A stretch of DNA of 64,000 nt from Kineosporia succinea (GCF_030811555.1 NZ_JAUSQZ010000001.1:6693241-6757240); one strand, 5' to 3'; shown: positions 1 to 64,000, counted from the first letter of the stretch. Numbers and translations: made by a program. Notes: a model not told the origin generated them from the sequence alone.

Positions 1-1763
1 AGGTCACCGACGAGGACGGTCTGGAGGCCCTACTCAGCGATGCGGTCGAGTGGCAGGGCATGGCCCTGATCGAACTGGGCGCCGGAACCAGCGTCACCGA
101 CGTCCGTGACCATTTCAGCCTGACCAAGCATGCCGTCCCGGCGACGTCGACCTCTCCGGTCAGCGCCAGCGCGGCCATCGTGGCGGGCATGAGCCACCCC
201 GCCGCGCAGATGACCTTCGCCTACGCCGCGAACAACGACGAACTGCGCCGGATCATCGAGGGAGGCGACTTCGGGGCCTGGCGGGTCTGGCTGCACCCCG
301 AACAGCGCCGCTACGTCGACAAGACCTGGAACGGCCCGTTCCGGCTCTCCGGCGGCGCTGGCACCGGCAAGACCGTCGTCGTCCTGCACCGCGCCGCAGA
401 GCTGGCCCGACGCCACCCCCACGCCCGGATCATCCTCACCACCTTCACCACCAACCTGGCCACCGCCCTGTCCACCCAGCTCAACCACCTCGACCCCACC
501 CTGCCCCGAACCCAGAACCTCGCCGAGCCCGGCATCCACATCACCGGCATCGATGCCCTGGCCTCAGCGGTACTGCGGAACGCCGCTCGCGCAGGCCAAG
601 ACCTCAGTGAGGACATCATCGCGGTCCTGGGCTCTGAGGCCGCAGGGTCGGCCGTCACCGGAAGTAACGCACCTACCCGCATCGGTGGCGTGTCCTGGCG
701 GGACGCTCTGGACGTGGCCGGCTCAGCGCTGCCACCGGAACTGCAGTCCGAGTCGTTCATGGCCGCCGAGTACGGATCGGTGATCCTGCCCAACCTGATC
801 ACCACCCGCGAGCAGTACTACCGGGCCCGCCGCCCCGGCCGAGGTGTCGCCCTGGACCGAGGCCGCCGCAAGGCCGTCTGGGAGGTCGTCCAGGCTCGCC
901 GCGCCCAAGCCCGCATCGACGGCGTCCACGACTTCGCCGAAACTTCCGCCATTGCCGCCGCCCACCTACGCCGCACCGCCGACACCGGCCTGCCCGCCGA
1001 CCACGTCCTCGTCGACGAAGGACAAGACCTCTCAGCCACCCACTGGCAACTACTACGAGCCCTGGTCGCCGAACACCCCGACGACCTCTTCATCGCCGAG
1101 GACTCCCACCAGCGCATCTACGGCCGCCGCATCGTCCTCAGCCAATTCGGGATCCGTATCGTCGGACGATCCCAACGCCTCACCCTGAACTACCGCACCA
1201 CGGCGGAGAACCTAGCCTTCGCCCTGCGGGTGCTCTCCGGTGGCAGCTACACCGATCTCGAAGAAACCGCGGAAGACTCCACCGCCTACCGCTCAGCCCG
1301 CCGTGGCAAGTCGCCCGCGATTGGGGGCCGAGACTCCTTACGTTCCGAACTCGACCACACCGCAACTCTGCTCCAGACATGGAGCGACGCCACGGACGCG
1401 CCCGAAACGCTCGCTGTCTTGGTCCGGGACCGATTCCAGCGCGACCGTGTGGTCAATGGCCTAGCCGAACGCGGGCTCGCCGTTCGGGCGGTGGACCGGG
1501 AAGAGATCAAACCTGGCCAGCCAGTTGTGATGACCATGCACCGGGCCAAAGGCACCGAGTTCTCCAAGGTCCTCCTATTCGGCATCAACGAAGGCTCCAT
1601 CCCAGCCGGGCTGAAGGATGAGAAATACTCCGACGACGCCTGGAACGACGCGCTGCTACGAGAGCGATCTCTGCTCTACGTCGCCGCAACCCGTGCACGC
1701 GACGAACTAGCCGTCACCTGGAGCGGAGACGCAAGCTCTCTACTGTCAGCTGCAACCGAGTAG
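1..1763 (+). CDS. UvrD/Rep-like superfamily 1 DNA helicase, 5' end outside window
   Basis: The reading frame is open from base 3, upstream of the first ATG at 60, so the N terminus lies outside the window. The visible part is about 587 residues. The order of SF1 motifs is clear: Walker A (GGAGTGKT, bases 351-374), motif II as VDEGQD near 1012, an arginine-rich NYRTT motif IV region near 1187, TMHRAKGTEFSKV near 1530 (motif V) and YVAATRARDEL near 1678 (motif VI). The family unwinds DNA 3' to 5' in repair or in conflict with mobile DNA. An upstream nuclease or other fused domain cannot be excluded. The next gene downstream is an IS remnant, so operon context is lost. Helicase class is certain; the specific role is unknown. 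Confidence 0.85.
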   Translation, partial: VTDEDGLEALLSDAVEWQGMALIELGAGTSVTDVRDHFSLTKHAVPATSTSPVSASAAIVAGMSHPAAQMTFAYAANNDELRRIIEGGDFGAWRVWLHPEQRRYVDKTWNGPFRLSGGAGTGKTVVVLHRAAELARRHPHARIILTTFTTNLATALSTQLNHLDPTLPRTQNLAEPGIHITGIDALASAVLRNAARAGQDLSEDIIAVLGSEAAGSAVTGSNAPTRIGGVSWRDALDVAGSALPPELQSESFMAAEYGSVILPNLITTREQYYRARRPGRGVALDRGRRKAVWEVVQARRAQARIDGVHDFAETSAIAAAHLRRTADTGLPADHVLVDEGQDLSATHWQLLRALVAEHPDDLFIAEDSHQRIYGRRIVLSQFGIRIVGRSQRLTLNYRTTAENLAFALRVLSGGSYTDLEETAEDSTAYRSARRGKSPAIGGRDSLRSELDHTATLLQTWSDATDAPETLAVLVRDRFQRDRVVNGLAERGLAVRAVDREEIKPGQPVVMTMHRAKGTEFSKVLLFGINEGSIPAGLKDEKYSDDAWNDALLRERSLLYVAATRARDELAVTWSGDASSLLSAATE

Positions 1764-2196
1764 GAACATCGACAGATCCTGGCGGCTTGTAGAGGTTGCC
1801 GAGAAAGACGTCGGCGACGCAACACTCCGGATGTTGTCGTCGCCGACGCGGCGGCTGTCCTTTATGGCAGTACGGTCGAGAGGCCCCGGTGCGAGCAGCC
1901 TGCTCGGCGACATCGTGTACCTGACCGCGAGTCTGCAGTACCCCAGACCATTGGCGATAAGCCGGACGGACGGTACTGGTGCTGCGGCCGTGCTGCGTGC
2001 TTAGTTGCCGTTAGGCTGCCTACTCGGCCGACACATGAATGTGGTCAAAGTGCCCGCCAGTGGCGCCATTCGGATTATAGATACCCCCACCAGAGTATCT
2101 ACGCCAACCTTCACCGCTACGGGTGATGGCGCTCGAATGAGCCTCCTCAGACCTGCTCGCTGAAAATCCCCACCCGTGTGGCTCCGCTGAACGTAG
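1764..2196. other. intergenic, no gene seen
   Basis: No reading frame here shows coding character on either strand. The stretch separates the helicase gene from the IS21-type remnant. No tRNA-like or strong terminator structure was recognised. Confidence 0.5.
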
Positions 2197-2253
2197 CGGG
2201 ACCCCCTCGACGCTGGCGGCATCTGACCGCAACACCAGCACGAGGGGGTCCCG
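2197..2253 (+). repeat. 13-bp inverted repeat in front of the istA-like gene
   Basis: CGGGACCCCCTCG at 2197-2209 is repeated as its exact reverse complement at 2241-2253, with 31 bases between. It ends 5 bases before the ATG at 2259. It may be an end-proximal transposase-binding repeat of the IS21-type element, or a leader hairpin limiting transposase translation. Seen directly; function inferred. Confidence 0.55.
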
Positions 2254-2258
2254 TTGCC

Positions 2259-2975
2259 ATGCTGTCACGGGAGGAAGACATCGACGCGCAAGCTCTGAGA
2301 AGACGAGGCTGGACGATCTCAGCGATCGCCCGGCACCTGGGCCGCGACCGCAAGACCATCCGCGCCTACTTGAACGGCGAAAGAGAGCCAGGTAAGCGAA
2401 AGTTACCGGCCGGTGGGGACTGGTTCGAACCGTTCGCCACCTACTGCGCCGCCCGCCTGGCCGAGGACCCGCACCTGTGGGCATCGACCCTGTTCGACGA
2501 GGTCCAGGATCTCGGTTTCACCCGCTCCTACCAGACCCTGACCCGCCTGCTGCGTGCCCGCGGCCTGCGCCCGGCATGCGAGCCTTGCACACCGGCGAAA
2601 GGGCGGCCGGTCGCGGTCATCGAGCACCCACCGGGCGATGAAACCCAGTGGGACTGGGTCGAGTTCCCGAACCCACCAGCATCCTGGGGCTGGGGCAAGA
2701 AGGCCTACCTGCTCGTGGGCGCGCTGGCGTTCTCGGGCCGCTGGCGGGGCTGGCTCTCGGCCTCGATGGACCAACCCCACCTGATCTTCGGGATGGACGT
2801 CATCGTCCGCGCTTTGGGTGGGGTGACGCTCGGCTGGCGCTTCGACCGGATGGCCACCGTCATCAACCCCGACACCGGCCGCGTTCAGGCCTCGTTCGCG
2901 GCCGTTGCCAAACACTACGGGGCACAGGTCCGCCCCTGTCCACCCCGGCGCGGCAACCGCAAGGGAGTCGTGTGA
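2259..2975 (+). pseudogene. IS21-family transposase IstA, truncated by an IS3-family insertion
   Basis: The first 238 residues match IstA: an N-terminal helix-turn-helix (WTISAIARHLGRDRKTIRAY, residues 17-36) and the start of the DDE domain (TQWDWVEF, first catalytic Asp). The frame stops at TGA 2973-2975, which is supplied by the first bases of the IS3 element. The cut falls right after the RGNRKGVV motif, where IstA normally continues into the catalytic Glu, so the product cannot be an active transposase. Neither the rest of istA nor istB is found beyond the other IS3 end at 4312, so a deletion as well as an insertion has happened. The ATG at 2259 is chosen because family similarity starts there. 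Confidence 0.8.
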
Positions 2976-2981
2976 CCCGCG

Positions 2982-3977
2982 TCAAGTAGTTGGCAGACTT
3001 TTTGGGTCGGGAAAGTTGGGTGTTGCCGGGTCGGCGAGGCCGAGGTGGACTTCGAGCGGGCGGTTCCAGGCGATGGCCTCGTGAGGCCTGAGGGTGTTGT
3101 ATTCGAGCCGGTAGGCCTCGGCCTGCTCGGCCAGGGCCGGGCCGTGGTCGATGTCGTGGCGGTAGAGCCACTCGTATTTCAGCGTGCCGAAGCCACGTTC
3201 GCGGGTGCCGTTCTGTCCGGGCGTGCGGACTCGGGTGCGCACGTGTGCCAGTTCGGGTCGGGTCTTGATGTAGTGCTCGAACCTGAAGGAGCGGAACGGT
3301 CCGCCGTTGTCGGTCACGATCACGACGGGTGAGATCAGCCCGGTGGAACGATCGACGACCTGTTCGAGCAGGTCAAGGCCGTCGGCGAGGCGTTCGGCCT
3401 CGGTGGTGGCCAGGTCGATCGAGGCGATCGCGTCGTGCTGGTTCGCGGTGGGTGACAGGTGCCAGCCGAACTCGTATTTCGACCAGTAGTCGCGGCAGGC
3501 AGCCAGTCTCCAGGTTCCTCCCTTTCGCGTTTCGAACTCCGAGAAGTCAAGCTGCCAGACCTGGTTCGGTCCGGTCGGTGGGTTCACGAAGGCGGCCTTG
3601 CGGGCGGCTGCCAGTTGGCGGCGTTCGCGTTGATAGGTGGCTGGCAGGAGCAGGCCGCGTCGGCGCATGATCCGCAGAACTGTTGCCTGGGAGACGCTCA
3701 CGCCGTCGTAGCGGGTCATGGCCCAGATCTTTCGGTGGCCCCAGGCCGGGTGCTCCTGCGCGTGCTTGGCCACGATCGGTTCGGCGGCCTGCGAGACCGG
3801 CATCGGCCACGGGCCGCGAGGCGGCTGGTCGGTTTTGGCGCGGGCTTGCCAGCGGCGCCAGGTTCTTTCGGGCATGCCGATCATGTCGGTAAACCTCGTG
3901 GTCGGTATGCCCGCCTGGCAGCGGATCACCTCGAGGTCTTCGAAGGGCCCAGGCGGTGCTCGGCCGACTTCTTCCAC
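2982..3977 (-). CDS. IS3-family transposase OrfB (DDE integrase core), copy A
   Basis: 331 residues. It carries the rve-type integrase core with the triad D144 (WQLDFSEF), D223 (VTDNGGP) and E260 (NGTRERGF). The last pair is 37 residues apart, as in DD(35)E enzymes. An HTH_21-type region precedes the core (HPAWGHRKIWAM, residues 76-87). It is in the -1 frame relative to OrfA and overlaps it by about 50 bases, so the active transposase is expected as an OrfAB frameshift fusion. Its own start would be a GTG at 3977. Apparently intact. Confidence 0.92.
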   Translation of the reverse strand: MEEVGRAPPGPFEDLEVIRCQAGIPTTRFTDMIGMPERTWRRWQARAKTDQPPRGPWPMPVSQAAEPIVAKHAQEHPAWGHRKIWAMTRYDGVSVSQATVLRIMRRRGLLLPATYQRERRQLAAARKAAFVNPPTGPNQVWQLDFSEFETRKGGTWRLAACRDYWSKYEFGWHLSPTANQHDAIASIDLATTEAERLADGLDLLEQVVDRSTGLISPVVIVTDNGGPFRSFRFEHYIKTRPELAHVRTRVRTPGQNGTRERGFGTLKYEWLYRHDIDHGPALAEQAEAYRLEYNTLRPHEAIAWNRPLEVHLGLADPATPNFPDPKSLPTT

Positions 3978-4243
3978 ACCCGCAGCTCGACCGCGGCCTC
4001 GCCCAGCGCCGTAGTCAGGTCCGCGACCTCGGCCTCGAGTTGCTGCTCTCGGCTGGAGGCCCGGTTCGAGGACGACGACAGGCCGGCCAGGCCGGCCTCG
4101 AGGAACTGCCGCTTCCAGGTCCCGACTGACTGCTCGGAGACCTTGGCCTGGCGGGCGGCCTGAGCAACGGTCATCTCGCCGGCCAGGATCGACAGGATGA
4201 TCCGCTGCTTCTCGGCCGGTGGCAGAGACGGTGGACGAGGCAT
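3926..4243 (-). CDS. IS3-family OrfA (helix-turn-helix), copy A
   Basis: About 105 residues, with an N-terminal helix-turn-helix (AQAARQAKVSEQSVGTWKRQ) and a following leucine/glutamine-rich stretch suited to a coiled coil. It binds the element ends and supplies the first part of the OrfAB fusion. The ATG at 4243 is preferred because the AAGGGAG ribosome site is only one base from the upstream ATG at 4252 but ten bases from 4243. A G_GGC_CCT heptamer at 3944-3950 sits exactly where the OrfA frame would slip -1 into OrfB. Confidence 0.85.
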   Translation of the reverse strand: MPRPPSLPPAEKQRIILSILAGEMTVAQAARQAKVSEQSVGTWKRQFLEAGLAGLSSSSNRASSREQQLEAEVADLTTALGEAAVELRVWKKSAEHRLGPSKTSR

Positions 4244-4312
4244 GATCGACATGCTCCCTTGCTGGTCAGAGGGACAAGAAACTACCTCTGCCAAGAATCA
4301 TGACGCGGGTCA

Positions 4313-4628
4313 AACGGACAACGCCACGTGGGGTTATCTGTTGACAGGAGGTGGAAAGAGCGGCCGGAAATACAGAGGCAGCGCTGTCCGAAGGCAACCG
4401 CCCTCCGTCACCGATTTCCCGTCGCGTGAGCAGCCATCCGGCCGGAAAGTAACGTCACGCCTCGGCACCGCCACAATCATCGAATACGGAGAGCAGCCAC
4501 TTCTTCGACCGCCACTGAAACTGACTAAATGCCTCGTGCTGCAGGGCTACTGGTACGACAACCTAATAGCAACACGCTGCGTCGTGAAAGCTAGAAGCTG
4601 AGGGTTGACCGTACACTCGCCCAAAATG
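4313..4628. other. intergenic, no gene seen
   Basis: This lies between IS3 copy A and the terminator of the secreted-protein gene. It is more AT-rich than its surroundings and lacks coding character. It is probably decayed sequence next to the IS element. Confidence 0.4.
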
Positions 4629-4667
4629 CCGAGCGCCCGGCCCGTGCGGATCGGGTCAGGCGCTCGG
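4629..4667 (-). terminator. rho-independent-type terminator after the secreted three-module protein gene
   Basis: CCGAGCGCC (4629-4637, plus strand) pairs perfectly with GGCGCTCGG (4659-4667), with a GC-rich 21-base loop. Read on the minus strand it is followed by CATTTTGG, a short T tract. It lies 20 bases past the stop codon of the gene ending at 4688. Confidence 0.6.
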
Positions 4668-4687
4668 TCTCGTGTCAGGCGCCCGAT

Positions 4688-7144
4688 TCAGTCAGGCCGG
4701 CCGAGGTCGTAGAACTTCGCTTCCTGCTGTCCAGCGGCAACTTCCGATGGCGTCGCCTTGCGCGCCGATGGCGACGATTCAGCGGGCAGTTCCGGCTTGG
4801 TCGCTTCGGTGAAGTCCACGATCTGGGTGTTGCCATTGGGAACGCGAGCGATCAGACCGAAGCGCGCCATCTGGGAATCAGCCCAGCGCAGAGGTGTCGG
4901 GTTGGTGGCCAGCTCGACACCAAGGTCCATCCAGGTTGTCCAGCTGCTGGATGCCTTGGTGACCTCTGAGACCCAGGCCAGTGTCCCCTCACCGGAACGG
5001 GCGAACACCTGAGCGGTGCCGTCCGTCGGCTCCACCACCGCGGCGACCGGTCCGGCCGCCTTGAGATCGCCTACAGGCTGCCAGGAGCTGGTCCAGACAC
5101 CGCCCAGATCCTGCAGTTTGCTCAGTACCGAGCCGTCCGGCAGGGTCACGAAAACCCGGATTCGATCGTTGAAAACGAGCACCGACGGAGTCGATTTGGA
5201 GTCGAGCGCTTCGGTGGAAGGCTTGCCCAAGCTGGTCCAGGCCGACAGTGCACCAGCGGGGCTGTAGGAGGCGACAACCATCGTGTCAGCTGTCGTCCGG
5301 GCGAACAGCAGCACGTTGTTGGACGCGTCGCTCACCACCGTGGGCGAGTCCGCCAGGGTCGTGTTAGCGACCTTGGTCCATGCTCCGAAAGCACCATTCG
5401 CCGACGCCTGCGACTGCACCCACAGAGCGCCCGTCGAGTCGACCCCGAACTGCACGATGCGACCGTCGGAGAACTTTCCACCGGTCGGGCGCGAGGCCAG
5501 GGAACCACCCAGGGCAGACCACGAGCTCGGCCACGCCCCGGTCGAGGCGTTCGTCTGAACCTTTCCCCATGCCAAAGCATTCGTACGCTGACCCGAGATC
5601 GACAGCAGACGGTTAGGCTGCTGCACCATCACGGGCGTCCCGGTGAAGACCTCGCCGTCAGAGATCGTCGTGTACGTGGTGTCACGGGTGTTGAGGACTT
5701 CCGGGTCAGGGATGTGCCCGTGCACCAGCTGGCCGGCGTTGTTCGTGAACGAAAACTCCAGCGCCCCGGGCACCGAACTGTCGGCGCCCGCGGCCTGGAA
5801 CGCGGCGGTTCGGCTGTTGGTCTCCACATCCAGCTTGGGCAGGGGATCGGCGAACCAGCCTTCAAGCTCCACGAAGACGTCCACCGCCGTAGCGGCCCCG
5901 TTCTTGATCGTGATCTTGCCGTCCGTACCAGGTCTCACGATCGTCATGTTGGCCCGGGTCACGTTCGGAGCCCCGTTCACCACAGACGGCGCAGGTTCAG
6001 TGGTCCCGGTGGGCCAAGCCTTGATCGGCAGCGTCGACCCCTCACCCGAGGTGGCGGCAGCGTGAATGTTCAACAAGACGCCCGCAACGTTCTCCACCGG
6101 CAACCCGTTGGCCCCACCAACCTGAAGATCAATGCTCTTGCCCGCGCCCAGGGCCTCCTGACCCGTGACCCGGGTGTCGATCAGCCGCCCCGTGTTGGAC
6201 TCCCGATACCCAGCGCCCACGGTCGGCGTGCTCGACCAGTACCCAAAGACGTCGATCACCACGTGCACAGGAATGTCTCCGCCGGTGGAGCTGGCCCGGA
6301 CGGTGAATTTGCCACCCGAGAGCTTCACCGACAACCCCGACGACGAATGCCCGTCGATGTAGTTGAAGATGTTTCCGCCCGTACTCTGGTCAGCGCCAGG
6401 CGCCAGCCACAGCGTGCTCGTCTTACCGGCAGAAGGCACCAGCACGTTGACATACATGGCGCTCGCCGACGCCGGCACCAACGAGGTCGGAACAGTGATC
6501 GTGCGCCGCGCGCCGGATGCAATCGCCCCGCCAGTCGTTCCCACGTCCGAGCGCGAGTCCACCAAACGCGTCTGAGTCACCGGCACGAATCCGCCCGCAC
6601 CGCTCGTGCTCGAAGTCGCGGACGTGAAGTACCCCTGCACATCGATCACGACATCGACGGTGCCCGCGCTGCTCTTGACCACGAACTTCCCGTCCACGCC
6701 CACCGGCAGCGCCGAGGTCGTGGAGAAGTTCGTGTTCGCAGAGATCGAGTGGATGATCGAATCCACCGACTCACTGCCGTCACTGGGCCAGATCCGAAGC
6801 ACCATGTTCGCCGAAGGATTCGCGACCGCCACCGTCGCCATCACGGCCGTGACACCAGTCGAGGGGACGCCGCCTACGCCAGTCACCTGGATACTCGTGT
6901 CCGTGTTCGCCGGCAGCGGCCTCTTGTCCGGCACACCCAGCGGAGTCTGAGTGTTCAACACGCGCGTCGGCGAATTGAACGAGATGTAGTCACCACCACC
7001 GGAAACCGCGTCGGCCTGGGCCGTTTCGGTGCCGCTCCCGATTACGATGCCGAGCAACACGAGGCTGGCAGCCAACAGTGCTGCCAGCCATCGATCCGGA
7101 CCTGGCGCAGTCGCGCTGGCCTTGTTCCACCACGTCCCTAACAC
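4688..7144 (-). CDS. secreted protein with three RxxDTR/GYF modules and a propeller-like C-terminal half
   Basis: 818 residues. A signal peptide (membrane stretch about 18-36, cleavage near AQADA at 45) points to export. Three related modules follow, at about 61-173, 193-303 and 320-435. Each opens with an R-V/L-x-D/N-T/S-R/Q turn and closes with a V-D/H-V-x-x-D/E-x-x-GY/W-F/W strand. Such modules occur in actinobacterial cell-surface proteins. From about 500 to 780 there are five or more repeats built on SxWSxWxxLG-like strands (for example GAFGAWTKV, GALSAWTSLG), suggesting a tectonin/PLL-like lectin propeller. No catalytic motif is seen. As the last gene of the toxin island, a surface-binding role linked to the RHS protein is possible, but that is inference. 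Confidence 0.75.
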   Translation of the reverse strand: MLGTWWNKASATAPGPDRWLAALLAASLVLLGIVIGSGTETAQADAVSGGGDYISFNSPTRVLNTQTPLGVPDKRPLPANTDTSIQVTGVGGVPSTGVTAVMATVAVANPSANMVLRIWPSDGSESVDSIIHSISANTNFSTTSALPVGVDGKFVVKSSAGTVDVVIDVQGYFTSATSSTSGAGGFVPVTQTRLVDSRSDVGTTGGAIASGARRTITVPTSLVPASASAMYVNVLVPSAGKTSTLWLAPGADQSTGGNIFNYIDGHSSSGLSVKLSGGKFTVRASSTGGDIPVHVVIDVFGYWSSTPTVGAGYRESNTGRLIDTRVTGQEALGAGKSIDLQVGGANGLPVENVAGVLLNIHAAATSGEGSTLPIKAWPTGTTEPAPSVVNGAPNVTRANMTIVRPGTDGKITIKNGAATAVDVFVELEGWFADPLPKLDVETNSRTAAFQAAGADSSVPGALEFSFTNNAGQLVHGHIPDPEVLNTRDTTYTTISDGEVFTGTPVMVQQPNRLLSISGQRTNALAWGKVQTNASTGAWPSSWSALGGSLASRPTGGKFSDGRIVQFGVDSTGALWVQSQASANGAFGAWTKVANTTLADSPTVVSDASNNVLLFARTTADTMVVASYSPAGALSAWTSLGKPSTEALDSKSTPSVLVFNDRIRVFVTLPDGSVLSKLQDLGGVWTSSWQPVGDLKAAGPVAAVVEPTDGTAQVFARSGEGTLAWVSEVTKASSSWTTWMDLGVELATNPTPLRWADSQMARFGLIARVPNGNTQIVDFTEATKPELPAESSPSARKATPSEVAAGQQEAKFYDLGRPD

Positions 7145-7443
7145 GACCTACCTCAAACTCTCAGATCTCCCGGTCCGACCTGGACCGGGGCAGACTTCAC
7201 CAATGCCACTTACGCTCTGTCATGGATTCCGTGCTCCCCACATAACCGACCGCATACCGTTATCGTCAGCGCACGATTCAGGGGAGTCCACCCAGAAGAG
7301 GCAATCCCGAGAGGAGCAATCGGCAGCACCAACCGACTTAGTCCCGACTCCCTCATTCACGAAAACTTCTCGACTACCTGCCTAAACTATTCTGAGACGC
7401 TTTTGTCATTGTCGCCGGGATCGTAATAGGCACCATGTGAAGT
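7145..7443. other. intergenic upstream of the secreted protein gene
   Basis: There is no convincing reading frame here. The stretch probably carries the promoter of the minus-strand gene starting at 7144, although no clear -35/-10 pair stood out. It is relatively AT-rich. Confidence 0.4.
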
Positions 7444-8060
7444 TCAGCCGGCTACCTGCGTAAACGTGGGTACCTGCAAATCTTCGACGTCGACACAGTC
7501 TGCGTCGATCCTCCCCTCCAGGACGAAGCCAAAAAGCTCCCGAAGCGCCTCACTGCCCATGCCCAAGGGATGAAACGGAAGTGGATAATTGGATAGATGA
7601 ATGACGGGGCGCCGCCCCTCCCAGAAAGGGGCTTCAAAACTCAAGGGTTCACCGACGTTCTCGATAATTCCATCAGCCGAGCTCATACTGACAGCCCTCA
7701 AGAGGCGGCCGTTCGCCCAGGGTCCTATTCCCATGTAGTCAGTACCCGAATGCATCCAGACAGCAGCTACATGACGCTCTCCCGCCAGTTCCGTCACCAT
7801 GTCGCTCATCTCCGTCACACGGTTGACAGCCAAGCTTCTGGCTGAGATGAGATCGAGACCGTCAAAACTTGCAGCCGTCACCGTTCCCGCGGGGGATACA
7901 CAGCCAAGTCGAGGTCCAGCAGCCCAGACTCAAGCACAGGCTGCCCGAAAGCCCTCTGAGCCAGCTCCATCGAACGTCCGCCATGAAGTCCTACTGCCTC
8001 GCGGAGAACCTTGATCGGCGGGTGATCAGAGAAAATGACGGCCGCTACCTTGGATCCCAA
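7444..8060 (-). pseudogene. DUF6928-like protein gene with a one-base frameshift
   Basis: Two overlapping frames together give one DUF6928-type protein of about 205 residues. The N-terminal part starts at TTG 8060 (LGSKVAAVIFSDH, fitting the family's M-G-x-K start) behind an AAGGGG site six bases upstream. It stops at TGA just past YPPRER. The C-terminal part continues as TVTAASFDGLDLI and ends with the family's WxxGRLxRxxSxS, FEAPFWxGRRP and PLPFHPLGMGSEALRELFGF motifs. Adding one C to the C5 tract at 7891-7895 restores YPPAGTVTAASF, so a single-base loss (or a sequencing error) explains the break. The molecular function of the family is unknown to me. Position behind the toxin makes an immunity or accessory role conceivable. 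Confidence 0.6.
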
Positions 8061-8252
8061 CTGCATCCCCTTACACACCTGAGCCTCTGATTGTTCAGGC
8101 GCCGACTAAAGTGATCCAGAATCACCTGAGCCCAGTCCTGATCGTTCCCCGAACCCTGGGTCGATGTCCCAAACCCGGCTCGCAATGTAGGAGCGCATAT
8201 TTCCGTCGACTTCGTTACAGCAAGAACCGGACTTCCAGATAGGATCCGCTCG

Positions 8253-8906
8253 TCAAGCAAGCCGTGTCGAATCCGCTTCCAGTACTGATTTCATCTGCTC
8301 GCCAAGCCTCAGGTTCCTGGCTCCCGCGCGACGCTTGAACCGGGTGACCGGAAAGTCGGCCGCGCCGAAGTCTTGAAAAAATCCGAGATCACTCCTGGTC
8401 TCGCTCAAAGACGATTCTGCAGCGCTCTCGCCCGCCAGGAAGTATTCCCCTTCAAGTTTCCGATGTTCAGCCAGGAAGCTAGCAATGGCTGAGCTGATCT
8501 CAGCGACCAAGATGATCGAGTTGGTCGCAGCCTCCGGGTGAGGCTCGATGAAATCGGATATCGCGGAGACAGTTGCCGAAACAGAGTCGGCAGCAAAGCC
8601 AGCCGCTTCACCTTCTATTTCTTCAAGGCGAGTGACCCACCGCTCAGCCTCGTCGCGAGCTCGCATCAGCTCTTTGATCGAGGCTGGCTCTATACCGCGA
8701 AGATCAAGCCAGACCGCGTCCAGACCATCGTTGACGCGGTAGAAGGAATCACCCTTTCCGGCATCGAAGAGGAAGGCCATTGAAACGGATCGGACCTTGG
8801 TCGCATTGAGAGCTGTCAAAGCCAGCCTTTGACGTGCCCCTAGACGCACGCACTCATTCGTCACGAATTCCAAGTCCTCCACGTATCCCACTTCAAACAC
8901 CCTCAC
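8253..8906 (-). CDS. unknown protein, candidate immunity protein of the RHS deaminase toxin
   Basis: 217 residues from GTG 8906, which overlaps the toxin stop codon as GTGA; a TTG at 8915 is an alternative start. No signal peptide or membrane segment is seen, so it is expected in the cytosol, where an immunity protein would act. The sequence has acidic helical stretches (RARDEAERWVTRLEEIEGEA near 84-103) and no motif that I recognise. Codon use is visibly less GC-biased than in the toxin gene, typical of exchangeable immunity genes. The immunity role is inferred only from tight coupling to the toxin 3' end; family unknown. Confidence 0.6.
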   Translation of the reverse strand: MRVFEVGYVEDLEFVTNECVRLGARQRLALTALNATKVRSVSMAFLFDAGKGDSFYRVNDGLDAVWLDLRGIEPASIKELMRARDEAERWVTRLEEIEGEAAGFAADSVSATVSAISDFIEPHPEAATNSIILVAEISSAIASFLAEHRKLEGEYFLAGESAAESSLSETRSDLGFFQDFGAADFPVTRFKRRAGARNLRLGEQMKSVLEADSTRLA

Positions 8907-11900
8907 GGAGTCCAAGTTGCCAGTGTGTCATCCACTATCGTAGCGCCTTTGCCTTGCAAGAATTTTTGACAGGCAGGGCAGATGGGACGACTGACCGCTA
9001 TGCCACTCGGCGCCAACTCCAGGTGCTGGGCGGCCTCCCACAGCTTTACCTCCGCGTGCGGGAACTTTCCGGCCGCGTTGCGACCGGTACGCGAGATACC
9101 CAATTCATGCGGGAGGAGCTGAGCAACCTGAAGCTGTGAGATATTCCTGCGCGCGCCGACAGCCACGACATCCAAGGACTCGGCACCGCCGCCCCCCAGG
9201 TGAATAACCCCAGTGGTCGATCTACGGTTTCCCTGTCCCTTGATGAAGGTGTGCAACGTATCCGCACGGTCTTGCAGACCATCAAGATCAAGACCTGAGC
9301 CACCGCAGTTGTGCACGAGAACCGCTGCGGTGCCAACGAGTACGTAATACGTGTGCAAGCTGTCCACAGTCAGGTTGTAGACAGTTTCAATCCGAGTGGT
9401 GCCTTCACTTCCGACCACCGTGACAGGGCCATCACGAGGCGCTGCAGACGTCAGGTGATCACCAGCCTTCAGGTGATCTGCGGAGGCCCAGCGGCCCAAG
9501 CCGGTGCGAGGCGCCTTCGCTGCAGCAAGATCATCGTCATTGGACACCCAGAAGGGATGCCCCACCGTGGCTGTCACAGTGTCCGTCTCAGTTCCCTTCC
9601 CAGCAGGGGTCAGGACCTGAACAGTTGTCAGATCTTTTTCGCCGCGACCGATGATCACTGCGGTCACGTCTTCGCTCGCTGCTTTGCCGGTGAGGGGGTC
9701 AGCAGCCATAACGTCGTCGCCTATTACCACATCTTCAATGGGTTTTGTGGACCCATCCGCCATAAGCACCTCAGTGCCTGCAACAAAGCTGTTGGTGCCC
9801 CGGCTGCGCAGATCACACGAAGAGGCTGCAGTCTCAACAGCTTGAGCGGCTCCAGAGGAGAGCTTGCTACCAGCTCCTCGGACCAGGCCCGCTGTGCCAG
9901 CGCCTACCGCTGCCGACGTGGCGACTTGCTGAAGATCGACGCTGCCGGTCGACAGCAACTGCCCGGCTGCATCGCTGAGGCCATCGGCCGCTCCAGCGCT
10001 GGCCATGACCCCAACGGCTGACCCAGCGCCACCAGTGGCGACCGTGACCACGCCGGCCACTGCCCCGGACGCGGCTCCTGTCGCCGCGCATCCGACCACC
10101 GAACGCCCCGGAGCGCAGGTGAGGGCACTGGTCACAGCACCACCGACGGCGAAGCCGGCGACGATGCAGGCGGGGGTTCCTACGCCTCCGCTGGCTATCG
10201 TGCAGCCGGCGGTGGTCAGGGCTCCGGCTGCGATACCGAGCACCATCGGTGCTGCCGCCTGGGCGAACTCACTGGCCACCGAGGCCGCCGCGCTGACGTT
10301 GTCGAGCACGACTCCGGCTGAGGCGACGGCATTCTGGTAGACCGCGGTTGTTGCCTTGGCGACGTCCTGGACCACGACCTTCGTGGCCTGGACCACCGCC
10401 GCGGGGAGTTTCGCGGTGGCGGAGACGACCTTCTTCATGCCAGTCAGGACCGGCTTCATCAGGGCCTTCACCGCCGGCAGCGGGTTGTGCTTGATCACCT
10501 GCGCGGCCGCGGCCTTGGCCTTCTTCGTCACGGCCTTGGCGTGGGCGATCGCGGCCTTCTTCGCCGCCTCGGCTCTCTGTTTCGCGTAAGCGGCTGCTGC
10601 TGCGGCTTTTTGCTTGATGTACGAGGCCGACTGACTGACCTTGTTCACCACGTAGCTGATCGCGGCCTTACCGGTGTTGTAGATCTTCGCCGCGGCCTTC
10701 GCCACGTACTTCGCCGCCGTCTTGACCGCCGAAACCGCCTTCGACGCCACATACGTGACGGCCTTCCACGTGTACGACGCCGCCGTACGCACCGCACTAC
10801 CCACCGTCTTCGCGGCACTGGTCACCGCACTCGACACCGCCGAGGCCGCCTTGGAGCACCAGCCACACGAGGGCCAGTTGCCGTCCGGGTCGCTCAGGTC
10901 CATCGGGTCACCGGCGGCGTACGTGTAACCGTTGGCCAGGATGGACGCACCACCCGCGTAGGTCTGCGGGTCACGCGAATCGAAGCTTCCGGTCGCCGAG
11001 TTGTACCAGCGGTCGCCCATGTTCACTTCGTCGGTGTCCGGGTCGGTCCACGAACCCTGGTAACCCAGGTGGTGCCCGGCACCGGAGGACGCGGTCTCCT
11101 GGCCCCACGGGTCGTAGGCCTTGGAATCGTCGAGAGACGAGAGCGTGGTGTTCGAGGCCGCGAAGTTCGCGACCAGGTCACCGTGCTGGTCCTGCAGCGA
11201 AAGGCTCGTCGTGGAGCCGTTCTGGATCGCCAGCAACTCGTCGTACGCACCCCGGGCGTACGTTTCGGTGCCGTCGGACACGACGCCGTCACTGGCGCCG
11301 GCGTACGTGAACGTGTTCCCGCCGCGAGAGGCGATGCGGTCCAGGCCGTCGTAGCTGTAGCTGGTGCCGTCCTGGTTGATCAGCCGCTCGAACGCATCGA
11401 ACGTGAACTTCTCCGTGTACCCCGAACTCGTGCGCCCCGACAGGGTTCCGTTCGCGGCGTAGGAGTAGGTGTAGTCACCGTCGGACTGGACCTGGTTGCG
11501 CTCGTTGAACGTCGAGGTCTTGTCCCCCGCCTTCACCCGGTTACCCGAGTCGTCCCACGCGTAGTCCGTCGACTCCGAACCCTCAGACCACTTCGTCAAC
11601 CGGCCCGCGTCGTCGTACCCGTACGTGTTGGCGGCCGCGCCGGCGGTGCCGGTGGTCTTCTTGGAGATCATCCGGTCGTCGACGTCGTACCCGTACGTGA
11701 TCGACGAGACCGTCTCCCCCGCCGAGTTCTTCAGTGTGTCCGACGTCGTGCGGCCCCGGTCGTCGTACTCGTACGAGCGCACCCGCCCGTACCCGTAGTC
11801 GACCTTCTTCACCGAACCCGACGCGTCATACTCAAGATTCGTCGTCGAGGCCTTCAGGCCGTCCTTCTCCTGGACCAGACGCCCCTTGTCGTACGTGAAC

Positions 11901-14900
11901 GTCGCCGTCCCCGCACCATCGACGCGTGAGGTCACGTTGCCGTCACCGTCATAAGCGAACGACGCGCTACCCGAACCACCCGTCGCGGTGATCAGACCAC
12001 CCCGGTCGTCGTAGGCGAACGTGTTCGTCCCCGACGCCGCATTCACCGACGTGACCTGGCCCAGCTGGTCGTACCCGTACGTGTGATCCGCCGTGGTGAC
12101 CTCGGCCCCGGTGCCGGTCTCCTTCGTCATTCGCCCGGCCGCGTCGAACGTCCGGTTGCGCGTCACCCCGCCCGGCGCCACCAGTTTCACCGGATTGCCG
12201 TTCACGTCGTACGAGACGGCCCACGTGCGGTCGGCGGCGTTCGGGTACGCCTTCGTCGACGGCTCGACCGCCGACTCCGCCAGCCCCAGAGAGTTGAACG
12301 TGTAGGTGAAGTCGTTGCCCCGCCCGTCCGTGTACCGGGTCCGGTTACCGTTCGCGTCATACCCGAACGACGTCGTGATCGTGTGCGCATCACTCGTCGG
12401 CTCGGTCTGCTTCGTCAGCTGCCCCAGCGCGTCATACGTGTACGTCCGCTTGGTCCCCAGCGGGCTCAGCGCCTGCAGCAGGTTCCCGGCCGCGTCATAC
12501 GAGTACGACTGCGTGCGCAGGATCTTCCCCGCCGCGTTCACGTCCGACTCCTGGGCGAGCTGCCCGAACCCGTCGTACGTGTTCTGCGTCGTACGACCCA
12601 GTCCGTCCGTCACCCGGATCGTGTTGCCCTGCTCGTCGTACCCGTACTGCGTCTTCACACCGTTCGGGTCCGTCGTCGTGGTCAGCTGACCGAGGGTGTC
12701 GTAGGTGTTGGTGGCCACCGCCCCGGTCGGCGAGGTCGTGCTGGTCAGCCGGCCGGAGTCGTCGTAGGCGAACTTGGTCGTGTAGTTGTCCGCGTACGGG
12801 TACCGCTCCACCTGCGTCGAGGTGATCGCCCGGTCCAGATCGTCGTACGTCGACTGGACCTCACCACCACGCGGGTCCCTCACCGACAGAACCTCACCGA
12901 CGCGGTTGTACGTGTAGTGCCACACCGCCCGGGTGTCATTGTCCGAGGTGGGCTGCGACTGCGTGATCAGCCGGTCGAGCTTGTCGTACACGTACGTCGT
13001 GTACGCACCGCGCGCGTCCGTCGCCTTCACGACGTTCCCGGCCTCGTCGTACTCCACCGTCGACGACGGCGTCACCGACGTGCTCGAACCCGGTGCCTTG
13101 TACGGCGTTCCGGTCTGCTTCACCACCCGGCCCAGCCGGTCGACGGTGGCCGTGGCGATGTTGCCCAGCGGATCGCGCGAGGCCACCTCGTCGTCGTACG
13201 TGTTGTACCCGGTCAGGACCTTCGACTTCACCGAAGCCGCCGCACCACCCACGTTCTCCGTGGACACCGCCGGCGCCGTCGACGAAACCCGCCGCGACAT
13301 CTGGTCGTACTCGTACGTACTCGTGAAATCAGCAGCCGACGCACCCGCCACGTTCCCCCGCGGATCGGTCTGCGCCACGACCAGGCCACGCTGGTCGTAC
13401 TTGTACGTGCTCGTACGCGACGGCGCCGCCGAAGCGTTGTTGTCCACCACCGACTGCGCCACCTGCCGACCGGCCGTGTCGTAGTCGAACGTGACGGTCT
13501 GACTGAGGCCCAGAGAAGGCTGCAGCGAGTTCGACGTCGAGCCGGTGCTGACCGTCTTCTTCACGTTGCCGGCCAGGTCATACGTGTACGCCGTACGCCG
13601 CATCACCCCCGACGGGTTCTCGACCTCCGTCGCCACCTGCCCCGTCGCCGTATACGTGTACTTCGTGACGTCCTTACCGTCCGAGGACGCCTCGGTCAGC
13701 ACGTTCCCGGCCCCGTCGTACGTGTTCGACGTGATCACCACATCGCGCTTCGAACCGTCCGCGTTGTGGAAGTCCTTCAGCGTCAACGTGTTCAGCGAGT
13801 TGTCGCGGTTGTACGCGTACTCCAGCGTGCGACCCATCGCATCCGTGTCCGTCAGCAGACGCCCACCCAGGTCGTACGTGTAGTTGTGCAGGATCAGGTA
13901 CTCACCCGTGTCCGGCGCCTGATCCGGATCCCCCTGCCAGTCCCACAACCGCACCTGCGCGATCGCACTACGCGCGGTGTACCCGTACTCGTACCTGCGG
14001 CCCTTCGCATCGACCACACTCGTACGGTTACCCAGAAGGTCGTACTCGTAGGAGATCTCGTTACCGACCGCGTCCTCAGTCCTGAGGATGTTGCCGTGCT
14101 CGTCGTACTCGAACAACGTCTGACGCGGCTCGTCATTACCCTGCAGATCCTCGACCCGCGTCGCCACCGCATTGCCGTTGCCGTCATACGCGTAACCCGT
14201 ACGCCGCTGATGCTTCACACCACTCACGGCATCCGTCATCACCGGCTCGGTCATCGACGTCATCCGCGACAACGCGTCATACCCGAACGTCGTGGTCACC
14301 CCACCGGGGTAGGCATCCGAAATCTCAGTCTCGGAGGCCTTTCGCCCCAGGACGTCGTACGCGTACTTGGTAACGAGGCCAGAGGGCTCGGTGACCTGGG
14401 TCAGGTCACCGAAGCTGTTGTAACCGAACTTCGTCACCGCGCCGAGCGGGTCCGTGCTCGTCATCGGCAGACCCACAGGGACGGTGCCCTTGTCGGTCGA
14501 GACCTGACCGCCCGTGGAGTACGTGTTCTTGACGACGCCACCGTCCGGGCTGGTCTGCGTGGCCAGGTTCCCGCCGGCCGCGTACGTGTAGGTGGTGCGG
14601 TAGGTGTTGTCGTCAGGACCGCTCGAGCGTCCGTCGCGGGTGGCGGTCACTAGGTCGTTGCGCGGGTCGAACTGATTGGTGACCGTCGTGGGGTAGGTCG
14701 AGTACTCGGTGTGGCAGTCCGTGTTCGAGGTCTGGCAGGTCTTGGTCGAGGTCACGTTGCCGCGGGCGTCGTAGCCCATCTCCGTGATGTTGCCGTTCTC
14801 GTCCGTGATCCGGCTCTGCTGACCAGCGTCGTTGTACTCGTACGAGCGCACGCTCAGGCCGTCGAGGGTGTAGAACACCGGGCCGTTCGGATCCCCCGGA

Positions 14901-17900
14901 ACCAGCACACAGAACACCGGTCCACCCGGGATCGGCTGGGTGCAGTTTCCTTCCTCGTCCTCGTCACCGGTCGGCGCCGGCGCCGGAACCGGCTCGTACT
15001 GCTCGCTCATCGCCAGACCGGTAGGCATACCGGTACGCAGCACCTGCCCGGTCAGCGCGTCGTACTCATACAGGTACGGCGCGCCATAGGCGTTACGCAC
15101 CTGCACACTGCGGCGCAGGTCGTTCTCGTCGCCGTACACCAGCGGCTTACCCACCGTCCACACGCCACCATGCGTATCCGTATACCGCGAAACCCGGTCG
15201 CTCGAAACGTCATAGGCGACGTCCACGCCGGTTGCGCCGTTCGGCAGGACGATGCGGGTCAGGCTGCTGGCCGCGATCTTTCCGAAGCCGTAGTGGCTCT
15301 TGACCGCGGCGGAGCCCAGCGGATGGTCGTAGATCGCGACCTCGTCCACGCTGCCGCTGAAATACTTACGCGCCGCTGAACCCCAGCTCGGCCAGGAAGC
15401 CGGAGTCGTCGCGTAGGCGGCACCGACCTGGTTGCCGCTGAGGGTGTCCTGCGTGATCGCGGCGCTGAGGGTGCCGACCTTGGAGCTGTCGAGGTACAGC
15501 GTGGTCACGTTACCCGAGGCGCTCAGGACTGCGTGATGCCACTGCCCGTCGTTCACCGTGCCGCTGGTGGTGATCGGGGCGATCGAGCCGGTCGAGAACT
15601 GGCCCCGCAGTTTACCGTCCGTGCCCACGTACAGGGTGGGCACACCCAGCGTCGACGTCGCGGTGAGGTCCTTGTCCTGGTACCCCAGCAGCGGTCCGTT
15701 CGAGGTCGTCTTGAACCACAGCTCCACCGCCTGGTTCACACTGCGCCGCACCGACCCCTTCGGCAGCGCAACCGAACTACTCGTCCCGTTCAGCGTCACG
15801 GCCGTGTCCGGCGATCCCGCGATCGCGCCTGCGGTGTCCAGCGTCGGAGCGTTGTACGTGCCCGAGTCCTTGCCCAGGTTGACCGCGATCTCGCTACCGA
15901 CATCCGGGTCGCCATCGGTTTCGCCCAGGCGGTAGTACGAGTCCGGCCGGTCCTCCAGAACCGCGGTGCGGTAGTGCGAACCGTCGGCGTACGTGTAGCT
16001 CGTGCAGACCTCGCCCGGCGCGCAGGCCTTTGCCAGCAGATCCCCGGTGTACGTGTACGTCCACGTCAGCGGCTTGCCGTCGACCGGGTCGGTGCTGACC
16101 GAGGCGACGTGCGAGCCCGACCAGGTGAACGTGAGGGTGCGTTCTGTGCCTTCGACCGAGGTGTTCGGAACCGACTGAGCCTGCGTGAGGTGACCTGCTG
16201 AGTCGTAGCTCATCTCCAGGTACCGGCCGAAGGAGTCCGAGACCGAGACGAGCCTGCCTTCAGCATTGAAGGCGTACTTCGCGCCGCCCCGGTCGCTCAG
16301 CAACCATGCCTTCGTCGACGCATTCTGCGTCAGGGCCGCGATACGCCCCGTCGGCGCCGCGTACGTACCGTCGGCGTTACGGCCGAAACGCACCTGCCGG
16401 CCGTCCGAATAAGTGACGACGACATTCCCGCTGCCGTCGTCGTCCGGTACGACCTGCATGTCGTAGACCGTGGTCCACCCAGCACCGAACATCCCGGTAC
16501 GACGCGGGTCGAGACTGTTGTAGGTGCGCAGCACATTCAGTGCCGGGCCCGTGGTCACAACCGGGGCGTCCATGGACGACGTCGTGTAGTTACCGACCTG
16601 CGGATCCACATCGAGCGAGGCGTCGGCATTCGCCGAACCGGACACGTTCGCCGAGACGGCCGGCTGCGGAACCGTGGTGAACAGGTCGGCCTTGCCCTCG
16701 GTGGTCACCGAGCCATTGGCGTCCTTGACCCACGCCTGCCACGTGTAATGCTTGCTCCAGGCCAGCGTCCCGGACGGCAACGTCCACGAGACCTTGCTGC
16801 TGTAATCCCGCACCGCACACGCCGGAGCGGTCTGCCCCTCGTCCGGGACCTCGCAGACCTGGAACTTGTACGTCAGCGCCGAACTGGCCGCGTCCACGTC
16901 CATCGCCTGCGCCCACAACTGCGGGGCCAGCGTCGGCGACTCATAGCCGTTGTCCGGGTACAGCTGTTTGACCACCGGCGGCACGTTGTACACCGCCAGA
17001 TTGATCCTTACTGGCGCCACCTGATAGTCGGTGAACCAGACCGGCGTCTTTCCCGAGCTCTTCACCATCGAAAAGTCCAGGAAGTACTGCCCCTGCGGCA
17101 GGGCCTTGATCGTTGCACTTACGGTGGCCTTAGCGCCGTGCGCGACGTTCCCGCTCAGGCTTGCGGCCTTCACCTGCGAAACCAGCTTGCCATCCGCGTC
17201 ATAGACCCGGTAGCCCAGGTAATACGTTGAGGGAGTCCAGGTCTCGGAGCCGGTGTTGGTCACCTGGACGGAGACCTTGCCGTCCTGGTTCTGCAGCACC
17301 GTCGGCTTGGGCACGGCGTTGGTGATCTTGTACGACGCGTCGTAGGGGCTGTGCGTCACGTACAGGCGCGGCGCGTTGGCGGTCCCGATACCGGCGATGC
17401 GCTTCCAGGCGCTGGAGTCGCCGGCGGCGGCGCGCAGGCTGATGCCGTTGTTGGCCTTGCCGTCGGCCCAGCCCTGCACGAGCTTGTTACCCGCATCGCC
17501 CAGGTCGTAGGTCGTGGCCTTGGTCGCCGGGCACGCCGAGCTGGTCTTGCCCTGCGCGATGTACCCGTACGCGAACGACTTCGAGCCCAGCTTCGCACCC
17601 GTGCTCGGGCCCGGGTAGGAGTAGCCCGGTCCCGCGCTCCAGGACTGGTCCACCGCGTACACGTTCAGCGGACGCGCCTTGCACGAGGGAGCGTCATAGC
17701 CGACCAGGCTGAGCTGCACCCCGTAGATCGTGTGGTCCTGCAACGCGGAGACCATGTCGTTGAACTTGACGTACGCCGCCGAGTTCGAGCCGTCGAGGTA
17801 GCCGACGGTCATCTCCTGCGTATTGGCGCTCGAACTCGACCCGCGAACGGTCATCGAGGAGTCACCCGGACTGTCCCGCACCGGAAGCTTCACCGCGACA

Positions 17901-18994
17901 CTGGGATCAACCATCACCGGGAACGCCCGGTCGGGATCAGCCAGCCATTTCTCATCGATCGTGACGGTCAGCACCGAACCGTCGAGCGCATAGGTGACCG
18001 CGTCGGACTGCGTCGGCCCGCGCGCGGACGTGCCCGCGTCGACCATGTAACCGGCCGGGATCCGCGCCCTCTCCCCACCCTGGGCGTCCGTCAGCACCAC
18101 CGCACCATCGTCCAGCTGCGCCGTCAGGCCCTTCAGGTCCAGGTCAAAGGCATACGAAGTCGGAGCCGAGGACGACTTGAGCACCAGGGTCTCTTTGGCG
18201 CCGGTCCCGGTGGCGGCGAGTTTCAGGTCGACGTCCTCGAGAACATCCGCGTACGTGACCTCGGAGCCGTTCGTCACCCCGGCACTGGTCTTCGCGCCGC
18301 GCAGGCCGTAGCTCAGGGCGTGCTCGTCGTCGATCGTGACCGAGGCCAGAGCCTGGGCGTTCGCGGAGGCCGCGAACGTCGTGCCCACCGGGTCGGCCGC
18401 CGCCGCCAGCTGCGATCCCTGCTTCTCCAGCGTCGTGTCGACCGACTCCCACGAACCGTCACCGGTCTGGAAATTGGCGACGCCGCTGGAGAATTCGGTG
18501 GTCTGCGTCCCGTCGGCGTTCTGGTAGACCTTCTCGCTCGCCGAACGCTGCTCCGGCAGCTCGACGCTGGTCTGCGGGTCGAAACCCTCCACCGGCTCAG
18601 CCCCGGCCGCCTCCACGACCTTCGCCGTGTTCGCCGTGGTGACCGACGCGTCCTCAAACGTCTGCAGCGGATACCGACCACGCCGCGACTGCGGCACCGT
18701 CGTGTTCTGCTTCTGCCCCTCCCCCACCGGCACGTCGGCAGCGCTGCCCCAACGCTGCTCGGGAGCGTCCGCCGCCTCATGACGGATCTTCTTGGCCACC
18801 GCCTGCTGCGCGATCGCCGCCGACGGCGAGATCGTCGAGAGCAACAGCGGCACACCGGCGATCGCGAACAGCACGCCGGCACGACGACGCGTGGGAGCTC
18901 CGTCCGGGCACGACCGACCGCGGGCAAAGAGAGACCAAGACAAGGAAGAGACCTCGCTAAAGGGATTTACCACCGAAAGCTCACGAAGCATCAC
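8903..18994 (-). CDS. secreted RHS/YD-repeat polymorphic toxin with HINT domain and deaminase-like tip
   Basis: 3363 residues. In order: a signal sequence (hydrophobic 38-60, cleavage near AAIAQQ); a DNRLRE-like domain about 370-555; two beta-sandwich-like regions 555-790; the start of an RHS shell about 790-930; a LamG/concanavalin-like domain about 1005-1250 (DGQWHHAVL, SVDEVAIYDHPL); dozens of YD repeats about 1375-2600; an RHS core-associated segment about 2610-2700 (YDPWGQ, NMGDRWYNSATGSFDSRDP); a Lys/Ala-rich helical segment; and a Gly/Ala-rich hydrophobic region. A HINT domain from about 3065 (NSFVAGTEVLMADG) ends in VLVHNC near 3228, where self-cleavage is expected. The last 135 residues carry HAEVKLW and PICPACQ, the zinc-binding H-A-E and CxxC pair of the cytidine-deaminase fold. 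The tip probably deaminates nucleic acid or a nucleotide in rival cells. The exact start is uncertain. Confidence 0.88.
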   Translation of the reverse strand: MMLRELSVVNPFSEVSSLSWSLFARGRSCPDGAPTRRRAGVLFAIAGVPLLLSTISPSAAIAQQAVAKKIRHEAADAPEQRWGSAADVPVGEGQKQNTTVPQSRRGRYPLQTFEDASVTTANTAKVVEAAGAEPVEGFDPQTSVELPEQRSASEKVYQNADGTQTTEFSSGVANFQTGDGSWESVDTTLEKQGSQLAAAADPVGTTFAASANAQALASVTIDDEHALSYGLRGAKTSAGVTNGSEVTYADVLEDVDLKLAATGTGAKETLVLKSSSAPTSYAFDLDLKGLTAQLDDGAVVLTDAQGGERARIPAGYMVDAGTSARGPTQSDAVTYALDGSVLTVTIDEKWLADPDRAFPVMVDPSVAVKLPVRDSPGDSSMTVRGSSSSANTQEMTVGYLDGSNSAAYVKFNDMVSALQDHTIYGVQLSLVGYDAPSCKARPLNVYAVDQSWSAGPGYSYPGPSTGAKLGSKSFAYGYIAQGKTSSACPATKATTYDLGDAGNKLVQGWADGKANNGISLRAAAGDSSAWKRIAGIGTANAPRLYVTHSPYDASYKITNAVPKPTVLQNQDGKVSVQVTNTGSETWTPSTYYLGYRVYDADGKLVSQVKAASLSGNVAHGAKATVSATIKALPQGQYFLDFSMVKSSGKTPVWFTDYQVAPVRINLAVYNVPPVVKQLYPDNGYESPTLAPQLWAQAMDVDAASSALTYKFQVCEVPDEGQTAPACAVRDYSSKVSWTLPSGTLAWSKHYTWQAWVKDANGSVTTEGKADLFTTVPQPAVSANVSGSANADASLDVDPQVGNYTTSSMDAPVVTTGPALNVLRTYNSLDPRRTGMFGAGWTTVYDMQVVPDDDGSGNVVVTYSDGRQVRFGRNADGTYAAPTGRIAALTQNASTKAWLLSDRGGAKYAFNAEGRLVSVSDSFGRYLEMSYDSAGHLTQAQSVPNTSVEGTERTLTFTWSGSHVASVSTDPVDGKPLTWTYTYTGDLLAKACAPGEVCTSYTYADGSHYRTAVLEDRPDSYYRLGETDGDPDVGSEIAVNLGKDSGTYNAPTLDTAGAIAGSPDTAVTLNGTSSSVALPKGSVRRSVNQAVELWFKTTSNGPLLGYQDKDLTATSTLGVPTLYVGTDGKLRGQFSTGSIAPITTSGTVNDGQWHHAVLSASGNVTTLYLDSSKVGTLSAAITQDTLSGNQVGAAYATTPASWPSWGSAARKYFSGSVDEVAIYDHPLGSAAVKSHYGFGKIAASSLTRIVLPNGATGVDVAYDVSSDRVSRYTDTHGGVWTVGKPLVYGDENDLRRSVQVRNAYGAPYLYEYDALTGQVLRTGMPTGLAMSEQYEPVPAPAPTGDEDEEGNCTQPIPGGPVFCVLVPGDPNGPVFYTLDGLSVRSYEYNDAGQQSRITDENGNITEMGYDARGNVTSTKTCQTSNTDCHTEYSTYPTTVTNQFDPRNDLVTATRDGRSSGPDDNTYRTTYTYAAGGNLATQTSPDGGVVKNTYSTGGQVSTDKGTVPVGLPMTSTDPLGAVTKFGYNSFGDLTQVTEPSGLVTKYAYDVLGRKASETEISDAYPGGVTTTFGYDALSRMTSMTEPVMTDAVSGVKHQRRTGYAYDGNGNAVATRVEDLQGNDEPRQTLFEYDEHGNILRTEDAVGNEISYEYDLLGNRTSVVDAKGRRYEYGYTARSAIAQVRLWDWQGDPDQAPDTGEYLILHNYTYDLGGRLLTDTDAMGRTLEYAYNRDNSLNTLTLKDFHNADGSKRDVVITSNTYDGAGNVLTEASSDGKDVTKYTYTATGQVATEVENPSGVMRRTAYTYDLAGNVKKTVSTGSTSNSLQPSLGLSQTVTFDYDTAGRQVAQSVVDNNASAAPSRTSTYKYDQRGLVVAQTDPRGNVAGASAADFTSTYEYDQMSRRVSSTAPAVSTENVGGAAASVKSKVLTGYNTYDDEVASRDPLGNIATATVDRLGRVVKQTGTPYKAPGSSTSVTPSSTVEYDEAGNVVKATDARGAYTTYVYDKLDRLITQSQPTSDNDTRAVWHYTYNRVGEVLSVRDPRGGEVQSTYDDLDRAITSTQVERYPYADNYTTKFAYDDSGRLTSTTSPTGAVATNTYDTLGQLTTTTDPNGVKTQYGYDEQGNTIRVTDGLGRTTQNTYDGFGQLAQESDVNAAGKILRTQSYSYDAAGNLLQALSPLGTKRTYTYDALGQLTKQTEPTSDAHTITTSFGYDANGNRTRYTDGRGNDFTYTFNSLGLAESAVEPSTKAYPNAADRTWAVSYDVNGNPVKLVAPGGVTRNRTFDAAGRMTKETGTGAEVTTADHTYGYDQLGQVTSVNAASGTNTFAYDDRGGLITATGGSGSASFAYDGDGNVTSRVDGAGTATFTYDKGRLVQEKDGLKASTTNLEYDASGSVKKVDYGYGRVRSYEYDDRGRTTSDTLKNSAGETVSSITYGYDVDDRMISKKTTGTAGAAANTYGYDDAGRLTKWSEGSESTDYAWDDSGNRVKAGDKTSTFNERNQVQSDGDYTYSYAANGTLSGRTSSGYTEKFTFDAFERLINQDGTSYSYDGLDRIASRGGNTFTYAGASDGVVSDGTETYARGAYDELLAIQNGSTTSLSLQDQHGDLVANFAASNTTLSSLDDSKAYDPWGQETASSGAGHHLGYQGSWTDPDTDEVNMGDRWYNSATGSFDSRDPQTYAGGASILANGYTYAAGDPMDLSDPDGNWPSCGWCSKAASAVSSAVTSAAKTVGSAVRTAASYTWKAVTYVASKAVSAVKTAAKYVAKAAAKIYNTGKAAISYVVNKVSQSASYIKQKAAAAAAYAKQRAEAAKKAAIAHAKAVTKKAKAAAAQVIKHNPLPAVKALMKPVLTGMKKVVSATAKLPAAVVQATKVVVQDVAKATTAVYQNAVASAGVVLDNVSAAASVASEFAQAAAPMVLGIAAGALTTAGCTIASGGVGTPACIVAGFAVGGAVTSALTCAPGRSVVGCAATGAASGAVAGVVTVATGGAGSAVGVMASAGAADGLSDAAGQLLSTGSVDLQQVATSAAVGAGTAGLVRGAGSKLSSGAAQAVETAASSCDLRSRGTNSFVAGTEVLMADGSTKPIEDVVIGDDVMAADPLTGKAASEDVTAVIIGRGEKDLTTVQVLTPAGKGTETDTVTATVGHPFWVSNDDDLAAAKAPRTGLGRWASADHLKAGDHLTSAAPRDGPVTVVGSEGTTRIETVYNLTVDSLHTYYVLVGTAAVLVHNCGGSGLDLDGLQDRADTLHTFIKGQGNRRSTTGVIHLGGGGAESLDVVAVGARRNISQLQVAQLLPHELGISRTGRNAAGKFPHAEVKLWEAAQHLELAPSGIAVSRPICPACQKFLQGKGATIVDDTLATWTP

Positions 18995-19290
18995 ACGCAG
19001 GGTGAAGGGGTGTATTCAGCCCAACAGACTATTCACAGGCCCATAGATCCCTGCTATACGACCCAACCATTGGTCACCTGGAGTTGTATCGCCCGAGAAG
19101 CCCGCTACTGTACGTTCATTCACCGCTGACAACGTTGCAATTCTGCAATCTTATGTTCACCGTTGTGTCCTGGGCCACTCCAGAGATGTTGCTCACGGCA
19201 AGCATCGGTGGCTGGTCGCGGGGCTGGGCCTGGCCAGTCATGAGCCGCCGGGCCGCACTGACGATGTTCGCCACTTCGTGAGCTTGTGTG
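18995..19290. other. upstream region of the RHS toxin gene
   Basis: About 300 bases between the toxin start and IS3 copy B, without a coding frame. It should contain the toxin promoter unless an outward IS promoter drives the gene. The segment is less GC-rich than the toxin gene. No well-placed ribosome site precedes the ATG at 18994, so translation may begin further inside. Confidence 0.4.
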
Positions 19291-19363
19291 CGCCTGACCC
19301 GCGTCATGATTCTTGGCAGAGGTAGTTTCTTGTCCCTCTGACCAGCAAGGGAGCATGTCGATC

Positions 19364-19681
19364 ATGCCTCGTCCACCGTCTCTGCCACCGGCCGAGAAGC
19401 AGCGGATCATCCTGTCGATCCTGGCCGGCGAGATGACCGTTGCTCAGGCCGCCCGCCAGGCCAAGGTCTCCGAGCAGTCAGTCGGGACCTGGAAGCGGCA
19501 GTTCCTCGAGGCCGGCCTGGCCGGCCTGTCGTCGTCCTCGAACCGGGCCTCCAGCCGAGAGCAGCAACTCGAGGCCGAGGTCGCGGACCTGACTACGGCG
19601 CTGGGCGAGGCCGCGGTCGAGCTGCGGGTGTGGAAGAAGTCGGCCGAGCACCGCCTGGGCCCTTCGAAGACCTCGAGGTGA
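19364..19681 (+). CDS. IS3-family OrfA (helix-turn-helix), copy B
   Basis: Identical to OrfA of copy A. ATG 19364 lies ten bases after AAGGGAG (19347-19353); ATG 19355 is too close to that site. The frame ends at 19681. A G_GGC_CCT heptamer at 19657-19663 is in register with the OrfA codons, and a -1 slip there would join ...HRLGP to FEDLEV of OrfB. Such an all-G/C slippery site is weak by known rules, so the exact slip point is tentative. Confidence 0.85.
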   Translation: MPRPPSLPPAEKQRIILSILAGEMTVAQAARQAKVSEQSVGTWKRQFLEAGLAGLSSSSNRASSREQQLEAEVADLTTALGEAAVELRVWKKSAEHRLGPSKTSR

Positions 19682-20625
19682 TCCGCTGCCAGGCGGGCAT
19701 ACCGACCACGAGGTTTACCGACATGATCGGCATGCCCGAAAGAACCTGGCGCCGCTGGCAAGCCCGCGCCAAAACCGACCAGCCGCCTCGCGGCCCGTGG
19801 CCGATGCCGGTCTCGCAGGCCGCCGAACCGATCGTGGCCAAGCACGCGCAGGAGCACCCGGCCTGGGGCCACCGAAAGATCTGGGCCATGACCCGCTACG
19901 ACGGCGTGAGCGTCTCCCAGGCAACAGTTCTGCGGATCATGCGCCGACGCGGCCTGCTCCTGCCAGCCACCTATCAACGCGAACGCCGCCAACTGGCAGC
20001 CGCCCGCAAGGCCGCCTTCGTGAACCCACCGACCGGACCGAACCAGGTCTGGCAGCTTGACTTCTCGGAGTTCGAAACGCGAAAGGGAGGAACCTGGAGA
20101 CTGGCTGCCTGCCGCGACTACTGGTCGAAATACGAGTTCGGCTGGCACCTGTCACCCACCGCGAACCAGCACGACGCGATCGCCTCGATCGACCTGGCCA
20201 CCACCGAGGCCGAACGCCTCGCCGACGGCCTTGACCTGCTCGAACAGGTCGTCGATCGTTCCACCGGGCTGATCTCACCCGTCGTGATCGTGACCGACAA
20301 CGGCGGACCGTTCCGCTCCTTCAGGTTCGAGCACTACATCAAGACCCGACCCGAACTGGCACACGTGCGCACCCGAGTCCGCACGCCCGGACAGAACGGC
20401 ACCCGCGAACGTGGCTTCGGCACGCTGAAATACGAGTGGCTCTACCGCCACGACATCGACCACGGCCCGGCCCTGGCCGAGCAGGCCGAGGCCTACCGGC
20501 TCGAATACAACACCCTCAGGCCTCACGAGGCCATCGCCTGGAACCGCCCGCTCGAAGTCCACCTCGGCCTCGCCGACCCGGCAACACCCAACTTTCCCGA
20601 CCCAAAAAGTCTGCCAACTACTTGA
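19630..20625 (+). CDS. IS3-family transposase OrfB (DDE integrase core), copy B
   Basis: 331 residues, identical to copy A, with the D144/D223/E260 triad intact. It starts at GTG 19630 inside orfA, in the -1 frame, and ends nine bases before the right inverted repeat end. It is expected to be produced mainly as the C-terminal part of an OrfAB fusion. The element therefore looks capable of moving. Confidence 0.92.
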   Translation: MEEVGRAPPGPFEDLEVIRCQAGIPTTRFTDMIGMPERTWRRWQARAKTDQPPRGPWPMPVSQAAEPIVAKHAQEHPAWGHRKIWAMTRYDGVSVSQATVLRIMRRRGLLLPATYQRERRQLAAARKAAFVNPPTGPNQVWQLDFSEFETRKGGTWRLAACRDYWSKYEFGWHLSPTANQHDAIASIDLATTEAERLADGLDLLEQVVDRSTGLISPVVIVTDNGGPFRSFRFEHYIKTRPELAHVRTRVRTPGQNGTRERGFGTLKYEWLYRHDIDHGPALAEQAEAYRLEYNTLRPHEAIAWNRPLEVHLGLADPATPNFPDPKSLPTT

Positions 20626-20638
20626 CGCGGGTCACGCC

Positions 20639-21359
20639 CGACAAACCACCAACCGCGAGTCATAGGACGACGCTGCGGGGCTTGTACCAATGTCGTTTGC
20701 AGACCGGGCGGGGCACTGGCATGCCGGTCTGCGCATGGTCGGGCAGTCAGCCGCGGGTGTAGTCGGAGCACCCCCGCACCGGACGCATTCCCGGTCTCAC
20801 AGCGTTCGGCGGCGGTCCGGCGCATCCAACGAGTGCCGCTCGTGACTTGCGGAGCTCGATGTTTGCCTTGTCCAAGGAAAAGTTCGTAGCTCGGGATCAA
20901 GGTCGGCGCGACCAGACGCTTCGCGCCACAGGTGAACGAGCTCGGCCAAGGAGGTTTCGCGTGGCGCGTCACCAAAGACGCGACAACAGACGGCCTTCAT
21001 GGTTAAACCGTGGATCCACTTGCCAACTCCGGCAGTCAGTTCCGCCTTGGTGGTTAAGGTGACGGTAGGGGTACCGTGCTGAACGTGAACCAGGACGGCT
21101 AGGCAGGGGTGTTGCCCAGCCGAGCCCGGAGTTACTCATCAACCTCCTGAGGTTGTCCCGGGTGCCGGCGCGCACGGTCAAGGAGCCGGTGAACCCCCGC
21201 TGCGGTCCGGAAGCACATTCGTCCGGGCCACAGGCCGGCCGGACTTCAACGGCCCGGGGGGCCACCGCTCAGTCGATGGCTTGCTCGACCATCTTCGAGC
21301 CGATGTGGCCGGCCACGAAGGGGGACTATGGCAACCTCAAGACACCACCCCGAACGGCC
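20639..21359. other. decayed intergenic sequence right of IS3 copy B
   Basis: No intact gene is convincing here. Several short frames exist on both strands. One at 20797-21000 (minus) starts with protein-like composition (SLAELVHLWREASGR) but soon loses it. The region looks like eroded accessory DNA. Confidence 0.4.
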
Positions 21360-21614
21360 TCAGAAGATCCCCTTCCGGAGCCGTTCTTCGTAGCGATCCA
21401 ACGTCGAGCGCAACCGCTCGTCCGACAACCGGAGCCACCCCGAAACATCGAGCAGCCACCACGAATCATCGAACCCCACGTAGTCCTTCACCAGCTCCGA
21501 CAACGGCACGGCCTGCCCTGCCTGCAACACGGCCTTCATCTCATCATGCGTCATGCTCAGGGCGCTGGCTCCGGTCTCCGAAGACGCTGGCTGATGCGAG
21601 ATCTCACGGCTCAC
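21360..21614 (-). CDS. short hypothetical protein, possibly a gene remnant
   Basis: 84 residues; the C-terminal 65 are protein-like (EMKAVLQAGQAVPLSEL, then DDSWWLLDVSGWLRLSDERL), acidic and helical, without a signal peptide. Its ATG overlaps the stop of the frame at 21611-21934 by 4 bp, as in a small operon. I do not recognise the family. The upstream partner is broken, so this may be the surviving end of an inactivated unit. Confidence 0.4.
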   Translation of the reverse strand: MSREISHQPASSETGASALSMTHDEMKAVLQAGQAVPLSELVKDYVGFDDSWWLLDVSGWLRLSDERLRSTLDRYEERLRKGIF

Positions 21615-21950
21615 GGGTTCGGCTTCCGCTCTGGCGCAGGGCCGGTCGACGGCTGCGGACGCTGCTGTTGCGGTTCGATCGGCAAGGGTCCCCGCCCGGG
21701 CGCCGGCCCGGCCCGTGTCTGCCGCCGCGTCAGCTCATGCCGGGTCTGTGGAACGGCCCCCTGGTAGCCGGCCGCCTCCACGCCGGCGATCTGCGAGCGG
21801 AAGTCATCAGCCAGGATTCGCCGCGCCGCGTCCCGGGCCGAGAGCGTGGTGCCCCGGAGCAAGTGCTGGTGGATCTTGCGGTGAAGCGATTGGCCACATC
21901 GTCTGCCTCGCGCAGCAGTCCGAAGTGCACACATTCTTGGCTTCTGGTGT
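21611..21950 (-). pseudogene. degenerate hypothetical gene with an apparent frameshift
   Basis: Two frames complement each other: HFGLLREADDVANRF in one, and HRKIHQHLLRGTTLSARDAAR then ILADDFRSQIAGVEAAGY in the next. Inserting one base near 21890 would join them. The tail is proline/glutamine-rich (GPLPIEPQQQRP). The family is not recognised. A decayed gene is the most economical reading, but confidence is low. Confidence 0.3.
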
Positions 21951-22430
21951 CAGCGCATGGCGAATATGGGCCGCCGTGGATCCGGACGTCTTGGACGATC
22001 GCAGCCGGGCCCGCCGTGTCTCGGGGACTGCCCCCAAATCCTGAGTCAACCGGCTTGGGGGCGGTCCTGTCCCTCAGCGCTCACGCTGCAGCCCGCGGTC
22101 TGTTCACTCTATGGCGAACTGTCGCGATAAACCCGAACGTGTACCAGAGGCTCGTGTCCCCCCTCGGACACTCAAGACAGAACGAAGAGCATGCACCAAG
22201 GACCGGGCCGACGAGCCCGGTCCTTCTGCTTTGCCCCTTCCCTGAGCAGAGCCTTCCGTCCAACCGCTGGGGCTGTCGGTGGAGCCGGCCTCAGGAGGCC
22301 GCTGACCGTCCTGATCGGCGTGGCCCCATGACGCTGGTGGCTGAACGGCACTCAGAGCCGGTATGCGCTTCGCCGTACTGCCACAACCAGGCCGGGAATA
22401 CGCCGAAACACGGCCGGCGCTGCGCTGAGC
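21951..22430. other. intergenic before the AraC-type regulator
   Basis: No convincing gene is present. The only clear structure is the hairpin at 22198-22225 described separately. The regulator's promoter probably lies downstream of that hairpin. Confidence 0.4.
22198..22225. terminator. strong hairpin, probable transcription terminator
   Basis: AAGGACCGGGC (22198-22208) and GCCCGGTCCTT (22215-22225) form a perfect 11-bp stem with a 6-base loop, followed on the plus strand by CTGCTTT. It may end transcription from the decayed left region and so insulate the AraC-type gene. Confidence 0.6.
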
Positions 22431-23495
22431 GTGAGCAAGCCGCCTGCCCCAAGAACGCTGATCGATGGACGGTACAGCCCCCGTCGCACGGCAGAGCCCC
22501 GCAGTCGGCTCACGACCGCCGCCGCGGAAACGGCGGCCGGCCGGTCGTTCCCGGCCCCACCGCGGGTGCCCGACCCGCTGGCCGAAACCGTACGTCTCTT
22601 CGGTGCGCACGGTTCGGTCGGGAACCGGATCGACGCCGGCGGTGACTGGGGTCTGTGGCTCGACAACTGCCCCGGCGCGGTGATGCATCTCGTCTCCTCC
22701 GGGACCGTCTGGCTGGAGGTCGAACAAGAGCCGCGCCGTCTGCTCCGGGCAGGCGACGCGGTGCTGCTGCCACGGGGCACGGCCCACGGGCTGTCCAGCG
22801 GTGAAGGTGTACGGATGGTGTCCTGCGACCTCGTCGCCGCATCCCGGGCCCGTGACCGGGGCGGCGTGATGCGACTCGGATCCGGACCGGTGTCGGCCCG
22901 GTTCATCACGGTGAACTACGACCTCGACCCCGCGGTGAGCCAGACGCCGGTAGCGATGGCGGGTACCGTCCTGCACGTCGAAGCGGCCCGCAGCCGCAAG
23001 CTGGACGCGACGATCGGTCTCCTGTGCGACGAGCTGTCACACCCCGAGATCGGCGTCACCGCAGCGGTCAACAGCCTCGTCGATCTGCTGCTGGTGCAGT
23101 TCGTCCGGGCGGTCGGCGCCGGCGGCTCCGGTGCCACCGCTTCTCCCTGGATGACCACGGTGACCGACCCGGTGGTACGCGACGCCCTCGCCCTCATGCA
23201 CCGGCGCCCCGCCCACCCGTGGACCACGGCCGATCTCGCCTCGGCGGTCCGGGTGTCGCGAGCCACCCTGAGCCGCCGTTTCCCCGCGGTCCTCGGTATG
23301 TCGCCCGGGGCCTACCTGACGTCGTGGCGGATGGACCTGGCCGCCGTCCGTCTTCGCGACACCGAAGATCCGATCGACGTCATAGCCGAAACCGTCGGCT
23401 ACGGTTCGTCGCACGCCTTCCGCCGTGCGTTCCAGCGGGCTCGCGGGCAATCGCCGCTGCGCTACCGCAGCGTGTCCCGGATGGCGTCGCGGTAA
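22431..23495 (+). CDS. AraC-family transcriptional regulator with cupin-like sensor
   Basis: Up to 354 residues. The N-terminal half is a cupin_6-type ligand domain (GGDWGLWL, then EPRRLLRAGDAVLLPRGTAH). The C-terminal 100 residues hold both AraC helix-turn-helix motifs (TTADLASAVRVSRATLSRRF; DVIAETVGYGSSHAFRRAFQ). Sensors of this kind often control redox enzymes or exporters. The neighbours are a convergent short-chain dehydrogenase and, beyond it, an MFS exporter, which are likely targets. The GTG at 22431 gives the longest form. Family proteins usually begin near DPLAETVRL, so the GTG at 22566 may be the real start. Confidence 0.85.
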   Translation: MSKPPAPRTLIDGRYSPRRTAEPRSRLTTAAAETAAGRSFPAPPRVPDPLAETVRLFGAHGSVGNRIDAGGDWGLWLDNCPGAVMHLVSSGTVWLEVEQEPRRLLRAGDAVLLPRGTAHGLSSGEGVRMVSCDLVAASRARDRGGVMRLGSGPVSARFITVNYDLDPAVSQTPVAMAGTVLHVEAARSRKLDATIGLLCDELSHPEIGVTAAVNSLVDLLLVQFVRAVGAGGSGATASPWMTTVTDPVVRDALALMHRRPAHPWTTADLASAVRVSRATLSRRFPAVLGMSPGAYLTSWRMDLAAVRLRDTEDPIDVIAETVGYGSSHAFRRAFQRARGQSPLRYRSVSRMASR

Positions 23496-23525
23496 CCACC
23501 CGGGACTGCGCCCGACGCGAGCCGT

Positions 23526-23541
23526 GCGGGCCTCAGCCCGC
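23526..23541. terminator. short hairpin between convergent genes
   Basis: GCGGGC (23526-23531) and GCCCGC (23536-23541) with a 4-base loop lie between the convergent AraC-type and dehydrogenase genes. The stem is only 6 bp with no T tract, so a terminator role is tentative. Confidence 0.35.
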
Positions 23542-23552
23542 GGTCGGCAGCC

Positions 23553-24263
23553 TCAGGAAGTGGTCGTCAGGACGAACCCCCGCGGCTCGCCGGTCAGCGA
23601 AGCCTTGGCCGCCGCGCCGTACTCGTCGGCCACGATCTCGATTCGGCGGGCCTCGAGACCGTCGAGCGCGGCGCTGACGATGTCGACGGGGTCGTTCATC
23701 ACGGCCGCCGGGTTGAACGCCTTCATGGTCTCGGTTCTCGTCGGCCCGAAGACCAGCCCGGACACGAGGGTCTGCTGCTTCGCCAGCTCCAGCCGGATCC
23801 CGTTGGTCAGGCTCCACTGTGCGGCCTTGGCCACCGCGTAGGAGTTGTTGCCGTCGAAGCTCATCCAGGACAGGTTCGACAGCACGTTGAGAATGGCCCC
23901 ACCGCCGTTCGCGCCGAGCGCCGGCGCGAATGCCCGGACCATGTTGAGCGTGCCGAAAAGATGCGTCTCGACGACCGTCCGGATCTGATCCAGGTCGCCC
24001 TCGATCAGGTTCTGCCCCAACGAGACACCCGCATTGTTGATCAGCAGGGTCACGTCACCGGCGGCTTCGGCGGCGGCCGCCACCGACGCCGGGTCGGTGA
24101 TGTCCAGACGCAGCGGCACGACGCCGGGCAGGTCGACGACCTCGGCACGTCGCGCGGCCGCGTACACCTTCGTCGCCCCTCGCCGCAGCAGCTGCTCGGC
24201 GAAGAGGCGACCGAGGTCACGACCGGCACCGGTGACCAGGGCCGTGCATCCCTGAATGTGCAT
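23553..24263 (-). CDS. short-chain dehydrogenase/reductase
   Basis: 236 residues from ATG 24263, with AAGGAG six bases upstream. A classical Rossmann SDR: nucleotide-binding TGAGRDLGR (T-G-x3-G-x-G form) near the N terminus, LLINNAG motif near 80, and catalytic S-Y-x3-K with the Tyr in NSYAVAKAAQ. It should oxidise or reduce a small alcohol or ketone with NAD(P). It is divergent from the MFS exporter (179 bp between) and convergent with the AraC-type regulator, suggesting a small detoxification unit. Substrate cannot be predicted. Confidence 0.88.
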   Translation of the reverse strand: MHIQGCTALVTGAGRDLGRLFAEQLLRRGATKVYAAARRAEVVDLPGVVPLRLDITDPASVAAAAEAAGDVTLLINNAGVSLGQNLIEGDLDQIRTVVETHLFGTLNMVRAFAPALGANGGGAILNVLSNLSWMSFDGNNSYAVAKAAQWSLTNGIRLELAKQQTLVSGLVFGPTRTETMKAFNPAAVMNDPVDIVSAALDGLEARRIEIVADEYGAAAKASLTGEPRGFVLTTTS

Positions 24264-24442
24264 GATTCTCCTTGTTCGAGGCTGGCTTTCCTGTCGATCG
24301 TAGGAATTCGCCCGAGCCGGACGGGTGGCCGAATGCCTCAGGACCATGACCGTCTGCCTCTGTTTTCGACGCCCGAGGGACGACACCGCACTCGTACCCT
24401 GTTCGCGATCTCCGGGATCCTCGGACGGACGGCGGCGCATCA

Positions 24443-25690
24443 GTGGCAGGGTTGTCCTCCGTGATCGAGACCGCGCCGCTGCAGTCGAGTGCCTTTCGCT
24501 GGTTCTTCGCGGGCCGCACGGTCTCCCTGCTCGGCAGCTTCATGTCCCCGGTCGCCATCGCCTTCGGCGTCCTCGAGATCACCGGCAGCGCCGCCTGGTT
24601 GTCCGCCGTCACCACCGCAGTTCTCATCCCGATGGTCGCCACCCTGCTCCTGGGCGGCGGAATCGCCGACCGTCACCGCCGCGACACCGTGCTGGCCCAG
24701 GCCAGTCTGGGTTCCGGCCTGGCCCAGGCCGGCATCGCCGCCCTGCTCTTCACTCACCAGCAGCCGGTCCTGCTGCTGCCCCTGGCCGCGCTCAACGGCG
24801 TCATGCAGGGCCTGGCCACTCCAGCCCTGCGCGGCATCGTCACGAACCTGGCTGCCGGACCCGGCCTCCAGCAGGCCAGCAGCCTGCTCGCCTCCGCCCG
24901 CAACCTCGGCCGTATCGCCGGCCCCGCCACTGCCGGCGTCCTCACGGCCACCGTGGGCGCGGGATGGGCGGTCTCGATCGACGCCGCATCCTTCCTGGTC
25001 GCCGCCGCCTGCTTCACCCGCATCCACCTGGCCGGCCCACCGGCCCGGGCTCACGCGTCAGGAATGCTCAGCGATCTCCGCGAAGGCTGGCGGTACTTCC
25101 GCTCACACACCTGGATCTGGACGGTCACCCTGGCCTTCGCCGTCTTCAATGCCACCAACCGGGGATTCTGGCTCATCCTCGGCCCGGTCATCGCCCAGGA
25201 CACCATCGGCGCCCGCGGCTGGGGGCTCGTACTCAGCGCGCAAGGCGTCGGCGCCCTGAGTGCCACGCTCGCCTTGGCCCGCATTCCGCTGATGCGCCGT
25301 CCCATGCACGCGGCCCTCCTCGCCATGGCCCTGGCCGCGCTGCCACTGATCCTGCTGGGCACCGGAGCCGGTCTGCTCCCCCTGGCGGCCGCAGCGTTCC
25401 TCGCCGGGATCGCCGTCGATCTCTTCACCGTCGTCTGGGAGACCGTCAACTACACCCACATCCCCGAGCACCTGCTCTCGCGGGTCGGTGCGCACGACGA
25501 GTTCTGGTCCACGGTCTCCTTTCCCGCCGGCCAGCTCTCGGCGCCGCTCCTGGCCGCGGTGTTCGGAGCGCCCGCGGTCGCGCTCACCGGCGGGCTCGTG
25601 GCGGCGGCCGTCATGCTGGCCACCTCGTCCCTTCGCCCGCTGCGGAGGATCGAGATCCAGCACGACGGCAACCTCCCGCGAGCACGCTGA
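24443..25690 (+). CDS. major facilitator superfamily transporter
   Basis: 415 residues with about twelve hydrophobic segments and the MFS loop 2-3 motif (GGGIADRHRRD, near residue 75). It resembles drug-efflux-type MFS proteins of the MFS_3 group. It is expected in the cytoplasmic membrane as a proton-coupled exporter. It is divergent from the dehydrogenase gene and ends before a clear terminator at 25729. The start at GTG 24443 is the longest reasonable one, and the GTG near 24461 is possible. The cargo is unknown. Confidence 0.85.
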   Translation: MAGLSSVIETAPLQSSAFRWFFAGRTVSLLGSFMSPVAIAFGVLEITGSAAWLSAVTTAVLIPMVATLLLGGGIADRHRRDTVLAQASLGSGLAQAGIAALLFTHQQPVLLLPLAALNGVMQGLATPALRGIVTNLAAGPGLQQASSLLASARNLGRIAGPATAGVLTATVGAGWAVSIDAASFLVAAACFTRIHLAGPPARAHASGMLSDLREGWRYFRSHTWIWTVTLAFAVFNATNRGFWLILGPVIAQDTIGARGWGLVLSAQGVGALSATLALARIPLMRRPMHAALLAMALAALPLILLGTGAGLLPLAAAAFLAGIAVDLFTVVWETVNYTHIPEHLLSRVGAHDEFWSTVSFPAGQLSAPLLAAVFGAPAVALTGGLVAAAVMLATSSLRPLRRIEIQHDGNLPRAR

Positions 25691-25728
25691 GCGGATCGGA
25701 CCGGCGCACGTTGTGCGGCACAAAGACA

Positions 25729-25762
25729 TTCGGCCCGGCCCCCTGCGGGAAACCGGGCCGAA
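25729..25762. terminator. bidirectional-type terminator between MFS gene and secreted protein gene
   Basis: TTCGGCCCGG (25729-25738) pairs perfectly with CCGGGCCGAA (25753-25762). It lies 39 bases after the MFS stop and 11 bases after the stop of the convergent secreted-protein gene, so it can serve both. Confidence 0.7.
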
Positions 25763-25772
25763 CGGGACGACG

Positions 25773-26288
25773 TCAGTCGCAGATGGACGAGCTCGTGTAG
25801 GAGAACGTGTCGCCGGTCGCGGTGGCGTAGTAGTAGCCGTTGCTCTGGCGGCCGAGCTTGAGAGAACCGCCGGCTTCGCCCTTGTAGGTGATGGTGCTGC
25901 CGGACAGGGTCAGCCGGTCGTCGGCCTTGCCGAAGGTCAGCGGGCCGACGGATCCGTCGGCCTCGAGACCGTGGTCCTTCTGCCACTTCTTGGTCGCGGC
26001 CGCGGTCACCGAGCCGAACCAGCAGTCACCGTCGCTCGGCGACAGGTATCCGTCGGCGACCAGCACTGCCTGCCAGAGGAAGACGGCATTGCTGTGGCTG
26101 CGGACATTCTGGGAGATCGTGCCCTCGTCGCCCCAGTCGTCGGTGACCACCCCGGCGCCGGCGATGTACCCCTGCGCGACCGACGCCTGCGCCGGCGCGG
26201 CGAGGCCGACCGTGCCCGCGGCCAGCGCCACGGCGGCGGCACCGACGACGATCCGGCGCATCCAGTTGCCCGTGTTCATGTTTCGCAT
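25773..26288 (-). CDS. small secreted protein with peptidoglycan-binding-like fold (paralogue 1)
   Basis: 171 residues. A signal peptide ends near APAQAS (about 36). The mature part includes a PG_binding_1-like stretch (ATKKWQKDHGLEADGSVGP, then TFGKADDRL). Three cues suggest a compact extracellular domain: a GDCWFG motif, aromatic repeats (NGYYYATATG) and a C-terminal SSxCD whose cysteine could pair with that of GDCWFG. No catalytic residues are recognisable. It may bind cell wall or modulate a partner. The gene at 26488-27003 encodes a close paralogue of identical length, so this is a tandem duplication. Confidence 0.8.
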   Translation of the reverse strand: MRNMNTGNWMRRIVVGAAAVALAAGTVGLAAPAQASVAQGYIAGAGVVTDDWGDEGTISQNVRSHSNAVFLWQAVLVADGYLSPSDGDCWFGSVTAAATKKWQKDHGLEADGSVGPLTFGKADDRLTLSGSTITYKGEAGGSLKLGRQSNGYYYATATGDTFSYTSSSICD

Positions 26289-26306
26289 GTTTCCCCCTCT
26301 GGTTGA

Positions 26307-26336
26307 CGGCCCGGCTCTCCAGGTGGAGCCGGGCCG
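26307..26336 (-). terminator. hairpin between the two secreted paralogue genes
   Basis: CGGCCCGGCTC (26307-26317) pairs perfectly with GAGCCGGGCCG (26326-26336). It lies downstream of the gene ending at 26488 and just upstream of the start at 26288, so it can end the first transcript and leaves the second gene needing its own promoter, or can act as an attenuator. Confidence 0.5.
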
Positions 26337-26487
26337 GACTGCACAGCGTCAGCTGCGGCGCGACGCGCCCGTGCAGGAGATCCTCACGGCGTACCCGACG
26401 TCCAACCGGTACCCGTCGGCGTTCCGACGCCCGTTCTGCCGAATACTGTTGGTGCCCAGTACCTCTGACAATCGGCCGTCGGCCGGA

Positions 26488-27003
26488 TCAGTCGCAGACC
26501 GACGAACTGGTGTAGGACACCTTGTCGCCGGTCTGGTAGAAGTAGTAGTAGCCGTTGCTGTCGCGGTCCAGGGCGTTGAATTTAATGTTCTTGCCCTGGT
26601 AGACGATGCGGCCGCCCGACCAGACCAGATTGTCGTCGGCCTTGCCGAACGTCAGCGGGCCGACGGATCCGTCGGCCTCGAGACCGTGGTCGTCCTGCCA
26701 CTTCTTGGTCGCGGCCTTGGTGTCCGCACCGAACCAGCAGTCCGCGTCGTAGATGGTCAGATACCCGTCCGAGACGAGCACCGACTGCCAGAGCATGACC
26801 GCGTTGCTGTGACTGCGGACCGTCGCCGAGATGGTGCCCTCGTCACCCCAGTCGTCGGTCAGAACCCCTGATCCCGCAATGTATCCCTGCGCCACCGACG
26901 CCTGAGCCGGCGCAGCACCGCCCACCGTTCCCAGGGCCAGAACCACCGCCGCACCGCTGACCAGCGCCCGGCGCGCCCATGCCCCCACTTTGACGTCTCG
27001 CAC
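26488..27003 (-). CDS. small secreted protein with peptidoglycan-binding-like fold (paralogue 2)
   Basis: 171 residues from GTG 27003, which is preceded by GGGGGA; this gives exactly the length of paralogue 1. The signal peptide ends at APAQAS. The mature N-terminal third is nearly the same as in paralogue 1 (SVAQGYIAG, DDWGDEGTIS, VRSHSNAV), as is KKWQxDHGLEADGSVGPLTF. The C-terminal third has diverged (YQGKNIKFNALDRDSNGYYYFYQ). The three-part pattern of conserved, conserved and diverged suggests the same wall-associated scaffold with a changed ligand face. No enzyme motif is seen. Confidence 0.8.
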   Translation of the reverse strand: MRDVKVGAWARRALVSGAAVVLALGTVGGAAPAQASVAQGYIAGSGVLTDDWGDEGTISATVRSHSNAVMLWQSVLVSDGYLTIYDADCWFGADTKAATKKWQDDHGLEADGSVGPLTFGKADDNLVWSGGRIVYQGKNIKFNALDRDSNGYYYFYQTGDKVSYTSSSVCD

Positions 27004-27977
27004 AGATCCCCCACAGATCAGACAAACCGGAATGATCTTCCGGAACATGAACATTAGGTGCTGTCGTGGCGGCCGTCCAGAGATTTCTGAGCACACCTGA
27101 GAACCGGCAGTTGTTCGAGGGTCCGAGGGAGTTCACACCTCGGAGGTCGGAGAATCCATCGTGACCGAGGTCGCCAGGGCGGGCCCCACGGGCACGGGAA
27201 GATTCGGGCCTGGACCATGCGGGTGGACGTAGGCCAGGAAAGTGACCTACTGACAACCTCTTTGAAAGACAACGTCGGCGCCCGCCCCGTCCCGGTGCAG
27301 TCGGCTGCAGGTGGCGTTCTGCGACTCGCCCATCACCTGGCCGGCTCTTCCGCAGCAGTTCGGAGGGCGACAGACCCAAGGCTTCCAGCAGACGGCGACT
27401 GCGGTTGCCCGGGAAGCAGGCACTCTCGGCGGCCGTTGAACCGGCGGACGGAAACGGTTTCGGGGTCCTGCTGACGGACCAGCTGGCGCGGCACGTCGTC
27501 GGTGACGTCGAAGGCCTCCACCTGAGGAACGTGCGACAGGCCCCGCAGCAGATGGTGCGGGCCGACCGCCGCGTCATCGTTGTGAAGGAAGGCCCGTCCC
27601 CGGACGAGGGCGAAGGCGTCGTCGGCCCCGAACCAGAAGGTGCTGACAGCAGGCACTTCCGACCCGGCCTACACACCACCGCCCATCACCTGCACGAAGG
27701 GTGACGGCGCGCTCCTGGCCGGACAGGAGGTTCGATGCGGCGACCTCGTCGTCCCCTGGACTGCAATCTACCGGCTCGGCCGGAGCTCCGAGGGCGTTGA
27801 GAAGCAGTTCCACCGGCAGCAGAGGGCCCTGGACCGCAAGGCCGCCGAATCGGTGGCGGCGAGTGGCCCGACGCCCCCTGCCCGGCCGGCCGGGACGCCG
27901 GAATCCGCGTCCCGGCCGGTCGCCTTCTCCAGCGACGCACGGTTCGAGCCGGCGACTGACGCCCACCCGCGGTGCGG
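27004..27977. other. region without an intact gene
   Basis: About 970 bases with only broken frames, among them the Clp_N-like fragment listed separately. The minus-strand frame at 27574-28143 shows a short protein-like stretch (PVELLLNALGAPAEPVD near 27800) but no family signal. Confidence 0.4.
27333..27656 (-). pseudogene. fragment resembling a Clp N-terminal (chaperone adaptor) domain
   Basis: The frame contains ADDAFALVRGRAF followed by NDDAAVGPHHLLRGL, which fits the repeat signature of Clp N-terminal domains (helix, D-x-x-V/I-G-x-E/H-H-L-L-x-G-L). A neighbouring frame downstream (RRLLEALGLSPSELLRKSRPG) looks like its continuation after a frameshift near 27410. Only one repeat is legible and the rest is broken, so it is read as a decayed gene. 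The resemblance was made by eye and is uncertain. Confidence 0.3.
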
Positions 27978-28505
27978 TCAGGTACGGGCCGGGCGTTCGT
28001 AGAGGTGCTCGATTCCGTCTTCCTCGTCCCACTGCTCGCCGACGTGGGTGAACCCGAAACCGGCGATCGTGGCGAGGGATGCGTCGTTCGTCGGGCTGAT
28101 GCTGGCCCGGACCGTGACGACCGAGGGCTCGGCAGCGGCCCACTCCAGCAGCGCGGCGACCATGCCCCGGGCGTGACCCCGCCGACGATGCGCGGGGTCG
28201 GTACCGTAGCCGACCTCCACCATGCCGGCCTCGTCCGGCGGGCCGTGGAAACCCCCCGCGCCGACGGGCACACCACTGGGCTCGGCCACGGCCGCCCGCA
28301 CGACCCAGTCAGCCGCCGTGGGATCGCCCGCGATCTGCTCCAGGCGCATCTTCCACATCCAGTCGACCTCGTCGGACAGGAACCACTCCGTGAGAGGGAT
28401 ACCGCTCAGCGTCCGGGCGGTGTCCAGGTCACCGGCGATCAATGCCTCGAAAACTTCCGGCCCCAGCCGGACAAAGCGTATAAACGAGGGTGAAGTGTCT
28501 GCCAT
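27978..28505 (-). CDS. GNAT-family N-acetyltransferase
   Basis: 175 residues from ATG 28505. The acetyl-CoA-binding region is visible as VEVGYGTDPAHRRRGHARGM (motif A, R/Q-x-x-G-x-G/A) and ends in a typical ASISPTNDASLATIAGFGF segment (motif B). The closest pattern is RimJ/RimL-like acetyltransferases acting on small amines or N termini. It is divergent from the ATP-grasp gene of the biosynthetic cluster (118 bp between), so self-resistance by acetylation is possible but unproven. Confidence 0.85.
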   Translation of the reverse strand: MADTSPSFIRFVRLGPEVFEALIAGDLDTARTLSGIPLTEWFLSDEVDWMWKMRLEQIAGDPTAADWVVRAAVAEPSGVPVGAGGFHGPPDEAGMVEVGYGTDPAHRRRGHARGMVAALLEWAAAEPSVVTVRASISPTNDASLATIAGFGFTHVGEQWDEEDGIEHLYERPART

Positions 28506-28623
28506 GCCGCCGATAATGGCATGAGTTCGTTTCGCCGTCCCGCATATCGCGGGCGTGACGTGACCATCCGGGCAACGGAGTGCGCGTCCCTGTCCACCGC
28601 TTCCGACGAAGGTGGTTCCTGCT

Positions 28624-29874
28624 GTGCCCATAGTTGTGGTCTACGACAAGGGATCGGCCGCTCCCGGCGAGATCATCGCGAGTCTCGCCGACGACGACGG
28701 CCTGGTGATCGTGCTCGCTGACACGGAGACGGCCCGCAACGCCCGGGTCGTCTTCGAGTCGTGCAGCCGGGCCGTGCTGGACCTGAGCGATGCCGACCTC
28801 CCGGCTCGGCTGCGGGCTCTGGGCGTGACCGGAATCGTCACCTACAGCGAGCGGATGCTGCAGGCCACCGCGGATCTCGCGGACCGCTGCGCCCTGGCCT
28901 ACTCGCCGCCGCCGGCCGTGGCCGCCCTGACCGACAAGTCCGCGCAACGCGCCGCGCTGCGTGAGGGCGGCGCCGACGTCGTCGCGACGGCCGAGATCCG
29001 CTCGATCGACGACTATGCCTCTGCCCTGGCCCATGTCGGCGTTCCGGCCGTGATCAAACCGGCCCAGGGCGAGAGCAGCCGGAACACACTGCTGGTCCAC
29101 ACGGCCGACGAGGGCCGGCAGGCCGTCACCGACTACCTGACGGTCGAGAAGCGGCTGGTGATGGAGGAATTCCTCCGGGGAACGGCACCGGAGGAACCCT
29201 ACGGCGACTACGTCTCGGTGGAGAGCGCCGTTCTCCCCTCGGGGCCGGTGCAGTACGCCATCACGGGAAAGTTCCGGCTCGCCCCACCGTTCCGCGAATC
29301 CGGGCAGTTCTGGCCGGCCCGGCTCGACGACGACTTGGCCGCGGAGGTGAGCCGGCTGGCCGGCTCGGCCATCACCGCGCTCGGGATGACCACGGGGCTG
29401 GCTCACACCGAGATCAAGCTGACCGCGGACGGTCCGCGCATCATCGAGGTCAACGGGCGTCTGGGCGGCCTGCAGCCGGACCTGGCAGCGCGGGCCACCG
29501 GGCTCGACACCATCCGCCTGGGCGCTGACATCGCTCTCGGCCGGCCGGTCGAGCTGGCACCGGTACGCCCCGACCGGGTGTACTTCCAGCTCTTCACCCC
29601 CGGACCGACCACGAACGGGTTCCTCCGGCGGAGCTGGGGTGGGCGTGAGGCTCTGGCCCTGCCCGGGGTCACCGCCTACCGGGCCTACGCCCGGCCGGGC
29701 ACCGTGGTCGGCGGCACCTCGAGCAACTGGCTCGATCTCACCTGCGGTGTCGTGGACAGCCACGCGGAGCTGCCCGCGCTCGTCCGGGCCGTGACGCAGG
29801 TGCTGCACTACGAGTTCGACATCGTCGGCACCAGCGTCGTGCGTACCGCAGCCGACCTGCTCGTCAACCCGTGA
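28624..29874 (+). CDS. ATP-grasp ligase at the edge of the biosynthetic cluster
   Basis: 416 residues from GTG 28624, eight bases after AAGGTGG. The ATP-grasp core is clear: VPAVIKPAQGESSRNT (Lys and glycine-rich loop), LVMEEFLRG, GDYVSVESAV, then AHTEIKLTADGPRIIEVNGRLGG with the metal-binding E and N. Enzymes of this type join a carboxylate, as acyl phosphate, to an amine. It is paralogous to the cluster gene at 37905-39236 (GDYVSVESA, ITGK and HTEIKL blocks shared). In dapdiamide-type pathways such ligases form amides with diaminopropionate, so a similar role is likely. It is the only cluster gene on the plus strand and converges on the operon end. Confidence 0.85.
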   Translation: MPIVVVYDKGSAAPGEIIASLADDDGLVIVLADTETARNARVVFESCSRAVLDLSDADLPARLRALGVTGIVTYSERMLQATADLADRCALAYSPPPAVAALTDKSAQRAALREGGADVVATAEIRSIDDYASALAHVGVPAVIKPAQGESSRNTLLVHTADEGRQAVTDYLTVEKRLVMEEFLRGTAPEEPYGDYVSVESAVLPSGPVQYAITGKFRLAPPFRESGQFWPARLDDDLAAEVSRLAGSAITALGMTTGLAHTEIKLTADGPRIIEVNGRLGGLQPDLAARATGLDTIRLGADIALGRPVELAPVRPDRVYFQLFTPGPTTNGFLRRSWGGREALALPGVTAYRAYARPGTVVGGTSSNWLDLTCGVVDSHAELPALVRAVTQVLHYEFDIVGTSVVRTAADLLVNP

Positions 29875-29880
29875 CCCGGC

Positions 29881-29914
29881 GACGGTGGGGCCGCCCCCCG
29901 GCGGCCCCACCGTC
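29881..29914. terminator. strong bidirectional terminator at the end of the biosynthetic operon
   Basis: A perfect 15-bp stem: GACGGTGGGGCCGCC (29881-29895) pairs with its exact complement at 29900-29914 around a CCCC loop. It lies 6 bases after the ATP-grasp stop and 9 bases after the stop of the adenylation gene on the other strand. Confidence 0.8.
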
Positions 29915-29923
29915 CAGCCACTG

Positions 29924-31465
29924 TCAGGCCGGAACTGATCCGCCGGCCCGCACCGCAGCCTCCAGGGCGGTGCGGTCGATCTTGTCGGTCGAGGTCCGGG
30001 GCAGCGTCTCGAAGAACTCGAAGCGGTCCGGAATCATGTACCGCGGCAGCCTGTCCCGGCAGGAGCGGGCCAGGCCGGGCGGCGCGGCCGGGGCGCTCAG
30101 CACCAGACAGGCGACGAGCCGGTTGGTCACCAGCTCGTCGGGAACCGCGATCACCGCGCACTCGGTAACCGCTGGATGCCGGTACAGCGCGGCCTCGATC
30201 TCGGCGAGCTCCACCCGGTAGCCGCGGGTCTTGACCTGGTGGTCGCGCCGCCCCAGGAAGACAAGCTCACCGTCGGCGTTGCGCCGGACGATGTCACCGG
30301 TGCGGTAGGCCGGCGCGCCGGCCGGGTTCCGGACGAGCGCCCGGGCCGTGCGGTCCGGATCGCCCCAGTAGCCGCGCATCACGGTCGGGCCGCTGATCAG
30401 CAGCTCACCGGATTGCCCGGCCGCGACCAGGCGGCCGTCGTCGCCCACGACAACTGCCGTGGTGCCGGCGATGGGCCGGCCGATCGGTACCGGGGTGTCC
30501 GAGGACGGCGGCCGGGTCACGTCGTACCAGGTGCAGACGTTCGTCTCGGTCGGCCCGTAGAGGTTCACGAAACGGGCGTGGGGCACGCCGGCCATCAGGG
30601 ACCGCAAGGCCGGGGCCGGGAAGACCTCACCCGCGAAGAGCACGACCCGAAGCTGCGGGAAGCAGCCCGCGGTCAGGCTTCCCTGCCGGACCAGCAGCGT
30701 CAGGGCCGACGGCACCGAGTACCAGACGGTGACGCGGGCGTCCTCGATGAACTGCGCGAGATCGACCGGGAAGACCAGAGCCTTCACCGGCACCAGGACC
30801 ACTGCGGCACCGGCGTACGCGGCCGCGTACAGGTCGAAGATCGACAGGTCGAAGTGCAACGGGGCATGGCTGGAGAGCCGGTCGTGCGCAGAGAGGTCCA
30901 GTTCCTGCGCCGCCCACTCGACGAAGGCGAGCCCGTTGCCGTGGGTCAGGGTGACGCCCTTGGGCGACCCGGACGACCCGGACGTGTAGAGCACATAGGC
31001 GAGGTCGTCGGGTCCCGTCCGCGGCAGCGGCACCTCCGGCCCCGCCGGCTCCGCTGTCGGGGCGCTGAGGTCCGCCACCAGCACGGTGAACAGACCCGGC
31101 AGATCGGCCAGCGCACCGGCGGACCCACGGGCGTCGGTCACGAGAGCGCTGATACCGCAGTCGGTGGCGATACCCCGCAGCCGCGCGACCGGCGCCTGGG
31201 GATCCAGGGGAACGTAGCCGGCACCGGCCTTGAGAATCCCGTACACCCCCGCGACGGCCTCGGCCGACTTGGGCAGGTGGATGCCGACCCGGTCACCCCG
31301 GCGGACGCCGGCCGCGACCAGCCGCGCGGCGATCCGGTCCGACGCCGCGTCCAGTTCGGCGTAGCTGACCGGCCGGGCACCGTCGACCACCGCCGGCCGG
31401 TCCGGGTACCGGGCGGCCGAGCGCCGCAGCAGGTCGGGCAGCGAGCGTGGGGCCGGGGCGGTCAC
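29924..31465 (-). CDS. stand-alone adenylation enzyme, prolyl-AMP ligase type
   Basis: 513 residues from GTG 31465 (GTGA overlap with the carrier gene). A complete A domain: YTSGSSGSPKGV (A3), LYGPTET (A5), GELLISG, YRTGDIV (A7), FLGRRDHQVKTRGYRVE (A8) and TSTDKIDR (A10, Lys). The specificity residues read by alignment to GrsA are D-L-F-Y-L-A-L-V-C. To my recollection this is the pattern of proline-activating enzymes of the PltF/RedM type. The context fits: next to it are a free carrier protein and an acyl-CoA-dehydrogenase-like protein, the trio that converts proline to pyrrole-2-carboxyl-S-carrier. Substrate is a strong inference. Confidence 0.85.
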   Translation of the reverse strand: MTAPAPRSLPDLLRRSAARYPDRPAVVDGARPVSYAELDAASDRIAARLVAAGVRRGDRVGIHLPKSAEAVAGVYGILKAGAGYVPLDPQAPVARLRGIATDCGISALVTDARGSAGALADLPGLFTVLVADLSAPTAEPAGPEVPLPRTGPDDLAYVLYTSGSSGSPKGVTLTHGNGLAFVEWAAQELDLSAHDRLSSHAPLHFDLSIFDLYAAAYAGAAVVLVPVKALVFPVDLAQFIEDARVTVWYSVPSALTLLVRQGSLTAGCFPQLRVVLFAGEVFPAPALRSLMAGVPHARFVNLYGPTETNVCTWYDVTRPPSSDTPVPIGRPIAGTTAVVVGDDGRLVAAGQSGELLISGPTVMRGYWGDPDRTARALVRNPAGAPAYRTGDIVRRNADGELVFLGRRDHQVKTRGYRVELAEIEAALYRHPAVTECAVIAVPDELVTNRLVACLVLSAPAAPPGLARSCRDRLPRYMIPDRFEFFETLPRTSTDKIDRTALEAAVRAGGSVPA

Positions 31466-31725
31466 GCGCTCGCACCCCGGCGGACGAAAGCCTCGATCGC
31501 CGAGAGGGTCTCGAAGTTGGCCGCGACCAGATCCATCTCCTGGACCGCGATCCGGTATTCGCTGGCGATCCAGTGGGCGACCTCGGGCAGGCTCAGCGAG
31601 TCGATCACGCCGGCCTGGATGAGAGACGTGTCGTCGGTGAGTTCCTCGGCCGTTCCCGGCCATTCGAGCTCTTCCATGATGAAGGTGCGCACAGCGTCCT
31701 TGACGTTCGTCGTGTCGACGGGCAT
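31462..31725 (-). CDS. stand-alone acyl/peptidyl carrier protein
   Basis: 87 residues. The phosphopantetheine attachment site is Ser43 in AGVIDSLSL, with acidic helix 1 and helix 2 flanks typical of carrier proteins. It lies between the dehydrogenase and the adenylation gene, 17 bases after the first and overlapping the second by 4. It should carry the prolyl and then the pyrrolyl group during oxidation, as PltL or RedO do. Intact. Confidence 0.88.
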   Translation of the reverse strand: MPVDTTNVKDAVRTFIMEELEWPGTAEELTDDTSLIQAGVIDSLSLPEVAHWIASEYRIAVQEMDLVAANFETLSAIEAFVRRGASA

Positions 31726-31742
31726 GTGATCGTCCTCTCGGA

Positions 31743-32909
31743 TCAGCGGCGGGCGCCGCGGGAAGTGAGCCCCATCTGGTGGGCGGCCAGACTGCGCTGG
31801 ATCTCGGACGTTCCCGAGTACAGCCGGCCGGCCAGCGAATCGCGGAGGTCGCGCTCGATCTCGTACTCGGTGGTGAAGCCGTAACCGCCGTGCACCTGAA
31901 CGGCGTCCAGGCCGGACTGCACGAAACTCTCACTGACGAACACCTTCGCCAGGGCGGCCTCCACCTGGGTGGGCCGGTCCCGGTCGATCAGCCAGGCCAG
32001 CCGGTACAGCAGCAGACGGGAGGCCTCCAGCCGCATCCGCATGTCCACGATCCGGTGCGAGACGGCCTGGTACCCACCGATCGCCTGACCACCCTGTCTG
32101 CGGGTTCGGGCGTGGCTGACACATCGCTCGAGGTCGCGGCGCATGGTGCCGAGAGCGGTCCCGAGGATGAAACTCCGCTCACGCTCCATCGTCCAGGTGA
32201 AGACGGCCGCGCCGGCGCCCTCCCGGCCGAGCAGCGCGGAGGCCGGAACCGGGCAATGGTCCAGGATCACCTCGGCCATCGGCGAGGTGCGCAACCCGGA
32301 CTTGCCGATCGCCGGCGAGACGCTCAGGCCCGGGGTCTCCCGGTCCACCAGGAAGGCGCTCACGCCGGAGAAGCCCCGACGGTCGGGGTCGACGGCGAAG
32401 ACCACGAACAGATCGGCGACGGGCGCGTTGGAGACGAAGGTCTTCGTCCCGTTGAGCACGTACCGGTCGCCGACGCGAGCGGCGGTGGTGGACATCGCGA
32501 ACGCGTCCGACCCGGAGCCGGGCTCTGACATGGCGTGCGCGGCGATGAGTTCGCCCTTCGCCATCGGCGGCAGGTACCGCGTCTTCTGCCCGGCGCTGCC
32601 GAACCGGACGATCGGGGAGACCCCGGCCCACAGATGCGCGTGCACCGAGAACAGCAAACCGTTGTCGCGGCAGCCGAATCCGACGGCCTCCAGGGCCGTC
32701 ATCATGGTGACCGCGTCCGCGTCGGCACCTCCGTACTCGGGCGGGATCGGAAGACCGAGCAGCCCCACCTCGGCGACCTTGCGCCAGCTCTCCCGGGAGA
32801 ACTCGCCCTCGTGGTCACGCCGTACCAGGTCGTCGTTGAGTTCCTTCTCGGCAAAGGTCTCCAGGACGGCGCAGAACTCACGTTGCTCGGGAGTCGGGTC
32901 GAAATCCAT
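31743..32909 (-). CDS. acyl-CoA-dehydrogenase-like flavoprotein, probable L-prolyl-carrier dehydrogenase
   Basis: 388 residues from ATG 32909. It covers the full acyl-CoA dehydrogenase fold: AMSEPGSGSDAFAM (flavin/substrate loop), TKTFVSNAPVADLFVV, GYQAVSHRIVDMRM, VQVHGGYGFTTEYEIERDLRD and LYSGTSEIQ. The glutamate found in medium-chain enzymes just before GTS is replaced by Ser, so the catalytic base must lie elsewhere, as in isovaleryl-type enzymes. The neighbouring prolyl-type A enzyme and carrier point to the four-electron oxidation of prolyl-S-carrier to pyrrole-2-carboxyl-S-carrier (PltE/RedW type). The start is 5 bases after the stop of the preceding synthase gene. Confidence 0.85.
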   Translation of the reverse strand: MDFDPTPEQREFCAVLETFAEKELNDDLVRRDHEGEFSRESWRKVAEVGLLGLPIPPEYGGADADAVTMMTALEAVGFGCRDNGLLFSVHAHLWAGVSPIVRFGSAGQKTRYLPPMAKGELIAAHAMSEPGSGSDAFAMSTTAARVGDRYVLNGTKTFVSNAPVADLFVVFAVDPDRRGFSGVSAFLVDRETPGLSVSPAIGKSGLRTSPMAEVILDHCPVPASALLGREGAGAAVFTWTMERERSFILGTALGTMRRDLERCVSHARTRRQGGQAIGGYQAVSHRIVDMRMRLEASRLLLYRLAWLIDRDRPTQVEAALAKVFVSESFVQSGLDAVQVHGGYGFTTEYEIERDLRDSLAGRLYSGTSEIQRSLAAHQMGLTSRGARR

Positions 32910-32914
32910 CGGGC

Positions 32915-34102
32915 TCAGAACCCGAACTTCGTCTTGGCCTCGGTGAGCGCGCCGACCAGGTGGTCGAGTTCGTCCTGGGTGTGACGGCTGGAGACGCCGA
33001 CCCGGAGCCGGCCCGAACCGGCCGGCACGTGCGGGTAGACGAACGGTGCGACGATGAGTCCCTGCCCCATCAGCCATTTCGCCACACTGACGGTGCGGTC
33101 CTCGTCGCCGACCAGCACCGGCACGATGTGGCTACGCGTGTTGATCAGGTCGAGTCCGGCCTCCCGCAGCGCCGCGGTGAGCTTTTCGGTGTTGGCCACC
33201 AGACGCGCCCGCAGCTCGTCCCCCTGCCGCTCCAGCAGGTCCAGGGACGCGAGGGTCGCGCCCGCCACGGCCGGCGCCGAGCCCCGCGACGAGGTGTAGG
33301 AGGCGGACATGTAGCGCAGCTGCCGCTCGAACCAGTCGTGGGTCAGCACGAAACCGCCGATGCTGCCCAGGGTCTTGCTCATCGTGCCGACCAGGACGTC
33401 GATCTTGTCGAGCACCCCGAAATGCTCGGCCACACCGAGTCCGCTGGGGCCGATCGAACCGAACGAGTGGGCCTCGTCGACGACGACCTTGGCGTCGTAG
33501 GCCTCGGCCAGTTCGACGATCCGGTCGAGCGGCGCGTAGTCACCGTCCGCGCTGTACAGGCCGTCGACCACGATCACCCGGCGACGCTTGTCACCGGTCT
33601 GCTTGAGCAGCGTCTCCAGCCGCTTGGTGCTGTTGTGCGGAAACGTGCGCACCTCCGCGCCCGACAGCCGGCTGCCCATGAACAGCGAGCTGTGGGACAG
33701 CCGGTCGTTGATGACGACGTCCTCGGGTCCGGCGAGCGCCGACACTGATCCGGCTGAGGCCGACATGCCGGACGGGAACATGATGGCCGCGCGCCCGCCG
33801 GACATCTTGCGCAGCTTCTCCTCCACCGAGTGGTGGATCCGGGTGTGACCGCAGATGAGCTGGGACGCGTAGGTGTTGGTGCCGAAGCGCTCGATCGCCT
33901 CGATCGCGGCGCGCTTGAGTTCGGGGCGCTGCGACAGGCCGAGGTAGTCGCAGGAGCCGAACATGGTCAGCTCACCGTGCGGCTCGATGGTGACGGTGTT
34001 GGCCTGGTTCGACTCCACGATCGGGAAGAAGGGCGAGACGCCCTCCTGCTCCCAGCGCAGGTAGCTGTCGTCGAGCGCGGTCAGGTCGGCTTTCATGGCC
34101 AC
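32915..34102 (-). CDS. alpha-oxoamine synthase family PLP enzyme
   Basis: 395 residues from GTG 34102, five bases after AGGAG (ATG 34096 is a close alternative). The fold-type I signature is clear: FGSCDYLGL, HSLF-type HSSLFMGSRLSGA, VVDGLYSADGDYAPL, VVDEAHSFGSIG (cofactor Asp and His) and GTMSKTLGSIGG with the PLP lysine near 243. Family members condense an acyl thioester with an amino acid, losing CO2, to give an alpha-aminoketone (KBL, BioF, ALAS). Here the likely acyl donor is the pyrrole-2-carboxyl-carrier made by the three following genes, giving a pyrrolyl aminoketone. The amino acid partner is unknown. There is no fused carrier domain, unlike PigH of prodigiosin synthesis. Confidence 0.85.
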   Translation of the reverse strand: MAMKADLTALDDSYLRWEQEGVSPFFPIVESNQANTVTIEPHGELTMFGSCDYLGLSQRPELKRAAIEAIERFGTNTYASQLICGHTRIHHSVEEKLRKMSGGRAAIMFPSGMSASAGSVSALAGPEDVVINDRLSHSSLFMGSRLSGAEVRTFPHNSTKRLETLLKQTGDKRRRVIVVDGLYSADGDYAPLDRIVELAEAYDAKVVVDEAHSFGSIGPSGLGVAEHFGVLDKIDVLVGTMSKTLGSIGGFVLTHDWFERQLRYMSASYTSSRGSAPAVAGATLASLDLLERQGDELRARLVANTEKLTAALREAGLDLINTRSHIVPVLVGDEDRTVSVAKWLMGQGLIVAPFVYPHVPAGSGRLRVGVSSRHTQDELDHLVGALTEAKTKFGF

Positions 34103-34228
34103 GGAGTCTCCTAGAGGCGTACGTCGGGGCAGACCCGGTCCGGAGACGGCTCGGGCCGGGGATGTGTGCGGGTGCGGTCTGGGTGGTGCTGTCGGCGTGG
34201 ACCGTCGGGTGCTGGGGTGGACCGGGCG

Positions 34229-35230
34229 TCACCAGCGGGTGGTCTCCCCGAAGAAGTCCGGCACGGCGACGGCGGTCCCGGCCGTGCGTGCCTGCTGCAC
34301 GACGTAGGCGCCGACGGCGATGTCGAGCACGCCGAGGCCGAACGGGGAGAACACGATCGGCCGGTCCTGTTCGACGGCCAGGTCACCGGCCAGGACGTCG
34401 GCGAGGGTTCCGTCGACGAAGTCCCGGTTGCCGGTCAGTTGCTCGGTCAGGTGTGGCGAGGTGTTCGCCTTGAGGCAGTGCTCGACGTCGTCGAGGACGT
34501 TGTGGGCGGCGCTCAGCACCTCGGGAGCCAGGTCACGCAGGGAGATGTTGAGCACGAGCTGCCCGGCCGTGAACGGGGTGGTGACGTACGGTTCCAGGGC
34601 TGTGGTGGCGAGGACGACCGTCTCCGCGGCGAGTGCGTCGGCCAGGTCGGGGGTGACCGTGACCGGCCGGCCGATGCTCTTCCGGACGTGCTCCGCCAGG
34701 GCTGCGGCGGCCACCGGGTCGATGTCGTGCACGACGTAGCTGTCCGGGGCGCAGCCCGCTGCCTCGAGGAAGTCGCAGATGTTGCGGGCGATGATCCCGG
34801 CTCCCACCACGGCGATCCGGGTTCCCTGGTAGCCGGAGGGGCGCAGCGCGGCGGCGGCCAGGGCCGCCGAGGCGGCGGTTCGTGCGGAGCTGATCGTGGC
34901 CGCCTCGAGACAGGCCACCGGGTATCCGGTGACGTAGTCGTTGAGAACCAGGACCGCGGAGGCACGGGGAACACCGGAGCGGATGTTGGCCGGGAAGCTC
35001 GCGATCCACTTCAGGCCGGCCAGTTGCACGTCTCCTCCGACGTAGGCGGGCAGGGCGATGATGCGGGAGTCCGGCTTTTCCGGGAACCGCAGGAAGTAGC
35101 TGTCGGGATTGATCGTCCCGCCGTCCCGGTGCAGGAGGTAGGTCTCGCGCACCAGGTCGAGCACGTCGGTGCGGCCGGCTTCGATGACGGGGCGCACGGC
35201 GCTCCCGGGGACCACGTCGAACGAGAACAC
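34229..35230 (-). CDS. sbnB: SbnB-like dehydrogenase of 2,3-diaminopropionate synthesis
   Basis: 333 residues, of the ornithine cyclodeaminase/mu-crystallin fold. The NAD-binding VVGAGIIARNICDFL motif and the family segment AGLKWIASFPAN are both present. In staphyloferrin B and related pathways SbnB oxidises N-(2-amino-2-carboxyethyl)-L-glutamate with NAD, releasing L-2,3-diaminopropionate and 2-oxoglutarate. It follows the sbnA homologue by 36 bases, the usual pairing. This strongly predicts diaminopropionate as a building block of the cluster product. The start at GTG 35230 has only a modest AAGGA site ten bases upstream. Confidence 0.9.
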   Translation of the reverse strand: MFSFDVVPGSAVRPVIEAGRTDVLDLVRETYLLHRDGGTINPDSYFLRFPEKPDSRIIALPAYVGGDVQLAGLKWIASFPANIRSGVPRASAVLVLNDYVTGYPVACLEAATISSARTAASAALAAAALRPSGYQGTRIAVVGAGIIARNICDFLEAAGCAPDSYVVHDIDPVAAAALAEHVRKSIGRPVTVTPDLADALAAETVVLATTALEPYVTTPFTAGQLVLNISLRDLAPEVLSAAHNVLDDVEHCLKANTSPHLTEQLTGNRDFVDGTLADVLAGDLAVEQDRPIVFSPFGLGVLDIAVGAYVVQQARTAGTAVAVPDFFGETTRW

Positions 35231-35266
35231 TTGTCTTCACTGTCCTTTCGTTGCCTCGGGCAGTCG

Positions 35267-36298
35267 TCAGGTCGTGGCCGGGGCCGCGGCCCGGGAGCGG
35301 GCGGTGCCCGGCATCGGCTCCAGGGCGGCCACGCCGAAGTGCTCGGCGACCCACTCGTCGTTGTAGACGGTGTCGAGGTAGCGGTCGCCCATGTCCGCCG
35401 AGATGCACATGCTGTTCAGCCGGCGGTCCGGGTCGTGGTGGTCCAGCCAGGTCAGCGCACCGCTGAGCACGGTTCCGGTGGAACCGCCGAAAAGCATGCC
35501 GTGCGAGGCGAGCAGGCGGCACACCTGGATCGTGTCGGCCTCCGAGACGGACACGGTGTCGGCGAAGAGGCCGAGCTCGAACATCGGTGGCGGGACGCTG
35601 GCGCCCAGGCCGGGGATCCGGCGGGGTGCCGAGGGGTGGCCGAAGGTCACGGAGCCCTCCGTGTCGATCGCCACCACCCGCGTCCGTGGTCGGCGGTCGC
35701 GCACGTACCGGCCGCAGCCGACCGCTGTCCCCCCGGTGCCCACTCCGACGAAAAGTACGTCCAGGTCGGGGAATCCGGTGAAGATCTCCCGGGCGGTGCT
35801 GTCGTAGTGGGCATCGCAGTTGGCCCCGTTGGTGTACTGGTTGAGCCACAGGTAGCGGGAGTCCCCGGCGCACAGCCGGGCGACCAGGTTCAGACGTGCC
35901 TGGAGGTAGCCACCGACCGGGTCGGGCTCGTCCACGACGACGAGCTCGGCCCCGAAAGCCCGCATGGCCGCGGCCGTGGTCGCGTTGCACCGGGAGTCGG
36001 TGACGCAGGTGAAGCGCAGGCCCTTGCTGGCCGCGATGATGCTGAGCGCCACCCCGAGGTTGCCCGACGACGACTCCACGAGGATCGTCTCGTCACGGAT
36101 CGACGAGGCCCGCTCGGCGGCCGCCACCATCGCGGCGGCCGCCCGCATCTTGATCGAGCCGCCGAAGTTCAGGCCCTCACACTTGAGGAACACCTGCCGC
36201 TCGACGATCGGCGCGAGGTCGACGTAGGTGTCGGCGCTGACGAGTTCGTGCGGTGAGCGCACGATTCTGGGGTTCGCCGAGCCCGGTCCGGCGCTCAC
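35267..36298 (-). CDS. sbnA: SbnA-like synthase of 2,3-diaminopropionate synthesis
   Basis: 343 residues, a fold-type II PLP enzyme of the cysteine synthase group. The PLP lysine is K50 in NFGGSIKMRAA; the substrate loop ESSSGNLGVALS and the phosphate-cradle VGTGGTAVGCGRY follow. SbnA joins O-phospho-L-serine and L-glutamate to N-(2-amino-2-carboxyethyl)-L-glutamate. Its GTG overlaps the stop of the PCP-C gene as GTGA and it is followed by the sbnB homologue. Together they supply L-2,3-diaminopropionate inside the cluster. Confidence 0.9.
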   Translation of the reverse strand: MSAGPGSANPRIVRSPHELVSADTYVDLAPIVERQVFLKCEGLNFGGSIKMRAAAAMVAAAERASSIRDETILVESSSGNLGVALSIIAASKGLRFTCVTDSRCNATTAAAMRAFGAELVVVDEPDPVGGYLQARLNLVARLCAGDSRYLWLNQYTNGANCDAHYDSTAREIFTGFPDLDVLFVGVGTGGTAVGCGRYVRDRRPRTRVVAIDTEGSVTFGHPSAPRRIPGLGASVPPPMFELGLFADTVSVSEADTIQVCRLLASHGMLFGGSTGTVLSGALTWLDHHDPDRRLNSMCISADMGDRYLDTVYNDEWVAEHFGVAALEPMPGTARSRAAAPATT

Positions 36299-37866
36299 GC
36301 GACCCCGGCCCGGGGGTCGGCCACCGCGTCCGGCACCGCGACGATGTGGTCGAGCGACGTGAGAAAGGTGGCGAGCACCTGCGTGGCGAACGTCTCGTCG
36401 TAGCAGGCTCGGTCGTAGTCGACGGTGATCGCCAGACCGGCTCCGGTGTTGGCGACGTCGAGAGACAACGGGATGTCGATGCTGACGTCCGCGAACTGCC
36501 CGGCCTCGACGAGCCCTTCCTCGACCAGTCGCAGGCTGGGCCGCAGGTGGACGTAGTTGAACGAGGCCTGGAACGCGCCCGGGCCGGTGATCGCGAGCGT
36601 CTCGGCGTAGGGAAACCGCCGGTGCGGCAGCATGTCCCGTTCGGCCTCGAAGGCGCGCCGGGCGGCCTGGGCCCAGGTGGCCCCGGTCAGGTCGATGCGG
36701 ACCGGGACGTAGTTGACGAAGAGCCCGAGGGTCAGATCGGCTCCCTCCTCCTCCGGGCGACCGCTGGTCAGCACGGCGACCGCCGGGAGCGGATCGCCGC
36801 GGACCGTTTCGACGGCCGCCGTGTAGGCCGCCAGCAGAATGCTTTTCGGTGGGAGATGCCGGCTCGCGGCCACGTCGAACAGGCGGTCGGCCGAGGCCTG
36901 GGGCACCTGGGCGCGCAGCTCGGCGGGCCGGGCCGGGCCGGCCGGGGTGACGTCGGACGGGACCGGTGCGGGGGCCAGTTCGGTGAAGTGGGCCCGGGAT
37001 CCCGCGTCCTGGGCGGCTTCCCGCTCCAGCCGGACGTAGTGCGCGTACGGCAGCGGATCCGGCAACCGCGGTTGCTCGCCCTCCAGCAGTCCGGCGTACA
37101 CCGACACCAGCTCGCTGAGCAGACTCGCGGCGCTCCAGCCGTCGAGCAGGGCGTGGTGGTAGGCCACGGTGAGCCGGAAGGAGCCGGGTCCCAGCACCGC
37201 CGCGTGAAGGCGCAGCAGGGGCAGTTTCTCCGGGTCGAAGGAGTCACTGAGCCCGGTCATGACTGCGGTGGTCCGCGCCGTCAGCTCCTCGGCGCCCAGA
37301 CGGCTGTGGTCGGCGACCGTCACAGGGATCTGTGCCGTCCCCTCGACGAGCTGCATGGCCTCGCTGAACTCACTGAGGTCGAACCGCGTCCGCAGGGTCG
37401 CGTGCCTGCCGGTGACGTACTGCACCGCGGTGCGCAGAACCGCTTCGTCGAGGGGGCGGCGCACGTCGTTGGCGCTCGTGCAGACGTACGTGCGGCCGTC
37501 GCTCATCAGGCTCTCGTAGATCACGCCGAGCTGGAGCCGGGTCGCGGGCATCGCCTCGACGACCGAGGGCGGGACCTTCTCGCGGTCCGCGGGCGTGAGC
37601 AGGTCCAGACCGGCACCGGTGCGCTCGGGGGCCGGGTCGAGGGTGGCGCACACCCCCCGGACCGTCGGGTACCTGAACATGTCGATCAGCGTGAGCGTGA
37701 CGCCGCGCCGTTGTGCCTCGCCGATCACCTGGATCGCCAGCAGCGAGTCTCCGCCGCAGGAGAAGAAGTCGTCGTCGGCCCCGATACCGCTGGTCTGCAG
37801 AACCTCTTCCCAGACCTCGACGAGAATGGTCTCTGCTGCGGTTTGCTCGTGTGCCTCGTGAGCCAC
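36295..37866 (-). CDS. NRPS protein: carrier domain and C-terminal condensation domain (PCP-C)
   Basis: 523 residues. A carrier domain with the complete site DDFFSCGGDSLLAIQ (Ser near 40) is followed by a condensation domain with HHALLDG near 239 and the late motif SFNYVHLRPS. There is no A domain, so the carrier must be loaded in trans. The C domain has no acceptor module behind it, so it could release the chain by condensing it with a free amine. GTG 37866 is preferred because GGAGAGGA lies five bases upstream, and the 42 bases before it (from the GTGA-coupled GTG 37908) are rich in A-ending codons unlike the rest of the gene. Confidence 0.85.
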   Translation of the reverse strand: MAHEAHEQTAAETILVEVWEEVLQTSGIGADDDFFSCGGDSLLAIQVIGEAQRRGVTLTLIDMFRYPTVRGVCATLDPAPERTGAGLDLLTPADREKVPPSVVEAMPATRLQLGVIYESLMSDGRTYVCTSANDVRRPLDEAVLRTAVQYVTGRHATLRTRFDLSEFSEAMQLVEGTAQIPVTVADHSRLGAEELTARTTAVMTGLSDSFDPEKLPLLRLHAAVLGPGSFRLTVAYHHALLDGWSAASLLSELVSVYAGLLEGEQPRLPDPLPYAHYVRLEREAAQDAGSRAHFTELAPAPVPSDVTPAGPARPAELRAQVPQASADRLFDVAASRHLPPKSILLAAYTAAVETVRGDPLPAVAVLTSGRPEEEGADLTLGLFVNYVPVRIDLTGATWAQAARRAFEAERDMLPHRRFPYAETLAITGPGAFQASFNYVHLRPSLRLVEEGLVEAGQFADVSIDIPLSLDVANTGAGLAITVDYDRACYDETFATQVLATFLTSLDHIVAVPDAVADPRAGVA

Positions 37867-37904
37867 GGGTGTCCTCTCCCGATCGTGTCCGGACGGTGAT
37901 GCGG

Positions 37905-39236
37905 TCACAGCGAGCCCAGTTCGGCGCGGGTGACGGTGCGGGGTTCTGGTTCCCCGCTCAGGGCGAACTCGAAGGTGAGGTGCTGGTCCACCCGTTTCAC
38001 CAGGGTGGCCAGGGCGTCGTGGTCGGCGACCACGCCGCTGACCCGGCCGAGTTCCTGGGTGGCCACACCGCCGGCCAGGCGCTGCCCGGGACGGACGTAG
38101 GTCCGGCACAGCTGCACGCCCTCGAGGGCTCGCACGGCCTCGGTGCCGCCGTGGCCGCGGACGGTGGCGGGCCTGCGCGGGGCCGGATGGAACGCCTGGA
38201 AGTAGACCTGGCCGACCGGGACGATCCGCGGCGGCGCCGGTTCCCCCAGGGCGATCCGGGCCGCGTACTCGATCAGGTCGAGGCCCATCGCGCGCTGGGC
38301 CAGGTCCTGGATCCCGCCGCCGAGTCGCCCGTTGACCTCGATCAGCCGGGGCCCGTCGGGAGTGAGCTTGACCTCGGTGTGGGTCAGGCCGTCGCGAACC
38401 CCGAGCGCCCGCACCGCCCGGCCGGCCAGGTCGCGGATCCGGTCGTTCTCGGGCGCCGGGAACGGGGACGGCCAGAACCGGCCGGTCTCCCGGAACGGGG
38501 GAACCATCGGCAGTTTCCCGGTGACCGCGATGTCGGTGACCCGGCTGTCACGCACAGCGCTCTCCACCGAGACGTAGTCGCCGAACGGGGCGCAGTCACG
38601 CCCGGGCAGGTACTCCTCCAGGACCAGTCCGCCGCCGCGAACGTGCCCCGGCGCGGGCAGCGACAGCACCTGCCGGGCCAGTTCCCGGCCGGTCCCGGCG
38701 TCGGCGACCAGGTACGTGTTCCCGCTCGCGGCCCCGTGGACCGGTTTCAGCACCGCGGGCAGACCCACCCGGGACAGAGCCGGTTCCCAGTCGGCCAGGG
38801 CGTCGACCCGGGCCGAGCGGACCGCGTCGATCCCGGCAGCGCGCAGGACCGCTCGCTGCTGCCACTTGTCGGTCAGCAGTTCGGCCGTGCGGGGGCTGTG
38901 GAAACGCAGTCCCAGCCGCGCCGCCAGGTCGGCGGTCAGCCGCTGGACCTGCTCGGTGTAGGTCACGATGCCCGCCACGGAGAACTCCCGCAGCCGCTGC
39001 GCGGTCCGCGCGACGTCGTCGGCCCGCACGACCTCCCCGAACGACGCCAGGACCGGGGCCACCGCCTCGGTGTGGGCGTTGACCGGCACGACGAAGATGC
39101 ACGCCATCCGCTCGGTGAGGGAGACCGCGAGGTCGGAGGGGCTGGCGGGCCCCTGGTCGTAGACCACGGCCAGCCGAGGCCTCAGCCCAGTCGTCGGCCC
39201 GATCGTCGGGTCGGTCGGGTCGGTCGGGTCGCTCAT
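37905..39236 (-). CDS. ATP-grasp ligase inside the NRPS operon
   Basis: 443 residues from ATG 39236 (ATGA overlap with the mbtH-like stop). ATP-grasp blocks: LPAVLKPVHGAASGNT, LVLEEYLPGRD, GDYVSVESAV, THTEVKLTPDGPRLIEVNGRLGG. It is a paralogue of the gene at 28624-29874 and shares the unusual order of blocks; the two may act at successive amide bonds. Enzymes of this family join free carboxylates to amines with ATP, giving an NRPS-independent bond. In a cluster that also makes diaminopropionate, an amide on one of its amino groups is plausible. A repeated DPTDPT stretch follows the start and is probably a flexible N terminus. Confidence 0.85.
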   Translation of the reverse strand: MSDPTDPTDPTIGPTTGLRPRLAVVYDQGPASPSDLAVSLTERMACIFVVPVNAHTEAVAPVLASFGEVVRADDVARTAQRLREFSVAGIVTYTEQVQRLTADLAARLGLRFHSPRTAELLTDKWQQRAVLRAAGIDAVRSARVDALADWEPALSRVGLPAVLKPVHGAASGNTYLVADAGTGRELARQVLSLPAPGHVRGGGLVLEEYLPGRDCAPFGDYVSVESAVRDSRVTDIAVTGKLPMVPPFRETGRFWPSPFPAPENDRIRDLAGRAVRALGVRDGLTHTEVKLTPDGPRLIEVNGRLGGGIQDLAQRAMGLDLIEYAARIALGEPAPPRIVPVGQVYFQAFHPAPRRPATVRGHGGTEAVRALEGVQLCRTYVRPGQRLAGGVATQELGRVSGVVADHDALATLVKRVDQHLTFEFALSGEPEPRTVTRAELGSL

Positions 39237-39406
39237 CGGGTCGGCTCCGTGACCGGTCTCAGGTCGAGCCAGGTCGCGTCGACATGGTCGAGGCACGCCG
39301 CTTCGCTCCCGTCGAACCCGGCTGACCGCCAGCCGGCCGGCAGCCGCCGGGCCCGGGGCCACACCGAGTACTGCCCCGCCGGATTGATCACCACGAGATG
39401 GGTCAC
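39233..39406 (-). CDS. MbtH-like protein
   Basis: 57 residues from GTG 39406, overlapping both neighbours by 4 bp. The conserved features are present: NPAGQYSVWP, LPAGW, CLDHVDATWLDLRP with the family tryptophans. MbtH-like proteins bind A domains and are needed for their folding or activity. It directly follows the A-PCP-E gene, so that A domain is its most likely partner. It is shorter than usual (60-75) because the N terminus is clipped. Confidence 0.9.
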   Translation of the reverse strand: MTHLVVINPAGQYSVWPRARRLPAGWRSAGFDGSEAACLDHVDATWLDLRPVTEPTR

Positions 39407-42400
39407 GACTGCACCTCCCCTTCCGTCTGACGGCGCAACGCCGCCAGGAACTCGTCGGCCAGGTCGTGCACCCGGCCGGGCGCGATCTTCTCGGCGCTGA
39501 AGAGCCACTCCACGCTCACCCGGCCCGCCACGACGCCGGCCCGGATCTCGATCAGCGCGGGCCGGGGAGTCAGCGGGGAACGGGCCTCGCCCGCGTTCGC
39601 TGAGGTGGGCGTGCCCAGGAAGTCCAGGCCGGAACCGGGCGCGGCGGCGTCCACGTACCGGATCTCGCCGAGGACGTCGAACATGATGGACGGGGTGGGC
39701 ACGGCGTCCAGGGCCGCTCGGACGGACCGGTCCGGATGCCCGTACCTCAGCAACCCGAAGCCGCGGCCGTGCCCGGGGACCGCGCGCAGCCGGTCGCTGA
39801 CGGTTGCCAAGTGCGTCCGGTCGTCGTGCCCGCCCGGCAGCGGCAGCCGGAACGGGTAGGCCGTGCTGAAGTATCCGACGGTGCCGCTGACGTCGAGGTC
39901 GTCGAACAGGTCCTCCCGTCCGTGCCCGCCCAGCTGGACCAGCACGTCGCCGCCGGGGCAGCCGAGCCACTCCTGGATCGCCCGCCCGAGGGCGGCGGTG
40001 AGCCGCTCGCCCACCGGCGCACGATGCCGTCGCGATTCCAGGAACCGGGTGCTGGACCCGGCGTCCAGCACGGTGACGAAGTCGACCTGGTCACGCTGGA
40101 CGCCCCAGTCGCCGTCGGTGATCGGCACGGCGGACCAGTCACCGAGCCAGTGCCCCGGCGCCCAGCGCTCCGGCTCGCGCAGCGCCTCCTCGGCCAGGCG
40201 CCGGGTCCAGTCGTGGAACGAGGCGGTGGGGGCGGGCAGGTCCGCGGCCGGTCCGTCCCGCAACAGGGTGGAGAGCTCGGTGGCCAGAATGTCCCAGGAC
40301 AGCATGTCCAGCACCGCGTGGTGGACGATCAGGACGAGCCGGTCCTGCTGCGGGCCACGGACGACACCCACCCGGCACACCGGCCCGTCGTACAGGTTCA
40401 GGGACCGGTGCAGAGCGGTGGCATGGGCGTGCGTCTGGCGGTCCAGGCCGGCGGCATCGTCCGGCGCGAGCACGAACTCGCTCACCGGAGGCGCCGCGTC
40501 GCTCCACCCCTGCCGGATCCCCTGACCGGTAGGCACGAACCGGGACCGCAGGGCGGGGTGCCGCCCGGCCAGCGAGCCCACCGCGTCCTCGATCTGGGCG
40601 AGGGAACGGTACTGCGGCAGGGTGAACAGCACCGAGCTGTTCCAGTGGTGCGGCTCGGGAGTTCCCGAGCGGAAGAAATCCTCCTGGGCGGCGCTCAGGG
40701 GTGCCAGGTCGGGCGGGAGAACTCCCGCCGGCGCCCCGGGCGTTCCGGACTCGTCGCTGACGCTCCGGATCGCCTCGGCCATCGCTTCCACGGTTCCTGA
40801 CTGCAGAACCACCCGCGGGCGCAGGACGACACCGTGGGCACGCAGGGCCTGGGTGAGCCGGATGCTCACGATGGAGTCGCCGCCGATGTCGTGGAAGTCG
40901 TCGCGCCGGCCGACCCGCTCGACCCGCAGCTGCTCGGCCAGGACCGTGCAGAGCAGGCGCTCCAGGTCGTCGCGCGGTGGTTCGTAGGTGCCGGCCGCGA
41001 CCACGTGCTCACCCGCGAGGCGGCGCAGGACCAGGTGGTCGACCTTGCCGTTCTGGTTCAGGGGCAGCTCGTCCCGGACCAGCAGCAGGTGCGGAACCAT
41101 GAAGGCCGGCAGCTGCTCGCTCAGGTGGGCGAGCAGGGCTTCCGGGCGCACGTCGGTGCCGGGACGGCGAGCGGCGAAACCGACGAGCCGCTCCAGACCC
41201 TCGTCCCGGACCAGCTCCACCGCAGCCAGTACGACGTCCGGATGAGCCTCCAGGACGACGCCGATCTCGCCGAGCTCGATCCGGCGGCCCCGGAACTTCA
41301 CCTGGGTGTCGGCGCGACCGAGACACTCCAGAACCCCGTCGGCCCGCCAGCGGCCACGATCACCGGTGCGGTACATGCGGGTGCCCGGTGCCCCGTACGG
41401 ATCGGGCAGGAAGGCGGCGGCGGTGAGCCGGGGCCGGCGGTGGTAGCCGCGCCCCACGTTCGCCCCGCCCACGAAGATCTCACCGATGACACCGGGTGGC
41501 AGCGGCTGGAAGTCGCGGTCCAGGACGTAGAGCCGGGTGTTGGGCAGCGGCCTGCCGATCGGGGCGTACAGATCGTCCGGCCCCGGCACGACCGGGCCCT
41601 GGGTGACGTCGTCGGTGCACTCGGCCGGGCCGTACGCGTTGTCCAGGGGCACCCCCGGCATCTCGCTGTTCCACCGGCGGGCCAGATCCACCCCGAGAAC
41701 CTCCCCGGTGGAGATGAGCCCACGCAGCTGAGAGCGGGCCCGGCCGGCCAGCTCGGGGTCGGCCCGGAACTGGTCGAGCAGCACGGCGATGAAAGTCGGT
41801 ACCAGCTCCACGTACTCGTAACCGTGATCGACGATCAGGGCGGCCATCGCCGCGGGATCCTGCGTGACCTCGTCGGGGAGCACACACACGGTGGCCCCCA
41901 CGGTCAGCGGCGCGAACATCTGCCAGACCGAGATGTCGAAGCTCACCGGTGCGGTCTGCGGCAGTTCGGTGCCGGGCCGCATCTCGCAGTCGAGGGCCCG
42001 CAGACGCATGAAGTTCAGGAACGAGTGATGCTCCAGGCTGGCCCCTTTGGGATCACCGGTGGAGCCGGAGGTGTAGATGACGTAGGCCAGGTCGTGAGGA
42101 TCCGGGACCTCACCGAGCAGACCGTCGACGGTGTCGTCGTCGAGGTCGAGATCGGCGAGCCGCGCGGCGGCCAGCAGCTCGCCGAGGTCGAGGACAGTGT
42201 CGGGGCCGTCGCCGGGCTGCTCACCGGACCGGTCACCGGACCGGTCACCGGCGCTGATCAGGGCCCGTACCCCGGCCAGCAACCGGTGTCGACGGGCGGC
42301 GGGGATCGACGGCTCGACCGGGAGATAGGCCGCCCCGGAGAACAGGATCCCGACCGCCGCGACCACGAACCAGGTGTCGCGCGGGGCGATCAGGGCCACC

Positions 42401-43194
42401 ACGTCGTCACGGCCGACGCCGGCGGAGCGCAACCGGGCACTGATCAGGAGCGCGGCCCGGGCGAGCTGTGCGTACCCGACCTCGTCCCGCCCGTCGTGGA
42501 CGGCGGGGGCGTCCGGGCGCTCCCGCGCCTGCTGCAGCACCAGCCGCCGGTACGCGAGTTCACCCCGCACGTCGCGGGTGCGGTTGAACCCGTTCACCAC
42601 CGCCTCGTGGGCCGGGCCCGGCAGGATCGGCAACTCGGCGACGGTGGTGCCGGGCCGGCTCAGCCCGGCCCGCAGCACCTCGGCGGTCCCGGAGACCAGG
42701 GCGGTGAGCAGCGTTGCGTCCAGGCGAGCGGACTCCCCCACCACGGCACCGGCCCGGACGGTGAGGACGACGTCCTCACCCGGCCCGCCGACGTCCTCCC
42801 CGCCGACCGTCATCGTGACGCTCCCGGCCGTGAGGCTGCGGATCCCACCGGCGCCGGAGGCGATGTCGGTCAGGACGGCCGCACGGACCCGGCCGAGCAG
42901 ATCCCGGAACGTCACCTCGGCGTCCGTCTCGACGAGAACCCGGGCACCCTGCGGCGGCGGCTCGCCGGTGCCGAGCAGGCACCGGTCGCCGCACCCGAGG
43001 CGGCGCAGGACCACGGCGGCGGCCGCCGCGAGCGCGGTCCACCGGAGGGTGGCGTCGCCGCCGGTGACGGCGTCCAGCCGGTCGGCGGCGCCGGGGGCGA
43101 GCGGATACCGGACCGGGCCGCGGGCGGGCGGGCCGGCGAGCAACACGGAGCGGACGTTGTCGGCGGCCTCGCTCAGGACGGTGCTGGAGTTCAT
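39403..43194 (-). CDS. NRPS module: truncated C lobe, adenylation, carrier, epimerisation (A-PCP-E)
   Basis: 1263 residues from ATG 43194, eight bases after GGAGGTGA. About 200 N-terminal residues resemble only the C-terminal lobe of a condensation domain, with no HHxxxDG. The A domain (about 215-740) is complete: YTSGSTGDPKGA, AYGPAEC, YRTGDRGRW, NQNGKVDH. Specificity residues by alignment to GrsA are D-I-W-E-I-T-A-D-D; the acidic residues suggest a basic amino acid such as diaminopropionate, without proof. The carrier site is intact (IGGDSIVS, near 773). The last 430 residues form an epimerisation domain (HHAVLDMLSWD near 960, VGYFSTAYP, SIMFDVLGEIRY), in which the Gly of HHxxxDG is Met. 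It should deliver a D-configured aminoacyl unit. Confidence 0.88.
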   Translation of the reverse strand: MNSSTVLSEAADNVRSVLLAGPPARGPVRYPLAPGAADRLDAVTGGDATLRWTALAAAAAVVLRRLGCGDRCLLGTGEPPPQGARVLVETDAEVTFRDLLGRVRAAVLTDIASGAGGIRSLTAGSVTMTVGGEDVGGPGEDVVLTVRAGAVVGESARLDATLLTALVSGTAEVLRAGLSRPGTTVAELPILPGPAHEAVVNGFNRTRDVRGELAYRRLVLQQARERPDAPAVHDGRDEVGYAQLARAALLISARLRSAGVGRDDVVALIAPRDTWFVVAAVGILFSGAAYLPVEPSIPAARRHRLLAGVRALISAGDRSGDRSGEQPGDGPDTVLDLGELLAAARLADLDLDDDTVDGLLGEVPDPHDLAYVIYTSGSTGDPKGASLEHHSFLNFMRLRALDCEMRPGTELPQTAPVSFDISVWQMFAPLTVGATVCVLPDEVTQDPAAMAALIVDHGYEYVELVPTFIAVLLDQFRADPELAGRARSQLRGLISTGEVLGVDLARRWNSEMPGVPLDNAYGPAECTDDVTQGPVVPGPDDLYAPIGRPLPNTRLYVLDRDFQPLPPGVIGEIFVGGANVGRGYHRRPRLTAAAFLPDPYGAPGTRMYRTGDRGRWRADGVLECLGRADTQVKFRGRRIELGEIGVVLEAHPDVVLAAVELVRDEGLERLVGFAARRPGTDVRPEALLAHLSEQLPAFMVPHLLLVRDELPLNQNGKVDHLVLRRLAGEHVVAAGTYEPPRDDLERLLCTVLAEQLRVERVGRRDDFHDIGGDSIVSIRLTQALRAHGVVLRPRVVLQSGTVEAMAEAIRSVSDESGTPGAPAGVLPPDLAPLSAAQEDFFRSGTPEPHHWNSSVLFTLPQYRSLAQIEDAVGSLAGRHPALRSRFVPTGQGIRQGWSDAAPPVSEFVLAPDDAAGLDRQTHAHATALHRSLNLYDGPVCRVGVVRGPQQDRLVLIVHHAVLDMLSWDILATELSTLLRDGPAADLPAPTASFHDWTRRLAEEALREPERWAPGHWLGDWSAVPITDGDWGVQRDQVDFVTVLDAGSSTRFLESRRHRAPVGERLTAALGRAIQEWLGCPGGDVLVQLGGHGREDLFDDLDVSGTVGYFSTAYPFRLPLPGGHDDRTHLATVSDRLRAVPGHGRGFGLLRYGHPDRSVRAALDAVPTPSIMFDVLGEIRYVDAAAPGSGLDFLGTPTSANAGEARSPLTPRPALIEIRAGVVAGRVSVEWLFSAEKIAPGRVHDLADEFLAALRRQTEGEVQS

Positions 43195-43198
43195 GAGA

Positions 43199-46100
43199 TC
43201 ACTCACCTCCGAAGACGAATTCGGGGACGTCGGTCGAGGGCGCGCCCGGTGGTGGCCCGATCAAGGAGTTCAGGGGCGTGGCGGGCCCACCGGTGGCCAG
43301 CTGGTGCAGGAGGGTGCGGTAGCTCTCCAGCCAGGTCGCCGCCGTGGACGGTTCGATCAGGGCGACCGCGACCCGCAACGACAGCTCGAGTCCGGTCGGC
43401 CCGCTGAGAACGGTCATTTCCAGGGGGAACTGGGCATCCGTCTGCTGGATGTCGACGGGTTCGAGCACGGTCCCGGTCCCGAGGCGGCGCGGGGTGTCGG
43501 CCCGGTGCAGGCCGAGCATGGTGTCGGCGAGCGCTCCCCGGGCGGTGCGGGGCGCGGTGCGCAGGATGTGGTCGGTCGGGTAGTCACCGTGGCTGATCGC
43601 CTGCAGCGAGCTGGAGCGGACCTGGTGCAGGAGGTCGGCGAAGGTGGCCAGGCCGGAGCTCCGGACCCGCACCGGCACCGTGTTGACGAAACAGCCGATG
43701 ATCGCCTCGTCCCCCGCCGCCCGATTGGCGACCGGCATCGCGACGCAGATGTCGTCGGCGCCACCGAGCCGGGACACCAGGAGTGCCCAGGCCGCCAGGA
43801 CGACCATGTTGAGCGAGCAGCGTGCACGGTCGGCGAGGCCCTGGAGTGCGGCGGCCGGCTCGGCGCCCAGCCGCGCCGCCAGGCTGGCCCCGGTCATCAC
43901 CAGGTGGGCCGGACGGTGGTCGTGGGGCAGCCGGCCCGGTGACGCTGATGCCAGGTAGTCCGTCCAGAAGGCGCGCAGCCGCTCGCCGCGCGCACCGTCC
44001 AGCATCTCCCGCTGCGAGGCCACGTGGTCGAGATAGCTGCGGTGGGTGACCGGCGGCCGGAGACCGGCCAGTTCGTCCATGACCAGGGCCCAGGACGAGC
44101 CGTCGAAGAACAGGTGGTGGAAGGTGAGCGTCAGGTACTCGCGTTCGGCGTCCCGGTAGCGCACCCGGATCAGCTGGAACCGGGTCGGCGGGCGGTTGTG
44201 CGGGTCCAGCGGCTCGGCGATGAGCGTGGCGAGGCGAGCATTTAGCGTGGCCCGTGCCTGTTCCTCGGTCTCGGTGGAAAGGTCGATCTCGATCCGGCGC
44301 AGGGCCTGGGCCGGATGCGGGGCGGCGGCGACCACCTGGCGAGGGCCGTCGTGGGTGTCGGTCAGGGTGCAGCGCAGCATGTCGTGACCGGCCACGATCT
44401 GCTGAAGGGTTACGGCGAGCCAGGTCTCGTCGACGGGACCGTGCAGGCGGAACACCGCCGGCACGTGGTAGGCGTCCGACTCGCCGTCGAGGGCACCGGC
44501 TGCCCAGATCGCGGTCTGCTGGCCCGACAGCGGCCAGCTACGGGGAGCTGCGTCCGGAAGTTGCCGCGCAGGGGTCGTTTCGGACGTCGGGCGCAGATGG
44601 TCGGCGAGCTCGCGCAGGTCGGTGAAGTCGAACAGGTCGAGGACTTCGAGGTCCGTGCCGAACCGCTCGTTGAGCATCGAGACGAGCACCACGCCGCTGA
44701 GTGAGTCGCCACCGCGGGCGAAGAAGTCGTCGTTCTCGGTCACCGGCTCCTTGAGAACCTCGGCGGCGATCCGCACGACCTCCGATCCGATGTCAGAGCC
44801 GATGTCTGGGCCGATCTCCGGGCCGATGTCCGGGCCGATGTCCGGGCCGGCACCGGCTTCGGCGACCGGTTCGGCCCGGGCCGGCGGCGCCGCGACGGGC
44901 CGGGTGTCGGCCGGCTCGATCTCCGGCCAGCACGGAGCCTCCTCACGAGGTGTGCCCGGCAGTTCCACGCGCCGGGCCGGTCGTCCCAGCCCGGCTGCCC
45001 AGTCCAGGTCGTGGCCCTGCACGTACAGACGGGCGAAGGCGTCGGGCAGGGAGACCGTCACGGTGTGCGGTGAACCGGCCGCCGACGCCGCCAACGACAG
45101 CGCGCTGCCGGGAGTCAGGTCGATCAGCGTCACCGCGCCACCGAACCGGTCCAGGGCGGCCCGCAGCCGGACCGGTTCGGGCACACCCGGTTCCGAGGCT
45201 CCCGGTTCCGATGCAACCGGTTCCGAAGCGACGTGCTCCAGCGCGTCCGCGAGGCTGATGTGGCCTTCCGCGTGCCTGCGGACCAGAACGCCGGTGCCGT
45301 GGGCCAGCACCAGATCGATGGGGACCTCGAGTGCGCGAACGGCGGCATAGCCCGCGACACCCACGAGGAGGTTGCGCTGGGCCGCGCTCCAGGTGCCGCG
45401 CGGCACACACGCCCGGGCCTCGGCCAGAACGGCGGCGGCGGCCGGGTGGACGGCGAGATCTTCCGGACTGCCGCTGTTCTCGCCCGCCGTCCCCAGCAGG
45501 ATCACCACGGGTTCCGGGGTCGTCCCCCGGTCGGGGGTCCCGCGCAGCGTCCCGGCGATCTGCTCACGAAGGTCGCCGATTCCGGTGGCGACCCAGGCGT
45601 GCCGGTGCGCGAAGTGCTGCCGGCCGCCGCTGAGCACACCGGCGACCGCGTCCAGGTCGCACTCCCGTTCTCCGAGCGTGCGGTGCAGCTGCTCGGCCAG
45701 CCGCCGCAGACCGTCCCTCCCTGGTGCGGACAGCAGCACCGGGCGAGGCTGCCCCGACCCGCCCGGGGCAACGACCCGCGGTCCCTCCTCGACGATCAGG
45801 TGCGCGTTCGTCCCGCTGAGCCCGAAACTGCTCAGCCCGGCCCGGCGCGGGCTGCTCGCCGTCCAGGGCACCGTGCGGTCGGCGACCTCCAGGGCCGCGT
45901 CGCCCAGCTCGATGAGCGGATTGACGGCGCGGAAGTTCGCGGTCGGGAAGATCTGCCCGGCCCGGAACTGGGCGATGATCCGGACCAGCCCGGCCAGACC
46001 GGCCATCGCGTCGAGGTGGCCCAGGTTGGCCTTGACCGAGGAGACCAGGCGACGCCCGTCGTCCGGCTCCACCCGCCCGTAGGTGTGGGCCAGGGCCTGC

Positions 46101-47059
46101 ATCTCGATCGGGTCACCGATGCGGGTGCCGGTGCCGTGAGCCTCCAGGTAGCCGACGGTGGCCGGGTCGACGTGGCTGTCGCGCCAGGCCGCCTCGATCA
46201 CCTCGGCCTGCGCGAGCGGACTCGGCGCGCTCAGGCCGCTGCTGCGCCCCGCGTCCTGGTTCAGCGCACCGCCCCGGAGGACCGCGTGCACCGTGTCACC
46301 GTCGGAGATCGCCTCCGGCAGGCGCTTCAGCAGGACGAACCCGCCACCCTCGCCGGCCACGATGCCGTCGGCGGCCGCGTCGAAGGGCCGGCACCGGCCG
46401 CTGGGCGAACCGACGCCCATCCCCTCGTTCGCGGCCGGCCGGGCCGGGATCTCCCCGAGGATCGCGGCGTACCCGCCGACCAGCGCGAGCCGGCCCGGCC
46501 CCTGCAGCAGTCCCGTGCGGGCCTGGTGCAGCGCCACCAGGAACGACGAGCAGGCGGTGTCGACCACGGTGGCAGGCCCGCGCAGGTCGAGATGGTAGGC
46601 GATGCGCCCGGCCGCGTTCGCGGGCAGGCTGCCCGCGAACGCCCGGCCCGAACTGCGGTGCGGCTCGGCCAGCAGATGCACCAGGCTGGGCAGGATGCCG
46701 CAGTACCCGGCCACCACCACCGCGGCGTCACTGCCGCGCAGTTCGGCCGCCGAGTACCCGGCGTTCTCCAGGGCGGCCACCGCGAGGGTCAGCATGCGCC
46801 GCTGGCGCGGGTCGATCAGCTCGGCCTCGGCCCTGGGCAGGCCGAAACCCCGATGGTCGAACACCCCGATCTCCGGCTGCCAGCACCCGTCACCGTCGGC
46901 CTCGGAGCGCGTCAGGCCCATCGCGGCCGCCCGTTCGGCCGGGTAGGGCCCCACCTGGTCGCGGCCCGCGGCGAGGACCTCGACGAGGCTGTCCCAGTCG
47001 CTACTGCCGGGCAGCTCGAAGGAGACCCCGATCACCGCGACGGCGTCGTCGTCGTTCAC
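43199..47059 (-). CDS. hybrid PKS-NRPS protein: ketosynthase, dead AT remnant, carrier, condensation
   Basis: 1286 residues from GTG 47059 (GTGA overlap). The KS triad is complete: Cys near 169 (VDTACSS), His near 306 (EAHGTGT) and His near 342 (KANLGHL). After the KS-AT linker there is a shortened AT-like region of about 215 residues instead of about 300: the nucleophile motif GHSxG reads AHGTG (near 585) and the first motif reads LLGTAG. It therefore cannot load an extender itself. The post-AT linker (YVQGHDLDWA, near 680) remains. A carrier (ARGGDSLSG, Ser near 783) and a condensation domain (FHHLFFDG, near 983; GCFVNTVPVR) follow. A chain-extension step with a trans-acting AT, or a KS used without extension, must be assumed. 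Confidence 0.88.
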   Translation of the reverse strand: MNDDDAVAVIGVSFELPGSSDWDSLVEVLAAGRDQVGPYPAERAAAMGLTRSEADGDGCWQPEIGVFDHRGFGLPRAEAELIDPRQRRMLTLAVAALENAGYSAAELRGSDAAVVVAGYCGILPSLVHLLAEPHRSSGRAFAGSLPANAAGRIAYHLDLRGPATVVDTACSSFLVALHQARTGLLQGPGRLALVGGYAAILGEIPARPAANEGMGVGSPSGRCRPFDAAADGIVAGEGGGFVLLKRLPEAISDGDTVHAVLRGGALNQDAGRSSGLSAPSPLAQAEVIEAAWRDSHVDPATVGYLEAHGTGTRIGDPIEMQALAHTYGRVEPDDGRRLVSSVKANLGHLDAMAGLAGLVRIIAQFRAGQIFPTANFRAVNPLIELGDAALEVADRTVPWTASSPRRAGLSSFGLSGTNAHLIVEEGPRVVAPGGSGQPRPVLLSAPGRDGLRRLAEQLHRTLGERECDLDAVAGVLSGGRQHFAHRHAWVATGIGDLREQIAGTLRGTPDRGTTPEPVVILLGTAGENSGSPEDLAVHPAAAAVLAEARACVPRGTWSAAQRNLLVGVAGYAAVRALEVPIDLVLAHGTGVLVRRHAEGHISLADALEHVASEPVASEPGASEPGVPEPVRLRAALDRFGGAVTLIDLTPGSALSLAASAAGSPHTVTVSLPDAFARLYVQGHDLDWAAGLGRPARRVELPGTPREEAPCWPEIEPADTRPVAAPPARAEPVAEAGAGPDIGPDIGPEIGPDIGSDIGSEVVRIAAEVLKEPVTENDDFFARGGDSLSGVVLVSMLNERFGTDLEVLDLFDFTDLRELADHLRPTSETTPARQLPDAAPRSWPLSGQQTAIWAAGALDGESDAYHVPAVFRLHGPVDETWLAVTLQQIVAGHDMLRCTLTDTHDGPRQVVAAAPHPAQALRRIEIDLSTETEEQARATLNARLATLIAEPLDPHNRPPTRFQLIRVRYRDAEREYLTLTFHHLFFDGSSWALVMDELAGLRPPVTHRSYLDHVASQREMLDGARGERLRAFWTDYLASASPGRLPHDHRPAHLVMTGASLAARLGAEPAAALQGLADRARCSLNMVVLAAWALLVSRLGGADDICVAMPVANRAAGDEAIIGCFVNTVPVRVRSSGLATFADLLHQVRSSSLQAISHGDYPTDHILRTAPRTARGALADTMLGLHRADTPRRLGTGTVLEPVDIQQTDAQFPLEMTVLSGPTGLELSLRVAVALIEPSTAATWLESYRTLLHQLATGGPATPLNSLIGPPPGAPSTDVPEFVFGGE

Positions 47060-48852
47060 AGGTCGACCACCACCGGCGCCGGTCGCCCCTCGGGTCCGCC
47101 GCCGAGCCGGACGGCCAGATCCGCCACGGTCGGATGCGCGTACAGATCGGCCAGGGTGAAGTCCGGGAACCGCCTGCGCAGGCGGCCGAACACGGCAACC
47201 GCCTTGAACGACGTCCCACCCGACTCGACGAACCGGTCGTGCCGGCCCACCCGGGAGCTGCCGAGCACCTCGCACCAGATCTGGGCGACGAACTCCTCGA
47301 CCTCACCGACCGGTTCCTCACCGGCCGGCGGCCCGGAGGCCTCCCCGGCGACCAGCTCCCGCAGCGCGCCGTAGTCGGCCTTCCCGTTCATGGTGACCGG
47401 GATGTACGGCACCAGGTGCAACCGGCTGGGAATCAGCGCGGCGGGCAGACGTTCGAGAAGCCAGGCGACGATGTCGGAACTGCTCGCCGTGCCCACGACG
47501 TAGGCAGCCAGCTCCGGGGACGCCCCCGGCTCGGCCCGCTCGCCCCGGACCGTGGCCAGCCGGACCCCGGGAACGCCGAGCAGAGCGGTCTCCACCTCCC
47601 CGGGTTCCACCCGGTTGCCCCGGATCTTGAGCTGGTCGTCGGCCCGGCCGAGATAGTCGAACCGGCCCTCGGGAGAACGGATCACCAGGTCGTCGGTGCG
47701 GTACAGGCGTTCGCCGCCGACGGTGACGAACTTCTCGGCGGTCTTGACCGGATCGCCGCGGTACCCGGTGGCCAGACACTGACCCCCCAGATGGAGGACG
47801 CCGGTGGTCCCGTCCGCGACGGGCCGGTCCTCCTCGTCCAGCACCACGGTCCGGATCCTGGGCAGCGGGTAGCCGATCGGTACCCGCTCGGCGTGTCCGT
47901 CGGAGGCCTCGACCCGGTGCACGGTCGCCACGATCGTCGCCTCGGCCGGACCGTACCCGTTGTAGATCTCGATCGTGGGTGCCGCGGTGAAGATCGCCCG
48001 CACCAGGCGCGGCGGCAGCGCTTCCCCGATGAAGATCACCAGCCGCCGCGGCAGCAGGCCGGACAGCTCGCCGGCGCTCGCGAGCGTCTCCAGCAGTGAC
48101 GGGGTGAAGGTGACGACGTCGACCGGGTGCTGTGCGAGCTCCCCGGCCAGACGCAGCGGGTCGAGCGTCGTCTCCCGGTCGTAGATGTCCAGCCGGGCCC
48201 CGGACAGCAGGGCGCCGTAGATCGACGCCTTGCCGATGTCGGCGGCGAACGTGGTGGCGACACCGTAGGATCCGATGTCCCCCAGCTCGGCGGCCAGCCC
48301 GAAATACCCTGCGCAGTAGTTGATCAGCGCGTGGTGCGGCACCTCGACCGTCTTCGGCGTACCGGTGGACCCCGAGGTGAGGACCAGGTAGGCCGGGTCG
48401 GCTCCGCCCAGCCCGTCCGAGATCCGGTACGGGGCCAGCGGCGGCCGGTCGCCGAGGTCACGCACCAGCCAGTCGCCGTCGGCCCGGTCCCGATTGCGCG
48501 CGTCGGTCAGCACCGCCGCCGGCCGGACCGCGGCCAGGAGCACGGCGACCCGCGCCTGGGGGTCCGTCGGTTCCAGGTGCACGTAGGCGGCCCCGACGGC
48601 CCAGGTGGCGAGCACGGCCACGACGGCCTCGGGTGAGCGCTCGAGCAGCGTGGCCACCACATCGCCCCGGCCCACCCCGTGTGAACGCAGCTCGTCGGCG
48701 ATGCCCCCGGCCCGCTGTGCCAGCTCCTCGTAGGTCAGCTCCGTGCCCGCGTGACGCACGGCAGGGCGCGTCGGCACCGCCTCGGCCACCCGGGCGAAAG
48801 CGTCGGCCGTGGTGAGAGGTCCGGTCGGTGGAAGCAGGTCGATCACGGTCAC
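47056..48852 (-). CDS. NRPS protein: adenylation and carrier domains (A-PCP), atypical A domain
   Basis: 598 residues from GTG 48852 (GTGA overlap with the transporter stop). A domain: LTSGSTGTPKTV, GYGPAEA, YRTDDLVIR, YLGRADDQLKIRGNRVE, TMNGKADY. In the F-D-x-S segment the usual Asp235, which holds the alpha-amino group, is Ala (TTFAADIGKASIYG). Specificity residues read A-A-G-T-I-I-G-I-V. This points to a substrate without a standard alpha-amino group, for example a beta-amino, aryl or other acid. The carrier site is VESGGTSFKA (Ser near 546). The next gene is the KS protein, so this pair could feed a starter or extender acid to the ketosynthase. Confidence 0.87.
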   Translation of the reverse strand: MTVIDLLPPTGPLTTADAFARVAEAVPTRPAVRHAGTELTYEELAQRAGGIADELRSHGVGRGDVVATLLERSPEAVVAVLATWAVGAAYVHLEPTDPQARVAVLLAAVRPAAVLTDARNRDRADGDWLVRDLGDRPPLAPYRISDGLGGADPAYLVLTSGSTGTPKTVEVPHHALINYCAGYFGLAAELGDIGSYGVATTFAADIGKASIYGALLSGARLDIYDRETTLDPLRLAGELAQHPVDVVTFTPSLLETLASAGELSGLLPRRLVIFIGEALPPRLVRAIFTAAPTIEIYNGYGPAEATIVATVHRVEASDGHAERVPIGYPLPRIRTVVLDEEDRPVADGTTGVLHLGGQCLATGYRGDPVKTAEKFVTVGGERLYRTDDLVIRSPEGRFDYLGRADDQLKIRGNRVEPGEVETALLGVPGVRLATVRGERAEPGASPELAAYVVGTASSSDIVAWLLERLPAALIPSRLHLVPYIPVTMNGKADYGALRELVAGEASGPPAGEEPVGEVEEFVAQIWCEVLGSSRVGRHDRFVESGGTSFKAVAVFGRLRRRFPDFTLADLYAHPTVADLAVRLGGGPEGRPAPVVVDL

Positions 48853-50522
48853 TGGTCCTCCAGCAGGCGGTGTCCGGTGGGCCGGTCCACCGTGACCACA
48901 AGGTCGGCGGCGGCCAGCAGGTCGCGGTTGTGGGAGACGACCACCCAGGCGCCGGGCCAGGTGGCCGGCAGCGTTCGCCAGATGTGCTGTGCGGTCGCCT
49001 GGTCCAGGGAGGAGTCGCAGTCGTCGACCACGTAGAGCTGCGCCGGGTGGGCGAGCATCCGGGCCAGCGCGAGCCGCTGGCGCTGGCCGCCCGACATCTG
49101 GCCGGCCTCACCCGAATCCAGCACGGTCCGTGGTCCTTCGGGCAGGCCGCTCTCGCCGGTTCCCAGCCGGACGGCCTCGAGCACGGCGTTGACCTGACCG
49201 GAGCTCACCTCGGTCGAGCCCAGCCGCAGGTTGTCCAGAACGGGGCCCGCCAGGAACCGCGGCGACTGGCGGCTGAGCGAGACCATCGGCGTGTGCAGGG
49301 CACGGGGCCGGCCGACGAGTTCGATCCCGTTCCAGCGGACGCTGCCCCGGATGCCGGGCTGGGTTCCCAGCAGGCAGCGCACCAGAGTGCTCTTGCCGGT
49401 GCCGACCCCGCCGGTGATGACCACGAGCTGGCCGGGACGCACCGCGAAGGTGATGGGCTCGGGAGGTGCCGCCCCGGTGAGTGGCGGCGCGCAGGTGAGA
49501 TCGGTGACGACCAGTTCGGTCAGCGGTTCCAGGGCCCCGGGGTCACCGGTGCCGGCACCGACGGGCACGAGCTCGCCGAGCCGCCCGTACGAGACCCGGC
49601 CGCTCTGCAGGCGCGCCAGGATGTAGCCGAAGAAGTACATCTGCTCGCCCAGCCAGGCGATGTAGGTGAGGAAGAGAACCAGCTTGCCGATGGTGAAATC
49701 GCCGTCGGCGATACGGACACTCACGGTGAGCAGCACCACCGCGGTACCGACCACGACCGTGTTGCGGAAGAGGTCGCCCATCAGGTCGGTGAAGACCTGC
49801 TGGCGGACCTGCGCCCGGCGGCGCCGGTCGAACCGCCGCGTCAGGTCGCTCACCCGGCCCGGCATCAGCGCCGACAGGCGCAGGTCGCGCACCCCCGCCA
49901 GCAGGTCGGTCATGGCGGCGGAGATGTCCCCCTGATGCATGCGGGTTTCTTGCTGCAGGTCCCCCACCCGGCGCTTGAGGTACACCGAGGCCCACAGACC
50001 GCCGAGCAGCAGGATCAACGGCAGCGTGGTGATCACGTCGGTGCGCAGCAGCACCACCACAGCGATCAGCGTCAGCACCGACCGGTACACCAGGTCGGTG
50101 GTCCACTCCAGGAGCCCACCGATCTCGTCGGTGTCCTCGCGCAGCCGGTTCACCACGTCACCCGTGCGGAGTGCCGCGTCGGGCGGCACCGGCGCCCCCA
50201 GCACCGCGTTCAGCACCGAGACCTTGAGCCAGGAGCTGACCTGGAAGATCAGCGAGAAGGTGAGCGCCAGGCCACCCCACAGCAGCACTCCCCGCAGGAG
50301 CATCAACCCCACGGTGAGCCCCAGCAGGGACCAGGTGCGGCCGTCCACCCCGCCGTCGGCATCGTCGATGAGCTCGGCGATGACCAGCCCGACCGCGAGC
50401 GGAAGACCGTGGATCACCGCCCACAGGCCCATCGCGGCGACGTAGGTGAGCCTGATCCGGGCCCCGGCCCGGTGCAGGAAGGAGAAGAACCCGGCCGAGA
50501 GATCGGCGTCCGGGGCGGTCAC
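48849..50522 (-). CDS. ABC half-transporter with fused permease and ATPase, partner 2
   Basis: 557 residues from GTG 50522. About six membrane segments come first (for example LTYVAAMGLWAVIHGLPLAV and RSVLTLIAVVVLL), then the ATPase domain: Walker A GGVGTGKST, signature MSGGQRQRLALARML, Walker B LYVVDDCDSSLD and H-loop SHNRD. The catalytic Glu after Walker B is Asp, so this ATP site should be slow. It is coupled by GTGA to its partner upstream. The pair should form a heterodimeric exporter in the cytoplasmic membrane, most likely for the cluster product or an intermediate, giving self-protection. Confidence 0.88.
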   Translation of the reverse strand: MTAPDADLSAGFFSFLHRAGARIRLTYVAAMGLWAVIHGLPLAVGLVIAELIDDADGGVDGRTWSLLGLTVGLMLLRGVLLWGGLALTFSLIFQVSSWLKVSVLNAVLGAPVPPDAALRTGDVVNRLREDTDEIGGLLEWTTDLVYRSVLTLIAVVVLLRTDVITTLPLILLLGGLWASVYLKRRVGDLQQETRMHQGDISAAMTDLLAGVRDLRLSALMPGRVSDLTRRFDRRRRAQVRQQVFTDLMGDLFRNTVVVGTAVVLLTVSVRIADGDFTIGKLVLFLTYIAWLGEQMYFFGYILARLQSGRVSYGRLGELVPVGAGTGDPGALEPLTELVVTDLTCAPPLTGAAPPEPITFAVRPGQLVVITGGVGTGKSTLVRCLLGTQPGIRGSVRWNGIELVGRPRALHTPMVSLSRQSPRFLAGPVLDNLRLGSTEVSSGQVNAVLEAVRLGTGESGLPEGPRTVLDSGEAGQMSGGQRQRLALARMLAHPAQLYVVDDCDSSLDQATAQHIWRTLPATWPGAWVVVSHNRDLLAAADLVVTVDRPTGHRLLEDQ

Positions 50523-52258
50523 GACGTCGCTCCGGCGCGAGAGCTGAGAATCTCCGCGGTGTTTCCCGTCGCGGAGACGTCGACCCGCCCGTTCTCGAGG
50601 ACGAGGATCTGGTCCACCTGCGCGAGAGTGGACGTCCGGTGGGCCACCATGACGACCGTGCGGCCCGGCATGACCGCCTCGACCACCCGCGACCAGACGC
50701 GTTCCGTCTGCGGGTCGAGCCGCGACGTGCCCTCGTCGATGACCAGGAGGCCGCAGGGGCGCAGCAGCGCCCGGGCCCCCGCGAGCACCTGGATCTCCCC
50801 CTCGGAGAGCCCCCGGCCACCGGCGCCGACCCGGGTGTCCAGCCCCCCGGGCAGCGCGTTCACCCAGCCGGCCGCGTCGAGGCGCTCCAGCACGGCCAGG
50901 ACCTGCTCGGCCGGGACCGAGTCGTCGAACAGCGTGATGTTCTCGCGTACCGAGGCCGCGAACAGGTGAGCTCCCTGGCTCAGCACGGTCAGGTGCCGGG
51001 CCAGTTCCGCTTCCGTCAGTGTGGTGACGTCGACGCCACCGATCCGCACCAGGCCGCTTGCCGGCGCGGCCAGACCGCAGATCAGGTTGACCACGGTGCT
51101 CTTGCCGGCACCGGTCGGCCCCACGATGCCCAGGCTGGTGCCGGCCGGAACGTCGAAGGTCACGTCGTGCAGCACCGTCTCGTCGCCGTAGCCGAAGGTC
51201 ACGTGCTCGAAGGCGATCCCGGGGGATCCTTCTGGAAAGCGGGCCGAGGTCCTCGCACCGGCGCCCATCGGCGACTCGGCCAGGGTGCGCGCGCTCAGGC
51301 CGAGAACCGCGGCCATCTGCTGCAACTCGTCGGCCTGCGAGGAAACCTGCTCCAGCGGCTCCTGCAGCAGATCGACGTAGAGGTAGAGCATGGCCAGGGT
51401 CCCGATGGTGAGTCCGCCGGACCCCATCCGGTTCAGGCCGGCCCCGAGCACGAGGGCGAAGCTGATCGCGAAGAAGAGCTGGGTGGCCGGCCAGAACGTG
51501 CGACCGGCCAGATAGGCCCGTCGCTCCACGGCGAACAGCGCGTTCAGGCGGTGATCCGCCTGCTGGACCACCCACGCGGTGCCGTTCAGCGGCTGCACGT
51601 CGGACCGGGCCGCCAGAGCGTCACCGAGGAATCCGAACAACCGCGCCTGCTGCAGGCGGGCTGTCTCCCAGCGGGAGACGGCCCAGCGGCTGATCCGGGA
51701 GAAACCCGCGAACAGCCCGACAGCGAGCACGGCCAGCCCCAGGCCGGCCGCCGGCACGGTCACCAGCATCACCACGAGGATGCCCGCCGCCACCACCAGG
51801 TTTCCGATCATCGGGAAGACCGATTCGGAGACGGCCCGCCCGACGATGTCGGAATTGCCGTCGATCTGCTCCAGAACCTCTCCGGTCTGCCGGCGTTCCA
51901 CCTCGAGCACCGGTTCCTCGACCACCAGCCGCTGGAACAACCGTTCCCGCAGACGATCAGCGATCTGCCATCCGGTGCGCGCGGCCAGATATCCCGAGCC
52001 GATCCGGCCCCCGGTGCCGACGAGAGCGGCCAGCAGGTAGGCGACGGCCGTGCCGGCCAGCACGGCGGCGGTGGTACCGGCCGTGGCCCGGTCGACGAAG
52101 TGCCGGACCAGGAGCGGCCCGGCCAGGGCCGCGGCCGCCGAGATCAGCACCGCGAGAACGGCACCCACGCCGCTGCCCCACGCGGCCCGGAACTCCTGAC
52201 GCAGCAGAGCGGCGCCACCGCCGGCCGGTGTTCGGCCACTCGCAGGTTCGGGGTTCAT
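50519..52258 (-). CDS. ABC half-transporter with fused permease and ATPase, partner 1
   Basis: 579 residues from ATG 52258 (ATGA overlap with the NRPS gene before it). Membrane segments lie at about 30-280. The ATPase domain has Walker A GPTGAGKST, Walker B LLVIDEGTS with the catalytic Glu, and H-loop AHRTS. Its signature is LSEGEIQ instead of LSGGQ. In a heterodimer this degenerate signature faces the ATP site of partner 2, which has the weakened Walker B, so one site is inactive and the other complete, as in many heterodimeric exporters. Role: export of the cluster product by inference. Confidence 0.88.
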   Translation of the reverse strand: MNPEPASGRTPAGGGAALLRQEFRAAWGSGVGAVLAVLISAAAALAGPLLVRHFVDRATAGTTAAVLAGTAVAYLLAALVGTGGRIGSGYLAARTGWQIADRLRERLFQRLVVEEPVLEVERRQTGEVLEQIDGNSDIVGRAVSESVFPMIGNLVVAAGILVVMLVTVPAAGLGLAVLAVGLFAGFSRISRWAVSRWETARLQQARLFGFLGDALAARSDVQPLNGTAWVVQQADHRLNALFAVERRAYLAGRTFWPATQLFFAISFALVLGAGLNRMGSGGLTIGTLAMLYLYVDLLQEPLEQVSSQADELQQMAAVLGLSARTLAESPMGAGARTSARFPEGSPGIAFEHVTFGYGDETVLHDVTFDVPAGTSLGIVGPTGAGKSTVVNLICGLAAPASGLVRIGGVDVTTLTEAELARHLTVLSQGAHLFAASVRENITLFDDSVPAEQVLAVLERLDAAGWVNALPGGLDTRVGAGGRGLSEGEIQVLAGARALLRPCGLLVIDEGTSRLDPQTERVWSRVVEAVMPGRTVVMVAHRTSTLAQVDQILVLENGRVDVSATGNTAEILSSRAGATS

Positions 52259-54708
52259 CCGTTGACCGATCTTTCCGTCCCCCGCCGGGAGGCCGTGGCC
52301 AACCCGGCGAGGGCGCCGACCGATCGGTGCCCCCGGACGTCGACCGAGGTGAACACCTCCGGCATGACTCGTTGCAAGGCCTTCTTCACCCGTAGAGCAG
52401 CCAGCACCGGATCGGCGGCGCCGGAGAACAGGTCGTCGTGGTCGGCCACCGCGTGACCGAGGGCTTCCTGGACGGCGTGGCGGATCACGTCGATCGGCTC
52501 GGCGTCCGGCCCGCGCGCTGCCGGGGTGTCCCGGCCCCGGGACGTCCGAATCTGCTCGTCCCACTGACGCATCCGGCGCACGTCGGGTTTGCCGGTGACG
52601 GTCTGCGGCAACCGGGGCACGACCAGGAACCGGGCCGGCACGACCCGGGGGCCGAGAGCCTCGGCCAGGGTGCGCCGCCACGTCGCCGTGGACCGCGCAT
52701 CCGCCGGGGCCGCCGGAACGCCCTGCGGGCCCGGCGGATCCGTCTCGACGAACGCGACCAGCTGCACATGACCGGCCGGCAGCCGCACATCGACCACCTT
52801 GCACCGTCGCACGTCGTGGCTGCGGGACAGCACCGCCTCGACCTCGTCCAGGTTGATGCGGATGCCCCGGACCTTGACCTGCGCATCCCGGCGCCCGAGG
52901 TACCGCAGCTCACCGTCGGGACCGATCCGGCCGAAATCTCCCGTGTGATAGATGCTTTCACCGGTGGAGCCCGGCAACGGCCGGTAGCGGGCAGCGGTCT
53001 GCGCCTCGTCACCGACGTACCCGAGGGACAGGAAGCGGCTGGCGACACCGATCTCACCGACGGCGCCACGCGGCACCGGACGGCCCTCATCGTCCACCAG
53101 CACGATCCGGCGACCGGTGATCGGCCGGCCGATCGGCACCCGGCGGTGGGCCGGATGGTCGGCGACGACGCGATGACTGGTCGCGAGCACACACTCGGTG
53201 GGACCGAACATGTTGCGGACCCGGGCCGTTGCGAACACCGCGCGCATCCGCCCGCACAGCGCCGGCGGCAGCACCTCACCGGCCACGATGACGTCGGCGA
53301 GGTGGGGCAGCGCCCGCGGGTACGTCTCCAGCGCGGCCACCAGGTGCTCGACGAAGCTCGGGACCCCCTGGAAGAACGTGACTTTCGAGGATGACAGCCA
53401 TTCGGCGACCACCGCCGGGTCACGACGCCGGCCGACAGGTGGCAGGCAGAGCGTGGCCCCGTAGGCCAGCGCCCCGAAGACCTCCATGTAGCAGGCGTCG
53501 AAGACCGGCGCCGACCACATCGCCACCCGGGACCCCGGACCCAGCCCCAGTTCCTGCTGTTGCCAGGCCAGGAACTGGGCGAACCCGAGCCGCGACTGCA
53601 CGACCCCCTTGGGCCGGCCGGTCGTGCCCGAGGTGAACGCGATGTACGCGGCGCCCTCGTCCGCCGGGCGCCGCCGGCCCGGCGGCACCGCACTGCCGTC
53701 TACCCTGTCCGCCCGGTGTTCCCAGGCCGGCACCTCGGCCCGGGCCGCCAGAAGCCCAGCCGCATCCCGGGTGCCGGCGTCGTGCACGATCAGGCATCCG
53801 CCGCCCCCACGCACCAGAGCTGCGTTGCGATCCACCGCCACGGCCGGGTCGAGCACGAGCTGGCACCGGTCGGCCAGCTGGCAGGCGACCATCACGACGA
53901 CCGCGGTCAGCGTGTCGTCGGTCAGCACCGCCACCGGGCCGTCGCCGTGAAGGCGCAACCGCTGCGCCAGAGCACCGACCGCGCAGCCCAGTTCGGCGTA
54001 CGTGAGGATGGCGCCGTCAGCGGCGTCGACGGCCACGGCCGTCGGGGTCTCGGTGATCCAGTGCGCCACCGCGTCACCGGGCCGCAGCAGCGCGTCCGGC
54101 GCGGGGTCCGGTTCGGGAGGGACGAGCCAGGTCAGCGCTTCCTCCCAGCTCGGCCGCAGGATCTCGGCGATCGGCCGGTCAGGGCTCTCCGACACCGCTT
54201 CCACCACTGCGGCCAGGTACACGGCGATCTGCCGGGCGGTCGCGGACTCGTACACGTGGGCCGCGTAGTCCACCCGGACCTGACCGTCGAGGACGGCGAG
54301 CTGAATCTCTGCGGGTTCGCCGAGAGGCAGATCCGGCGCCAGGGCGATCCAGCAGCGCACGTCACCGGATCGCGCGCCGGCCCCCGAGACGTCCGCCCGG
54401 GCCTGGGCCAGTCTCCGTACCAGGTTGGCCGGGGTCTCCAAATCCTTCCGGCGAAGCACTAAATCGATGGTGCGGGCAGCATCTTCCCGCACCGCGACGA
54501 CCACCTCCGAACTACCGGAGAAGGCCGCACAGGTCACCACCGCCGCCACGACACCCAGCTCCTGGGAGATGGCACCGGCGAAGGTCGCGTACTCGGCCCG
54601 ATAACGACCAGGACCGTTCGCCAGGTAGTCACCGACCACGGATGTTATGTCGTACGGGTCTGTTTCAGACGTGATCAGGGCAGACTTCACCCCCTGCTCC
54701 TCAGACAT
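52255..54708 (-). CDS. NRPS protein: truncated C lobe, adenylation, carrier domain without serine
   Basis: 817 residues from ATG 54708, behind GAGGGG six bases upstream; first gene of the operon. Residues 1-200 resemble the C-terminal lobe of a condensation domain. The A domain (about 200-700) is complete: FTSGTTGRPKGV, MFGPTEC, YHTGDFGR, YLGRRDAQVKVRGIRI, TVTGKPDV (Lys present). Specificity residues by alignment to GrsA are D-A-M-Q-I-A-M-L-A; Asp235 is kept, so an alpha-amino acid is expected. The C-terminal carrier-like domain reads DDLFSGAADPVLAAL near 763: the serine of GGDSL is replaced by Pro, so no phosphopantetheine can be attached. The A domain must then load another carrier in trans, perhaps that of the KS protein or the PCP-C protein. 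Confidence 0.87.
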   Translation of the reverse strand: MSEEQGVKSALITSETDPYDITSVVGDYLANGPGRYRAEYATFAGAISQELGVVAAVVTCAAFSGSSEVVVAVREDAARTIDLVLRRKDLETPANLVRRLAQARADVSGAGARSGDVRCWIALAPDLPLGEPAEIQLAVLDGQVRVDYAAHVYESATARQIAVYLAAVVEAVSESPDRPIAEILRPSWEEALTWLVPPEPDPAPDALLRPGDAVAHWITETPTAVAVDAADGAILTYAELGCAVGALAQRLRLHGDGPVAVLTDDTLTAVVVMVACQLADRCQLVLDPAVAVDRNAALVRGGGGCLIVHDAGTRDAAGLLAARAEVPAWEHRADRVDGSAVPPGRRRPADEGAAYIAFTSGTTGRPKGVVQSRLGFAQFLAWQQQELGLGPGSRVAMWSAPVFDACYMEVFGALAYGATLCLPPVGRRRDPAVVAEWLSSSKVTFFQGVPSFVEHLVAALETYPRALPHLADVIVAGEVLPPALCGRMRAVFATARVRNMFGPTECVLATSHRVVADHPAHRRVPIGRPITGRRIVLVDDEGRPVPRGAVGEIGVASRFLSLGYVGDEAQTAARYRPLPGSTGESIYHTGDFGRIGPDGELRYLGRRDAQVKVRGIRINLDEVEAVLSRSHDVRRCKVVDVRLPAGHVQLVAFVETDPPGPQGVPAAPADARSTATWRRTLAEALGPRVVPARFLVVPRLPQTVTGKPDVRRMRQWDEQIRTSRGRDTPAARGPDAEPIDVIRHAVQEALGHAVADHDDLFSGAADPVLAALRVKKALQRVMPEVFTSVDVRGHRSVGALAGLATASRRGTERSVNG

Positions 54709-55391
54709 GGACGCCCCCTCAAGCGGCATGACGGCGCGTCGAACGACGCGCAGCTCCCCCGCGGATCCCCTCAAACCCTTGCTCCCCGGACAAGAACATA
54801 CATGAAGGACATCTGCGTGAATACGGTTTCGCGAACAACGCCGGAAGCTCACAGTTTCCGCCCCGGCGTGCTCGCCCCGTACTGCCCCGACGGGCACCGT
54901 CCGCCGCGACCGGATTCGGCGACCTCTCGCAGGTCAGGGGCCGGAACACCTGACGTCGCTCAGGTAAGCCCCGGCCCAGCAACGCTTTCCGCGGGTTCCC
55001 GGGGCCGGCCCGGAAAGAAGGCCGGCGCGCGCCGACCTGACCGGCCGATGCCACGCACGCGAAAGATCACTCGCGGAGGAACTACCGGCATCCGTAGCGC
55101 ACAGATCGGCATTCCGGCGGCACTTCCCGAAAGGGAGGATGCCCCGGCGGCTGGATCCCGGCCGTGGTCACCCACTCGTGGGATCACCACTGCCACGCCG
55201 ACTACTTGACACGGTGACGAACACCGGGGCGGTCCGGGACCACGCCGGGCATCGCCCGCGTGCAGCCGGCCGGCATCGGGAACGCGCTCTCGGGCGGAGG
55301 CCCTGTCCGGGGACGGCCCGATGCCCTCGACCGGACGTCCGTCGCGGAACACCGACACACTGTTGTCGCGCCGGCGTCCGAGAGTGGACGC
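54709..55391. promoter_or_regulatory. upstream region of the biosynthetic operon
   Basis: About 680 bases without a convincing gene. The stretch separates the 25-kb minus-strand operon from the plus-strand NTF2-like gene, so it must hold the operon promoter, presumably close to 54720-54850, where the composition is less GC-rich. I could not fix a -35/-10 pair by eye. No cluster-type regulator gene (LuxR, SARP) is adjacent. Confidence 0.4.
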
Positions 55392-55790
55392 ATGACCGAG
55401 ACCACGACCTCCACGACCAGTCCCACCGCCCGGCACTCGCTCGACCAGTGGCTGACGATGTGGAACACCGACGGCGCCATCGCGCGCGAGATCTGCTCCG
55501 ACGACTTCCGCATCCACTTCTCCATGACCGAGTCCGACGGATCGACCCCCGCCGACGAGATCCGCACCGCCGAGGACTTCGCGCGGTACCTGGACTGGTG
55601 GCACGAGCAGCACCCGGGCTTCGTCTTCACGAACGTCGCCGACGCGATCGACGGCGACCACGGCCGGCTGCTGTGGGACATGGAGGCGGGCGACCTCCAC
55701 GTGGGCGGGGTCGACGTGTTCGACTTCGCCGAGGACGGACGCGTGCGACGGGTCTGGTCGGTCGGCGGGCAGCGGAGCATGCGCAGCTGA
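55392..55790 (+). CDS. NTF2/SnoaL-like fold protein
   Basis: 132 residues from ATG 55392. The pattern is that of SnoaL-like small alpha+beta barrels: LDQWLTMWNTDGAIAREICSDDF at the N terminus, DEIRTAEDFARYLDWW, then strands ending in VGGVDVFDFAEDGRV. Family members are enzymes (isomerases, cyclases) or ligand-binding proteins; no catalytic dyad can be assigned here. It is probably co-transcribed with the WYL regulator 42 bases downstream, which suggests a stress or metabolite response unit and not a part of the NRPS cluster. Confidence 0.75.
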   Translation: MTETTTSTTSPTARHSLDQWLTMWNTDGAIAREICSDDFRIHFSMTESDGSTPADEIRTAEDFARYLDWWHEQHPGFVFTNVADAIDGDHGRLLWDMEAGDLHVGGVDVFDFAEDGRVRRVWSVGGQRSMRS

Positions 55791-55832
55791 CCCTCGGCTC
55801 CGGCGGCGTCCGCCTCTGCCAGAATCGGGGGC

Positions 55833-56537
55833 ATGAAGCGAGCCGAGCGGCAGTACGCCCTCGTCGACCTGCTCCGCGGAGCGCGTCGGCCGTGGTCCGC
55901 CGCCCGGCTCGCCGGCGAGTTCGGTGTCTCCTCGCGCACCATCGAGCGCGACATCGGATCGCTCCAGCTGGCCGGTGTCCCCATCTACGCCGACCTCGGC
56001 GCGGCCGGCGGCTATTCGATCCTGAAGGAGTACTCACTGCCGCCGCTGAACCTGTCCGCCACCGAGTCGCTGGCGGTGCTGGCCGGGCTCGCACTGCTGG
56101 AGTCCTCGCCGTACCAGGGGGCCGCCCGGCGCGCACACGCCAAGATCGCCGCGGTCATGGACGAGGAACACCGGGCGCCCGTGCAGGAGATGCTCGGGCG
56201 GATGCAGGTCATCGACGCCGCCCCGCCCGCGGACAGCACCGTGCCGCTCGGGATGCTCTCCGACGCGATCGCCGCCCGCCGCGTCGTGCGGATCACCTAT
56301 CTCGGTGAGGACCTGGACGACGCCACCAGTACGGTGCGCGACGTCGAGACCATGGCTCTCCTGCGGGCGGGGGACGCCTGGCTGCTCGCCGGCTGGTGCC
56401 GCCTGCGTGAGGCGATCCGCGGCTTCCGCATCGAGCGGATCACCCGGATGGAGATCCTCGACGAGGTACCGCCACCCCGCGACCCGGCGCTCCTCGAGGC
56501 CGATCTCGCGCGGTGGCCCACGCGGCGCCTCGGCTGA
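55833..56537 (+). CDS. HTH_11/WYL-domain transcriptional regulator
   Basis: 234 residues. The N-terminal winged helix (WSAARLAGEFGVSSRTIERDI) is typical of YafY-like regulators. The middle has PPLNLSATESLAVLAGLALL, and the C-terminal WYL-type domain contains VVRITYLGEDLDDA and DAWLLAGWCRLREAIRGFRIERI. Such proteins sense a small ligand or nucleic acid. It starts 42 bases after the NTF2-like gene and may control it. Confidence 0.88.
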   Translation: MKRAERQYALVDLLRGARRPWSAARLAGEFGVSSRTIERDIGSLQLAGVPIYADLGAAGGYSILKEYSLPPLNLSATESLAVLAGLALLESSPYQGAARRAHAKIAAVMDEEHRAPVQEMLGRMQVIDAAPPADSTVPLGMLSDAIAARRVVRITYLGEDLDDATSTVRDVETMALLRAGDAWLLAGWCRLREAIRGFRIERITRMEILDEVPPPRDPALLEADLARWPTRRLG

Positions 56538-56556
56538 ACCGGGTGATCAGGTGCCT

Positions 56557-57356
56557 TCAGCCGGCCTCTGATCCAAGTCGATTGACCAGATCCGCCAGTT
56601 CTCGTGGCGCCTCCAGATGCGCCAGATGGCCCTGCTCACCGAGCTCGTGCACCATGGTGCCCGGGACGAGGCGCTCGACGTCCGCGAACGACGACCCGTA
56701 CGGCGCCCGCCCACGGTTGCGTCCTCCGATGATCAGGTCGATCCGACGCGCGCGGACGGCCAGTTCGGTCGCCGGAGGTGCCTCGTTGATCGCGAGGGTC
56801 TCGTAGTAGGCCGGAGCTGCCAGCCGCATCAGCTCGGCCCACGTCGCCCCGTCGTCCCGGAGCCGGGCAACGGATTCCCGGCCCAGACCGGCCACCTGCT
56901 CCAGCGCGATCCGCAGGCGGGCATCGGGATCGGCCTGCTCCTGGGCCCGCCGCAGATCCGGCAGAGCGGTGACGCCGAACGGCGCCACGACGGGCTCGTA
57001 GGCGATCACGTGAGGCACGTCCAGGGCGCCGGCCAGGTGCAGCGCGATCAGTCCCCCGTAACTCCATCCGAACACGGCCCGGACGTCACCGAACGTCTTC
57101 AGGACCTCCATGGCATCCGAAACCTCGGTCCCGACACCGTATTCATCGGTCAGCGGTCCCGAAGGCCGACGGCCCCGCCGGTTGACCACCGCGACGGTCG
57201 CCCACGGCCCGAGGTTCCGTGCCACGCGGGCCCAGCCCGACGCGTCCGCCATCGCGCCCGGGATCACCATGATCGCCGGGCCGTCGGCCTCGCCGTACAC
57301 GTCGACGCCGATCCAGCTGCCGGGGACCGCCACCTGTTTCTGGATCAATTGCTCCA
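56557..57356 (-). CDS. alpha/beta hydrolase
   Basis: 266 residues from ATG 57356. The nucleophile elbow is GWSYGG (Ser near 102) after the oxyanion segment MVIPGAMADASGW. The catalytic His is in ELGEQGHLAHLEAP near the C terminus. Likely a small-molecule esterase or lactonase; substrate unknown. It is divergent from a TetR-type regulator gene with only 38 bases between. The palindrome at 57351-57373 covers its start codon, so repression by that regulator is very likely. Confidence 0.87.
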
Positions 57357-57373
57357 TAATTAGATTATGGAGC
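57351..57373. promoter_or_regulatory. palindromic operator between hydrolase and TetR-type regulator
   Basis: GCTCCATAAT, TAG, ATTATGGAGC: a perfect 10-bp inverted repeat with a 3-base spacer, strikingly AT-rich in its core compared with the surroundings. It overlaps the hydrolase start codon and lies 22 bases upstream of the regulator GTG. Size and place are those of a TetR-family operator controlling both genes. Confidence 0.8.
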
Positions 57374-57394
57374 GGTCGCTCTACAATCGTCAAC

Positions 57395-58030
57395 GTGACT
57401 GCCCGATCCGCCGGACGCCCCCGGTCCTTCGACCGCGACGACGCCCTTCGCCGCGCTGCCCACCTGTTCTGGCAGCACGGGTACTCCGGCACCTCGACGC
57501 GGGCCCTGAGCGAGGCCCTGGGGATCTCCAACTCCAGCCTCTACGCCGCCTTCGGCACCAAGGCCCAGCTCTTCGACGAGGCGGTGCGCACCTACGCCCT
57601 GCGCTACAGCGCCGTCTACGACCAGGCCGTGACTCAGCCCACCCTCGCCCGCGTGCTCGCGACGCTTCTGCTCGGATCCGTCGAGGAGTTCACCCGCGTC
57701 GAGCACGGTCATCCGGGCTGCCTGACCAGCAGCGCCGCCATGGCCGACTCCTCGACCACCCTCGACGTCCGCGCCTACGTGACCGGCCTGCAGCAGGCGG
57801 ACGAATCGCGACTGCGCGACCGCATCAGGCGAGCCGCACTCGAGGGCGACCTACGGGCGGACATCGAGCCCGATGCCCTGGCCGCCCTGATACACACACT
57901 CTGGCAGGGACTTTCGACGCGCGCCGAGCTCGGGGCCGGTCGCGAGGAACTGACCGGTGCCGCTCAGCTCGCGCTGAAGCTGATCCACCCGGTCAGTCCC
58001 CCGGGATCGGCACGTGAGGCACCCGGGTAG
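57395..58030 (+). CDS. TetR-family transcriptional repressor
   Basis: 211 residues from GTG 57395. The N-terminal DNA-binding domain reads AAHLFWQHGYSGTSTRALSEALGISNSSLYAAFGTKAQLF, with the typical AFGTKxxLF end of helix 4. The C-terminal region is the ligand and dimer part (VEHGHPGCLTSSAAM is usual for the TetR_C-type group regulating redox or hydrolase genes). It probably binds the palindrome at 57351-57373 and represses both itself and the alpha/beta hydrolase. Confidence 0.9.
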   Translation: MTARSAGRPRSFDRDDALRRAAHLFWQHGYSGTSTRALSEALGISNSSLYAAFGTKAQLFDEAVRTYALRYSAVYDQAVTQPTLARVLATLLLGSVEEFTRVEHGHPGCLTSSAAMADSSTTLDVRAYVTGLQQADESRLRDRIRRAALEGDLRADIEPDALAALIHTLWQGLSTRAELGAGREELTGAAQLALKLIHPVSPPGSAREAPG

Positions 58031-58047
58031 TTGCTAGCATCCGCCCG

Positions 58048-58203
58048 GTGAGCAACAAGCGTTATGCCGGCCTGTCGGCGCTGGCGGTCGGCCTCCTGTG
58101 CATCGTCCTGGCCGCCGTCGTGCAGGGCGTGGGCGGGTCCGGGCTGATCCTCGCGGTCGCGGGTCTCCTCGTCGTCATGGCCGGGCTCTTCCTGGCCTTC
58201 TGA
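58048..58203 (+). CDS. small two-helix membrane protein
   Basis: 51 residues from GTG 58048. A basic N terminus (SNKRYAG) is followed by two hydrophobic segments, LSALAVGLLCIVLAAVV and GLILAVAGLLVVMAGLFLAF, separated by GVGGSG. It is 17 bases behind the TetR-type gene and may be co-transcribed. No function is known; similar small hairpin proteins are common in actinobacteria. Confidence 0.65.
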   Translation: MSNKRYAGLSALAVGLLCIVLAAVVQGVGGSGLILAVAGLLVVMAGLFLAF

Positions 58204-58224
58204 CCGCTCGACCGGCCCACCGGA

Positions 58225-59091
58225 TCAGGCCGGTTCGACCGGCAGCCACAGCTCGCAGGTGGCGGTGCTGAGGTCCGGCGCCCGGTCGAGGTAGGCGACG
58301 ATCTCCGGGCCGGGACGCAGGCGCCAGGGGTTGGACGGGAACCAGTCGGTGGCCGTCGCCGCCCAGGCCTCCTGCAGGGCATCCGGATGCGCCCCGGAGG
58401 TGCGGAACACGGCCCACCGGCCCGCCGGGACCTCGATGCGGTCGAGGTCGTCGGGCAGGGGTGCGTCGGTGGAGACGGCGGCGCCGTGCAGATAGGTCAG
58501 CTCGCTGCCCTCGGCCCGGTCGGGGTCGAGGTCGTCGCTGACCGCGAGCAGCCCGGTCGGCTCGATGTCGTTCAGGGCCTTGAGACGCTGGTGCTCCTCG
58601 GGCGCCAGGGCGGCGATGTGCTGCTGGATCTGCGGATTGACGCCCTCGTGGACGAGGGTGACGCGGGCCGCGTGCCCGACGAGACGGAACGCGTCGTGGT
58701 TGACGATTCGGGTGTCCATGGGGATGTTCCCTTCGACGGTCAGGCGGAACCTGAGATGAGTCTGGGTGCGTAAAGGTCCTCCGGCACGGCGGACTTCGGC
58801 CGGCCCCGCACCGTGCACCGCCCGGAACGCCCGGGCGAAGGCCTCGGTGGAGCCGTAGCCGTACCGGACCGCGATGCTCAGCAGGTCAGCCCCGTTGATG
58901 ACGTCCGCGGCCGCCGCGGTCATGCGACGGCGGCGCACGTACTCCGACAGTGGCATACCGGCGAGCGACGAGAACATCCGGCGCAGATGGTATTCGGTCG
59001 TGCCGAACGCGACAGCGACGGCGCAGACGTCCAGTTCGCCGGTGAGCTGCTCCTCGACGAGATCGACGAGCCGGTTGAGTGCCGAGATCAT
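58225..59091 (-). CDS. AraC-type regulator with GyrI-like effector domain
   Basis: 288 residues from ATG 59091, nine bases after GGGAG. Residues 1-105 hold an AraC double helix-turn-helix (VCAVAVAFGTTEYHLRRMF; LSIAVRYGYGSTEAFARAF). Residues 120-288 are a GyrI-like small-molecule-binding domain (DTRIVNHDAFRLVGHAARV, EVPAGRWAVFRTSG, CELWLPVEPA). This order is that of SbmC/Rob-like multidrug-responsive regulators. The target is unknown, and the neighbours do not reveal one. Confidence 0.88.
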   Translation of the reverse strand: MISALNRLVDLVEEQLTGELDVCAVAVAFGTTEYHLRRMFSSLAGMPLSEYVRRRRMTAAAADVINGADLLSIAVRYGYGSTEAFARAFRAVHGAGPAEVRRAGGPLRTQTHLRFRLTVEGNIPMDTRIVNHDAFRLVGHAARVTLVHEGVNPQIQQHIAALAPEEHQRLKALNDIEPTGLLAVSDDLDPDRAEGSELTYLHGAAVSTDAPLPDDLDRIEVPAGRWAVFRTSGAHPDALQEAWAATATDWFPSNPWRLRPGPEIVAYLDRAPDLSTATCELWLPVEPA

Positions 59092-59208
59092 GATGCGTGC
59101 TCCCTTCGGGTTCCAGCCTGACGGGCAGCCGGTCGCCCGCACCCGACCGTTGCGGTCCGAAAGAGTAGGCCCCCGCGCCCGGGCACCGTCACGACAGGGC
59201 GGCCGCCG

Positions 59209-59790
59209 TCACAGGCGGCGCCATCCGTGCGCCGGACACCTCGTCGTGCTGTCGAAGCCGTACCAGCTGCCCTGCCCGGGCTGGTCGAGGCGCCGCGAGA
59301 TCGCGGTCTCCCGCAGCGCACACTGCAGCAGGGTGCCCACCCCGCCGTGGGTGGCGATCACCACGGTGCCGTTCTCCGGGACACCGACGACCCGGTGCGC
59401 GCGATCCAGCACCCGGTCGACGGCCCGCACGATACGGCGCTGCGCGTCGGCCGCGGTCTCCCACCCGCACACACTGCGCTCAGGCTCGGCGAAGAAGGCG
59501 TCGGCCAGCGCCTCGAACTCCTCCGGCGGCACGAACCCGGTTGCGGTGCGGTCGTTCTCCCCCAGTTCCTCGTCCACCTGCACGGCGCAGCCGCTCATCT
59601 CGGTCACCGCCTGCGCCGTCTGCAGAGCCTTCCGTTCCGCGCTGGATGCGACGACCGCCGCCGACCGGGCCCACGGCATGGCGACCAGGCGCTGCAGCCG
59701 CTCAAGGCCGGCCGGCGAGAGGTTCCACTGCGCTACCGGGACGGCCGGATCGACCTGAACCTCGGGATGGGTGACCACGTAGACCATCAT
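59209..59790 (-). CDS. histidine-phosphatase-superfamily protein with altered RHG motif
   Basis: 193 residues from ATG 59790 (ATG 59787 is equally possible). The overall pattern is that of the histidine phosphatase superfamily: LSPAGLERLQRLVAM, then ASSAERKALQTAQAV (usual SSxxxRAxxTA), ENDRTATGF with an acidic residue, and ATHGGVGTLLQCAL containing the second His. The first motif, normally RHG, is THP (VYVVTHPEV). The nucleophilic His is kept but the Arg is lost, so activity may be weak or changed. The substrate is unknown. Confidence 0.75.
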   Translation of the reverse strand: MMVYVVTHPEVQVDPAVPVAQWNLSPAGLERLQRLVAMPWARSAAVVASSAERKALQTAQAVTEMSGCAVQVDEELGENDRTATGFVPPEEFEALADAFFAEPERSVCGWETAADAQRRIVRAVDRVLDRAHRVVGVPENGTVVIATHGGVGTLLQCALRETAISRRLDQPGQGSWYGFDSTTRCPAHGWRRL

Positions 59791-60014
59791 GACGACAGCC
59801 TGGCACAGCCGGGTCAGGTCTGCCCTGGCTGAGGGCTGGCTCCCCGATACCTGACACTGCGCTTCCGACCTCCGGATGCCTCCCTGAAAGCACCGCACCA
59901 GAGCCGTTTTCACGTGGAGGTAGCGCCACCGCACCAGCGCGCCGCCGTCGACCTCGCGGCCGCGGCTGCCGACCTCTGACCGGCAGAAGGACGGCAGCCG
60001 CCAGGGCGTATCGA

Positions 60015-61511
60015 CTAGTTCGAGACGGCGGCCAGGCGGGTCTTGATCCCCTGGCCGAAGGCGGTCGGGGTGCCGTTGTAGTCACTGATCAGCGACGGCC
60101 CACTGCCGCAGTCCCAGGTGTTCCAGGTCCAGCCCAGGTAACCCACGGAATGGGCGTCGGCCCAGTTCATCAGGCCGTCGACAAAGCCGTGCGCGCAGTC
60201 GTTCTCGCCGATCTCACCGAACAGCAGCGGCACCTGGGCGGCGACCGGGGCCAGCTGGCTGTCCCAGCAGGACGTCGAGGCACAGGTGTTGAAGTTGTAG
60301 ACGTGCGCCATGGCGACCAGGTTGTTGCGCGGATCGGTCGGCCTGTGGGCCAGCCACTGGCTCAGGTCGTTCGAGTAGGCCAGGCCGCCGAGCACGATCA
60401 CATTGGTCGCGCCGGTGGCCCGGACCGCGTTCACCAGGGTCTGGAATCCGGCCACCGAATAGTTGATGCCGGCGCAGGTGCCGCCGTCGCGCCAGCATTT
60501 CCAGCCCGATGTCGCATCGCCGGTGGCGCGTTCCGGATACGGCTCGTTGAACAGGTCGAACACCACCGCGTCATTACCCTTGAAGGCGTTCGCGACACCG
60601 GTCCAGAAAGCGGGCGAGTACTGCGTGTCCGGCATCGGTTTCTGGCACACCGCGGCCACATCCGCGCAGCCGGAGGAATTACCGGTGTAGGCGCCGTAGC
60701 TCCAGTGCAGTTCCACCATCGGGGTTATCCCATTGTCGATGAGGAGCTGCACGTAGCGTTTGACCTCGTTCTGATAGGCCGCCCCGCTGTATTCCGGCAC
60801 CGGGTTGCTCGTCGTGCCCAGCCAGCACTCCTCGTTCAGCGGCACCCGGACCGTGCGGATCTTCCAGGTCCGCATCGCGGTCACCGACGCCTGGTCCATC
60901 GGGCCGTCCCAGATTCCGGTGCGGTTCTTGATGCAGGCGAACTCCCCACCGGAACGATTGACGCCGTAGAAGCGGTACGGCGTACCCGCCGCGGTGACCA
61001 CCTGGTTGCCGGACACGTGCAGCGCGGGCGCGGCGCCCGGCACCGTGGGAGTGGTCGAGGGATCGGGGGTCGGCGGCACGGTGGGACTGACCGAGGGGTC
61101 GGGGGCGGGCGTGCCGGTGCACTCAATCCCGTTGAGCCGGAATGATGTCGGAACCGGATTGGTCCCGCTCCACGACCCCAGGAATCCCAGCGAGACGGAC
61201 TGACCGGCCGGCAGGGCGGCGTTCCAGCTCGTGTTCACCGCCTTGACGTCACTGCCGGTCTGGGTCCACGTGGCGCTCCAGCCCTGGGTGACCGCCTGAC
61301 CGGAGGCCGGGAAGCCGAAGGTCAGGGTCCAGCCGTTGATCGCGTCGCCCAGATTGCGCACGGTGACCGCGCTCTGGAAACCACCGGCCCACTGGTCCTG
61401 CACCGTGTAGTCGACCCGGCAGCCGGCGGCGGCCTGGGCCGTCGGTATCACCGGGACCACCGCCGCCATCGCGATCACCCCGACGGCCAGCCCAGCAATT
61501 CGTCGCCACAT
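60015..61511 (-). CDS. secreted GH5 cellulase with N-terminal CBM2
   Basis: 498 residues from ATG 61511. A signal peptide ends near PTAQAAAG. CBM2 spans about 31-133 (CRVDYTVQDQWAGGFQ with WxxG aromatic positions, closing at LNGIEC). A Pro/Thr/Ser-rich linker follows to about 165. The GH5 domain has VNRSGGEFAC, VRVPLNEECW, HWSYGAY, FDLFNEPYP with the acid/base Glu and LLFGEIGEND with the nucleophile Glu. It should cut beta-1,4-glucan, most likely as an endoglucanase. The divergent LacI-type gene and the nearby GH6 gene indicate a cellulose-use locus. Confidence 0.92.
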   Translation of the reverse strand: MWRRIAGLAVGVIAMAAVVPVIPTAQAAAGCRVDYTVQDQWAGGFQSAVTVRNLGDAINGWTLTFGFPASGQAVTQGWSATWTQTGSDVKAVNTSWNAALPAGQSVSLGFLGSWSGTNPVPTSFRLNGIECTGTPAPDPSVSPTVPPTPDPSTTPTVPGAAPALHVSGNQVVTAAGTPYRFYGVNRSGGEFACIKNRTGIWDGPMDQASVTAMRTWKIRTVRVPLNEECWLGTTSNPVPEYSGAAYQNEVKRYVQLLIDNGITPMVELHWSYGAYTGNSSGCADVAAVCQKPMPDTQYSPAFWTGVANAFKGNDAVVFDLFNEPYPERATGDATSGWKCWRDGGTCAGINYSVAGFQTLVNAVRATGATNVIVLGGLAYSNDLSQWLAHRPTDPRNNLVAMAHVYNFNTCASTSCWDSQLAPVAAQVPLLFGEIGENDCAHGFVDGLMNWADAHSVGYLGWTWNTWDCGSGPSLISDYNGTPTAFGQGIKTRLAAVSN

Positions 61512-61855
61512 GGAGCGCCCTCGATCCCATGGAGATCTTCTGACCTTTCCGGTGCACCGATCCGGCCCGGAAACGCGAAACCTTCTAGAAAGAATTGCTG
61601 CGGAATACTTTCGCGTCAATGACCGGTGCGCCTAGCGGAACCCCTTTGACATGAACGCATCAGGCCCGCACGGGCTCCACCGTGACGGTCGTCCGGCGCC
61701 CGCAAAAGGTTGCCCCGCATTTCAGGAAATCTTCCGGCGTCCTCACTTTCCCGGCCCGAACGGGATGTCTTGCCGATGCATCAACGGCGTGGAACCATTC
61801 GTTCATTGATTGCCCAACCCACACGACGTCGTGCGGGTCGTCAAAGGAGACGACA
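61512..61855. promoter_or_regulatory. divergent promoter region between GH5 cellulase and LacI-type regulator
   Basis: About 340 bases with no gene. CACGACGTCGTG at 61822-61833 is a perfect 12-bp palindrome with a central CpG, the form common for LacI-family operators. It ends nine bases before the AAAGGAG site of the regulator gene, a suitable place for autorepression. The consensus CebR box (TGGGAGCGCTCCCA) was not found. Confidence 0.5.
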
Positions 61856-62848
61856 ACGGCCAAGAACACCACCATGGCTAGGGTCGCCGCGGAAGCGGGC
61901 GTCTCCCCGGCCACGGTCTCCCGGGTCATGAGCGGTTCGGCGCAGGTCAGCGACACCACCCGCCGCCAGGTCTACGCGGCGGTGTCCCGCCTCGGATACC
62001 TGCGCCGCGGTGAGCGTCCTGGAGACAGCCGGCATCCACCCATCATCTCCGCGGTGATCTGCGAGCCCAGCACCCGGATGTTCAACGACCCCTTCTTCAT
62101 GCGCTTCATCAGCGGGGCCGAGACCTACCTGCTCGGACGCGGTGTTCCCCTCCCGCTCATCCCGGCGGCCCGGCCGGTTCTCGCCTCCACGGAGAAGCAC
62201 CTGCTCGGAGGCGGTTCCGACGGGGTCCTGCTGGTCTCCGTGCACGGGCGGCACCCGCTCGCGCTGACCCTGGCCGGCACCCGGCTGCCGATCCGCGCGG
62301 CCGGGCGGCCGGTGGACGACGTGCCCATGCCCTTCGTCGACGTGGACAACCGCGGCGGGGCCCGGGCCGCGGTGGAGTTGCTGCTGAAGACCCGGAAAAG
62401 GATTGCCCTGATTGCCGGCCCGGCCGATCTGCCGGCCGCCCGCGACCGGCTCGCCGGTTACCTCGACGCCCTCGCCGGGGCCGGGCGTGCGCCGCTGGTC
62501 GTGTCCGGGGACTTCACGCCGATGGGTGGCAAGAACGCCATGCGGCTGCTGCTCGACCAGGCCCCGAACCTGGACGCCGTCTTCGCCGCCTCCGACCTGA
62601 TGGCGATGGGCGCCATGATGGCCCTGCGCCAGGCGGGCCGGCGAATTCCCTCCGACGTCGCGATGATCGGCTTCGACGACGTCACCGCCGCCGCGTTCAC
62701 CGATCCCCCGCTGACCACGGTGCGGCAACCGGTCGAGCGACTCGGGGCGCGGGCCGCCGAACTCCTCTTCGAGCAGGTGCTGTCCGGCGGCCGGCCGGCG
62801 GCCGACGAGATTCTCGACACCGAGCTGGTCATCCGCTCCTCGACCTGA
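61856..62848 (+). CDS. LacI-family transcriptional regulator
   Basis: About 330 residues. The N-terminal LacI helix-turn-helix reads TTMARVAAEAGVSPATVSRVMSG, followed by the hinge region RRQVYAAVSRLGY. The C-terminal part is a periplasmic-binding-protein-like sugar sensor (FVDVDNRGGARAAVELLL, DAVFAASDLMAMGAMMAL, SDVAMIGFDDV, PPLTTVRQP). It probably senses cello-oligosaccharides and controls the flanking cellulase genes. The start is unclear: ATG 61874 would cut into the first helix and has no ribosome site close by. ACG 61856, six bases after AAAGGAG, would give the canonical xAKNTTMARVA N terminus. Confidence 0.87.
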   Translation, partial: TAKNTTMARVAAEAGVSPATVSRVMSGSAQVSDTTRRQVYAAVSRLGYLRRGERPGDSRHPPIISAVICEPSTRMFNDPFFMRFISGAETYLLGRGVPLPLIPAARPVLASTEKHLLGGGSDGVLLVSVHGRHPLALTLAGTRLPIRAAGRPVDDVPMPFVDVDNRGGARAAVELLLKTRKRIALIAGPADLPAARDRLAGYLDALAGAGRAPLVVSGDFTPMGGKNAMRLLLDQAPNLDAVFAASDLMAMGAMMALRQAGRRIPSDVAMIGFDDVTAAAFTDPPLTTVRQPVERLGARAAELLFEQVLSGGRPAADEILDTELVIRSST

Positions 62849-62935
62849 GTCCCGCTCCGGCGGACCACCTTCCGGAGGCGACCGGCACGTCCACCGTGAC
62901 GACCGGAAGCACCACCGGCGCCAGGAACACGAAAC

Positions 62936-62970
62936 CCCCACCCCGACCCGGATTTCCGGTCGGGGTGGGG
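62936..62970. terminator. bidirectional terminator between LacI-type gene and GH6 cellulase gene
   Basis: CCCCACCCCGACC (62936-62948) and GGTCGGGGTGGGG (62958-62970) form a perfect 13-bp stem with a 9-base loop. It lies between two convergent genes (stops at 62848 and 63031). Confidence 0.75.
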
Positions 62971-63030
62971 CCTCGTGGTGGTGCTGCCGGTAGCGCCGGG
63001 AGCAGCTACCGGCAGCCGGTGGCTCTCAGG

Positions 63031-64000
63031 TCACAGCGCCGGGTAGGCGTTGGCCAGGAGCTGACGGAACTGGGCCGAGAACCAGGCCCCGGAGACCGGG
63101 GCGTTGGGCAGGGCGCCGCTCATGCTGTTGCCGTTGCGGCCGTTACCGGTGTAGGTCGGGTCGCACATCCCGTCGAGCCCCTTGCCCGCCGGGTTGTCCG
63201 GGCCGGTCGGGATCAGCGTGCTGGAGCCGTCCGACTCACCCGGGGGCTTGATCCAGGTGTAGGCGTCGATCCCGCTGGCCGGGGCGGCCTTCGGGCGTTC
63301 GCCGAGACCGGCACCGGCCTGGTTGCACCAGTTTCCGGCGTGGATACGGCGGTCGATGCGGGAGGCGTCGACGTAGGTGTTCAGGTCGGTCGAGGTGCTG
63401 GCCGCGGTCGGCCGGGCGGAACCGCCCCAGCCGTTGCGAGAGGTGTCGATCAGCATCCCGATGTTGGCGTTGAAACCGGCTGAGACCAGCTGGTTACGGA
63501 ACCCCTGGGCGAAGGTCAGCTCGTCGGTGTACTGGTTCCAGTCCACCCACTTCGACCCCCGCACGGAGGTGCCGTTCACGGTCGTGTTGATCTTGACGAA
63601 CGGCTCGTTCAGGGCCGAGTAGTTGGCCGTGTTGGTGATGAAGCCGTCGACCGTGTTCACGCCTCCGGTGGCCTTTTTCGCGGTGTCGGCGATCATCGTG
63701 GCCGCCGGGGCGAAGTTGCTGTCCCAGCCGAGCCAGCCGTGGTGCGCGGCGTCGATGTAGTTGTAGTTGTTCGTGCCCGCCGCGTGCAGTTTCGACAGGG
63801 CGTAGGCGATCCCGGTCGAGTAGTTGCCGTTGGCGAGCATCGTGCGGCAGGCCTCGGTGGCACCGGCGGCGCTGCCCGCGTTCGTCACCAGGTTCGGCAG
63901 CGAGTCGATCTCGACGATGTTGACGATCCGGATGGACGCGTACTTCGGGTCCGCCTGGATCGCCGCGATCGGGTCGATGTACTCGGTCTTGTAGCGGCCG
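63031..64000 (-). CDS. GH6 cellulase (cellobiohydrolase type), N-terminal part outside window
   Basis: The frame is open to the window edge; 322 residues of the C-terminal part are visible. Signature segments of glycoside hydrolase family 6 exoglucanases are present: RYKTEYIDPIAAI at the edge, RIVNIVEIDSLPNLVTN, YIDAAHHGWLGWDSN, GMLIDTSRNGWGG (with the conserved Asp region) and YTWIKPPGESDGSS. It should release cellobiose from chain ends. No cellulose-binding domain is on the visible C terminus, so one may precede the catalytic domain. The gene ends just after a RQLLANAYPAL tail and converges on the LacI-type gene. Confidence 0.92.
   Translation of the reverse strand, partial: GRYKTEYIDPIAAIQADPKYASIRIVNIVEIDSLPNLVTNAGSAAGATEACRTMLANGNYSTGIAYALSKLHAAGTNNYNYIDAAHHGWLGWDSNFAPAATMIADTAKKATGGVNTVDGFITNTANYSALNEPFVKINTTVNGTSVRGSKWVDWNQYTDELTFAQGFRNQLVSAGFNANIGMLIDTSRNGWGGSARPTAASTSTDLNTYVDASRIDRRIHAGNWCNQAGAGLGERPKAAPASGIDAYTWIKPPGESDGSSTLIPTGPDNPAGKGLDGMCDPTYTGNGRNGNSMSGALPNAPVSGAWFSAQFRQLLANAYPAL

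Follow-up and report, generated by a model that had tools for sequence, protein, structure and literature searches.

The stretch of DNA analysed here (the window) covers 64 kb of the Kineosporia succinea genome (8.07 Mb, single contig). It raises the question of whether the NRPS, PKS, diaminopropionate (Dap), pyrrole and ATP-grasp genes between 28612 and 54708 belong to one pathway and, if so, what that pathway would make. Window proteins were scanned with Pfam and NCBIfam, and the MbtH-like motif was read directly. The domain scans recovered every part listed in the original prediction: four A domains, six carriers (one dead), two C domains, one KS, one E, an MbtH-like protein, SbnA and SbnB, an alpha-oxoamine synthase (AOS), a prolyl-to-pyrrole trio, two ATP-grasp ligases and an ABC pair. 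Not mentioned there, but included below, are an AT relic inside the KS protein and, ahead of two A domains, what are probably C domains truncated to their C-terminal lobes.

28612-29874, plus strand: ATP-grasp ligase 1, L-amino-acid-ligase type, convergent (Pfam/NCBIfam)
29924-31465, minus: A(Pro), stand-alone prolyl adenylation enzyme, code DLFYLALVCK (domain match, PDB match, alignment)
31462-31725, minus: free-standing carrier protein, predicted pyrrolyl carrier, Ser in GVIDSLS (PF00550)
31743-32909, minus: prolyl-carrier dehydrogenase, PigA/RedW-like acyl-CoA dehydrogenase (NF053553 and NF045652, both below cut-off)
32915-34102, minus: PLP-dependent AOS, BioF/SPT/KBL superfamily, free-standing (Pfam/NCBIfam)
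34229-35230, minus: SbnB, diaminopropionate biosynthesis dehydrogenase (TIGR03944, above cut-off)
35267-36298, minus: SbnA, diaminopropionate biosynthesis PLP enzyme (TIGR03945, above cut-off)
36295-37866, minus: PCP-C didomain without its own A domain, GGDSL and HHALLDG intact (domain scan, motifs)
37905-39236, minus: ATP-grasp ligase 2, NRPS-associated subfamily (BacD-like)
39233-39409, minus: MbtH-like protein (motif YSVWP...PAGW)
39403-43206, minus: NRPS with N-terminal C-domain stub, A (DIWEITADDK, probably Dap), PCP and E (domain scan, alignment)
43199-47059, minus: PKS/NRPS with KS (Cys-His-His intact), linker and AT relic without GHSxG, PCP and C (domain scan, alignment)
47056-48852, minus: NRPS with A (DIATIIGIVK) and PCP (GGTS) (domain scan, alignment)
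48849-about 50525, minus: ABC exporter half-transporter 1, start codon approximate (domain scan)
50519-52258, minus: ABC exporter half-transporter 2 (domain scan)
52255-54708, minus: NRPS with C-domain stub, A (DAMQIAMLAK) and carrier-like domain without the phosphopantetheine Ser (domain scan, alignment)

Stop and start codons overlap between many of the 15 minus-strand neighbours, as in one operon. The order of transcription is stub-A-dead carrier, the two ABC half-transporters, A-PCP, KS-(AT relic)-PCP-C, stub-A-PCP-E, the MbtH-like protein, ATP-grasp 2, PCP-C, SbnA, SbnB, AOS, dehydrogenase, free PCP and A(Pro). No thioesterase (TE) was found among the 15 genes in the Pfam/NCBIfam scans, and release must therefore use another enzyme.

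A colinear copy of the cluster was found in Streptomyces clavuligerus ATCC 27064, on the 1.8-Mb linear megaplasmid pCLA1/pSCL4 (NZ_CP027859.1, about 286,000-311,400). The plasmid record carries no gene table at this locus, which was located by tblastn of the ATP-grasp and SbnB queries against plasmids and then compared with all window proteins. All 15 minus-strand genes are conserved in identical order and orientation, at 49-81% identity: carrier*-A (the 52255-54708 protein) 54%, ABC half-transporter 2 58%, ABC half-transporter 1 65%, A-PCP 65%, KS-PCP-C 51%, A-PCP-E 54%, MbtH 49%, ATP-grasp 2 60%, PCP-C 53%, SbnA 68%, SbnB 70%, AOS 81% (the best conserved protein), dehydrogenase 76%, free PCP 61% and A(Pro) 64%. 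The AOS gene of S. clavuligerus lies at 289145-290329 of the plasmid record. Side-by-side alignment shows that the catalytic motifs are kept, as are the pocket residues of the A domains with few exceptions. Since the gene order is repeated in full it is not due to chance, and the same set in the same order indicates that the cluster is a real conserved pathway, shared by two distant genera. The colinearity of the whole block also disposes of the possibility, raised in the original prediction, that the two ends come from unrelated loci.

Comparison with S. clavuligerus places the borders of the cluster unit at 29924 and 54708. The 16 genes originally grouped together are thus reduced to the 15 on the minus strand, the convergent ATP-grasp 1 having no counterpart at the S. 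clavuligerus cluster in the protein comparison. It is 43% identical to ATP-grasp 2, and 41-42% identical to the sole similar ATP-grasp of S. clavuligerus, itself the orthologue of ATP-grasp 2; it is probably an accessory gene outside the conserved unit. The S. clavuligerus cluster differs in lacking it and in being directly followed by more Dap, NRPS, carbamoyltransferase and ATP-grasp genes. Beyond the other border, the SnoaL and WYL genes (55260-56537) were considered as cluster members and rejected, as the DNA from 55346 on is conserved at 81-87% identity in four congeneric species, where the cluster's ATP-grasp is absent from the genome sweep matches. The genes to the right of 55346 appear to be generic for the genus, and the other side of the block that starts there differs in every genus relative compared.

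No further copy of the cluster was found in sweeps for the AOS or the ATP-grasp in samples of about 1,460 genomes. A KS search of 248 genomes gave generic KS matches only, and a scan of all genome contigs with a few exact peptide patterns, which has low sensitivity, matched only Lentzea. Other copies may exist beyond the sampled genomes, and on present sequence comparisons the cluster represents an orphan NRPS/PKS family that has two or more members. The original prediction did not recognise the combination of genes as a described pathway. This has to be amended in view of the identical set and order in S. clavuligerus, and the claim holds to the extent that no product is assigned to that cluster in the portions of the S. 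clavuligerus literature covered by the search; within the same portions, no CHARACTERISED cluster with the same gene set and order came to light, the other finding that the prediction had named as telling against it. One report compares wild-type S. clavuligerus with a plasmid-free strain, which is also without a 303-kb chromosome end, and lists compounds lost with the plasmid (PMC5702194). These compounds are a lead and not a link to the cluster. What was a curiosity of one genome is now an orphan pathway that is conserved and open to testing; one copy belongs to the clavulanic-acid producer, an industrial organism of which a plasmid-free strain has been described (PMC5702194).

Two of the building blocks can be predicted with some assurance. 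The supply of Dap by SbnA and SbnB, as originally claimed, is supported by sequence, both proteins passing the cut-offs of their models (SbnB: TIGR03944, 388.8 bits against 326.9; SbnA: TIGR03945, 364.8 against 349.95). The route from proline to pyrrole was likewise borne out. A(Pro) has a 367-bit match to an L-proline carrier-protein ligase in PDB, and its code DLFYLALVCK agrees with those of pyrrole-forming prolyl ligases. The best models for the dehydrogenase are PigA and RedW, although it is below both cut-offs (NF053553, 430 bits against 500; NF045652, 427 against 650). A Pro-activating A domain, a free PCP with an active Ser and a prolyl-PCP dehydrogenase-like protein are thus all adjacent, and their predicted activities support the formation of pyrrole-2-carbonyl on the free carrier.

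The substrates of the other A domains are less readily named. The four A domains were aligned and their codes read by core motifs, giving, besides A(Pro), DIWEITADDK for A-PCP-E, DIATIIGIVK for A-PCP and DAMQIAMLAK for the A domain beside the dead carrier. DIWEITADDK, with its extra acidic positions, probably fits a diamino acid such as Dap. A text search of the literature for DIWEITADDK and the other pocket codes gave no match. The A pockets in S. clavuligerus are nearly unchanged, with conservative changes in A-PCP only. As to the ligase, six loci carrying relatives of ATP-grasp 2 were read, and five of them have NRPS or PKS genes alongside, which places ATP-grasp 2 in an NRPS-associated ligase family; its gene is next to that of PCP-C, an arrangement seen again in one other genome.

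The reaction typical of AOS enzymes is the condensation of an amino acid with an acyl thioester, in which CO2 is lost. The AOS of the cluster, a stand-alone protein of 395 aa, resembles BioF/KBL/SPT/ALAS over its length, which assigns it to this superfamily of fold-type I PLP enzymes. Its best NCBIfam model is BioF, with a score short of the cut-off (TIGR00858, 340.6 bits against 426.45). It directly precedes the pyrrole trio in both Kineosporia and S. clavuligerus. The next-closest AOS, found in the exact-peptide-pattern scan of all genome contigs, is that of Lentzea kentuckyensis (64% identity). No other cluster gene lies within 10 kb of it, and the L. kentuckyensis genome has no RedW-like or pyrrole-type dehydrogenase above 36% and no close PCP-C. 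Thus, enzymes of this AOS subfamily can do without pyrrolyl-PCP.

The fifteen genes very probably build and export a peptide-polyketide containing Dap and a proline-derived pyrrole. The best explanation for the whole, to which we give an even chance when its AOS step is included, is a single-operon cluster for a small hybrid peptide-polyketide. With Dap and the pyrrolyl-carrier supplied as above, the assembly line predicted from sequence would consist of three A domains acting in cis or in trans, two C, one E and one KS, with no TE. The DIWEITADDK domain would activate Dap and its E domain would yield D-Dap. The A domain with the dead carrier would act in trans, charging the PCP of PCP-C, which has no A domain of its own, and the residue would then be handed by the C domain of PCP-C to A-PCP. 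A C2 unit would be added by the KS, with malonyl coming from elsewhere because the KS protein's own AT is a relic. Coupling of the chain to the Dap module, which has only a stub for a C domain, would then fall to the C domain of KS-PCP-C, followed by epimerisation and release by a non-TE route. Most speculatively, the AOS would decarboxylatively join the pyrrolyl-carrier to Ala, Ser or Dap, and the resulting pyrrolyl aminoketone would be attached to the peptide, by an ATP-grasp ligase or a C domain, as a ketone-bearing end. The ABC pair would export the product.

This explanation is favoured by the full copy in S. clavuligerus, the Sbn matches above cut-off, the Pro/pyrrole trio, the position and 81% conservation of the AOS, the AOS plus ATP-grasp logic of ketomemicin, the AOS-type step proposed for dynaplanin, the lack of a TE and the pairing of ATP-grasp 2 with PCP-C. 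Against it are the Lentzea AOS standing apart from other cluster genes, the pocket codes of three A domains, which match no checked substrate, and the AT relic, which leaves the extender source unspecified. The AOS-pyrrole step in particular is plausible, with about even odds at best, as genomic context points both ways. We only tentatively suggest the specific form in which the free-standing AOS takes carrier-bound pyrrole-2-carbonyl as acyl donor, and an assembly line in which one carrier is permanently Ser-less and the KS has no AT joins the aminoketone, by an ATP-grasp ligase or terminal C domain, to a Dap-containing polyketide-peptide. If true, this would be a new class of ketone-ended pseudopeptide. 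The product, once found, would show whether an AOS can act on carrier-bound pyrrole.

In a competing reading, somewhat short of an even chance, a Dap and pyrrole peptide is made with the pyrrole as an ordinary amide, and the AOS acts elsewhere, condensing an amino acid with the peptidyl or polyketidyl chain, or with acyl-CoA/ACP, so that the chain is released or primed as an aminoketone. The Lentzea homologue without pyrrole genes, the free-standing form of the enzyme (not ACP-fused as in TamD), BioF as top model and the need of a TE-less assembly line for some release enzyme are all consistent with this; however, in both genomes the AOS gene is next to the trio, and the two are conserved together. 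It is improbable that two pathways lie side by side, an NRPS/PKS Dap peptide and an unrelated small pyrrole/AOS metabolite: the AOS and pyrrole genes are indeed grouped at the 3' end of the operon, but the identical order, the coupled stop and start codons and the occurrence of the whole 15-gene block in two distant genera argue against this.

Some domains of the cluster are incomplete. Carrier serines are intact in five of the six carriers (GVIDSLS, CGGDSL, IGGDSI, RGGDSL and GGTSF). In the sixth, at the end of the 52255-54708 protein, the motif reads GAADPVL, with Pro replacing Ser, and in the alignment the Ser is lost in S. clavuligerus too (ALADNPL). The Cys-His-His triad of the KS is intact in both genomes (VDTACSS, EAHGTGT, NLGHLD/NFGHLD), and the catalytic GHSxGE position of the AT relic reads AHGTGV and AHGAGA. 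In the profile search the linker region matches the KS-AT linker of PKS structures at the start and a C-terminal PKS segment at the end (E = 7e-10 and 1e-5). The A domains at 39403-43206 and 52255-54708 are preceded by stubs resembling the C-terminal lobe of a C domain (weak matches in single comparisons, E about 0.003 or lower, in the right register), which are probably truncated C domains retaining that lobe only. As they are common to both copies though the proteins are only about 50% identical, these inactive parts appear to be old features, ancestral to the pathway, and not recent decay. That the cluster is a decaying, non-functional one, as four incomplete domains might suggest, is hardly credible: in S. 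clavuligerus, where the proteins are 49-81% identical, the same domains are incomplete and the other active sites are intact, which points to ancestral losses with the rest kept under selection. The product, once found, would also show why a Ser-less carrier domain persists in two distant genera.

Parts of the cluster can be compared with several known systems. Like the Kineosporia cluster, viomycin/capreomycin-type NRPSs have genes for Dap supply and a PCP-C protein that lacks an A domain and is loaded in trans, as is predicted here; the KS, AOS and pyrrole genes are found only in the latter, and none of the cluster genes scanned is a capreomycidine gene, so that the cluster does not qualify as a tuberactinomycin cluster. 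Prodiginine and tambjamine pathways share the prolyl-AMP ligase, carrier and dehydrogenase for the pyrrolyl-carrier, the AOS and the KS. They differ in that the AOS is carrier-fused there and unfused here, TamD being the parallel, ACP-fused AOS (PMC4698589), and in that the Dap/NRPS part is extra here; no MBC/MAP branch or other prodiginine genes occur among the genes scanned at 28-57 kb. In dynaplanin biosynthesis (dyn), a decarboxylative condensation of the AOS type, between an amino acid and an acyl thioester, has been proposed (PMC9239090). The proposed aminoketone step is alike, whereas dyn uses a CoA donor and arginine, with no NRPS/PKS. The ketomemicin (ktm) pathway also has no NRPS/PKS, and uses an aldolase, a dehydratase and an amidinotransferase, none of which was found in scans of the Kineosporia cluster. 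However, its combination of a C-acyltransferase with an ATP-grasp ligase follows the same logic of AOS plus ATP-grasp ligase, and is a parallel to that of the cluster described here (PMC11943689).

Immediately downstream of the conserved 15-gene cluster on the S. clavuligerus ATCC 27064 megaplasmid pCLA1/pSCL4 (NZ_CP027859.1) lies a further group of genes (L048 26715-39800): another SbnB/SbnA pair, A-PCP and C-A-PCP-TE, together with an enzyme resembling ornithine carbamoyltransferase and an ATP-grasp of distant similarity. This group either constitutes a second diaminopropionate NRPS cluster or extends the conserved one. At E <= 1e-60, the sole alpha-oxoamine synthase on the plasmid is that of the cluster.

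In Lentzea kentuckyensis, an alpha-oxoamine synthase with 64% identity to the cluster enzyme (locus L041, 10001-11188) is found in the vicinity of an EamA transporter and a LysR regulator, with no NRPS genes nearby. This enzyme may produce a small aminoketone alone. The nearest non-orthologous ATP-grasp (47%) belongs to another NRPS locus (L080, G845:C1:605000-624900), which also carries an A domain, a KS and a PLP aminotransferase. The match of its KS to the window KS protein (43199-47059) extends into the AT-relic region. The two loci possibly belong to a broader family of AT-less KS/ATP-grasp clusters.

To the left of the cluster, the window carries:

25773-26288, small protein, putative peptidoglycan-binding domain
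26488-27096, small protein, putative peptidoglycan-binding domain
8903-18994, RHS protein, 3,363 aa, many RHS repeats, laminin-G domain, pretoxin HINT domain
2972-4320, IS3-like element, copy 1, transposase orfA/orfB
19287-20635, IS3-like element, copy 2, transposase orfA/orfB

The two small protein genes are neighbours. The predicted product of 8903-18994 is an RHS protein of the polymorphic-toxin-like type, and its gene is located inside the interval bounded by the IS3-like copies. These copies (1,349 bp each) are 100% identical and inverted in orientation; together with the ~15 kb that they enclose, they form an arrangement resembling a composite transposon.
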